Shown: in pieces, positions 1-34,824 of the stretch | Position numbering within the stretch: position 1 is the stretch's first letter | Layout of the letters: each line of letters opens with the position of its first letter | Origin: an uncultured Eubacteriales bacterium | GTDB taxonomy: Bacteria > Bacillota > Clostridia > Christensenellales > Aristaeellaceae | Assembly: GCA_902790495.1 (NCBI GenBank) | Contig: CADASK010000015.1 | Span: forward strand, 1 to 34,824 | Reading direction: 5' to 3' | DNA: 34,824 bases | The notes under the pieces: model-generated | What the model was told of the DNA's origin: nothing | Database searches by the model: none | What the model saw: only the letters and a program-made list of their open reading frames with translations | Position numbers and translations under genes: made by a program

Positions 1-1
1 C

Positions 2-685
2 AAGCTCTCCAAGTATCCTGAGAAGTTCGGCACCGGCATCATCGACGGCATCGCCGCCTCTGAAGCCGCGAACAACGCCGCCACCGGCGGCGCCATGGTT
101 CCCCTGCTGTGCCTGGGCATTCCGGGCGGCAACGCGGCCGCCGTTATGGCCTCCGCGCTGGCCCTCAAGGGCGTGCAGATGGGTCCCCGTCTGCTGAACG
201 TCCAGCCCGAGTTCCTCTCCGCCACCTTCATCACCATGATCATCACCAACATCGTGATGGTGATCGTGGCCATCGGCATCGCGAAGGTGTTCGCGCAGAT
301 CCTGGCCATCCCCTACTACTACCTTGGGCCGATCATCCTGCTGCTGGCCACCATCGGTTCCTTCTCCGAGGGCAACTTCGTGGGCGTCACCGTCATGGTG
401 ATCGCAGGTATCTTCGGTATCATCGTCAAGTACATGCACCTCAACAGCGCGGCCATCGTGCTGGGCCTGGTGCTGGGCGGCATGTGCGAGAAGTACTTCT
501 CCCAGGCCTTCCAGAAGGCACACATCGTCTCCGCCGAGATGGGTATGGGCGATTATGCGGCCAAGGTCTTCGGCGGCCTGTTCGGTACCCCGATCGGCGC
601 TGTCGTGATGACTGCCTGCATCCTGCTGCTCCTGAGCCCCATCTATATGCCCCTGATCAAGAAGGCCCGCGCCAAGAAGGCGTAA
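2..685 (+). CDS. tctA: Tripartite tricarboxylate transporter permease, TctA family (5'-truncated by window edge)
   Basis: The large membrane subunit of a TctABC-type secondary carrier, which takes up citrate or similar tricarboxylates using a periplasmic or surface binding protein. Only the last 227 codons are in view. The reading frame is open from base 2, and the first visible residues contain EAANNAATGG followed by PLLCLGIPG, matching the conserved core of TctA (family knowledge: EAANNA and LGIPG motifs). Several hydrophobic segments follow, ending in a short basic tail. TctA proteins are about 500 residues, so roughly the N-terminal half lies to the left. A terminator-like hairpin follows, so it is probably not in one transcript with the citrate lyase genes, but its position beside them supports citrate as substrate (inference). 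Confidence 0.88.
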   Translation, partial: KLSKYPEKFGTGIIDGIAASEAANNAATGGAMVPLLCLGIPGGNAAAVMASALALKGVQMGPRLLNVQPEFLSATFITMIITNIVMVIVAIGIAKVFAQILAIPYYYLGPIILLLATIGSFSEGNFVGVTVMVIAGIFGIIVKYMHLNSAAIVLGLVLGGMCEKYFSQAFQKAHIVSAEMGMGDYAAKVFGGLFGTPIGAVVMTACILLLLSPIYMPLIKKARAKKA

Positions 686-703
686 GCCCTATCACAACCA
701 CTG

Positions 704-746
704 CCCCGTGGAGGCCGCGGCTTTCGCGAGCTCCACGGGGCCTTCT
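704..746 (+). terminator. Terminator-like hairpin after tctA
   Basis: A perfect 10-bp stem (CCCCGTGGAG / CTCCACGGGG, 704-713 with 731-740) starts 18 bases after the tctA stop and is followed by CCTTCTC. The T-run is poor, so intrinsic termination is likely but not certain. Confidence 0.6.
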
Positions 747-1040
747 CATCTCACAGTTATTATAACCAAGCACACATTAGTAGCGGCTGCGCGAAGGGGT
801 GGAGGGGGCTCGGAGCGCCCGGAAAACTCCATGTTATGGAGTTTTCAGCGAAGAGCGGGCGGCAGCCCCGGACCGACCGCAAAGCCCCCTCCCCGCGCCC
901 GCAGGCGCGGAACCCCTGTGTTGCCCGACACAAACAAGAATCCTTTCATCAACCCATCATCTTAACACCGAAGCTTCTCCGGCCCGGCGTCAGGGCCGGA
1001 TCAGTGATACATCTCACCCGACAGAGGAGGTTATACCATC
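747..1040 (+). other. Leader region of the citrate lyase operon
   Basis: This gap holds R repeat copy R1 (791-915) and then about 125 bases before citD. The second part contains a hairpin at 978-1000 (TCCGGCCC / GGGCCGGA, loop GGCGTCA) without a T-run. I found no convincing -35/-10 pair, and no regulator or operator can be assigned. The citD ribosome binding site AGGAGG is at 1025-1030. Confidence 0.5.
791..915 (+). repeat. R repeat, long form (copy R1)
   Basis: Begins GCGAAGGGG and ends in the hairpin GCGCCCGCAGGCGC. The outer stem pairs GGAGGGGGC (801-809) with GCCCCCTCC. The insert hairpin is AACTCCAT / ATGGAGTT around the loop GTT. The core carries the conserved GACCGCAAAG block. Same sequence class as copies at 8555, 19880, 24164 and 28798. 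Confidence 0.85.
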
Positions 1041-1343
1041 ATGACCATCGAGAAGAGCGCCGTGGCCGGCACGCTGGAGAGCAGCGATGCCCAGGTGACG
1101 GTAGAGCCGGCCGACAGCGGCATCGAGCTGGAGATCACCTCCAGCGTGATGAACCAGTACGGCCGTCAGATCAAGGCCACGGTTCTGGAAACACTGAAGC
1201 GCCTGGACGTGGAAGCCGGACGCGTGACCGTCGTGGACAAGGGCGCCCTGGACTGCACCCTGAAGGCCCGCGTCGAGTGCGCCGTGTTCCGCAGCTGCGG
1301 TCAGTCTGACAAGAATATTCCCTGGGGAGGTGCTGTGAAATGA
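1041..1343 (+). CDS. citD: Citrate lyase acyl carrier protein (gamma subunit)
   Basis: The 100-residue acyl carrier subunit of citrate lyase. It carries the 2'-(5''-triphosphoribosyl)-3'-dephospho-CoA prosthetic group, on which acetyl and citryl thioesters are formed. The N-terminal GTLESSD motif places Ser14 at the attachment position known from the Klebsiella enzyme, and the length matches the family. AGGAGG stands 10 bases before the ATG. The stop codon overlaps the citE start as ATGA, so the two are translationally coupled. It is the first gene of citD-citE-citF-citC-citXG-hydratase. Confidence 0.95.
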   Translation: MTIEKSAVAGTLESSDAQVTVEPADSGIELEITSSVMNQYGRQIKATVLETLKRLDVEAGRVTVVDKGALDCTLKARVECAVFRSCGQSDKNIPWGGAVK

Positions 1344-2254
1344 TTCCCCGTCCAAAGCCTGAACGGTTCCGCCTGCGCCGCACCATGATGTTCATGAACG
1401 CGCAGAAGCCCGGCCTCATCAAGGACGCCTACATCTACGGCGTGGACTCCATCATGCTGGATCTGGAGGACGCGGTGGCTGAAAACCAGAAGGACGCCGC
1501 CCGCTTCAGCCTCTATCACGCCCTGAAGACCATCGACTACGGCGACACGGAAGTGATCGTGCGTATCAACGGCCTGGACACCCCCCACTGGCAGGAGGAC
1601 ATCCGCGTGTGCGTGGCGGGCGGTGCCGACGGCATCCGCATCGCCAAGTGCGAGAGCGCCCAGGACGTGCTCACCGTGGAGAAGGCCGTGGAGGAGGCCG
1701 AGAAGGAATTCGGCGTCGAAGTCGGCCGCACCCTGCTGATGGCCGCCCTCGAGAGCCCCAAGGGCATCCTCAACGCCTATGAGATCTGCGCGGCCAGCCC
1801 CCGCATGTTCGGCGTGGCCATCTCCGGCGGCGACTTCCGCAAGTGCATGCAGACCAAGCCCACCGCCTCCGGCATCGACATGCTCACCGCCCGCGGCATG
1901 ATGCTCATCGCCGCCCGCGCCGCCGGCGTGCAGTGCTTCGACACCGTCTTCACCGATCTGGACGACAACGAGGGCTTCCTCAACGAGGTGCGCCAGAACA
2001 AGGAGATGGGCTTCGACGGCAAGAGCCTGATCAATCCCAAGCAGATCCGCCCTGTGCACGAGATCTTCGCGCCCACCCAGAAGGAAGTCCTTCAGGCCGA
2101 AATGTGGGTGCAGGCCTTCCGCGAGGCCCAGGCCAAGGGCATCGGCGTGTTCACAGTCAACGGAAAAATGGTCGACGTGGCCTTCATCCCCGGCGCCGAG
2201 CGCACGCTCAAGCTGGCCAAGGCCTGCGGCATGTATGAGGGGGATCTGGTATGA
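1340..2254 (+). CDS. citE: Citrate lyase beta subunit (citryl-ACP lyase)
   Basis: Cleaves citryl-ACP to oxaloacetate and acetyl-ACP. The 304 residues match the HpcH/HpaI-like TIM-barrel family. The N-terminal RRTMMFMNAQKPGL stretch and the DSIMLDLEDAV motif (acidic, metal-binding region) are typical of CitE, as is the later GKSLINPKQI. The start overlaps the citD stop (ATGA) and the stop overlaps the citF start in the same way, giving tight coupling and near-equal subunit output, as expected for the alpha-beta-gamma complex. No truncation or missing motif is seen. Confidence 0.95.
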   Translation: MIPRPKPERFRLRRTMMFMNAQKPGLIKDAYIYGVDSIMLDLEDAVAENQKDAARFSLYHALKTIDYGDTEVIVRINGLDTPHWQEDIRVCVAGGADGIRIAKCESAQDVLTVEKAVEEAEKEFGVEVGRTLLMAALESPKGILNAYEICAASPRMFGVAISGGDFRKCMQTKPTASGIDMLTARGMMLIAARAAGVQCFDTVFTDLDDNEGFLNEVRQNKEMGFDGKSLINPKQIRPVHEIFAPTQKEVLQAEMWVQAFREAQAKGIGVFTVNGKMVDVAFIPGAERTLKLAKACGMYEGDLV

Positions 2255-3807
2255 AAAACGCAGTTGGACGCGAAATCCCGGACTTTCTGCTGAAGGATGG
2301 CCGCGAGGTCTATCAGGGCAAGAACTACATGGACGGCAAGTACCTGCAGAAGGCCGCCCCCCGCACCCGCCGGTATGAAAAGCCCCAGGAGAGCAAGATC
2401 GTCGACACCATCGTCGACGCCCTCAAGCAGGTCGGCGCCAAGAGCGGCATGACCTTCTCCTTCCACCATCACCTGCGCAACGGCGACTACGTCGTCAACA
2501 TGGTGATGCAGGCCGCCATCGAGGAGATGGGCCTGGACAACATCACCATCGCCGCCACCTCCCTGGGCGAGGCCCATGACCCCGTGGCCCAGTACATCGA
2601 GGACGGCAAGGTGGTCGGCATCCAGACCAGCGGCATCCGCGGCAAGATCGGCGAGGTCGTCTCCGCCGGCAAGCTGAAGACCCCCGCCATCATCCGCAGC
2701 CACGGCGGACGCCCCCGCGCCATCGAGGCCGGCGAGGTGCATATCGACATCGCCGTGGTCGCCGCCCCCACCAGCGACTGCGTGGGCAACTGCCGCGGCA
2801 TCGGCGGCAAGAGCAACTGCGGCTCCCTGGGCTACGCCATGACCGACGCCAAGTACGCCGATCACGTGATCGTGGTGACCGACTGCCTGGTGGACTTCCC
2901 GAACATGCCCGCCTCCGTCGAGGCCATCGACGTGGATGCCGTGGTGGTGGTGGATTCCATCGGCAATCCCAAGAAGATCGCCAGCGCCGCCGCCCGCATC
3001 TCCCAGAATCCCCGTGACCTGATGATGGCCGAGAACGTGGCCAAGGTCATCGCCTCCACCCCGTATTTCAAGGAGGGCTTCTCCTTCCAGACCGGCGTGG
3101 GCGGCCCGTCCCTGGCGGCCAACCTCTTCCTGGAGAAGTACATGGACGAGCGCGGCATCAAGATGGGCTGGGCCATCGGCGGCATCTGCGGCCCCATGGT
3201 CGAGATGCTCAAGAAGGGCAAGGTCGGCAAGGTGATCGACGTGCAGGACTTCGACCTGGACGCCGTCAACAGCATCAACCAGACCCCCAACCACTTTGAG
3301 ATGAGCGCCAGCCAGTACGCGAACCCCGCCAACAAGGGCGCCTTCGTCAACAAGCTGGACTTCGTGGTGCTGGCCGCCCTGGAGATTGACACCGGCTTCA
3401 ACGTCAACGTGCTGACCGGCTCCGACGGCGTGCTGCGCGGCGCGCCCGGCGGACACCCCGACACCGCCGCCGGCAGCAAGTGCTGCATCATCGTCACGCC
3501 CCTGATTCGCGGCCGCATGGCGACTGTGTGCAAGAACGTCGTGACCGTGACCACCCCCGGCGACTGCGTGGACGTGCTGGTGACCGACTACGGCATCGCC
3601 GTCAACCCGCTGCGCCCCGACCTGATCAAGTGCCTGGACGACGCTGGCATCCCGCACGTGACCATCGAGTCCCTGCAGGAGAAGGCCTACAGCCTGGTGG
3701 GCACCCCCGATGACCTCGAGTGGGAGGACAAGGTGGTGGCCGTCCTGGAGGCCCGCGACGGCACCATCCTGGACGTGGTTCGCAAGATCAAGCCTTTGAA
3801 GCTGTAA
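2251..3807 (+). CDS. citF: Citrate lyase alpha subunit (citrate:acetyl-ACP transferase)
   Basis: Exchanges the acetyl group on the ACP for citrate, producing citryl-ACP for CitE. At 518 residues it has the usual CitF length. The N-terminus (VGREIPDFLL, then YQGKNYMDGKY), the FSFHHHLRNGDYV block and the SHGGRPRAIEAGE block are characteristic. Glycine-rich stretches such as GGHPDTAAG near the C-terminus fit a CoA-transferase-type fold. The ATG overlaps the citE stop. It is followed after 31 bases by citC with its own strong ribosome binding site. Confidence 0.95.
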   Translation: MKNAVGREIPDFLLKDGREVYQGKNYMDGKYLQKAAPRTRRYEKPQESKIVDTIVDALKQVGAKSGMTFSFHHHLRNGDYVVNMVMQAAIEEMGLDNITIAATSLGEAHDPVAQYIEDGKVVGIQTSGIRGKIGEVVSAGKLKTPAIIRSHGGRPRAIEAGEVHIDIAVVAAPTSDCVGNCRGIGGKSNCGSLGYAMTDAKYADHVIVVTDCLVDFPNMPASVEAIDVDAVVVVDSIGNPKKIASAAARISQNPRDLMMAENVAKVIASTPYFKEGFSFQTGVGGPSLAANLFLEKYMDERGIKMGWAIGGICGPMVEMLKKGKVGKVIDVQDFDLDAVNSINQTPNHFEMSASQYANPANKGAFVNKLDFVVLAALEIDTGFNVNVLTGSDGVLRGAPGGHPDTAAGSKCCIIVTPLIRGRMATVCKNVVTVTTPGDCVDVLVTDYGIAVNPLRPDLIKCLDDAGIPHVTIESLQEKAYSLVGTPDDLEWEDKVVAVLEARDGTILDVVRKIKPLKL

Positions 3808-3838
3808 TACTTGAAATAAACGCAAGGAGGTGTCCACC

Positions 3839-4891
3839 GTGAGCTACACGATCGCTCCCGTCAGCCCGGCTGACAAGCGCCGCCAGGCCGCGGTGGACGC
3901 CCTCCTCATCAAGGAAGGCATCCGCCGCGACGCCCACCTGGACTACACCTGCGCGGTCTACGACGAGGACTTCAGCCTCTGCGCCACGGGCAGCTGCTTC
4001 GGCAACACCCTGCGCTGCATGGCCGTGGACAGCGGCCACCAGGGCGAAGGCCTGATGAACCTGGTGGTCAGCCACCTGAGCGAGGTGCAGGCCGCCCGCG
4101 GCAACACCCACCTCTTCCTCTACACCAAACCCGGCAGCGCCAAGTTCTTCGGCGACCTGGGCTTCTACGAGATCGCCCGCGTGAGCGGCAAGCTGGTCTT
4201 CATGGAAAACCGGCGCACCGGCTTCGCGGACTGGCTCGCGGCCCAGCAGCGCGCCGACACCCCGCGGGAGAGAACCGCCGCCGTGGTGATGAACGCCAAC
4301 CCCTTCACCCTCGGCCACCGGTATCTGCTGGAGCAGGCCTGCGCCCGCGCCGACGCCGTGCACCTCTTCGTGCTCAGCGAGGACGCCGGACCCATCCCCG
4401 CCGCCGACCGCCTCCGCCTCGTACTGGAGGGCATTGCCGATATGGCCTGCCGCGGCAAGCTGATTCTCCACGAGAGCGGGCCCTACATCATCTCCGCCGC
4501 GACCTTCCCGGGCTACTTCCTCAAGGACAGCGACGAGGTCTCCGAGACCCACGCGCGGCTTGATCTCAACGTCTTCGGCCGTGTCGCCGAGGCCATGGGC
4601 ATCGGCGCGCGCTTCGTGGGCGAGGAGCCCTTCAGCCACGTCACAAGCCTGTACAATCAGGCCATGCGCGAGGAGCTGCCCAAGCTGGGCGTCGCCTGCG
4701 AGGTGATCCCCCGGCTGGAGGAGGGCGGCGCGGCCATCAGCGCCAGCGCCGTGCGCCAGGCCGTGCACGATGGCCAGATCGAGCGGATACGCCCTTGGGT
4801 GCCCGAGAGCACCTGGAACTACTTCACCGGCCCCGACGGCGCAAAAGCCGTGGCGGCCATCCAGAGCATGAACGATGTCAAACATCACTGA
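3839..4891 (+). CDS. citC: [Citrate lyase] ligase (acetate:SH-citrate lyase ligase)
   Basis: Activates citrate lyase by acetylating the thiol of its prosthetic group with acetate and ATP. Starting at GTG 3839 gives 350 residues. An upstream in-frame GTG at 3830 lies inside the Shine-Dalgarno AAGGAGG (3824-3830), so the later start, 8 bases after it, is preferred. An N-terminal GNAT-like domain (about 1-135, with GHQGEGLMNLV) precedes a nucleotidyltransferase domain containing NPFTLGHRYLLEQA (the T/HxGH signature) and ISASAVRQAV near the end (ISTSxxR-like), the standard CitC arrangement. The 3' end overlaps citXG by 17 bases. Confidence 0.93.
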   Translation: MSYTIAPVSPADKRRQAAVDALLIKEGIRRDAHLDYTCAVYDEDFSLCATGSCFGNTLRCMAVDSGHQGEGLMNLVVSHLSEVQAARGNTHLFLYTKPGSAKFFGDLGFYEIARVSGKLVFMENRRTGFADWLAAQQRADTPRERTAAVVMNANPFTLGHRYLLEQACARADAVHLFVLSEDAGPIPAADRLRLVLEGIADMACRGKLILHESGPYIISAATFPGYFLKDSDEVSETHARLDLNVFGRVAEAMGIGARFVGEEPFSHVTSLYNQAMREELPKLGVACEVIPRLEEGGAAISASAVRQAVHDGQIERIRPWVPESTWNYFTGPDGAKAVAAIQSMNDVKHH

Positions 4892-6203
4892 GAAAACCCT
4901 GCCGGACACCCCGCGGGAGGCCACCCTCACCGACGTGCTGGAGGCCCGCGAGAAGCGCGTGAGCTGCCAGCAGCGGCTGCTGGAGCGCTTCCGGAAGCCG
5001 GTGGTCTGCTTCACGCTGAACATCGCCGGGCCGGTCAAGGTGGACGAGGCCACACGCTACGCCTTCCGCGTCGGCCGGGAGCGGCTGACCGAGGGGCTGA
5101 AGACCATGGGCTTCGACCTGCTGGGCAGCGAGACCCTCGTCTCCGTGGCCGGGCAGGAATACCTCGCCGCCGTGAGCGCCCCGGCCGAGGCCCTCAAGCG
5201 CCTGTGCGTCTCCCTGGAGGAGCTGGATCAGCTGGGCCGCCTGTTCGACCTGGACGTGATCGGCACCGACGGGCAGAAGCTGGAGCGCGGCGCGGAGCGC
5301 AGCTGCCTGGTGTGCGGCAAGCCCGGACGCGGCTGCGCCAGCCGCCGGGTGCACCCTGTGGACGAGATCCGCGCCGTGACCCAGGGCATCATCCGGGCGC
5401 ACCAGACCCGGGAGCAGACCCGGCGCGTCGCCACGGCGGCGGTGCAGAGCCTGCTGGACGAGGTCTGCGTGACCCCCAAGCCCGGCCTGGTGGACCGCGA
5501 GAACAACGGCAGCCATCGGGACATGGACATCTTCACCTTCATGGCCAGCGCCTCGGCCCTCTACCCCTACTTCGAGGCCTGCTGCCTCGCGGGCCTGCGG
5601 GACAGAGCGCTGGACGCGGCGACAGCCTTCCGCCGCCTGCAGAGCCTCGGCATCGAGGCCGAGCGGGTGATGCGCCAGGCCACCCACAGCGTGAACACCC
5701 ACAAGGGCGCGATCTTCACCCTGGGCGTGCTGTGCGCCGCCGCGGGCCGCGCGGGCGACACCCGTGTGGAGCCCTGGCTGCACTGCTGCGCCGAACTGGC
5801 CGCCTCCTACCGGAGCAGCGGCGTGCGCGGCGAGGTGGCCGACGGCCTGCCCAGCGTGGCGGCCTGCGGTCTGCCCGCTCTGCGCGCAGCGCGGGAGAAG
5901 GGCTGCACCTTCAACGACCAGTGCCTCGCGGCGCTGCTCGCGCTGATCGCCCATGTGGAGGACACCAACATGGTGTCCCGGGGCGGCAGCCTCGTCGCCC
6001 GAAGGGCCCGCGCCGAAGCCCAGGCCCTCATCGACGCCCTTGGGAGCGGCGCCGAGACCCGGCCCCTGCCGATGCTCATGGAGGCCATGAACCGCGATTA
6101 CGTCGCGCTGAACCTCTCCCCCGGCGGCTGCGCCGACCTGCTGGCCGCCACCCTGCTGGTGGACCGTATCACCCAATCATCATCCGAAACTATGGAGGAA
6201 TAA
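4875..6203 (+). CDS. citXG: Fused CitX-CitG: citrate lyase prosthetic group transferase and synthase
   Basis: One 442-residue protein joins two steps of prosthetic group biosynthesis. The N-terminal part (about 1-175) is CitX, which transfers the phosphoribosyl-dephospho-CoA group to apo-ACP; it has GRLFDLDVIG and the cysteine-rich CLVCGKPGRGCASRR. The C-terminal part (about 176-435) is CitG, which makes the triphosphoribosyl-dephospho-CoA precursor from ATP and dephospho-CoA; it has TPKPGLVDRENNGSHRDMD and NTHKGAIFTLG. Separate CitX and CitG are known, and fusions occur in other bacteria. The start overlaps citC. The stop is followed at once by the hydratase ATG. Confidence 0.92.
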   Translation: MSNITEKTLPDTPREATLTDVLEAREKRVSCQQRLLERFRKPVVCFTLNIAGPVKVDEATRYAFRVGRERLTEGLKTMGFDLLGSETLVSVAGQEYLAAVSAPAEALKRLCVSLEELDQLGRLFDLDVIGTDGQKLERGAERSCLVCGKPGRGCASRRVHPVDEIRAVTQGIIRAHQTREQTRRVATAAVQSLLDEVCVTPKPGLVDRENNGSHRDMDIFTFMASASALYPYFEACCLAGLRDRALDAATAFRRLQSLGIEAERVMRQATHSVNTHKGAIFTLGVLCAAAGRAGDTRVEPWLHCCAELAASYRSSGVRGEVADGLPSVAACGLPALRAAREKGCTFNDQCLAALLALIAHVEDTNMVSRGGSLVARRARAEAQALIDALGSGAETRPLPMLMEAMNRDYVALNLSPGGCADLLAATLLVDRITQSSSETMEE

Positions 6204-6205
6204 AC

Positions 6206-8479
6206 ATGCTGAAGCTGTATGATTCCGGCGTCTATCTGCTCAAGGGCAGAGAGATCGTCACCGACGCACAGGCCGCCGCCCAGAAGGCCGGCCATCCCGT
6301 GACCCAGGCGGAGGCCGCGAAGGGCACCATCGCCTACGGCATTCTCCAGGCCCACAACAAGAGCGGCGACATGGAGCACCTGCAGATGCGCTTCGACAGC
6401 CTGACGAGCCATGACATCACCTATGTCGGCATCATCCAGACAGCGCGCGCCTCCGGGATGAAGCAGTTCCCCATGCCCTACGTCCTGACCAACTGCCACA
6501 ACAGCCTGTGCGCGGTGGGCGGCACCATCAACGAGGATGACCACATGTTCGCCCTCTCCGCCGCCCACAAGTACGGCGGCGTGTACGTGCCCACCAACCT
6601 CGCCGTGATCCACAGCTTCAACCGCGAGATGATGGCCGGCTGCGGCCGCATGATCCTCGGCTCCGACAGCCACACCCGCTACGGCGCCATCGGCACCCTG
6701 AGCGTGGGCGAGGGCGGCGGTGAGCTGGCCAAGCAGCTGGTGGGCCGCACCTACGACGTGGCGCGCCCCGGCGTCATCCTGATCTACCTGGACGGCGAGC
6801 CCAAGCCCGGCGTCGGCCCCCAGGACGTGGCGCTGACCATCTGCGGCGCGGTGTACAAGAACGGCTACGTCAAGAACAAGGTGATGGAGTTTGTCGGCCC
6901 CGGCGTCGCCAAGCTGCCCATGGAATACCGCAACGGCATCGACGTGATGACCACCGAGACCACCTGCTGGTCCTCCATCTGGGAGACCGACGGCGCGACC
7001 GAGGAGTACCTGACCATCCACAGCCGTCCCGAGGCCTATAAGAAGATGGAGCCCGCCGACGTCGCCTACTACGACGGCTGCGTGTACATTGACCTCTCCA
7101 CCGTGGAGAGCACCATCGCCCTGCCGATGCATCCCAGCAACACCATCACCATCCGCGAGCTGCTGGAGAATCCGAAGGACATCCTCTACGCCTGCCAGGA
7201 GCAGGCCAACAGCCAGATCGTCGGTGCGAAGATCGACCTGGTCAGCAAGGTGCACGACGGCGGCGTCTGGGTCGAGCAGGGCCTGGTGGCCGGCTGCTCC
7301 GGCGGCACCTTCGACAACGTGTGCGCCGTGGCGGACATCCTGCGCGGCCACTCCACCGGCAACGGCGCCTTCACCATGAGCGTCTATCCCGGCTCCATGC
7401 CCGCCTACCTGCAGCTGATGAAGAACGGCGCGCTGGGCGACATCGCCGCCGCGGGCGCCATCATCCGCGAGTGCTTCTGCGGCCCGTGCTTCGGCGCCGG
7501 CGACACCCCGGCCAACGGCGAGCTCTCCATCCGCCACACCACCCGCAACTTCCCCAACCGCGAGGGCTCCAAGCCCGGCGAGGGCCAGATGAGCGGCGTG
7601 GCCCTGATGGACGCCCGCTCCATCGCAGCCACCGCCATCAACCACGGCAAGCTGACGCCCGCCACCGACCTGGACGTGAAGTACACCAAGTATCCCTACG
7701 TGTTCGACAAGTCCGTGTACGACAAGCGCGTCTACTTCGGCTTCGGCAAGGCCGACCCGAACTATGAGCTGAAGTTCGGCCCGAACATCAAGGACTGGCC
7801 CGAGCAGCCCGCCCTGACCGACGACCTGCTGGTCAAGGTCTGCTCCTACATCACCGACCCGGTGACCACCACCGACGAGCTGATCCCCTCCGGTGAGACC
7901 TCGTCCTACCGCTCCAACCCCGAGCGCCTGAGCGAGTTTGCCCTCTCCCGCAAGGATCCCGCCTACGTGGGCCGCAGCAAGGCCGTGCGCCAGATCGAGC
8001 GCGACCGCGCCGCCGGCAAGGAGCTGCCCGACGAGGTGAAGCAGGTCTACGCCGCCCTGGAGAAGGTCGTCAAGGTCGATCCCGAGCACACCGACATCGG
8101 CTCCACCATCTTCGCCGTGAAGCCCGGCGACGGCTCCGCCCGCGAGCAGGCCGCCAGCTGCCAGCGCGTGCTGGGCGCCTCCGCCAATCTGGCCAAGGAG
8201 TACGCCACCAAGCGCTACCGCTCCAACTGCATCAACTGGGGCATGGCCCCCATGCTGGTGAAGGACGAGAGCGCCTTCGCCCTGGGCGACTGGGTGTTTG
8301 TACCCGGCCTGCGCAAGGCTGTGCTGGAGGGCACGCCCGAGTTCACCGCCTACGCGGTGAAGCCCGACGGCCAGGTGACGCCCTTCCAGGTGTCCCTGGG
8401 CGATCTGACGCCCGACGAGCGGCAGATCATCGCAGACGGATGTCTGATCAACTACTATCGCAATCATCCCGTTGATTGA
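6206..8479 (+). CDS. Aconitase-superfamily hydratase (YbhJ-like)
   Basis: A 757-residue member of the aconitase/homoaconitase superfamily, closest in length and layout to the E. coli YbhJ type, whose substrate is unsettled. LGSDSHTRYG (151-160) matches the aconitase GTDSHT block. Cluster-ligand cysteines are visible at C364 (AGCSGG) and at C425 and C428 (CGPCFG), so a 4Fe-4S cluster is expected. AGGAA stands before the ATG at 6206, which lies three bases after the citXG stop, so it belongs to the citrate operon. Possible roles are interconverting citrate with aconitate or isocitrate, or feeding other tricarboxylates into citrate lyase (inference). Confidence 0.85.
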   Translation: MLKLYDSGVYLLKGREIVTDAQAAAQKAGHPVTQAEAAKGTIAYGILQAHNKSGDMEHLQMRFDSLTSHDITYVGIIQTARASGMKQFPMPYVLTNCHNSLCAVGGTINEDDHMFALSAAHKYGGVYVPTNLAVIHSFNREMMAGCGRMILGSDSHTRYGAIGTLSVGEGGGELAKQLVGRTYDVARPGVILIYLDGEPKPGVGPQDVALTICGAVYKNGYVKNKVMEFVGPGVAKLPMEYRNGIDVMTTETTCWSSIWETDGATEEYLTIHSRPEAYKKMEPADVAYYDGCVYIDLSTVESTIALPMHPSNTITIRELLENPKDILYACQEQANSQIVGAKIDLVSKVHDGGVWVEQGLVAGCSGGTFDNVCAVADILRGHSTGNGAFTMSVYPGSMPAYLQLMKNGALGDIAAAGAIIRECFCGPCFGAGDTPANGELSIRHTTRNFPNREGSKPGEGQMSGVALMDARSIAATAINHGKLTPATDLDVKYTKYPYVFDKSVYDKRVYFGFGKADPNYELKFGPNIKDWPEQPALTDDLLVKVCSYITDPVTTTDELIPSGETSSYRSNPERLSEFALSRKDPAYVGRSKAVRQIERDRAAGKELPDEVKQVYAALEKVVKVDPEHTDIGSTIFAVKPGDGSAREQAASCQRVLGASANLAKEYATKRYRSNCINWGMAPMLVKDESAFALGDWVFVPGLRKAVLEGTPEFTAYAVKPDGQVTPFQVSLGDLTPDERQIIADGCLINYYRNHPVD

Positions 8480-8554
8480 GGCGTCATGAAAAAGCGCTGC
8501 GGGGCTGGAGAGGCTTTGGCCTCTTCGGCCCCGCAGTTGCGCGTCTCAATCACA

Positions 8555-8680
8555 GGGTTCCGCGCCTGCGGGCGCGGGCAGGGGGCTTTGCGATCGGTCC
8601 GGGGCTGCCGCCCGTTCTCCGCTGAAAACAGTCCACTGGACTGTTTTCCGGGCGCTCCGAACCCCCTGCACCCCTTCGCA
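8555..8680 (-). repeat. R repeat, long form (copy R2)
   Basis: Inverted relative to R1. It starts with the CGCGCC-TGC-GGGCGCG hairpin and ends CCCCTTCGCA. The outer stem is CAGGGGG / CCCCCTG. The insert hairpin AAAACAGTCCA / TGGACTGTTTT differs in sequence from R1 while keeping its pairing. Confidence 0.85.
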
Positions 8681-8710
8681 TCGCAATTTTAGCAAGCTAT
8701 CGAAACCCCA

Positions 8711-8767
8711 AGAGCCTTCCCCCTCTGGGGGAAGGTGGCATCGCCGAAGGCGATGACGGATGAGGGC
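8711..8767 (+). repeat. S repeat (copy S1)
   Basis: Two adjacent hairpins, CCTTCCCCC-TCT-GGGGGAAGG and CATCGCC-GAA-GGCGATG, followed by ACGGATGAGG. The partner copy is inverted at 24070-24128, with different stem bases but the same layout and the same GACGGATGAGG tail. Confidence 0.75.
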
Positions 8768-8791
8768 ATTTCACGTAGACAAGGAGCATCT

Positions 8792-9286
8792 ATGCAACCC
8801 TACAGCCTCAGAGAGATCTTTGCCATCGCTGCGCCGCGCAGGGCGGCCGTGCTCTGCCTGCCGGGGCCCAACGGCTCGACCGACATGATCCTGACCCAGT
8901 GGTTCACCTGGCTCAACATCAAGCGCCAGCCCATGCTGACCTACGCCATGGAGCGCGCGGCCTCCCTCGGGCTGAACGTGGACAACGGCTGCACCCTGTA
9001 CCTCGCCTTCCCGCCGACCCAGGAGGCCCTGAAATACCGCGGGGGCGTGCGCACCGCCGAGAACGGCCAGGAGAAGAAGCTGTCCGAGGGCGTGACGCCC
9101 GCCCGCTTCGAGGGCCTGCCCATCGAAGCCCCCGGCGGGAGCGAGATCATCCTCCGCTGCACCCTGGCCAACGCCTACAATTACCCCTTCAAGAAGGTGC
9201 GCATTTTCAACTGCAACCTCGAGGAAGCCATCAAAGGAGTGGATGACGATGATTCTGGATCTGATCAGCCGATTGAGCTTGTATGA
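8792..9286 (+). CDS. Flavin reductase-like protein (FMN-binding split barrel), tentative
   Basis: 164 residues from the ATG at 8792, chosen because AAGGAG stands 5 bases upstream. The N-terminal half (AAVLCLPGPNGSTDMILTQW, then QPMLTYAMERAA) resembles the first strands of flavin reductase-like split-barrel proteins, which bind FMN and reduce it or use it with a partner. No catalytic residue can be named, and the C-terminal acidic tail DDDDSGSD is unusual. Its last 38 to 44 bases overlap the next gene, so the two are probably translated together. It could instead be an uncharacterised relative without reductase activity. Confidence 0.5.
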   Translation: MQPYSLREIFAIAAPRRAAVLCLPGPNGSTDMILTQWFTWLNIKRQPMLTYAMERAASLGLNVDNGCTLYLAFPPTQEALKYRGGVRTAENGQEKKLSEGVTPARFEGLPIEAPGGSEIILRCTLANAYNYPFKKVRIFNCNLEEAIKGVDDDDSGSDQPIELV

Positions 9287-9704
9287 GAACATCATCCCCG
9301 GAGCCTCCGCCATCGCGGCGGCCTACGCGGCCGGTGACCCCGCCGCCGCGCCCTGCGAGGTGCGCGAGAAGGCCTATGCCCTGAAGGACGACGACAAGCG
9401 CCGCTTCGAGGTGCACGGCCACACCATCGACCTGATGATGGCCCAGGAGGGCGCGGAGGAGATCGCCCTGTGCCCCTGCGCGGAGCTGGAGCTGGCCGAG
9501 GCCCTGCCCAACGGCGGCGACGGCTACAAGATGAACGGCGCGCCCCGCGGCACCCGCGTGCGGCTGGACGCCGGCTTCTTCTGCGCGATTCTCCCCGGCG
9601 AGGCCCACATGGTGGGCGGCAAGGTGAGCGGCGCGGAAAGCCTGCGCAAGTGGGTCGTCAAGGTGCCCTGCCCCGAAGCCCTGTGTGTTGAGGTTCACGG
9701 ATGA
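9249..9704 (+). CDS. YhcH/YjgK/YiaL family protein
   Basis: 151 residues from ATG 9249; an in-frame ATG at 9243 would add two residues but sits only 3 bases from the Shine-Dalgarno AAAGGAG (9233-9239). Family features are the FEVHGHTIDLMMAQEG block, the GFFCAILPGEAHM metal-binding block and the closing KWVVKVPC. YhcH/YjgK/YiaL proteins are cupin-fold proteins of about 150 residues, often found with sugar or sialic acid genes and thought to act on sugars as isomerases or anomerases. No sugar pathway is visible here. It overlaps the genes on both sides by a few bases, as part of an operon with the CHR transporters. Confidence 0.85.
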   Translation: MILDLISRLSLYENIIPGASAIAAAYAAGDPAAAPCEVREKAYALKDDDKRRFEVHGHTIDLMMAQEGAEEIALCPCAELELAEALPNGGDGYKMNGAPRGTRVRLDAGFFCAILPGEAHMVGGKVSGAESLRKWVVKVPCPEALCVEVHG

Positions 9705-10264
9705 AAAAGGAAAAGGCCGCCCGCGTGTGGGATATCTTTCAGAACTTCTTCCGCTTCGGCTGCTTCACCTTCGGCGGCGGCTGGAGCATCGTCGCGCAGA
9801 TCCAGAAGGAGTACGTGGAGAAGAAGAAGTGGATCACCGCCGAGGAGCTGCTGGACTTCACCTCGGTGGGCCGCTCGCTGCCGGGCCTGATGATCGGCAA
9901 CGCCAGCGTCCTCTTCGGCTACCAGGCCGCCGGTCTGGCCGGCGCGCTGGCCGCCCTGTTCGGCGTCATCGTGCCGCCCTTCCTCATCATGATCGGCGTC
10001 ACGGTGATCTACGGCCTGGTGAAGGATAACCCCTACGTCGCCCGGGCGATGATGGGCGTGCGCGCCGCCGTGGCCCCGATCATCATCAGCGCTCTGGTGA
10101 AGCTGTTCAAGGCGGGCATGAAGGACGCCTTCTGCTACGTCGTCGCCATCGCCGCCATGGCGCTGAGCCTGTTCACTGATATCAGCAACATCCTGATCGT
10201 GGTGATGGGCGCAGCCGCCGGCCTGATCTGGGGGGAGGTGCGGGAACGCCGTGCTGTATCTTGA
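9701..10264 (+). CDS. CHR family (chromate-type) transporter, first half-size subunit
   Basis: A 187-residue membrane protein of the chromate ion transporter family. It shows the CHR signature FFRFGCFTFGGGWSIV near the N-terminus, then EELLDFTSVGRSLPGLMIGNAS (split here as EELLDFTSVG and SLPGLMIGNA) in the first loop, and about five hydrophobic segments. Short CHR proteins usually act as pairs of two inverted halves; the partner is the next gene, which overlaps by 14 bases. The substrate need not be chromate: many members are of unknown or sulfate-like specificity. The ATG overlaps the preceding stop (ATGA). Confidence 0.9.
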   Translation: MKKEKAARVWDIFQNFFRFGCFTFGGGWSIVAQIQKEYVEKKKWITAEELLDFTSVGRSLPGLMIGNASVLFGYQAAGLAGALAALFGVIVPPFLIMIGVTVIYGLVKDNPYVARAMMGVRAAVAPIIISALVKLFKAGMKDAFCYVVAIAAMALSLFTDISNILIVVMGAAAGLIWGEVRERRAVS

Positions 10265-10787
10265 GCTGTTCCTGTCCTTCCTGCTGATCGGCTTCACCAG
10301 CTTTGGTGGCATGTCGATGATCCCGCTGATCAACGACCAGATGCTCTCCCACGGCTGGATGACCGCCCAGGAGGTCGCCGACATCGTCGCCATCGCGGAG
10401 ATGACCCCCGGCCCCCTGGGGCTCAACTGCGCCACCTTCGCCGGTTCCCGCACCGCCGGAGCCCTGGGCGCCCTCTCCGCGACCCTCGGCGTCGTCACAC
10501 CCTCCATCACGGTGTGCCTGCTGGCGGCGGTCTTCATCACCCGCTTCAAGGAGAACCGGCTGATGGAGCACGCCCTGTTCGGCATCCGCCCGGTGTGCAT
10601 CGGCATGATCGCCGCCATCGTGGTGACCCAGTGCCAGAACAACTACGCGGGCACGCTGCTCTTCGGCGTGTCCTGGCAGGCCATCCTCATCGGCGTCGTG
10701 GCCCTGGTACTGCTGCTGAAGTTCAAGTGGAATGTGCCGAAGACCATCCTGGTCAGCGCCGCCCTGGGGCTGGTGCTGGGCGGCTGA
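10251..10787 (+). CDS. CHR family (chromate-type) transporter, second half-size subunit
   Basis: 178 residues starting at GTG 10251, with GGGAGGTG about 10 bases upstream and a 14-base overlap with the first subunit. The signature FLLIGFTSFGGMSMIPL and the block IAEMTPGPLGLNCATF are those of the CHR family. Five or six membrane segments are visible and the C-terminus is short. The pair should form a complete heteromeric anion carrier (family knowledge). A strong terminator 60 bases downstream ends the operon that begins at 8792. Confidence 0.9.
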   Translation: MLYLELFLSFLLIGFTSFGGMSMIPLINDQMLSHGWMTAQEVADIVAIAEMTPGPLGLNCATFAGSRTAGALGALSATLGVVTPSITVCLLAAVFITRFKENRLMEHALFGIRPVCIGMIAAIVVTQCQNNYAGTLLFGVSWQAILIGVVALVLLLKFKWNVPKTILVSAALGLVLGG

Positions 10788-10847
10788 GGCCCCATCCGGC
10801 AGCCCGCCGGTACGCGCCATTCCACGAACATCTCACCAAAGATCTGC

Positions 10848-10893
10848 AAACCGCCCGACATCCCCATCAGCAAGGGGTTACGGGCGGTTTTTT
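10848..10893 (+). terminator. Rho-independent terminator after the CHR pair
   Basis: AAACCGCCCG pairs with CGGGCGGTTT around an inner CCCC / GGGG hairpin, followed by a run of six T. Textbook intrinsic terminator. Confidence 0.9.
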
Positions 10894-11024
10894 CTGTGGA
10901 TGGGCTGCTTCCGTCCGCTTCGCGCGGGGCTTCGGCCGTCAAGTTCCCCGCGCTTCGATTGCAGGAGATTCGGCAGGATGAGTAGAATACTGGTTAGGAG
11001 CTCTGGCTCCAACCGAACAGATTG

Positions 11025-11807
11025 ATGCGAAAGGAGAACGCGCTGGTTCTCCCCCAGAAGACCTATGAGCCGTCTCACTTCGCGGACGAGCTGTTTGACG
11101 GCAAGGGCAGCTACGCCTACAACCTGCAGGTTCCCCAGAAGGCGCTGATGCAGTACGCCAGGAGCAATGACGGCAGCCCGGTTTCTTTTGTCTGCGTGAT
11201 GCTGTACCGGGCTATGCTGCGCCTGTATCCGGAGCTGCAAAGCGACATCGTCTTCTCCATCCCCCATGAATACCGGAAAGTGCTCGGGCGTCCCCTTTCC
11301 CACGACTGCCTCGCGAGGGTGCTGACCGTCCGGCTTGCCGCCAAGGACAGGGACAAGCCGCTGGAAACGCTGAATACCGCCGTCCGCGGACAGATCATCC
11401 TCGGCAGCGACGAATCCGCGGACATCGCCGCCATCAACGGGATGCTGCAGCTCAACGCCTACATGCAGTCCCTGCCGCTGGAGGGCAAAAAGCAGGCCAT
11501 GCTCGGGCTTGTGGCCGGCTCCCTCGCGAAAAACACCTTCGGCGTCAGCTATACCGGCAACATCAGCTGGGGCGGCATGGAACAATACATCCGGGACGTG
11601 CATCTCTACGCCGGTGAGAACGACCGGCATCAATCCATCAGCCTGGAGGTGTTCACCCTCGGGGACAGCTTCAGCCTCTGCGTGATGCAGCCCGGCAGGA
11701 ATCCCGCGTTTGTCCAGGCCTTGATGCAGAGCTTCGCCGACTGCGGCATCGACTGCGCGCTGATGAGCGAGGAGCGGTTTCATCTGGCTGACTATGCGAT
11801 TCCGTGA
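11025..11807 (+). pseudogene. Condensation-domain-like acyltransferase, lacking the N-terminal half
   Basis: The 260 residues resemble the C-terminal half of CoA-dependent acyltransferases of the condensation/alcohol acetyltransferase type: the FSIPHEYRKVLGRP and FGVSYTGNISWGGMEQYI stretches are the clearest. Such proteins are normally about 430 residues and carry HHxxxDG in the N-terminal half, which is absent. The frame is closed by TAG at 10995 and no good ribosome binding site precedes the ATG at 11025, so I read it as a 5'-truncated remnant, although it could still be translated. It lies just right of a terminator and at the left edge of the acquired-looking patch. Confidence 0.55.
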
Positions 11808-11859
11808 GCGGAAGAGGAAAACGGCGGCAGGACAAATCGGCATTTGTGAGGATCATTCT

Positions 11860-12309
11860 ATGAGAAGGACAGAGAGTGTTGAACTGACGGTATTATGCCT
11901 GATTGAAGACGGCGATAAGATTCTGCTTCAAAACAGAGTTAAGAAAGACTGGCGGGGATATGCGTTGCCGGGCGGTCATGTAGAGCCCGGAGAATCTTTT
12001 GTTGATGCTGTTATTCGGGAGATGAAGGAAGAAACCGGGCTGACGATCATTGATCCGAGATTGGTTGGAGTGAAACATTTTCCCATAGAGAACGGAAGGT
12101 ATGTTGTCCTGCTGTTCAAGTCCACGCAGTGGTCAGGTGATCTGATCTCATCCGAGGAAGGCCAAATGGAATGGATAAAGTACAGTGACCTTTCCACAGT
12201 AAAAACCGTGGATGATTTTGACGATCTTCTGAAAGTGATGAACACACCGGAACTGACAGAATTTCAGTATTTGGTTTCGGGAGACGAATGGACTGTATCA
12301 ATAAGATAA
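11860..12309 (+). CDS. Nudix hydrolase
   Basis: 149 residues with a complete Nudix box: G-HVEPG-E-SFVDAVI-REMKEETG, matching GX5EX7REUXEEXGU, near residues 42-64. Nudix enzymes hydrolyse nucleoside diphosphates linked to another moiety; this size and the N-terminal ELTVLCLIEDGDKILLQNR suit an 8-oxo-dGTP/NTP pyrophosphohydrolase of the MutT type, but the substrate cannot be told. The start at 11860 follows a weak GTGAGGA. Base composition is clearly less GC-rich and codon use is unlike the citrate operon, suggesting transfer. The next gene starts 27 bases downstream. Confidence 0.88.
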   Translation: MRRTESVELTVLCLIEDGDKILLQNRVKKDWRGYALPGGHVEPGESFVDAVIREMKEETGLTIIDPRLVGVKHFPIENGRYVVLLFKSTQWSGDLISSEEGQMEWIKYSDLSTVKTVDDFDDLLKVMNTPELTEFQYLVSGDEWTVSIR

Positions 12310-12336
12310 ATCGGGATTTGTTCAGGAGGATCGCTT

Positions 12337-12819
12337 ATGCAGATTGAACAGGACAGAATCAAATTGGTTCCAATGACAGCCGAAATGTATCGCTCGTTCT
12401 TTTTGGACTATGAAAACGATCCCGACGTTTACTTGCCCGGGCAAGCATATGTTCACTATGAATATGCCGATGAAAAGCTAGCAAAGTATGTTCAAAGGCA
12501 GAAAGATCTAAAGCGTATACCACTTGCGGTTTTGTACGATGATGACATAGTCGGAGAGATCATTATCAAGAATATCGAACCGCATCAATGCGCAACGATG
12601 AGCATTGTCCTGAAGAATGCACAGTATAAGGATCATGGAATCGGCACACAGGCAGAGAAGCTGGCGATTCAATTTGTATTTGATGATCTGGATATACCGA
12701 CTCTTTATGCAGATACTATAAAGACGAATAGCCGCAGTCAACATGTTTTGGAAAAAGTAGGTTTTACACTTTTTCGGGAAGACCCGGATTTCAAGCATTA
12801 CCGGATCGATAGATCATAG
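12337..12819 (+). CDS. GNAT N-acetyltransferase (RimJ/RimL-like), first of three
   Basis: 160 residues; CAGGAGGA stands 6 bases before the ATG. The N-terminus IKLVPMTAEMYRSFF and the acetyl-CoA binding motif KDHGIGTQAEKL near residue 98, followed later by NSRSQHVLEKVGF, are those of RimJ/RimL-type GNAT proteins that acetylate amino groups of proteins or small molecules. The substrate is not evident. Its AT-rich codon use is shared with the Nudix gene upstream, and spacing suggests one transcript. Confidence 0.85.
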   Translation: MQIEQDRIKLVPMTAEMYRSFFLDYENDPDVYLPGQAYVHYEYADEKLAKYVQRQKDLKRIPLAVLYDDDIVGEIIIKNIEPHQCATMSIVLKNAQYKDHGIGTQAEKLAIQFVFDDLDIPTLYADTIKTNSRSQHVLEKVGFTLFREDPDFKHYRIDRS

Positions 12820-12840
12820 AATCGGTATTTGGAGGGTACG

Positions 12841-13440
12841 ATGCTCGACAGAACCATTCCGTTTTGCAATACGATCATGAAATGCTCCGATGATGCATAC
12901 AGGGATGCAGCCTTGCCAGATGGTTTTTCTATCGTCTCCTACCAGCCCGGTTTTGAGAGAGGATGGGCAAAACTGGAATGCGCCATAGGCGATTTTGATT
13001 CGGAAGCGGAAGCGGAGAGGTATTTTGTTGAAACCTATCTGCAGAAGGCCGAATGGTTCCCAAACATCCTTTTCGCCACGAACGAGGCGAACGAAATCAT
13101 TGGCTCCTGCATAGCATGGCAGGATATGCGGGGGAGCAGCTGCGTTTCTTCCCTGCACTGGCTTGTGGTTGATGAGCGATACCAAAGAATGGGCATCGGA
13201 CGAGCGCTTTGCACGGCCGTCATGAACATCTATGCAAAGCGCCGCGGCCTTCCCGTCTATATCCACACGCAGCCGTGGAGCTGGAAAGCCATATTGCTGT
13301 ATGTTTCACTGGGATTCAAGCTGCAGAAGACAGATACCTTTTCGCATTATGAAAACGAATACGACAAGGCCATGATCGAACTCAGAAAAATCACCACGGA
13401 AGAACAATACGAACTGCTGAAACGGTCATCCGAGGAATAA
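12841..13440 (+). CDS. GNAT N-acetyltransferase, second of three
   Basis: 199 residues from the ATG at 12841, preceded by GGAGGG. The acetyl-CoA binding motif YQRMGIGRALCTAVM and the preceding strand VSSLHWLVVDERY place it in the GNAT family; KAILLYVSLGFKL is the usual C-terminal motif B. Substrate unknown. It starts 21 bases after the previous gene and probably shares its transcript. Composition is intermediate between the AT-richer genes to the left and the GC-rich genes to the right. Confidence 0.85.
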   Translation: MLDRTIPFCNTIMKCSDDAYRDAALPDGFSIVSYQPGFERGWAKLECAIGDFDSEAEAERYFVETYLQKAEWFPNILFATNEANEIIGSCIAWQDMRGSSCVSSLHWLVVDERYQRMGIGRALCTAVMNIYAKRRGLPVYIHTQPWSWKAILLYVSLGFKLQKTDTFSHYENEYDKAMIELRKITTEEQYELLKRSSEE

Positions 13441-13656
13441 ACAGCTTCCACCTTGTCAGAACATCGCCCCATTGGGATTCGCAGAACGAAAACACAGGAA
13501 CGTGGATGCCTGTCGGGCTTTCTGTTGGACTGTGGAATGACCTTGTGCCGGGTCACAATAAACCAGATGATCACGAAGGTCATACGAACGATAAGCGGTA
13601 GACATCCGGCTCTGAAGGTATTGGCGCCTCAGATTTCCGCTGACGGAGGGACGAGC

Positions 13657-14178
13657 ATGCATGCCGATCCAAGGAAAATGATCATCAGACAGGCAGAAAA
13701 AGAGGATGCCTGGCAGATTGCAGACATTCTTGTGGAAGACTGGAAAAGAGCCTACAGGGGCATCATCGACAGTGATTACCTGGACTCCATGAGCGTGGAG
13801 GAGCGATACCAGCGAGAGCTGCAGCGGTACCAGATCTACAGGGTGGCCGCTGCAGAAAAGGAAATCCTGGGGTTCACCTGGAACGAGATGACCGAGGACG
13901 AAGATGCGGACTGCGAAATCATCGCCCTCTACATCCGATACAGCCAAAGAAAAAGCGGAATCGGAAAGGCTCTTTTCAAGGATTCCGTGGATCTGTTCAG
14001 GGCAGCGGGCAGGAAAAGAATGATCGTCTGGTGCCTCGCGGAAAATGCGGAAGCCCGGAGATTCTATGAGAAAATGGGCGGGACGGTGTACAAAACCGGC
14101 ACCCACAGATGGGGCAGCCGGGAGTACGATATGGTCTCCTACCTGTATCAGCTGGATGCATCACCCTGGAACACGTAG
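13657..14178 (+). CDS. GNAT N-acetyltransferase, third of three
   Basis: 173 residues from ATG 13657, chosen because GGAGGG (13645-13650) stands 6 bases before it. The frame is open further upstream, but that part has no family resemblance. MIIRQAEKEDAWQIADIL, the acetyl-CoA motif QRKSGIGKALFKDSV and AENAEARRFYEKMGG are typical GNAT blocks. The substrate is unknown. A 216-base gap separates it from the second acetyltransferase and shows no gene, so it may have its own promoter. A strong terminator follows at 14228-14262. Confidence 0.82.
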   Translation: MHADPRKMIIRQAEKEDAWQIADILVEDWKRAYRGIIDSDYLDSMSVEERYQRELQRYQIYRVAAAEKEILGFTWNEMTEDEDADCEIIALYIRYSQRKSGIGKALFKDSVDLFRAAGRKRMIVWCLAENAEARRFYEKMGGTVYKTGTHRWGSREYDMVSYLYQLDASPWNT

Positions 14179-14227
14179 GCCTTCGGCAGCTTCCCGTTTG
14201 CCGGCCCGCATTTTCCCGGCTTCACCC

Positions 14228-14262
14228 GAGTCAGGCTTCATCCGTGAAGCGCTGACTCTTTT
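14228..14262 (+). terminator. Rho-independent terminator after the acetyltransferase cluster
   Basis: GAGTCAGGCTTCA pairs with TGAAGC(G)CTGACTC around the loop TCCG, with one bulged G, followed by TTTT. Confidence 0.88.
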
Positions 14263-14358
14263 CGCCTGGCAAATTTGCAACGGAGGGCTGCTGTCGTTTT
14301 GCACTGCGTACCCGAACCCGATCGCTTATGATCTTTTTCCTTTTCGGTGAATTTTTGT

Positions 14359-14387
14359 TTGCTTTTTTCCATCAGTTGTAGTATAAT
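14359..14387 (+). promoter_or_regulatory. Sigma-A-type promoter of the ABC importer
   Basis: TTGCTT (14359-14364), 17-base spacer, perfect TATAAT (14382-14387), in an AT-rich pocket 54 bases before the binding protein gene. Confidence 0.75.
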
Positions 14388-14401
14388 GTCTCACAGCAAA
14401 A

Positions 14402-14416
14402 CGCCTGAGTCAGGCG
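14402..14416. promoter_or_regulatory. Palindrome in the importer leader, possible operator
   Basis: CGCCTGA-G-TCAGGCG is a perfect 7-bp inverted repeat about 8 bases downstream of the expected transcription start and upstream of the ribosome binding site (AAGGAGG, 14427-14433). It could be a repressor site or a leader hairpin. Confidence 0.45.
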
Positions 14417-14440
14417 CAAAGTGAAAAGGAGGTTCCTTCC

Positions 14441-15640
14441 ATGAAAAAGGTTTTATCCGTGATGCTGGCCCTCGCGCTGGTGCTTTCGCTCGCGGGCGCG
14501 GCCGTGGCCGAGGATTACACCATCCGTATCTACTCCAACTCCAACTCGCCGGAGCGCACCACCTGGCTGATTGACGCGGCCAAGGAAGCGGGCTTCGACA
14601 TCTCCATCGACGACAACACCGTCATCTCCGGCGACACCGCCGCCGTGCAGGCCGCCAACGAGAACAAGGACGGCGACCTGATCTTCGGCCTCAACGAGAC
14701 CCGCTGGAGCCAGCTGATCAAGGGCCAGTATGAGAACCTGACCATCGCGGACTGGACCCCCACCTGGGCCGACCGCGTGGGCGACTTCAAGTATGACGGC
14801 AAGGCCTACGGCATCGTGATCCAGAACGTGCTGATGCTCTACCGCAACGACGAGCTGGGCACCAACGGCCAGGCGCTGCACTTCGAGCACTGGGCCGACA
14901 TCGTGAAGAGCGGCTACAAGTGGTATCGCCAGGGCAAGGTCGGCGGCACCACCAACTCCAACATCAACAGCGCCATGCTCTATCCCTTCGCCGATCCCAC
15001 CTCCCCCGCCGGCGGCATCTCCGTGGACGGCTGGAAGACCCTGTGGGCCTACTGCGCGGGCGGCAACTTCACCGGCGACAGCTACGGCCTGGAGCCCCTG
15101 ATCCGCGGCGACGTGCAGGTCTCCACCTTCTACTCCTCCTCCCTGTACGGCAACATCGACGCCGCGGCTGAGGCCGGCACCTATGCCGCCCCGCTGAAGG
15201 GCACCCTGAACCCCGAGAACTGGGCGCTGGTCGATATCGACGACGGCACCTACTACATCGCCGAGTACCTGGGCATCCTGGACAAGGAAGGCCGTACCCC
15301 CGAGCAGACCGAGGTCGTCAAGGCCTTCGCCGAGTGGTTCGGCTCCGCCGAGACCCAGGCCGCGTGGTCTGAGGAATTCGACTCCTATCCCTGCAACGTG
15401 GACGCCGCCGCGGCTGAGTTCGACGAGACCCCCGCGATCTACACCATCAAGAACTTCGCCCTGAGCCAGGTCGAAGGCACCGACATGACCTACGCCGAGT
15501 ATGTCGCCGCCCACTCCGCCGAGTGGACCAACATCATGACCAACCTGGGCTTCTACTGGAAGGAGAACTCCGCCGCTCCCGCCGAGCCCGACTGGGATAA
15601 CCTCGACTGGGCGACCCTGACCCAGAAGAAGGCCGAGTAA
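14441..15640 (+). CDS. ABC transporter substrate-binding protein (Fe3+/aminophosphonate-type)
   Basis: A 399-residue secreted solute-binding protein. The signal peptide has a KK start, a hydrophobic core at 4-18 and AVA at 21-23 with cleavage before E24. There is no lipobox cysteine, although Gram-positive binding proteins are usually lipoproteins. The mature part follows the periplasmic binding protein fold of the iron(III)/thiamine/aminophosphonate class (NSNSPERTTWLIDAAKEAGF; ADRVGDFKYDGKAYGIV). The class is inferred mainly from the partner genes: an FbpC-like ATPase and a fused FbpB-like permease. The ligand cannot be told. Strong AAGGAGG before the ATG; its own promoter at 14359-14387; a terminator-like element follows. 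Confidence 0.85.
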   Translation: MKKVLSVMLALALVLSLAGAAVAEDYTIRIYSNSNSPERTTWLIDAAKEAGFDISIDDNTVISGDTAAVQAANENKDGDLIFGLNETRWSQLIKGQYENLTIADWTPTWADRVGDFKYDGKAYGIVIQNVLMLYRNDELGTNGQALHFEHWADIVKSGYKWYRQGKVGGTTNSNINSAMLYPFADPTSPAGGISVDGWKTLWAYCAGGNFTGDSYGLEPLIRGDVQVSTFYSSSLYGNIDAAAEAGTYAAPLKGTLNPENWALVDIDDGTYYIAEYLGILDKEGRTPEQTEVVKAFAEWFGSAETQAAWSEEFDSYPCNVDAAAAEFDETPAIYTIKNFALSQVEGTDMTYAEYVAAHSAEWTNIMTNLGFYWKENSAAPAEPDWDNLDWATLTQKKAE

Positions 15641-15670
15641 CGCTTCCCCGGAAGCACATCGGAAACCCAA

Positions 15671-15707
15671 CCCAATGGGCGGGCCCGTCATTGGGCCCGC
15701 CCTTTTT
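15671..15707 (+). terminator. Terminator or attenuator after the binding protein gene
   Basis: GGGCGGGCCC (15677-15686) pairs with GGGCCCGCCC (15693-15702), followed by TTTTT. A second stem, CCCAATG (15671-15677) with CATTGGG (15689-15695), uses overlapping bases and cannot coexist with it. Partial read-through would give more binding protein than membrane components, a common need of such operons. Confidence 0.8.
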
Positions 15708-16044
15708 GTGAAGGCAGAATCCGCACGAGGATTGTGTCTTCTCTATGAGCGAGGCGCTCATCCTTTCAGCTTGCAACGCAGACAGATGCGTTCGGTTTGA
15801 CCCCACCCCCGACCCCTCCCCGCAAGCGGGGAGGGGAGGAAATACAAGGTCGCCCGGGGGTGCCTTTCCTCCGGAAAGTCACCCCCGGACCCCCTGTAAA
15901 GGCGCTCCTGCGGAGGGCCGCCAATGCTTTTCCCCGGATTGCTGGAAAGCGCTCCTGCGGAGGGCTTTCAATCCCTTTTCCCTGCCCTGTTATTCCCGGG
16001 CGCGCAGAGCGCCTGCAACAAGAGATAGAGAGGTTGTCGCACAT
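15708..16044 (+). other. Intergenic region with T hairpin array
   Basis: The space between the binding protein and the ATPase holds the T element (15813-15972). The open frame that runs through it into the ATPase lacks family resemblance, so I do not treat it as coding. No clear promoter for the ATPase is visible. Confidence 0.5.
15813..15972 (+). repeat. T element: array of hairpins with two direct repeats
   Basis: First hairpin: CCCCTCCCC / GGGGAGGGG (15813-15836). Second: CCGGGGGTG / CACCCCCGG (15854-15888) enclosing TTTCC / GGAAA. Then two direct repeats of GCGCTCCTGCGGAGGGC (15902-15918, 15949-15965), each a hairpin with a TGC loop. Their flanks differ but stay paired: GGC / GCC in the first, AAAGC / GCTTT in the second. 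Confidence 0.7.
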
Positions 16045-17037
16045 ATGATTCAGCTCAAGGACATCATCGTCAAGTTCGGAGACTTCGAGGCCCTGCACAA
16101 CATCAACGTCCACGTCAAGGAAGGCGAATTCTTCACCTTCCTCGGGCCCTCCGGCTGCGGCAAGACCACCACCCTGCGCACCATCACCGGCTTCATTGAG
16201 CCGGTGAGCGGCACGGTGAGCATGCAGGGCCGGGACATCACCCACGTGCCGATCGAGAAGCGCAACATCGGCATCGTGTTCCAGTCCTACGCCCTCTTCC
16301 CCACCATGACTGTGCACGACAACATCGCCTTCGGCCTGAAGATCAAGAAGCTGCCCAAGGACGAGATCGAGCGCAAGGTCAAGACCATCGCCCAGAAGGT
16401 GGATCTGAGCGACGAGCAGCTGGCCAAGGCGGTCTCCCAGCTCTCCGGCGGCCAGCAGCAGCGCGTCGCCATCGCCCGCGCCCTGGTCACCGAGCCGGCC
16501 ATCATCTGCATGGACGAGCCGCTGAGTAACCTGGACGCCAAGCTGCGCGTGCAGCTGCGCAACGAGCTGAAGAAGATGCAGCGCGAGTTCGGCATCACCA
16601 CCATCTACGTCACCCATGACCAGGAGGAGGCCCTGACCCTCTCCGACCGCATCGCCGTGTTCAACAAGGGCTACATCGAGCAGATCGGCACGCCCAACGA
16701 GATCTACAACTTCTCCCAGACCGAGTTTGTGGCCAACTTTATCGGCGACATCAACCGGCTGGAGTACCAGATCGTCGGCGAGATGAAGCTGGACGGCACC
16801 AAGCACCACTTCATCCGCCTGGAGCGCGTGCGCGTCAACCGCCCCAAGCACGACGACGACTGGCAGGGCCAGGGCACCATCGAGAGCCGCGAATACTACG
16901 GCCTCTACATCAAGTACTACATCCGCGTGGCCGGGCAGACCATCAAGGTGATCGAGAAGAACGACGGCATCAACATCTATGACGCCGGTCAGCAGGTCAC
17001 CGTCGGCATCCATCCGCGCGATGTCATGTCCTACTGA
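16045..17037 (+). CDS. ABC transporter ATP-binding protein (FbpC/PotA-like)
   Basis: 330 residues from ATG 16045, chosen because the family N-terminus ([17 protein letters not shown]) begins there. Walker A GPSGCGKT at 34-41, signature LSGGQ at 133-137, Walker B IICMDE at 153-158 and the H-loop histidine at 191 are all intact, so it should hydrolyse ATP. The C-terminal third (about 240-330) is the TOBE-like regulatory domain of the Fe3+/polyamine importer ATPases. The permease starts 14 bases after its stop, and the upstream binding protein completes the importer. The ribosome binding site is weak (GAGAGG). Confidence 0.93.
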
Positions 17038-17051
17038 GAGGAGGCGGCAGC

Positions 17052-18944
17052 ATGCAGGCGGCAGCAGGCGGCAAAAAAAGCTTTGACATCTCCTACCTCT
17101 GGAAGATCTTCGGAGGCGTGCTCTTCGTCTACCTCTTCCTCGGCTTCATGGTCATCCCTTGTCTCAACACCCTGACCTCGGTCTTCACCACCACGGACGC
17201 GGAGGGCCGCACCGATCCCTTCGCGGTCATCCGCTTCTTCTTCGCGGGCAACATGCCCAGCTTCCTCTGGAACTCCCTGAAGCTGGCCGTGTGCCTGGTC
17301 GTCACGGTGAATGTGGTGGGCATCTCCATCGTGCTGCTCACCGAGTACTTCGACATCAAGGGCGCGAGGATTCTCCGCCTGGGCTACATGACCACGCTGA
17401 TCTATTCCGGCGTGGCCCTGGTCACGGGCTATCAGTTCCTCTACGACTCCAACGGCATGGTCACCAACTGGCTGATGCAGTCCTTCCCCGGCATGAACCG
17501 GCAGTGGTTCTCCGGCTTCAGCGCGGTGCTGTTCACCATGACCTTCGCCTGCACCTCCAACCACGCCCTCTTCCTGCGCAACGCCATCCGCGGCATCGAC
17601 TACAACACGGTGGAGGCGGCGCGCAACATGGGCGCGAAGCCCTTCACGGTGCTCTTCCGCGTCGTGATGCCGACCCTGCTGCCCACGCTCTTCTCGCTCA
17701 CGGTCATGACCTTCATCACCGGCCTGTGCGCCATGAGCGCCCCGACCCTGCTGGGCTACAACTCCATCAACCCGGAGATCGTCCGCCTGGCCGGCTCCAG
17801 CGCCACGGACGAGAGCTTCCCCCAGGCCCGCGCCGCCCTGCTGAGCGTCATCCTGGCCCTGTTCACCATGATCCTGCTGACCGTGCTGAACCACTATGAG
17901 CGCAAGGGCCACTACCTCTCCGTCAGCAAGACCAAGGCCAAGCTGGTCAAACAGAAGATCCAGAACCCCGTGGCCAACGTGCTGGCCCACGTCTACGCCT
18001 ACGTGCTCTTCCTCATCTACATGACCCCCGTGGTGATGATCGTCGTCTTCTCCTTCCAGAACTGGGCCGCCGTGCGCGCCAAGGCGCTGAACGTCTCCCA
18101 GTGGACGCTGTCCAACTACTTCGGCGTGCAGGATTACGCTTACACCCGCTCCAGCGGCAAGGTCGCCACGCGGCGCGGCGCCATCTCCGGCGTGTTCGCC
18201 AACGAGAAGACCGTCGGCGGCATCCGGCTGAGCTTCGTGCTCTCGGCCATCGCCGCCGCCCTGGCCTGCGTCATCGTGGTGCTGGCGGTCAACTACATCT
18301 TCAAGAACCGCAACAAGAAGCGCGGCCGCGTCGTCGAGGCCTGCCTGCTCTTCCCCTGGCTGCTGCCCACCATCCTCATCTGCTACTCCTTCCGCATCTT
18401 CTTCAACAACGAGGTGTGGTACGTCTTCGGGCAGAACCTGTACTACAAGGAGAACGTGCGCTTCCTGATCATCATGGCCTACACGGTGGTCAAGCTGCCC
18501 TTCGCCCTGCGCATGATCAAGGCCGCATTCTACGCCATCGACGACGAACTGGAGGACGCGGCGAAAAACCTCGGCGCAAGCCCGCTGGTCACCTTCCTGC
18601 GGGTGAAGCTGCCCATCGTGCTGCCCAGCGTGCTGGCCGTGTTCGCGCTGAACTTCAACGCCCTGTTCACCGAGTACGACATGGGCGCCACCTTCCAGAA
18701 GGCCGAGGGCACCACCTACGCCATGGTCATCCAGTCCATGTGCAATGAGGAGGGCCGCGACGGCATGAACATGAACGCCTCCGGACGCCGCTGCGCCTCC
18801 ACTGTGTTCATCATGCTGGTCTCCGGCCTCATCCTGTACCTGGTCTACGGCGTCGGCGCCCGCGACCTCGGCGAGCGCCTGGAGCACCGCAAGAAGTGGA
18901 AGCAGCGCCTTGCCAGGCTGACAGGGAAGAAGCAGACTGCTTGA
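17052..18944 (+). CDS. Fused two-domain ABC permease (FbpB-like)
   Basis: 630 residues, about twelve membrane segments, with two binding-protein-dependent permease domains in one chain. Each carries an EAA loop that docks the ATPase: EAARNMGAKPFTVLFR at 188-203 and DAAKNLGASPLVTFLR at 502-517, each followed by a proline-containing helix. Two-domain chains of this kind are typical of iron(III), and some other, importers of the FbpB/ThiP class. A long hydrophilic stretch between the domains (about 337-390) is wider than usual. GAGGAGG stands before the ATG. It is the last gene of the importer; no strong terminator follows, but R repeats do. Confidence 0.92.
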   Translation: MQAAAGGKKSFDISYLWKIFGGVLFVYLFLGFMVIPCLNTLTSVFTTTDAEGRTDPFAVIRFFFAGNMPSFLWNSLKLAVCLVVTVNVVGISIVLLTEYFDIKGARILRLGYMTTLIYSGVALVTGYQFLYDSNGMVTNWLMQSFPGMNRQWFSGFSAVLFTMTFACTSNHALFLRNAIRGIDYNTVEAARNMGAKPFTVLFRVVMPTLLPTLFSLTVMTFITGLCAMSAPTLLGYNSINPEIVRLAGSSATDESFPQARAALLSVILALFTMILLTVLNHYERKGHYLSVSKTKAKLVKQKIQNPVANVLAHVYAYVLFLIYMTPVVMIVVFSFQNWAAVRAKALNVSQWTLSNYFGVQDYAYTRSSGKVATRRGAISGVFANEKTVGGIRLSFVLSAIAAALACVIVVLAVNYIFKNRNKKRGRVVEACLLFPWLLPTILICYSFRIFFNNEVWYVFGQNLYYKENVRFLIIMAYTVVKLPFALRMIKAAFYAIDDELEDAAKNLGASPLVTFLRVKLPIVLPSVLAVFALNFNALFTEYDMGATFQKAEGTTYAMVIQSMCNEEGRDGMNMNASGRRCASTVFIMLVSGLILYLVYGVGARDLGERLEHRKKWKQRLARLTGKKQTA

Positions 18945-18995
18945 GTCTCCTTCGTCTTTTGCTGCCGTATCAGACAGTTCACTGAAATGCGCGCC

Positions 18996-19056
18996 GCGAA
19001 GGTTTCCAAAGGGCGATCGCAAAGCCCTTTGGTCGCCGCCCGCAGGCGGCGAAATC
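18996..19056 (+). repeat. R repeat, short form (copy R3a)
   Basis: GCGAAGG end at the left; outer stem CCAAAGGGC / GCCCTTTGG around GATCGCAAA; end hairpin CGCCGCC-CGC-AGGCGGCG type. Faces R3b tail to tail. Confidence 0.8.
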
Positions 19057-19071
19057 CCCCTGCAAAGAGGA

Positions 19072-19128
19072 TTCCGCGCCTGCGGGCGCGGGTCAGGGGC
19101 TTTGCGGTCGCCCCTGACAACCCTTCGC
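19072..19128 (-). repeat. R repeat, short form (copy R3b)
   Basis: End hairpin CGCGCC-TGC-GGGCGCG, outer stem TCAGGGGC / GCCCCTGA around TTTGCGGTC, then CCCTTCGC. It is 15 bases from R3a and inverted to it, yet both stems have different sequences from those of R3a. Confidence 0.8.
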
Positions 19129-19190
19129 AGCATCCCTTTCATCAGTTATGGTGAAAACGCCTTGAAGATGTCACTCAGAAAGGACACTTT

Positions 19191-19856
19191 ATGCCCACCA
19201 TCTACATCATCGGAGACTCCACCGTCGACACCGGCACCCTGCCCTTCATGGGCTGGGGCGGCGCGCTCGCCGAATTCGTCCGCCCGGACGTCCGGGTCGA
19301 AAACCACGCCCTCAGCGGCCGCAGCAGCCGCAGCTTCTGGGAGGAGGGCCTCTTCGCCCCCGTGGAGCAGGCCCTGCAGCCCGGCGACCTGCTGCTGATC
19401 CAGTTCGGCCACAACGACGAGAAGGACGACGAGCGCCACACCGACCCTGACACCACCTTCCCGGAGCACCTGGCGCGATACTGTGACATCGCCCTGCAAA
19501 AGGGCGCGCAGCCGGTGCTCTTCACGCCCGTGTGCCGCCGCTTCTTCGCCGGGGCCACCAGCCTGCTCTACACCCACGGCGAGTACGCCCTGGCCATCCG
19601 CCGCCTGGCCGCGGAGAAGGGCATCCCGCTGTGCGACCTGAAGAAGGACAGCCGCGCCCTCTTCCTCTCCCTCGGCGAGGAGAAGACGGCGGAGCTCTTC
19701 GTGCGGCTGAAGCCCGGCGAGCACCCGGACTATCCCGACGGCCACGACGACCACACCCACTTCTGCGAGAAGGGCGCCCATGTCATCGCCTCCCTCGTGG
19801 CGCAGGAGCTGCGGCAGATCCCCGTGTGCGCGCCGCTGATGCTGGCAGCCTCATAA
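19191..19856 (+). CDS. SGNH/GDSL esterase, rhamnogalacturonan acetylesterase-like
   Basis: 221 residues, intracellular as written (no signal peptide). The SGNH blocks are present: GDSTVD with nucleophile Ser10, the GRSSRSF block, QFGHND (Asn of the oxyanion hole) and DDHTHF with the catalytic Asp/His pair near the C-terminus. GDSTV and GRSSRS are typical of the rhamnogalacturonan acetylesterase branch, which removes acetyl groups from pectic or other acetylated carbohydrates. Lack of a signal peptide suggests it acts on imported oligosaccharides (inference). AGAAAGGA stands 6 bases before the ATG. It is a single gene, flanked by R repeats on both sides. Confidence 0.88.
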   Translation: MPTIYIIGDSTVDTGTLPFMGWGGALAEFVRPDVRVENHALSGRSSRSFWEEGLFAPVEQALQPGDLLLIQFGHNDEKDDERHTDPDTTFPEHLARYCDIALQKGAQPVLFTPVCRRFFAGATSLLYTHGEYALAIRRLAAEKGIPLCDLKKDSRALFLSLGEEKTAELFVRLKPGEHPDYPDGHDDHTHFCEKGAHVIASLVAQELRQIPVCAPLMLAAS

Positions 19857-20120
19857 TGCTTTCATGCCTGCAAGAAGGATTTCGGCCTGCGGGCCGACCC
19901 GGGGGCTTTGCGATCGGTCCGGGGCTACCGCCCGCTCTCCGCTGAAAACGCCATAACATGGCGTTTTCCGGGCGCTCCGAGCCCCCGGGACCCCTTCGCA
20001 GCGTGCATATACAGTTTTGCCATCGTATAAAAGAATCAGATGAATCTTATCTGGCTGCCAAACTGGCGGTCTTTTTTGCTAATTTTTTGTCATTGTTGGC
20101 TCGCCGAGAGCCTCGCCGCC
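19857..20120 (+). other. Intergenic region with R4 repeat
   Basis: Holds the long R repeat copy R4 (19880-20000) and about 120 bases of AT-richer sequence leading to the promoter of the 754-residue protein. No gene seen. Confidence 0.5.
19880..20000 (-). repeat. R repeat, long form (copy R4)
   Basis: End hairpin CGGCC-TGC-GGGCCG, outer stem CCCGGGGGC / GCCCCCGGG, insert hairpin AACGCCAT / ATGGCGTT. Compared with R1, one insert-stem pair has changed on both sides. Confidence 0.85.
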
Positions 20121-20149
20121 TTGACGAAACCCCGAAAGAATGTTATGAT
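20121..20149 (+). promoter_or_regulatory. Sigma-A promoter of the 754-residue protein gene
   Basis: TTGACG (20121-20126), 17-base spacer, TATGAT (20144-20149), 42 bases before the chosen ATG. It rules out longer upstream starts. Confidence 0.82.
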
Positions 20150-20191
20150 ATTCTTGCAAAATACCGAAGCAGATTCGGAGGCATAGAGCTT

Positions 20192-22456
20192 ATGGATTTT
20201 TCACGCGACATGATGTTGTCCTTTCTGGAGGAGGACAACACCCAGCGCGCGTATTTTCGCGCCCGCCCGCTTCTCACTCCAGACGCCCTGATCCACGAGG
20301 AGGCCCTGCGCCTCTGGCCCGACCACGGCGCGCTGCGCATCGTGCCCGACCGCAACGAGCAGCACACCTTCAAGGACCGCATGCGCAACATCGGCTCCTA
20401 CTGCGTGGTGGATCTCAGCCGCTTCCCCCAGGAGGCCAACAAGATCCGCACCAACAAGAACTACCGCGCCGACGGCTCGGAGCCGAACCAGTACATCGTC
20501 TTCTCCGACGCCGTGCTGCCCGTGCCGGAAGCTCCCTTCTTCGAGGTGCTGGAGGGCGCGCCGGAGGAGGCCGCCCAGAAGGCCGCTCAGGCCATCACGC
20601 CGCTGTTCTATCTGCGCGCAGGCGACACCTTCTACGGCCCCGTGCGCAAGGATCACCCCGAAACACCCCAGCCCTCGGATGAGCTGACCGGCGCGCTGTT
20701 CGACATGACCGCGCCCGACGGCTCCATCCACAGCATCCTCTGCGTGCGCGCGGAAGCGGAGACCGAAGAGGAGGCTCCCGCCCCGGAGACGGCCGAGGAA
20801 GCCCCGCAGACCTCCCCCGAAGCCCCCGCCGCCGACGCGGGCGAAGCAGCCCCCCAGGCGGAGGCGAAGCAGACCTCCCCCGAGGCCCTGCCCCTCGGCA
20901 AGCCGCTGCAGATCCTCGAGGCCAGGCAGAGCTTTGAGGAGACGCTGGAGGCCCTCGATCAGCCGCTGTCCTCGGGCGCCAACCTGCTCAAGGACAAGGA
21001 GCGCGAGACCGCCGACCCCGCCGCCAAGGCCGCGGACGGCAAGCTGACCGGCACGCCCCTGTACCGCTCCAACGTCAGCACCTCCACCCCCCGGGTCAAG
21101 AACAAGCTCCAGGAGGTCGTCGCCAGCCAGTGGCACGCGATGAAGAACGAGCCGCCGGCCCAGCCCCTGCCCGAGGGCGCCAAGCTCAGCGAAGTGGTCA
21201 ACCCCGTGGACCAGGCCGTGCAGGCGCTGACCAAGGCCTGGCAGTACCCCGACACCCGCTCCCAGCTGGTCGGCCTGCTGCTGTCCATGGAGGGGATGAA
21301 CACCCTGATGGAGGAGCGTCAGACCGGCGCGCTCCGCTCCGGCTCTCCCCTGCAGGCGGCGATGAAGCGCCACCTGGAAAACCTGGAGACCGAGCGCCTC
21401 ACCCTGATGGTGCAGCTCGACCGCGCCAAGGCCGACACGGACACCTGGCGCAAGCAGATGCTGACCCAGGTTGCCGCCAAGCGCCGCGCCGAGCTGGACA
21501 ACCTGGACAAGCGCATCGACGCCCACGAGCAGACCCTCAAGGATCTCAAGCAGCAGATCCACACCCTGACGGAGCAGCGCAACGCCCTGGAGGACGACCT
21601 GTTGCAGAAGGACCCCGACGTCTTCTCCAAGGCGCTGGCCACCGCCGCGGACAAGTATGGCCTGAAGTTGCCCAGCCTGACCACCGCCCTGCGCCTCTCC
21701 CCGGTCTCCGGCGTCGACCTGGAGCCGGACGCCATGATCGACCGGCTGGCCCGGGCCGCGGAAGCCAGCGGCATCCAGCTGCACCGCAACGCCGCCGTGG
21801 CCGCCATGGCGCTGCTGGCCATCTGCCCGCGCGTGGGCATCGCCTCCGACTGCGCCGCGGAGGTCGCGAACCTGCTGCGCCGCCTCGCCGCCGCCATGGG
21901 CTGGGAGAACAGCTTCGCCCTGCAGGTGGATCCCGCTCAGGTGCCCGTGGTCTACACCACGCCGCCCGACCCGACCCCCGCCGTGCTGCTGACCACCCTG
22001 CCCGGCCGCTCTGAGCTGGACGGCGTGTGCAAGCTGATGCTCACCGACGACCGGAACGCCATGGCCCAGGAGACGGCCTACCGGGTCGATCCCTGGCCCA
22101 TCTATCCGTTCCGCGCCTTCAAGCTCAACGAAGCCGCCGTGCCCACCGACGAGCCGCCCGTGAGCCTCCGCTCCCTGCGGGCCATGGCGGAGCGCGCCAC
22201 CGGCAGCGAGGAGGACATCCGCGCCATCCTGGAGCCGATGATCCAGCTCGCCGAGCCGCTGTCGGACCGCGCCTACGCGGAGGTGCTGGCCTTCGTGCGC
22301 ACCGCCTCCGGCTACATGAACGGCGGCCTGGCCTCCGCCTGCGACTGGGCCACGGCCCTCTGGCTGCTCCCACGCATCCCGAAGGATGAGGCAACCCAGG
22401 AGAAGCTCTCCGCCCTGCTGCAGGAGTATCCCGTGTCCACACTGTTTATGCAGTGA
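20192..22456 (+). CDS. Large cytoplasmic protein of unknown function with central coiled coil
   Basis: 754 residues that I do not recognise. The ATG at 20192 lies 10 bases after GGAGG and just behind a good promoter. No signal peptide or membrane segment. Visible parts: an N-terminal domain (about 1-185) with several aromatic and charged residues; an acidic Pro/Ala/Glu linker (187-232); a middle region (233-385); a heptad-rich coiled coil (about 388-472, rich in Leu, Lys, Glu, Gln); and a C-terminal domain (about 475-754) with Ala-rich helices and DPWPIYPFRAF near 633. No P-loop, zinc-binding cluster or catalytic signature is seen. It is monocistronic with a strong terminator. It may be a scaffold or structural protein (guess). 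Confidence 0.8.
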   Translation: MDFSRDMMLSFLEEDNTQRAYFRARPLLTPDALIHEEALRLWPDHGALRIVPDRNEQHTFKDRMRNIGSYCVVDLSRFPQEANKIRTNKNYRADGSEPNQYIVFSDAVLPVPEAPFFEVLEGAPEEAAQKAAQAITPLFYLRAGDTFYGPVRKDHPETPQPSDELTGALFDMTAPDGSIHSILCVRAEAETEEEAPAPETAEEAPQTSPEAPAADAGEAAPQAEAKQTSPEALPLGKPLQILEARQSFEETLEALDQPLSSGANLLKDKERETADPAAKAADGKLTGTPLYRSNVSTSTPRVKNKLQEVVASQWHAMKNEPPAQPLPEGAKLSEVVNPVDQAVQALTKAWQYPDTRSQLVGLLLSMEGMNTLMEERQTGALRSGSPLQAAMKRHLENLETERLTLMVQLDRAKADTDTWRKQMLTQVAAKRRAELDNLDKRIDAHEQTLKDLKQQIHTLTEQRNALEDDLLQKDPDVFSKALATAADKYGLKLPSLTTALRLSPVSGVDLEPDAMIDRLARAAEASGIQLHRNAAVAAMALLAICPRVGIASDCAAEVANLLRRLAAAMGWENSFALQVDPAQVPVVYTTPPDPTPAVLLTTLPGRSELDGVCKLMLTDDRNAMAQETAYRVDPWPIYPFRAFKLNEAAVPTDEPPVSLRSLRAMAERATGSEEDIRAILEPMIQLAEPLSDRAYAEVLAFVRTASGYMNGGLASACDWATALWLLPRIPKDEATQEKLSALLQEYPVSTLFMQ

Positions 22457-22468
22457 TGTCATCAATGC

Positions 22469-22511
22469 CACAAGAAAAACGTCCATCACGACGATGGGCG
22501 TTTTTCTTGTG
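22469..22511. terminator. Strong terminator after the 754-residue protein gene
   Basis: CACAAGAAAAACG...CCATC pairs with GATGG...CGTTTTTCTTGTG around ACGAC. The A-rich left arm also gives a T-run on the other strand, so it may act in both directions. Confidence 0.88.
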
Positions 22512-22519
22512 CACAGGGA

Positions 22520-22576
22520 TTCCGCGCCTGCGGGCGCGGGTCAGGGGCTTTGCGATCGCCCCTGACAACCCTTCGC
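22520..22576 (-). repeat. R repeat, short form (copy R5)
   Basis: End hairpin CGCGCC-TGC-GGGCGCG, outer stem TCAGGGGC / GCCCCTGA around TTTGCGATC, then CCCTTCGC. Nearly identical to R3b. Its CTTCGC end faces R6. Confidence 0.8.
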
Positions 22577-22638
22577 CCGCCTCTCAGGGCTTGTTTTAAG
22601 CATTTTCCCAATAGAACTGCCAAATCCAAACGCATGCT

Positions 22639-22695
22639 GCGAAGGGGTCCCGGGGGCGATCGCAAAGCCCCCGGGTCGGCCCGCAGGCCGAAACC
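22639..22695 (+). repeat. R repeat, short form (copy R6)
   Basis: GCGAAGGGG end, outer stem CCCGGGGGC / GCCCCCGGG around GATCGCAAA, end hairpin CGGCC-CGC-AGGCCG type. Stem bases match R4 rather than its neighbour R5. Confidence 0.8.
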
Positions 22696-22742
22696 TCTTT
22701 CTTCAAAGATGAAGCCTTCTTAACTGAAAACAGTATCATCCA

Positions 22743-23144
22743 TTAGAAATTGACAGTCTCCGGCGCTTCGGTGAAAGAGCAGAACGTCGCGGTAGCGTTC
22801 TTGAAATACAGCATCTGCATGTTGCCGTCATCCGGGCTGTACATGCCCTTGAGCGAGGGCATCTTCTCCAGCATGGCAACCTTCACCTCGCGGCTGTCGT
22901 CGTTCACCAGCTCGCCGGCCACGCGCAGCCAGGTCGGGCCCTTGCAGGCGCAGATCTCCACCTTGGGATTCGCGGCAATCTGCTTGGACACATTCTTCAC
23001 CTTGCCGGTCTCGATGTAGAGCTTGCCATCATAGAGCAGGGCAGTGCCGAAGGGGCGCACGCGGGGCTGATCGCCCTCCATCGTGGCGAGATAGTAGGTG
23101 TGGACTTCGTCCAGGTATTGGCAGACCCGTTCGATTGCTTCCAT
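22743..23144 (-). CDS. Pyridoxamine 5'-phosphate oxidase-family FMN split-barrel protein
   Basis: 133 residues from the ATG at 23144, preceded by GAGGAGG. YYLATMEGDQPRVRPFG followed by YDGKLYIETGKVKNVSKQI is the standard opening of small PPOX-like proteins, which bind FMN (or F420 or heme in some branches) in a split barrel. No specific substrate can be given. The upstream gene on the same strand, 102 bases away, is CofE-like, so the two may share a transcript and a flavin/deazaflavin-related role (inference). A remnant R hairpin lies between them. Confidence 0.85.
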   Translation of the reverse strand: MEAIERVCQYLDEVHTYYLATMEGDQPRVRPFGTALLYDGKLYIETGKVKNVSKQIAANPKVEICACKGPTWLRVAGELVNDDSREVKVAMLEKMPSLKGMYSPDDGNMQMLYFKNATATFCSFTEAPETVNF

Positions 23145-23216
23145 AAGTAAAGCCTCCTCATCTTTATCTGCACATAGACTGCAGCGTCTATTATGCGCGA
23201 AATCAGTTTGACAGCG

Positions 23217-23241
23217 GGGTTCCGCGCCTGCGGGCGCGGGC
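23217..23241 (-). repeat. R repeat remnant (end hairpin only, R7)
   Basis: Only TTCCGCGCC-TGC-GGGCGCGGG remains, between the two reverse-strand genes and immediately after the stop of the CofE-like gene. It has no body or GCGAAGG end. Confidence 0.6.
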
Positions 23242-23246
23242 ATCCA

Positions 23247-23990
23247 TTACCCCAGCGGGCGGATCAGGATGAACGGGGTCAGCTCGCCGCCCTGGCCGGA
23301 GGGGTTGTCCTTCAGCGCGTCCTGAATCTGATCGTCCGTCAGCGGGAAATCGCTGCACTTGCCCAGCTGGTTCTGGTCGATATCGTTGGCATCCATCAGC
23401 ACCACCGGCACGCCCGTCGCCTTCTCCAGCGCGTCGCACAGCTCCACGGGGTTCTCGTTGTTGATCAGCGCCAGGTCCTTGTAGCGGTCGAAGGAGGAGC
23501 GATAGTAGAAGCCGTCGATGCCGGCTACGCCCTTGCCCACGATCTTGTAGAACAGGCCCTTGACGCCGAAGAGCTTGGTCACCGCGGACACCACCGAGGC
23601 GAACACCACCCGCGGCGCGCCGACCATGTCGATGGCCAGCTGCAGCTTGTAGGGGTCGTGCATGCCGATGCCCGCCGTGGTCTCGCTGGCGTGGGGGCTG
23701 AGCAGCCTCGCCCAGAAGCCCGGCTTCACCTGCTCCTTGGTGCGCACGTTCTTCGTGCACATCGCCATCACCTTCGCGCCGAAGGCCAGCACGTCCCCCG
23801 GCTGATACAGCGGCAGTACATAGCGCCGCACCAGCTCGGCCTGATCCTCGCCCACCTCGATGAAATGGGTATGGATGGCGAAGCGATCATAGCGCTTGCC
23901 GTCGCGGCCGGTGAGGGTGCCGCGGTCGAAATATTCCACGCCGTTGTGTTCCCGGCGCTGGGATTCAAGGTTGCGGGATTCGGTGCCCAT
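23247..23990 (-). CDS. CofE-like (coenzyme F420-0:gamma-glutamyl ligase family) protein
   Basis: 247 residues; the ATG at 23990 follows AAGGAGG. The sequence fits the CofE-like family found in Firmicutes that are not known to make F420: FAIHTHFIEVGEDQ near the N-terminus, YQPGDVLAFGAKVMAM (the CofE position of PGDVLVVASK) and GGELTPFILIRP at the end. True CofE adds glutamates to F420-0 using GTP. Whether this one does is unknown, because no other F420 gene is visible. It has its own good promoter on the reverse strand (24029-24057) and is followed by a split-barrel FMN protein. Confidence 0.75.
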   Translation of the reverse strand: MGTESRNLESQRREHNGVEYFDRGTLTGRDGKRYDRFAIHTHFIEVGEDQAELVRRYVLPLYQPGDVLAFGAKVMAMCTKNVRTKEQVKPGFWARLLSPHASETTAGIGMHDPYKLQLAIDMVGAPRVVFASVVSAVTKLFGVKGLFYKIVGKGVAGIDGFYYRSSFDRYKDLALINNENPVELCDALEKATGVPVVLMDANDIDQNQLGKCSDFPLTDDQIQDALKDNPSGQGGELTPFILIRPLG

Positions 23991-24028
23991 GCGGGTTGCC
24001 TCCTTGCGTCAAAGCTTCTTCCTCCCGT

Positions 24029-24057
24029 ATTCTACAGCGGAGACAGGAACTTGTCAA
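24029..24057 (-). promoter_or_regulatory. Sigma-A promoter of the CofE-like gene
   Basis: Read on the reverse strand: TTGACA (24057-24052), 17-base spacer, TAGAAT (24034-24029). It ends 39 bases before the ATG. Confidence 0.85.
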
Positions 24058-24069
24058 TGAAGGGTTGGA

Positions 24070-24128
24070 GGAAGACCTCATCCGTCAGCGTCTTATGACG
24101 CTGACACCTTCCCCAAAGGGGAAGGCTT
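24070..24128 (-). repeat. S repeat (copy S2)
   Basis: Read on the reverse strand: CCTTCCCC-TTT-GGGGAAGG, then GTCAGCGTC-ATAA-GACGCTGAC, then GGATGAGG. It matches S1 in layout, with changed but still paired stems. Confidence 0.75.
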
Positions 24129-24163
24129 AACCCCTTTACGAATGCTATGCGTGTAAGGCAGCT

Positions 24164-24285
24164 GCGAAGGTTTGCAAAGGGTTCGGAGCGCCCGGAAAAC
24201 TCCATGTTATGGAGTTTTCAGCGGAGAACGGGCGGCAGCCCCGGACCGACCGCAAAGCCCTTTGCCCGCGCCCGCAGGCGCGGAA
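24164..24285 (+). repeat. R repeat, long form (copy R8)
   Basis: GCGAAGG end, outer stem GCAAAGGG / CCCTTTGC, insert hairpin AACTCCAT / ATGGAGTT identical to R1, end hairpin CGCGCC-CGC-AGGCGCG type. Confidence 0.85.
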
Positions 24286-24300
24286 TCTCTGTCGCAGGGG

Positions 24301-24357
24301 ATTTCGCCGCCTGCGGGCGGCGACCAGAGGCTTTCCGATCGCCTCTGGACTCTTCGG
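24301..24357 (-). repeat. R repeat, short form (copy R9)
   Basis: End hairpin CGCCGCC-TGC-GGGCGGCG, outer stem CCAGAGGC / GCCTCTGG around TTTCCGATC, then CTCTTCGGGC, a slightly decayed CTTCGC end. Tail to tail with R8, 16 bases apart. Confidence 0.75.
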
Positions 24358-24436
24358 GCCGCATCCTTTAACGGAAACTGTGATGATTTGGCGGCAGACA
24401 TGGAACCTCCACCGCCAGGATATCCCCTAACACCAA

Positions 24437-24465
24437 TGGACAAACCCACCAAACCATGGTATACT
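24437..24465 (+). promoter_or_regulatory. Sigma-A promoter of rfbA with extended -10
   Basis: TGGACA (24437-24442), 17-base spacer, TATACT (24460-24465) preceded by TGG, an extended -10. 66 bases before the ATG. Confidence 0.85.
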
Positions 24466-24531
24466 TTCCCTGACAAAACCGGGCGGACGGGCCCGGTCCA
24501 CGCAAACAACCGAAACAGGGAGGTACATCCG

Positions 24532-25419
24532 ATGAAGGGCATTGTGCTGGCAGGCGGCGCGGGAACGCGGCTCTATCCGCTCACCATGGTCACATCCAAG
24601 CAGCTTCTCCCCATCTATGATAAGCCCATGATCTATTACCCGCTCTCCACGCTGATGCTGGCGGGCATCCGGGATATCCTCATCATCTCCACGCCCACCG
24701 ACACGCCGCGCTTCGAGGCGCTGCTGGGCGACGGCAGCCAGTTCGGCCTGCAGCTGAGCTACAAGGTGCAGCCCTCGCCGGACGGCCTGGCCCAAGCCTT
24801 CCTGCTGGGTGAGGAGTTCATCGGCGACGACTCCTGCGCCATGGTGCTGGGCGACAACATCTTCTACGGCAACGGCTTCGGCCGCATGCTGCGCGGCGCG
24901 CTGGCGCGGGCGGATGAGGAGAACCTGGCCACCATCTTCGGCTACTATGTCAACGACCCTGAGCGCTTCGGCATCGTCGAGTTCGACGAGAACGGCAAGG
25001 TCATCTCCGTGGAGGAGAAGCCCCAGCACCCGAAGTCCAACTACTGCATCACCGGCCTCTATTTCTATCCCAAGGGCGTCAGCGCCCTGGCCCACGAGGT
25101 GAAGCCCTCCGCCCGCGGCGAGCTGGAGATCACCACCCTCAACGATCTCTACCTGAAGCAGGATCGCCTGCACGTGGAGCTGCTGGGCCGCGGCTTCGCC
25201 TGGCTGGACACCGGCACCATGGATTCCCTGGTGGATGCGGCGGACTTCGTGCGCACCCTGGAGAAGCGCCAGTCCATCACCATCTCTGCGCCCGAGGAGA
25301 TCGCCTACCGCAACGGCTGGGTGGACAAGGAGCACCTGCTGCTCTCCGCCGAGCGCTACGGCAAGAGCCCCTACGGCGCGCACCTGCGGGCCGTGGCCGA
25401 GGGAAAGATCCGGTACTGA
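24532..25419 (+). CDS. rfbA: Glucose-1-phosphate thymidylyltransferase
   Basis: Makes dTDP-glucose from glucose 1-phosphate and dTTP, the first step of dTDP-L-rhamnose and related sugar synthesis. 295 residues, the usual RmlA/RfbA length. The N-terminal [11 protein letters not shown] is the nucleotide-binding motif; [25 protein letters not shown] and [11 protein letters not shown] are canonical. AGGGAGG stands 8 bases before the ATG. The other dTDP-sugar genes (rfbB, C, D) are not in this window, so it appears as a lone gene with its own promoter, followed by an R repeat. Confidence 0.95.
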
Positions 25420-25438
25420 CGTTTAGATCGGTTTCGCT

Positions 25439-25498
25439 GCGAAGGGGTGCAGGGGGCGACCGCAAAGCCCCCTGCCCGCGCCCGCAGGCGCGGAACCC
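25439..25498 (+). repeat. R repeat, short form (copy R10)
   Basis: GCGAAGGGG end, outer stem GCAGGGGGC / GCCCCCTGC around GACCGCAAA, end hairpin CGCGCC-CGC-AGGCGCG type. Lies 20 bases after the rfbA stop. Confidence 0.82.
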
Positions 25499-25543
25499 TT
25501 GCCAACCGCACACGGTTGGAGTGGTTGAAAGAAGGTTTCTCTC

Positions 25544-28500
25544 ATGAAAAAACGCTGGCTTTCGCGCCTCTCCCTGCTGACGGCGATGTGCCTGACCCTT
25601 GTCACGCTCTGCGGCGGCGCGTCCGCGGCGAACCGGCTCAGCCCCTTCGGCTCGCCCTTCGCCCCCGCCGCCGAGGCAGCGTCCCCGGCCCAGCCGGAAG
25701 CGCAGACCGAGGCGGCTCCCGTGCCCGCGGCTGAGACTGTCCCCGCCGAGACACAGACCGCTGCGCCTGTGTCCGAAGCGCTGCCCGCGCTTCCGCCCGC
25801 TCTGCCCGACGCCCTCGACGGCGCGTCCGCGGAGAGCGCCGTGATCGACGTGGCAGCCGGCGCGGAGGTTGTTCTCCCGGCGGCAGACACCGTGGAAGCC
25901 GCCCTCCCGGAGACCTCCGAGCTCACCGTCCCCGCCGAGGCCGACGGCCTGATGCAGGTGGGCGGGTCCTTCAGCGCGGCCCTGACGGAGGCCAAGCCGA
26001 CAGCCCGCGTGCGCCTGCAGGTGGAACAGGCCGCGACCCTCGTCCTCACCGCCGAGGGCATGCCCGTCAGCCTGATGGTGACGAACGAATTCTCCGGCCT
26101 GTCGCAGCTCTTCACCCCCGAGCGCGCCAGCGGTGCGGAGGGCGAGAGCGCCTGGCAGCCCCTGATGGCCGCCTTCGCGGCGCAGCCCGGCAGCTACCTC
26201 ATCACCGTGGAGCCCGCCGAGGCCAGCCTGACCGGCATCGTGACCGTGTGGGCCTCCGCCGTGGCTGAGGCCGCAGCCGCCTCCGCGGAGGAAGTGGCCG
26301 CCGTTGAGGCTGAAGCCGAACCGGAAGCCGTGGAGGCCGCGGTCGAAGTCCCGGCTGAGCCCGCCGTGGAGGAGCCGGCCGCGCCCGTCGAGGAAGCGCC
26401 GGCGCCCGTCGCCGTGGAAGCCGAGGCCGTGACCGAGGTCAGCATCGAGATCGGCAGCGTCACGTATGAGACCGCGGCGGAGGACGGAAGCAGCCAGCCC
26501 GCCGAGGTCGCCGCGGAGCCTGCGATCGTCGAGGCGGAGGACGCCCCGGCTGAACCGATCGAGGAGGCCGCGGCGGAGGAAGCTCCGGCCACCGCCATCG
26601 ACATCGAAATCCTGCCCGAGGCGGAGGCGGAGGCTGTGGAAGCCGCGCCCGCCGAAGACCCAGCTGCGGAAGCCGAGCCTGCAGAAAGCCCCGAGGTGGA
26701 ATCCGCCGAGGCCTCCGCGCAGCCTGAACCGGCTGTGGACGGCGTGCGCCCCGGCCCGCAGGACGCGGTCATCGGCAGCGACGACACGCCCATCTCCCGC
26801 GGCAGCCCCGTGGTGCTGGCCAGCGCGACCACGGTCGCCTGCGGTGCGCCGGTCACCTTCACCGTCAGCGGCCTGATGGCCTCCACCTACCATTTCTACC
26901 TGTTCTCCATCCCGGTGGGCGGCAGCGCGGCCACCCAGTTCAACAACCAGAGCGGTTCCTCCTTCACCTTCACCAGTGCCACGCCCTCGGACAACCGCGA
27001 CATCTACTGCGTGGTGAACTGCCTGACCAACACCGGCTGGCAGCAGCTGGTGTCCGGCTGGGTGCACGTGCGCGCCTCTGCGGCCATCACCGTCACCGCG
27101 GACCGCACCAGCGTCGAGGAGGGCAAGCAGGTCACCTTCACGGTGCACCAGCACGCCGGCGCGCCGGCCTTCTACTACTATTACATCATCATGAACCCGG
27201 CCAACAGCCAGCTCTATTCCTTCTCCAGCACCTCCAATACCTTCACCTACACCGCGCCCGCGGGACAGACCAACATCATCTGCCTGGCCTATGCCTACAA
27301 CGGCAGCTTCACCTCCGCCTTCAGCCCGTGGGTGGCGGTCACGCCCTCCACAGCCCTGAAGGTCGCCTGCTCGGTGAACGTGACCTCCGTGACAGCGGGC
27401 TCGCCCGTGACCGTCAAAGTCACCAAGGTTTCCGGTGCAAATCCCATCACCGGCTGCTACTTCATGCTCTATGACGGCTCAAACATCCTGTCACCCACAA
27501 GCCTGCTCACCTCTTCCTCCTACACCTTCACCGCGCCGAATATGACCGGCACGCTGTACGGCTATGTCCTCGCAACGGACGGCAGCACTTGGGCCTCGGC
27601 CATTTCCGCGCCCTTCACCGTGACCGCGGCGGCCTCGCTGACCTTCTCCGTCATCCCCTCTGCCCTGACCGTGCGGGCGGGCGAGACCATGTGGTTCAGC
27701 GTCACCCCGCTGACCGGCGGCCCGATCCTCCTGTACGACTACACGATCACCGACGGCGTCAATCCGCCGATCCACGTCACCAGCACCAGCAGCTTCATCA
27801 CCTATACGCCGCCCGCGGGTGTGACCAACGTCATCTGCACCGTGCAGTGCTATGACGGCACCTGGGCCGGGCCGGTCTCCTCGCCCTGGGTGAGCGTGGT
27901 CAGCCCGACCTACCGCGCCTTGATCATCGGCCAGAGCTACAGCGGCACCTCCATGCAGCTGCAGGGCCCGCCGAACGATTCCAACGGCATGGCCGCCATG
28001 CTCGGCACCATGAGCGCGACGCCCTACACCGTCACCCGCCGCACCAACCTCACGCGCAACGGCATCCTCAACGCCATCTCCTCGACCTTCGCGGGCGCGG
28101 GCAACGGCGACGTCTCCCTGCTGTACTACGCGGGCCACGCCGTGACCAGCACCGCCGCCCTGATCGGCTCCGACCTGCTGACGCTGACGCCCTACCAGCT
28201 GCGCCAGGCCCTGGACCAGATCCCCGGCAAGAAGATCGTTATCTTCGACGCCTGCTACTCCGGCGCCACCATCGGCCGCGGCGTGACGGACGGCGACATC
28301 CTCGTCGAATCCGCTGAGAGCAGCGGCGAGGAGGACGGCTCGGCCCTCGCCAGCCAGATGGCCTCGGCCTTCATGGGCGCCTTCCGCGGCGCCAACACGA
28401 GCCTCAACGGCGCGCAGAGCCGCTCCACCACGGACCTGGCCGACGCGGGCTACTACGTGCTCTGCTCCGCCCACTCCACCCAGGAGAGCTGGGAGAGCGG

Positions 28501-28741
28501 CGGCTACGGCTGGTTCACCCAGACCCTGACCCTCGCCAGCGGCTACAACGAAAAGACCGGCGCGACCCTGGCCCTGGCCGCCGACAGCAACGGGGACAAG
28601 TTCATCTCCCTCAGCGAGGCCTTCTCCTACCTGCAGCACCACTACGACGGCTACACCCTCGACGCTTTCGGCAAGCCCGTCTATTTCAACACCCAGTGCT
28701 ACCCCGCCGGCAGCAGTCAGAAGCTGTATGGGAGGAATTGA
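25544..28741 (+). CDS. Secreted caspase-fold (peptidase C14-like) protein with Ig-like repeats
   Basis: 1065 residues. Signal peptide 1-28 (core LLTAMCLTLVTL, cleavage after ASA). Residues 35-130 and 240-400 are rich in Ala, Pro and Glu, a likely extended spacer. A folded segment lies at about 135-240. Four related beta-sandwich-like repeats follow (about 415-510, 512-600, 603-695, 697-790), each with a pattern like FTFTVSG or VTFTVHQ and ending near W-V-V. The C-terminal caspase-like domain (791-1060) starts YRALIIGQSY and has the dyad His865 (YYAGHA) and Cys904 (FDACYSGA). An EF-hand-like loop, D1014-N1016-D1018-E1025, sits within it. No cell wall anchor is seen. Probably an exported cysteine peptidase; target unknown. 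Confidence 0.85.
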   Translation: MKKRWLSRLSLLTAMCLTLVTLCGGASAANRLSPFGSPFAPAAEAASPAQPEAQTEAAPVPAAETVPAETQTAAPVSEALPALPPALPDALDGASAESAVIDVAAGAEVVLPAADTVEAALPETSELTVPAEADGLMQVGGSFSAALTEAKPTARVRLQVEQAATLVLTAEGMPVSLMVTNEFSGLSQLFTPERASGAEGESAWQPLMAAFAAQPGSYLITVEPAEASLTGIVTVWASAVAEAAAASAEEVAAVEAEAEPEAVEAAVEVPAEPAVEEPAAPVEEAPAPVAVEAEAVTEVSIEIGSVTYETAAEDGSSQPAEVAAEPAIVEAEDAPAEPIEEAAAEEAPATAIDIEILPEAEAEAVEAAPAEDPAAEAEPAESPEVESAEASAQPEPAVDGVRPGPQDAVIGSDDTPISRGSPVVLASATTVACGAPVTFTVSGLMASTYHFYLFSIPVGGSAATQFNNQSGSSFTFTSATPSDNRDIYCVVNCLTNTGWQQLVSGWVHVRASAAITVTADRTSVEEGKQVTFTVHQHAGAPAFYYYYIIMNPANSQLYSFSSTSNTFTYTAPAGQTNIICLAYAYNGSFTSAFSPWVAVTPSTALKVACSVNVTSVTAGSPVTVKVTKVSGANPITGCYFMLYDGSNILSPTSLLTSSSYTFTAPNMTGTLYGYVLATDGSTWASAISAPFTVTAAASLTFSVIPSALTVRAGETMWFSVTPLTGGPILLYDYTITDGVNPPIHVTSTSSFITYTPPAGVTNVICTVQCYDGTWAGPVSSPWVSVVSPTYRALIIGQSYSGTSMQLQGPPNDSNGMAAMLGTMSATPYTVTRRTNLTRNGILNAISSTFAGAGNGDVSLLYYAGHAVTSTAALIGSDLLTLTPYQLRQALDQIPGKKIVIFDACYSGATIGRGVTDGDILVESAESSGEEDGSALASQMASAFMGAFRGANTSLNGAQSRSTTDLADAGYYVLCSAHSTQESWESGGYGWFTQTLTLASGYNEKTGATLALAADSNGDKFISLSEAFSYLQHHYDGYTLDAFGKPVYFNTQCYPAGSSQKLYGRN

Positions 28742-28994
28742 CGGACTTCTATATCTTCCCTGTTCAATTATCACTCAGTTCATCTATCAGGATGCGGGCG
28801 AAGGGGTGCAGGGGTTCGGAGCGCCCGGAAAACTCCATGTTATGGAGTTTTCAGCGGAGAACGGGCGGCCGCCCCGGACCGACCGCAAAGCCCCCTGCCC
28901 GCGCCTGCAGGCGCGGAACCCCTGCCGCCAGCTCAATGGCGAGGATGAGAATGCCGGTGCAAACGCCCATTCGCATCCTCGCCGAAAAAAGACC
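28742..28994 (+). other. Intergenic region with R11 and a long hairpin
   Basis: Holds R11 and a hairpin at 28938-28983: GGCGAGGATG pairs with CATCCTCGCC, with inner GAATG / CATTC. The hairpin is followed by GAAAAAA, not by a T-run, so it is not an obvious terminator on this strand. Confidence 0.5.
28798..28922 (+). repeat. R repeat, long form (copy R11)
   Basis: GCGAAGGGG end, outer stem GCAGGGG / CCCCTGC, insert hairpin AACTCCAT / ATGGAGTT as in R1 and R8, end hairpin CGCGCC-TGC-AGGCGCG. Confidence 0.85.
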
Positions 28995-29023
28995 TTGACG
29001 AAAACCCTGCCATTTGCTATAAT
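28995..29023 (+). promoter_or_regulatory. Promoter of the tRNA-Ser pair
   Basis: TTGACG (28995-29000), 17-base spacer, perfect TATAAT (29018-29023), 16 bases before the first tRNA. Confidence 0.9.
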
Positions 29024-29039
29024 CTTTGTGCTGGTTCAT

Positions 29040-29128
29040 GGAGAGATGGCCGAGCGGTTGAAGGCGCTGGTCTTGAAAACCAGTGATGTCGAAAGACACC
29101 GGGGGTTCGAATCCCTCTCTCTCCGCCA
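29040..29128 (+). tRNA. tRNA-Ser (anticodon TGA)
   Basis: Acceptor GGAGAGA / TCTCTCC, discriminator G and encoded CCA. Anticodon stem CTGGT / ACCAG with loop CTTGAAA, anticodon TGA at 29074-29076. The long variable arm marks a class II tRNA, as expected for serine. T loop GTTCGAATC present. Confidence 0.97.
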
Positions 29129-29142
29129 GCTTACCGACCTTT

Positions 29143-29233
29143 GGAGAAGTACCCAAGTGGCCGAAGGGGCTCCCCTGCTAAGGGAGTAGTGTGGGTAACC
29201 GCAGCCCGGGTTCAAATCCCGGCTTCTCCGCCA
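29143..29233 (+). tRNA. tRNA-Ser (anticodon GCT)
   Basis: Acceptor GGAGAAG / CTTCTCC, discriminator G and encoded CCA. Anticodon stem CTCCC / GGGAG with loop CTGCTAA, anticodon GCT at 29177-29179. Long variable arm; T loop GTTCAAATC. Fourteen bases after the first tRNA and surely cotranscribed. Confidence 0.97.
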
Positions 29234-29239
29234 GAAACA

Positions 29240-29269
29240 CCTCACATCTACAGGATGTGGGGTTTTTTT
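29240..29269 (+). terminator. Terminator of the tRNA-Ser operon
   Basis: CCTCACATC pairs with GATGTGGGG around TACAG, followed directly by seven T. Confidence 0.92.
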
Positions 29270-29404
29270 ATGATATTGCATACTATATTGGGTGTTTTGA
29301 CGATTCCGGGGCACAAGATGTATAAAACACAAAACGACCTGATTGTACATGGCTGGGTGCGTTCAAACACCGCTGTATTTTTCTGTAGCAACACGGTAGC
29401 AGCA
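29270..29404. other. AT-richer gap after the tRNA genes
   Basis: No gene, promoter or repeat that I can support. Confidence 0.4.
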
Positions 29405-29434
29405 TAAAAAGGAGGAGCCGGTTAAGACTCCTCC
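29405..29434 (-). terminator. Reverse-strand terminator of the broken gene to its right
   Basis: Read on the reverse strand: GGAGGAG pairs with CTCCTCC, then TTTTTA. It lies eight bases beyond the stop codons of the degenerate gene and supports that a real reverse-strand gene once ended here. Confidence 0.75.
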
Positions 29435-29441
29435 CATTTTA

Positions 29442-29747
29442 TTACTGAATATCTGGCAGCATCATTATCTCGAAATACTTTTTCATCTCTTTGTTGGCCA
29501 CACTGTGTGCATTGGAGAACACATGGCGCTTTTTCTTTGCGTCCAGCGCGGGCCACACAAGAGACTTGGATTCCAGATCCCGCTAGTCAGAAACCGTACC
29601 GGCAAGCCATGCATCCTCCATAACTTCTGCAAAAGCATGTTGACAGGCTCCCCCAGTTCCGGCCCTGCCCGCAAAGCCAGCCTTATCCATAAGTATATCT
29701 AATCGAAAAGCCTCGAAATCCAGATTGATTCGGGCTTTCTGCCCTCT
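29442..29747 (-). pseudogene. Degenerate reverse-strand gene of unknown family
   Basis: The reverse-strand frame ending in TAATAA at 29444-29439 reads like protein for about 100 codons: ARINLDFEAFRLDILMDKAG, then HAFAEVMEDAWLAG, then, after one TAG at 29585-29583, LVWPALDAKKKRHVFSNAH and EMKKYFEIMMLPDIQ. A reverse-strand terminator follows. No start codon with a ribosome binding site is found, and the promoter of the flavodoxin gene now occupies its upstream part. I read it as the 3' remnant of a gene, with one nonsense mutation. The family is not recognised. Confidence 0.5.
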
Positions 29748-29753
29748 TATAAT
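29725..29753 (+). promoter_or_regulatory. Sigma-A promoter of the flavodoxin gene
   Basis: TTGATT (29725-29730), 17-base spacer, perfect TATAAT (29748-29753), 35 bases before the ATG. Confidence 0.88.
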
Positions 29754-29788
29754 AAGGCTGCAAACAGAAAGAAACGGAGGTCACCGAC

Positions 29789-30298
29789 ATGGCAAACCTG
29801 ATCGTCTACTACTCCCGCAAAGGGCAGAATTACTGGAATGGCAGCATCGTGGACCTGGCGAAGGGCAACACGGAGCGGGTGGCGGAGTTTGTGCAGAAGG
29901 CTGTGGGCGGCGATCTGTTTGAGATCGAAACCGTTCGTGAATACAGCAAGGATTACATGGTCTGCATCGAGGAAGCCAAGGCGGAGCTGCGGGAAGGCGC
30001 GAGGCCTGAACTCAAGAGGTACCCCGAGTCCATCGAGCCCTACGACACCATCTTCGTGGGCTATCCCAACTGGTGGGGCACCATGCCCATGTGCGTGTAC
30101 ACCTTCCTGGAACACTTTGACCTGACCGGCAAGAAGATCGTGCCCTTCTGCACCAACGAGGGCAGCGGCCTGGGCGGCAGCGAGCGCGAGCTGAAGAAGA
30201 TCTGCAAGGGTGCCACGGTGGCCCCCGGCCTCTCCATCCACGGCGCGGAGGCTGCGCAGAGCGAGGGCAAGGTCGCGGCCTGGGCGAAGAAGCAATGA
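29789..30298 (+). CDS. Flavodoxin
   Basis: 169 residues, an FMN-binding low-potential electron carrier. The N-terminal strand LIVYYSRKGQNYWNG runs into the phosphate-binding loop, with the following helix starting KGNTERVAEFVQ. VGYPNWWGTMPMCVYTFLE carries the tryptophan/tyrosine residues typical of the FMN-stacking loop, and TNEGSGLGGS is the third FMN-contact region. CGGAGG stands 8 bases before the ATG. It looks complete, unlike the flavodoxin-like fragments behind it. The reaction partner is not shown; relatives often stand beside aldo/keto reductases, of which a remnant follows. Confidence 0.92.
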   Translation: MANLIVYYSRKGQNYWNGSIVDLAKGNTERVAEFVQKAVGGDLFEIETVREYSKDYMVCIEEAKAELREGARPELKRYPESIEPYDTIFVGYPNWWGTMPMCVYTFLEHFDLTGKKIVPFCTNEGSGLGGSERELKKICKGATVAPGLSIHGAEAAQSEGKVAAWAKKQ

Positions 30299-30390
30299 CC
30301 GCCGGCGGCGGAAATCGCGGCAACAGGGACGACGCAGCTTCCTGCGACAAGGACATTGAAGAACGGCTCAAGCAAACCGGACTGAAATGA
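30295..30390 (+). pseudogene. Small open frame, possibly the C-terminal scrap of a second flavodoxin
   Basis: A 31-codon frame whose ATG overlaps the flavodoxin stop (ATGA). Its last part, AASCDKDIEERLKQTGLK, resembles the final helix of flavodoxin-like proteins, which usually ends in a W/L-L-K pattern. The first residues (TAGGGNRGNR) look like non-coding filler. Most likely a gene fragment that happens to be translatable. Confidence 0.35.
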
Positions 30391-30403
30391 GGAGGAAATG
30401 AAC

Positions 30404-30602
30404 ATGGAAACCATCAAGCTGCACGCCGGCCCAGTTCTGCCTGGCCTGGCTCCTCCACCGGAAGCCCTGGATCGTGCCGATCCCCGGGACGACGAAGGTT
30501 TCCCGGGTGGAAAAAAACTGCGGCAGAGCGCGCGTCGCCCTCACGGACGCCGATATGAAGGCCTTCGACGAGGCCGTCAGCGGCCTGACCTTTGAACTGT
30601 AA
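30404..30602 (+). pseudogene. Aldo/keto reductase reduced to its two ends
   Basis: The start METIKLHAG (30404-30430, with GGAGG upstream) resembles the first strand of aldo/keto reductases. From about 30429, one base out of frame, the sequence reads AQFCLAWLLHRKPWIVPIPG, then TKVSRVEKN and LTDADMKAFDEAVSGL, ending at TAA 30602. This is unmistakably the C-terminal end of that family (the WIVPIPGT motif binds the NADPH phosphate). About 200 or more residues between the two parts are missing and the frame does not match, so no functional enzyme can be made. Confidence 0.75.
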
Positions 30603-30614
30603 GGGAGAATGAAC

Positions 30615-30923
30615 ATGAAGAAATGTATCGCCCTGCTGCTGACCCTCGCGCTGCTGTGCGTGACGGCGTCCTCCCTTGCGGAGAACAAGACGGAAGCGCC
30701 CCGCGTCCTGGTGGCCTATCTCTCCCGCGCCGGGGAAAACTATAACGTGGGTGAAACCCACGAGGGCAGCGGTCAGAGCGGCACCCAGAGCGTCATGGAA
30801 AAGGCGCTGCCGGACAGCACGGTGCTGCAGGGTCTTGCCATTCAGGGCAAGACAGCCCAGGAGAATGAACCCCGCACTCGGGAGCTGATCGCCGCGTGGC
30901 TTGGGGAGCTGAACTGGAAATAA
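30615..30923 (+). pseudogene. Exported flavodoxin-like protein with internal deletion
   Basis: 102 codons, in frame. Residues 1-22 are a signal peptide (MKKCIALLLTLALLCV, cleavage near SSLA). VLVAYLSRAGENYNVG is the N-terminal strand and FMN loop of a flavodoxin. It passes directly into THEGSGQSGTQSVMEKALPD and GLAIQGKTAQ, which belong to the C-terminal third. The middle of the fold, including the FMN-stacking loop, is absent (roughly 80-100 residues by family length). The junction sits in GTGGGT-GAA-ACCCAC, a small inverted repeat at 30747-30761. A start at 30609 is also possible, but 30615 has the better spacing to AAGGGA. Confidence 0.7.
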
Positions 30924-31040
30924 CCCTCAGGCAGTAGAACATCCTTTTGACCGCTGCTGAAGCTCAGCAAGGCGCTGTGCTGCCGGATGGTGGTGGAGCA
31001 AGATCCCAGGCAGACAGAGAAACATCATAACACACTGCAA

Positions 31041-31085
31041 AATGACCCGCTGGCGGATGGCTTGAACCAGCGGGTCATTTTTCGT
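31041..31085. terminator. Bidirectional terminator between convergent genes
   Basis: AATGACCCGCTGG pairs with CCAGCGGGTCATT, followed by TTTT; the reverse strand also ends in TTTT. It serves the flavodoxin remnant from the left and the DUF1848 gene from the right. Confidence 0.88.
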
Positions 31086-31108
31086 GAAGACAGGTATCCT
31101 TTAGCGCA

Positions 31109-32038
31109 TTAAAACAGCATATCCATCTGCGGGTCCATCCAGCTCTCCTGCTTCGCCTCGTGCACCACATCCCCCGGCATCAGGTGACCGATCAGCAGCG
31201 GAGAAGCGGGGTCGTGCCTGCGCATGTTCTGCCGCACGGTCTCCGCGTCGTAGTTCGCGTAGCAATACCGGCACAGGTGTCCGCAGGTGTTGTAGGCGCC
31301 GATGTCCCCGCCCAGGTAGCAGGCGCAGGCCTTCCGCGCCGGAGCCTGCCGCGGGACTTTCATCCGCTGGCCGATGGCCCGTTCATACATGGCGATGGTC
31401 ATGCAGCCGCTGCAGTCCGCGCCGAAGGGGGCCAGCTCGTCGCCCTCCGCGCAGGGGCGGATCGTCATGCCGTACTTGTTCCCGATCTCCACGAAGGCTT
31501 TGCCCAGGGTCAGGCGTTCTTCCCTGCCGACGGGCCTCGCCTCGGGGAAGTTCCGCCTCGTCTTCTCATACAGATCAATGAAGCTGATGACCGCCGTATG
31601 GGTGTAACCCGAGAGCGCTTCCGCCATGTACGCGAAGGCCCGGATGTGCCGCTCCACGGGATACGCTTCGCTGATGAAGATCGGATCGTACCGCCAGCCC
31701 ATGCAGTCCGGGCCGACGGTCTCCGCCACGCGCCGGAAGCTCTCCAGCACCTTCAGCTTGTTCGGCACATGCGGTTCAATCTCTTTTCCGTAGGGCGTGA
31801 TGGTCACATACCAGAACTGGTGAAAGGGCTTGAGCAGCTCCATGTAGGGCAGCATCGGCTCCGGGTTCTTGGTGCAGAAGCCGATGCAGTCCACCACGTC
31901 CGGCGTCAGGCGATAGCGGGTGACGCTCTGGGGATTGTAGGGATTGCGCACCAGCACAAAGCCTTCCCTCAGCCGGTTGGCAAACCAGTCGGCGTAAAAG
32001 GCCGGAATGTCTGTTCGCTGTCCCGTATTGATGATCAT
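31109..32038 (-). CDS. DUF1848 family protein with C-terminal CX3CX2C motif
   Basis: 309 residues; the ATG at 32038 follows AGGAG. The opening MIINTGQRTDIPAFYADWF and VLVRNPYNPQSVTRY are characteristic of DUF1848, a family of unknown function with about this length. Near the C-terminus CGHLCRYCYAN gives cysteines at 252, 256 and 259 in the CX3CX2C spacing of radical SAM enzymes, with further cysteines in CSGC and CAC upstream, so an iron-sulfur cluster is likely (inference). In classic radical SAM proteins the motif is near the N-terminus, so this layout is unusual. It has a reverse-strand promoter about 200 bases upstream. Confidence 0.85.
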   Translation of the reverse strand: MIINTGQRTDIPAFYADWFANRLREGFVLVRNPYNPQSVTRYRLTPDVVDCIGFCTKNPEPMLPYMELLKPFHQFWYVTITPYGKEIEPHVPNKLKVLESFRRVAETVGPDCMGWRYDPIFISEAYPVERHIRAFAYMAEALSGYTHTAVISFIDLYEKTRRNFPEARPVGREERLTLGKAFVEIGNKYGMTIRPCAEGDELAPFGADCSGCMTIAMYERAIGQRMKVPRQAPARKACACYLGGDIGAYNTCGHLCRYCYANYDAETVRQNMRRHDPASPLLIGHLMPGDVVHEAKQESWMDPQMDMLF

Positions 32039-32099
32039 GCTACCAGCTCCTGAATCACTCGTGATGAACCGCCGCCGCTCACGCCTTGATCCGCCCGTG

Positions 32100-32183
32100 T
32101 CAGCCTTTGCGCAAATCCTGCACCGTCTCTTCCCTGGAGAGCGGCGTCCAATGCCCCAGCAGGCCCCTGTCCGTTCGGTTCAT
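32100..32183 (-). CDS. Possible 27-residue leader peptide upstream of the DUF1848 gene
   Basis: A reverse-strand frame, MNRTDRGLLGHWTPLSREE and then TVQDLRKG, lies between a good promoter and the DUF1848 start. The frame is open for a further 15 codons upstream without a start codon. It could be a leader peptide, the tail of a degraded gene, or chance. The ribosome binding site is weak. Confidence 0.3.
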   Translation of the reverse strand: MNRTDRGLLGHWTPLSREETVQDLRKG

Positions 32184-32239
32184 GGCCTCGACAGTTTGTA
32201 CCGGCTTTGCGGCCTCTTCCTGCCCTCCTGTTCAGGAAC

Positions 32240-32268
32240 AGTATATAGCAGTTGAAAGCATTGTTCAA
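32240..32268 (-). promoter_or_regulatory. Reverse-strand sigma-A promoter for the DUF1848 gene
   Basis: Read on the reverse strand: TTGAAC (32268-32263), 17-base spacer, TATACT (32245-32240). It implies an untranslated or leader-coding stretch of about 195 bases. Confidence 0.75.
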
Positions 32269-32365
32269 GCGGAGGATTGGATGCCGGCATGCCTTGCGCC
32301 GTGCTGGATGATGGACATGGCACATCTGCGATCCGTTTCCGAACAGATCACCCGCGATTCTCTGC

Positions 32366-32394
32366 TTTACGCTGCCACGTTTTGCCTGTATAAT
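32366..32394 (+). promoter_or_regulatory. Promoter of the sigma factor operon
   Basis: TTTACG (32366-32371), 17-base spacer, perfect TATAAT (32389-32394), 37 bases before the TTG start. Confidence 0.72.
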
Positions 32395-32430
32395 CAAGAG
32401 GGAGACCTATGCGGGAAGGAGGGACAGGCC

Positions 32431-32976
32431 TTGACCGAGGACGAGCTTTACCGGCGATACCTGGCCGGCGACGCGTCCGCCGGGGATCAGCTGATGCTGC
32501 GCCTGGGCGACGCGCTCACGGCCTATCTGAACGCCTTCCTGCACAACGCGCAGGACGCGGAGGACATCATGCTGGACTGCTTCACCGTGATCCTGGTGAA
32601 CAAGCCATCCATCGCGGACGGCGCTTTCCGCGCCTACCTCTTCAAGACAGGCCGGAACAAGGTGCATCGCTATTGGAGGCTGCGCTTCCGCAGACAGGAG
32701 TTCAGCCTGGACGAAAGCCTGCCCTCCGGCGACCCATCCCCCGAGGCCGCGATCCAGGACAGAGAACGCGACAGGCTTCTGCACAGCTGCCTGAACCGCA
32801 TCGCCCCGCAATACCGGGAAGCGCTGTACCTGGTGGTTGACCAGGGCCTGTCTTACGCGCAGGCGGCGTCCCTGCTGGGGTGCAAGACCAAGAAGGTGGA
32901 GGATCTGCTGAAGAACGGCAGGAAGCGGCTCCGGCTGGAGCTGGCAAAGGAGGGGATCACCCGTGAGGACCTCTGA
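32431..32976 (+). CDS. Sigma-70 family (ECF-like) RNA polymerase sigma factor
   Basis: 181 residues from a TTG start at 32431, placed by AAGGAGG (32416-32422) and by the promoter just upstream; longer frames to the left would run across that promoter. Region 2 (about 1-85) has AEDIMLDCFTVILVNKP and AYLFKTGRNKVHRYWR, the -10 recognition helices. Region 4 (about 115-170) has IAPQYREALYLVVDQGLSYA and a helix-turn-helix ending KKVEDLLKNGRKRL, which reads the -35 box. No sigma 3 region, as in ECF factors. The stop overlaps a 26-residue peptide gene, then come a membrane protein and a PrsW-like protease, suggesting a membrane-signal module. Confidence 0.88.
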   Translation: MTEDELYRRYLAGDASAGDQLMLRLGDALTAYLNAFLHNAQDAEDIMLDCFTVILVNKPSIADGAFRAYLFKTGRNKVHRYWRLRFRRQEFSLDESLPSGDPSPEAAIQDRERDRLLHSCLNRIAPQYREALYLVVDQGLSYAQAASLLGCKTKKVEDLLKNGRKRLRLELAKEGITREDL

Positions 32977-33043
32977 GGAACGGGTCCAGGAGCTGCACCG
33001 GCGCATGGACGCGATGAAGCGGCAGAAGACCCGCCGCCGCTAG
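32963..33043 (+). CDS. 26-residue peptide, possible truncated anti-sigma N-terminus
   Basis: A GTG start (32963) with AAAGGAGG 10 bases upstream, overlapping the sigma factor stop. The product has the pattern EERVxxLHxRM followed by a basic end KTRRR. The same pattern opens the anti-sigma-like membrane protein at 34523 (QERVxxLHxRM, then RERRK), where a membrane segment follows. Here TAG comes exactly where that segment should begin. It may be a stripped-down sigma-binding peptide or a truncated anti-sigma factor (inference). Confidence 0.6.
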   Translation: MRTSEERVQELHRRMDAMKRQKTRRR

Positions 33044-33069
33044 GCTGAAAAGACGGATGGAGAAAGACG

Positions 33070-33687
33070 ATGATCGAACGGATTGATAACAGCCTCCAGA
33101 TCGCCGTGCTGGCGGTCTGCCTGGGCGCCGCGCTGGTCCGGGTCATCCGCAGGCCGGACAGGGCGCAGACGCTTTTGGCCCTGTTCTATGGCAGCTGGCT
33201 GCTGGCCGACCTGTACTGGGTGGTGTGCCTGTTCTTCTACGGGGAGACGCCCAGGATCTCCCTCGTGTCGGATCTCGGCTGGTATGCCTCGTACATCCTG
33301 CTGTATATGCTGCTGCGGGAGGCTGCGCCGCCCGTCTCCCGCGGGGAGAGGCGCGTCCTGCCCTGGCTTGCGCCGGTGTTCACGCTGGGCATGGCGGTGT
33401 TCTATATGCAGTGGGGCGAGATCTTCAGCAACCTGGTCTATGCCGGGCTGATGGGGCTGCTGCTGTTTGCGTCCATCCGCAGGCTGATGGACCCTGCGCG
33501 CTACGCCCGCGCCCGCTTCCTCTGCGGCCTGATCCTCTGCGGCTGCCTGCTGGAGTACGCGCTGTGGACGGCCTCCTGCTACTGGAGCGGGGAGTCCCTC
33601 GGCAATCCCTATTACTGGTTCGACTTTCTGCTGACGGCGACCTTCCCCTTCTTCCTCCCCGCGACGAGAAAGGGGGCGGCCGCGTGA
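33070..33687 (+). CDS. Integral membrane protein of unknown function
   Basis: 205 residues with about six hydrophobic segments (roughly 8-24, 34-56, 66-83, 97-113, 117-134, 147-166, with a final one near 183-199). No signature motif is recognised. The N-terminus is short and the loops are basic (RVIRRPDR, REAAPPVSRGERR). GGAGAAAG precedes the ATG. Its stop overlaps the start of the PrsW-like gene (GTGA), so the two are translationally coupled. It could be a sensor or partner of the protease (context only). Confidence 0.75.
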   Translation: MIERIDNSLQIAVLAVCLGAALVRVIRRPDRAQTLLALFYGSWLLADLYWVVCLFFYGETPRISLVSDLGWYASYILLYMLLREAAPPVSRGERRVLPWLAPVFTLGMAVFYMQWGEIFSNLVYAGLMGLLLFASIRRLMDPARYARARFLCGLILCGCLLEYALWTASCYWSGESLGNPYYWFDFLLTATFPFFLPATRKGAAA

Positions 33688-34363
33688 CCTCCATGGAAAA
33701 CACCTTCGTCTGCCTGGCTGCGCCGCTGCTGCTGGCCATCCTGTGCCTGAGGGGCGAAGGCCGGCGCGGGCTCGTCTTTCTCCTGGCGGGGATGACGGCC
33801 TGCCTCCTGTCCGCCTATATCAGCGCCTTCCTGGCCTCCGTCTGGGACACCGATCTCACCACCGCCTCCCACGCCATCGCCCCCGCGGTGGAGGAGAGCA
33901 TGAAGGCCCTGCCGCTGCTGTTCTATCTGCTGGTGTTCGAGCCGGAGAAGAAGAGCGCCGTCAGCGGCGCGCTGCTGGTGGCGGTGGGCTTCGCCACGTT
34001 TGAAAACGTCTGCTTCCTCACGTCCTACGGCACCGGGGAGCTTCTGCGTTTGAAAACGTCTGCTTCCTCACGTCCTACGGCACCGGGGAGCTTCTGCGCC
34101 TGGTGATCCGGGGCTTTGGCGCGGGGGCCATGCACGTGGTGTGCGGCATGGTGGTGGCGCTGGGCCTCTCCTTCCTGTGGGATCAGGTGTGGCTCCGCGT
34201 GGTGGGCGGCTTCGGCCTGCTGTGCGCCGTCATCACCTTCCACGCCGTGTTCAACGTGTTCGTCAACCAGACCGGCCCGGTTTTCTGGATCGGCACCGCG
34301 ATCCCGCTGGCGATGGTGCTGGCGTACCTGCTGTTCTTCCGCTGGAAGACAAAGCTGTCATGA
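33684..34363 (+). pseudogene. PrsW-like intramembrane protease, frameshifted by a 50-bp tandem duplication
   Basis: The start at GTG 33684 overlaps the previous stop. The frame encodes membrane segments, VEESMK (Glu70 and Glu71) and GFATFENV (Glu107-Asn108), the EExxK and FxxxEN motifs of the PrsW glutamic-type intramembrane protease family. It runs into a perfect 50-bp tandem repeat (33997-34096), loses frame and stops at 34106. After the repeat the original product resumes in another frame, from LVIRGFGAGAMHVVCGM to HAVFNVFV and the end at 34363. Removing one copy restores an uninterrupted protein of about 209 residues. In Bacillus, PrsW cuts the anti-sigma factor RsiW (established), which fits the sigma factor here. 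Confidence 0.85.
33997..34096 (+). repeat. Perfect 50-bp tandem duplication inside the protease gene
   Basis: Two identical 50-base units (33997-34046 and 34047-34096), each running from CGTTTGAAAACG to GGAGCTTCTG. Fifty is not a multiple of three, so the second copy shifts the frame. Confidence 0.97.
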
Positions 34364-34522
34364 ACCGGATTTTCTCAGCCCTTTCCAGGGGGCTTTCATG
34401 CCCGTCCTTCATATGTTACAAAATGATGAAATTTGTAAATCCTTCGGAAAGGGGTTCGGGTTTTTGGGATTTTCAGACACTTATAGAGTGAAAGCACTTG
34501 GATGCGGGAGGTGTGTCTGCAT
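34364..34522 (+). other. Intergenic region with AT-rich inverted repeat
   Basis: TTACAAA (34416-34422) and TTTGTAA (34432-34438) form a 7-9-7 inverted repeat in an AT-rich pocket, upstream of the anti-sigma-like gene. It could be a regulator site or part of a promoter. No clear sigma-A promoter is visible. Confidence 0.4.
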
Positions 34523-34824
34523 ATGACGGCTCAGGAGAGAGTGGCGGCCCTGCACCTGCGCATGGCGGCCCTGCGGCAGAGAAGAGAGCGGCGGAAAACC
34601 GGGGCGCTGGGCGCGGGCTGCGCGGGGCTGACGGTGTGCCTCGCGGCGCTGATCTTCGGCGGAAGCCACGCGGGCGGCACAGCGGGCGCGTACACCGGCG
34701 CGGCGATGCTGTTTGAGGACGCCGGGGGCTATGTGCTCTCGGCGGTGCTGGCGTTCATGCTGGGCGTGATCATCACGGTGCTGTGCTTCCGGATCAGGAC
34801 GAAACGCGAGAGCGGACGGGACGA
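34523..34824 (+). CDS. Small membrane protein, anti-sigma-like (3' end beyond window)
   Basis: Start ATG 34523, about 10 bases after GGGAGGTG; an in-frame ATG at 34502 is less well placed. The visible 100 codons encode a basic cytoplasmic head with QERVxxLHxRM and RQRRERRK, a hydrophobic segment (about 27-46), an outside loop, a second hydrophobic segment (about 73-93) and a basic tail (RIRTKRES). The head matches the 26-residue peptide behind the sigma factor at 32963. Genes of this form following sigma factor genes suggest an anti-sigma role, but I know of no direct proof for this family. The stop codon is not in view. Confidence 0.65.
   Translation, partial: MTAQERVAALHLRMAALRQRRERRKTGALGAGCAGLTVCLAALIFGGSHAGGTAGAYTGAAMLFEDAGGYVLSAVLAFMLGVIITVLCFRIRTKRESGRD

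Follow-up and report, generated by a model that had tools for sequence, protein, structure and literature searches.

Repeats of the BoxC and PIT type are known as intrastrand triplex repeats from their motif, from folding in the test tube and from their association with rearranged loci, whilst REP/REPIN elements are palindromes flanked by an invariant four-base tag, GTAG or CGTC, and have a cognate RAYT (PF01797), and Rickettsia palindromic elements are found as copies within open frames. For the E. coli BoxC-type repeats an intrastrand triplex shape has been proposed earlier (Holder et al. 2015, PMC4666352), and by analogy the BoxC/PIT/TMECO repeats, which the initial annotation did not name, appear closest in kind to the dispersed R elements that we analyse here in a 34,824-nt stretch of DNA from an uncultured Eubacteriales bacterium (the window). 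As those repeats are described in the main text of PMC4666352, R shares with them a G+C-rich core of ~36 nt, an intergenic location (R only mostly so), sharp copy-number differences among close relatives, the code of a purine-motif intrastrand triplex (in case of R from coupling alone) and unlike types in inverted neighbours: the latter applies to 5/5 pairs in E. coli and to 64/64 for R, where neighbours sharing the same string were expected 14.4 times and found in 0/64. The same text gives TMECO a class II order (pyrimidine, purine, third strand), 9-nt stems and at most 143 copies per genome, whereas R would have the class I order (third strand, purine, pyrimidine) with ~5 triplets and reaches up to 419 pattern matches per genome; R also differs in its loop-to-5'-end pseudoknot, added end hairpin, optional arm and unrelated sequence. 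Neither the class II order nor the BoxC/PIT/TMECO consensus CCCTCNCCC..GGGNGAGGG..GGGNGAGGG, as given in PMC4666352, was found in R, and the main text of that paper makes no mention of clostrid-, firmicutes, covari-, compensat- or pseudoknot. No description of the R sequence family was found in the open-licence PMC literature, and comparison of copies with Rfam bore out the view that this is no named family, as the copies gave no Rfam match at or above the gathering score (the top match had 30 bits where 90 are required).

The initial annotation had reported eleven copies and one remnant between genes, all with the same end and core and always with matched stems. Copies and positions are real: each of the eleven was found at its place by profile matches, and the remnant is likewise present (Table 1). 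The words "all" and "always" proved too strong: GCGAAGG together with GATCGCAAAG or GACCGCAAAG is common to 10/11 window copies, in which GCGAAGG occurs together with GAYCGCAAAG, the exception being the copy at 24299–24355, which exhibits CCGAAGAG with GATCGGAAAG. R elements come in two forms, a short one of ~63 nt and a long one of ~127 nt with an extra 65-nt arm inside the loop, and certain long copies appear chimeric.

Table 1. R elements in the window and sub-parts of the copy used as type example.
Feature	Position	Strand	Basis	Remarks
R element, long form, GGAGGGGG stem	791..918	+	profile match 126.7 bits, profile positions 1-128	
R element, long form	8552..8679	-	profile match 116.6 bits	site also occupied in species G005 (orthologous copy in L127)
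R element, short form, GGTTT/CCAAAGGGC type	18996..19057	+	58.8 bits	tail-to-tail with 19065..19128
R element, short form, GGGTT/GTCAGGGGC type	19065..19128	-	60.3 bits	tail-to-tail with 18996..19057
R element, long form, CCCGGGGGC type	19874..19999	-	113.7 bits	
R element, short form	22514..22576	-	62.9 bits	head-to-head with 22639..22699
R element, short form, CCCGGGGGC type	22639..22699	+	47.0 bits	head-to-head with 22514..22576
Remnant, end hairpin and tail only	23217..23240	-	sequence; direct repeat D6	
R element, long form, GGTTT/GCAAAGGG type	24164..24291	+	138.4 bits	tail-to-tail with 24299..24355
R element, short form, CCG/CGG pseudoknot class (CCGAAGAG..GATCGGAAAG)	24299..24355	-	32.1 bits; sequence	tail-to-tail with 24164..24291
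R element, short form, type example for sub-parts	25439..25501	+	59.6 bits	
Pseudoknot strand 5' (GCG)	25439..25441	+	columns 1-3 of A1	proposed partner 25461-25463
Linker AAGGGGT, proposed reverse-Hoogsteen third strand	25442..25448	+	columns 8-9 couple with 15, 14 (GG/TA/AA)	
Outer stem, 5' purine strand	25449..25457	+	columns 11-19 of A1	
Pseudoknot strand 3' (CGC, in hairpin loop)	25461..25463	+	columns 23-25 of A1	
Outer stem, 3' pyrimidine strand	25467..25475	+	columns 29-37 of A1	
End hairpin CCGCGCC-CGCA-GGCGCGG	25476..25493	+	RNA folds and DNA folds	
R element, long form	28798..28923	+	119.2 bits	

In the 2.47-Mb genome to which the window belongs, the pattern GAYCGCAAAGN{1,20}CGCAGGC has 341 matches and its reversed control 0, so that R copies are present far beyond chance; from the density we estimate ~480 copies per genome. 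The same pattern matched 64, 20 and 2 times, respectively, in three congeners, once in another and never in seven, whilst CCG-class pattern matches number 419 in genome G010, 275 in G035, 96 in G068, 31 in G000 and 32 in G144 (26 of the latter among the matches listed). The family has a patchy distribution that spans several genera and includes viral contigs; beyond the taxonomic family only single pattern matches occur, and by eye 5/12 viral-contig stretches hold real copies (L154, L159, L160, L162 and L163, on three contigs) and 7/12 chance matches. Like the Rickettsia palindromic elements, some viral-contig copies sit inside open frames; unlike them, the copies in bacterial genomes are mostly intergenic. 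The placement between genes that had been claimed stands for most copies of the own genome and fails for 10/149 sampled ones, which overlap genes called by a rough gene finder; in G005 an overlap with called genes is seen for 24/84 copies, and divergent sites (13/51) show no avoidance. For 29 own copies both flanks have a syntenic counterpart in the part of G005 that was sampled; 20/29 of these sites have no copy there, and no clean insertion or target duplication can be read from these empty sites because the bases adjoining the copies are mostly unalignable.

That the stems change in step was confirmed on 50 distinct cores and on 61 distinct long copies. Alignment A1 comprises the 50 cores that form at least 7 of the 9 stem pairs, and so omits 10 of the 60 distinct cores; covariation over its 12 pairs was 0.396, against 0.151 in shuffles (0/500 as high, a significance that is overstated because the copies are related) and at most 0.132 in a control with slid register. 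Even among these cores, preselected for at least 7/9 pairs, 17/450 stem cells are unpaired. In the unfiltered 60 distinct cores 90.0% of the stem cells are paired (G.T counted), and exchange of the 3' strands lowers this to 76.5% (maximum 80.2% in 500 exchanges); G.T wobbles are not commoner than A.C mismatches (30 vs 40). The variant copy at 24299–24355 provided the clue that a base of the hairpin loop pairs with the first base of the element, which led to the pseudoknot: this pair (1-25) is present in 58/60 distinct cores (GC 33, CG 25, other 2) and in A1 as GC 30, CG 19 and other 1. Since the stretches from G144, G035 and G068 were chosen through a CCG..CGG pattern, they are no test of pair 1-25, which also holds in 49/51 cores once those seen only in genomes fetched by that pattern are set aside. 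Of the three pseudoknot pairs only the first varies; the other two are constant in A1, their bases having been fixed by the search pattern, and for the same reason (fixed regular expressions) the constancy of CGAAG, GAYCG and AAA is no finding.

A further coupling connects the linker preceding the stem with the purine strand of the stem: the two co-vary as mirror images following the rule G:G, A:A, T:A. At the two inner positions 109/120 cells of the 60 unfiltered cores fit this code, as opposed to 59.0 of 120 when linkers were exchanged (sd 5.7, max 77 of 2000). A model-free ranking of the 120 pairs among the 16 variable A1 columns places pair 1-25 first, then two stem pairs, and next the mirror pairs 9-14 (GG 28, TA 17, AA 1 in 50 cores) and 8-15 (GG 25, TA 11, AA 11). 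We also scored distinct linker-plus-stem strings: after removal of 7/54 strings with a doubled CGAAG, 47 were left, of which we scored those 13 nt long (23 strings). Here 82/92 cells fit the mirror code, compared to 60.2 of 92 upon exchange (sd 3.5, max 71 of 2000), and the rival codes (Watson-Crick, mirror-identity, pyrimidine-motif) fit fewer cells with lower z. The coupling recurs in genus g51, where 31 distinct strings among the matches listed fit at 4.03/5 positions against 3.60/5 when exchanged (sd 0.10, max 3.90 of 2000), and 4.24 against 3.75 without two strings (G061, G100). As a point against the triplex, along the 22 steps of the minimum spanning tree that connects these 23 strings only 2 double changes keep the code and 1 lacks a fit both before and after; of the single-side changes, 3 leave the code intact, whilst 11 disrupt or re-establish it (5 of them at the turn position).

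The rule G:G, A:A, T:A is the one followed by DNA triplexes of the antiparallel purine motif. This coupling also bears on the idea of neutral palindromes, in which stems would be matched by templated correction and gene conversion between copies without any function: such a process is in line with the chimeric-looking copies, with the lack of a wobble preference and with the several pairs of orthologous copies that occupy the same site but differ in type (L043/L131, L048/L118, L072/L139), yet Watson-Crick-templated correction of palindromes cannot create a G:G/A:A coupling, which moreover occurs in g51 as well, and we regard the neutral explanation as very unlikely. The third strand would be short, with 4–5 triplets scored and a hairpin loop of 9 nt, and so lies outside the limits of the ITxF search in PMC4666352 (stems of at least 6 triplets, loops of 1–6 nt); what was found is the general combination of a third-strand code (109/120) and a Watson-Crick stem (90.0%).

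Taken together, the base co-changes suggest that R works as a knotted single-strand DNA hairpin with a third strand alongside. In the core, the loop of a hairpin would reach back and pair with the first three bases of the element (GCG/CGC or CCG/CGG), and the preceding linker would lie on the purine strand as an antiparallel third strand. This would give a class I purine-motif intrastrand triplex, with the reverse-Hoogsteen strand first, the purine strand next and the pyrimidine strand last; in the window copies the 3' end would be closed by a second hairpin, with the 65-nt arm as an option in the loop. Upon exposure of the strand during replication or recombination R would fold, a trans-acting factor would recognise the fold and spread copies, and these would survive mostly between genes. 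We consider it somewhat better than an even chance that R is a family of non-autonomous DNA repeats which spread horizontally and act in the form of a single folded, triplex-bearing DNA strand. The initial interpretation is thereby supported in part: that the folded form matters follows from Watson-Crick covariation above both shuffled and slid controls, joined by the pseudoknot pair and the non-Watson-Crick mirror coupling that had escaped the first reading, whilst the choice it left between RNA and a transposase substrate now leans towards DNA, with no candidate transposase in the four families searched. Two further structures, a three-way junction closed by AGGGGT/AACCCC (pairing 3.51 within vs 3.57 between copies) and an outermost flank stem (3.40 vs 3.50; 95 copies each), were rejected because copies pair no better with themselves than with one another, even though individual copies show both structures and folding energies favour them. 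RNA and DNA energy models favour linker–tail pairing in G-rich types, which is without covariation (3.51 vs 3.57 shuffled, 95 copies).

If R were instead an RNA element of transcripts, chiefly of 3' untranslated regions, its fold would be selected as RNA for stabilising the mRNA or blocking read-through. In G000 the element is co-directional with the genes at 68/96 tandem sites (P 5e-5), also in 13/17 cases where the gene opposes the local majority strand, and 53/92 co-directional copies begin 15–50 nt past the stop codon; stable RNA folds were obtained for all 4 copies tried (z -3.3 to -5.3). This orientation preference is not general, being 13:13 in G005, 14:12 in G010 and 4:12 in G144, and a purely RNA reading was dropped because the 3'-untranslated position that seemed general in G000 was not repeated in these three genomes. 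By eye, no window copy has a T-run directly 3' of the stem, and wobbles are not in excess. As triplexes with the purine-motif code are reported not to form in RNA (in the main text of PMC4666352), single-stranded DNA is the more likely folded molecule: the code that RNA reportedly does not adopt, the wobble counts and the species-dependent gene orientation shift the weight in this direction, and we deem an RNA element rather unlikely.

A folded DNA strand could also be moved by a RAYT or IS200-type Y1 transposase, which would make R a REP/REPIN-like family. In common with REP/REPIN elements, R forms dispersed palindromes of high copy number, mostly intergenic and with paired inverted copies, for which a single-strand DNA intermediate is suspected; in G010 convergent sites are enriched (30/59, P 2e-6, copies in inverted pairs not being independent). 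Unlike in REP/REPIN elements, neither the 30 bases upstream nor those beyond the tail show a fixed tetranucleotide of the GTAG/CGTC type (98 copies), and those genomes of the genus that are rich in the repeat (G000, G001, G005 and G010) gave no PF01797 match, although at 92–95% completeness a gene may have been missed. PF01797 is found in 3/12 congeners (G006, G007, G009), of which G006 has 31 CCG-class matches. We judge transfer by such an enzyme quite unlikely. Family searches of the repeat-rich congeners gave no match to Y1 (RAYT/IS200) transposase, reverse transcriptase or TnpB, and IS110 exceeded the cut-off in G004 only. That R elements are MITEs, bounded by terminal inverted repeats and derived from a DDE insertion sequence, would agree with their size, copy number, mostly intergenic position, patchiness and weakly alike ends (AGGGGT/AACCCC), but is highly improbable: by eye the ends are not inverted repeats (GCGAAGG vs CAGGGRTT), and the AGGGGT/AACCCC match is without covariation (95 copies).

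The folded, triplex-bearing DNA strand would be moved by a putative trans-acting enzyme, and the discovery of a cognate enzyme would reveal a mobile-element system outside the RAYT/IS200 scheme. It is conceivable, if on balance doubtful, that R represents a large mobile class whose living and spreading form is a pseudoknot of single-stranded DNA, locked by a triple helix of the purine motif in which evolution maintains the match of the third strand, and that this fold is recognised by an enzyme that is neither a Y1 transposase nor a reverse transcriptase. Natural R variants change linker, purine and pyrimidine strands together, which makes the use of a third strand in the cell testable with synthetic 37-mers, and the purine-motif code offers a means of telling DNA folds from RNA folds by covariation. 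We found no comparative evidence for in-cell selection of an intrastrand DNA triplex in the open-licence literature; the pseudoknot-triplex reading of single-stranded R DNA, if true, would be such evidence.

A profile built from the repeats located 11 R copies in the window, at the positions first stated, together with a remnant consisting of the end hairpin only, and the dispersed repeat family proposed in the initial annotation stands, with two corrections needed; the sequence thought common to all copies does not hold for one window copy, which is odd because both partners of pseudoknot pair 1-25 are changed. R elements occur in a short form of ~63 nt and a long form of ~127 nt, the latter carrying within its loop an extra 65-nt arm whose own hairpin covaries, as does a GCTC/GAGC pairing (column 19 vs 65: CG in 37 and TA in 22 of 61 long copies). 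At one chromosomal site shared by the source genome (G000) and its congener G005, either the arm has been gained or lost or the whole copy has been replaced. The profile identified 149 copies in 770,755 sampled bases of G000, extrapolating to ~477 per genome if density is even, whilst a strict pattern matched 341 times across the whole genome (reversed control: 0).

Coordinates of R elements and other features in the window and in sampled stretches (L numbers)
Stretch	Positions	Feature
Window	24299-24355	Odd R copy
Window	25544-28741	1065-aa protein, caspase-like Peptidase_C14 domain at residues 791-998
Window	29040-29233	Two adjacent tRNA-Ser genes (tga, gct), directly past the last R copy
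Window	33997-34096	Perfect tandem duplication of 50 nt (length not divisible by three), within or adjoining short reading frames
L069 (G000)	2872-2934	Short R element
L140 (G005)	8056-8181	Long R element with a different arm, same site as in L069
L043	6151-6482	Other palindromic repeats (..CAGTCATCGCTGACGCGATGACAGCTCCCCTCATAGGGGAGCC.. and ..CTCTGTCACCTGCGGGTGACATCTCCCCTTTCAGGGGAGAGG..) adjoining R copies
L160, L163		Such palindromic repeats adjoining R copies
L162 (viral)	1819-4077	Open frame with R copy
L160 (viral)	8099-8665	Open frame with R copy
L163 (viral)	1816-2337	Open frame with R copy

The fold was analysed in a gapless alignment of 50 distinct 37-nt cores from G000, G005, G001, G010, G035, G144, G321, viral contigs and two further loci (G011, G019): the nine stem and three pseudoknot pairs were 97.0% paired with a covariation of 0.396 in this set, which is preselected for at least 7/9 stem pairs, as compared to 0.151 in shuffles (0/500 reaching 0.396) and at most 0.132 with slid partners. 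In 60 unfiltered distinct cores, 90.0% of stem cells were paired vs 76.5% (maximum 80.2%) with exchanged 3' strands. Variation in the pseudoknot is limited to the first of its three pairs, the other two being fixed by the search pattern; this pair, 1-25, was G-C in 33 and C-G in 25 of the unfiltered cores, two of which had neither; it fitted 49/51 cores upon omission of those found only in genomes fetched via the CCG..CGG pattern, and fitted 108/113 unique cores in a wider set. The earlier proposal that the folded form matters is supported by the stem covariation, and this form is very likely what matters in R elements.

Ranked without a model, the 120 column pairs were headed by 1-25, 11-37 and 13-35, followed by 9-14 and 8-15. 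The latter two are non-Watson-Crick: the linker mirrors the purine strand of the stem in the combinations GG, TA and AA (linker/purine strand, for example GGTTT-CC-AAAGG, GGGGT-GC-AGGGG and GGAGT-CC-AGAGG). As read from sequence, these couplings correspond to the triplets A(T)AT and GGC, which the introduction of Holder et al. (PMC4666352) lists for an antiparallel triplex of the purine motif; the linker would be the putative third strand. At the two mirror positions of the 60 unfiltered cores this code fitted 109/120 cells vs 59.0 (sd 5.7, maximum 77) with exchanged linkers, and over four positions of 23 distinct 13-nt strings it fitted 82/92 cells (shuffled: 60.2, sd 3.5), where Watson-Crick pairing accounted for 28, mirror identity for 56 and the pyrimidine motif for 28. 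In another genus, g51, in which R copies are few and mostly unlike one another, the code fitted 4.03 of 5 positions in 31 strings (exchanged: 3.60, sd 0.10, maximum 3.90). Independent events are few, since a spanning tree built from the 23 strings contains just two clean coupled steps and many one-sided ones (3 keeping the code and 11 breaking or restoring it, 5 of these at the turn position), along with one double change outside the code. At one orthologous site (L043 vs L131) linker, purine and pyrimidine positions all differ together, for which replacement by another R copy could be an alternative cause to coupled change.

Concerning the folded molecule, the purine-motif code is reported as not forming in RNA (PMC4666352, after a work cited there). 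Wobble pairs did not exceed A.C mismatches (30 vs 40, all helices counted), weak evidence because recent mutations would look alike for DNA and RNA. Orientation relative to genes at tandem sites was inconsistent: 68:28 in G000, 13:13 in G005, 14:12 in G010 and the opposite lean, 4:12, in G144 (P 0.08). Taken together, these observations perhaps tip the balance modestly towards single-stranded DNA. Some g51 cores (L225 and L234 of G144) lead directly into a T-run (..GCCTCCTTTTTCT, ..GCCCTCGCGTTTTTT) and resemble intrinsic terminators, a possible hint at the origin or use of the element.

R copies of the two pseudoknot classes are unevenly spread. The GCG-class pattern gave 341 matches in the source genome and 64, 20, 2 and 1 in congeners, while the remaining 7 of the 12 genomes of the genus had none; a stricter pattern was present in 12/300 family genomes, including G321 (19) and G152 (6) from other genera, and the CCG class in 33/150 (G010: 419; G035: 275). 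Across a class-wide sample of 291 genomes, 311 matches fell in the source genome and a single match in each of 21 others (control: a single match in each of 9 genomes). Exact 28-nt matches were found in MAGs of Clostridia sampled from horse faeces and from goat omasum, as well as in an uncultured Clostridia MAG, and real copies in three IMG/VR contigs. For the 29 G000 copies with syntenic flanks on both sides within the sampled G005 sequence, 9 sites were occupied and 20 empty there; the reverse comparison (n=16) gave 10 occupied and 6 empty, and bases adjoining the copies were mostly unalignable at syntenic sites. Searches for PF01797, RVT_1 and TnpB (PF07282) returned 0 matches in G000, G001, G005 and G010, and IS110 reached the cut-off solely in G004.

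According to our own rough gene finder, called genes were overlapped by 10/149 copies in G000, 24/84 in G005, 3/80 in G010, 2/23 in G144, 0/12 in G035 and 7/17 in viral contigs. Divergent sites made up 15/135 in G000, 3/59 in G010 and 13/51 in G005; because of the last, promoter avoidance is not general. In G010, 30/59 copies lay between convergent genes (P 2e-6, paired copies not being independent). Two viral frames carry an R copy upstream of a recognisable domain, one near residues 67-78 before a portal domain whose PHROG match starts at residue 161, the other near residues 40-60 before a Holliday-junction resolvase domain spanning residues 84-188; starts taking in the copy were not called by the gene finder, and translation through it is putative.

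Neighbours at most 200 nt apart numbered 20 in G000 and 27 in G010 vs uniform expectations of 5.8 and 2.8, although restriction to intergenic space by itself raises such counts. Among 64 inverted neighbour pairs, most of them from G010, none shared the same linker and stem string (14.4 expected; by genome, P 2e-5 in G010, 0.17 in G000, 0.37 in G005 and 0.05 in G035). All 64 are thus unlike, just as in E. coli each of the five inverted TMECO pairs combines A with B according to Holder et al. (PMC4666352); a tendency to avoid long perfect palindromes could account for both cases. R elements are most economically read as a new intrastrand-triplex repeat of the BoxC/PIT kind, with a putative third strand and, as a difference from that kind, an added pseudoknot.
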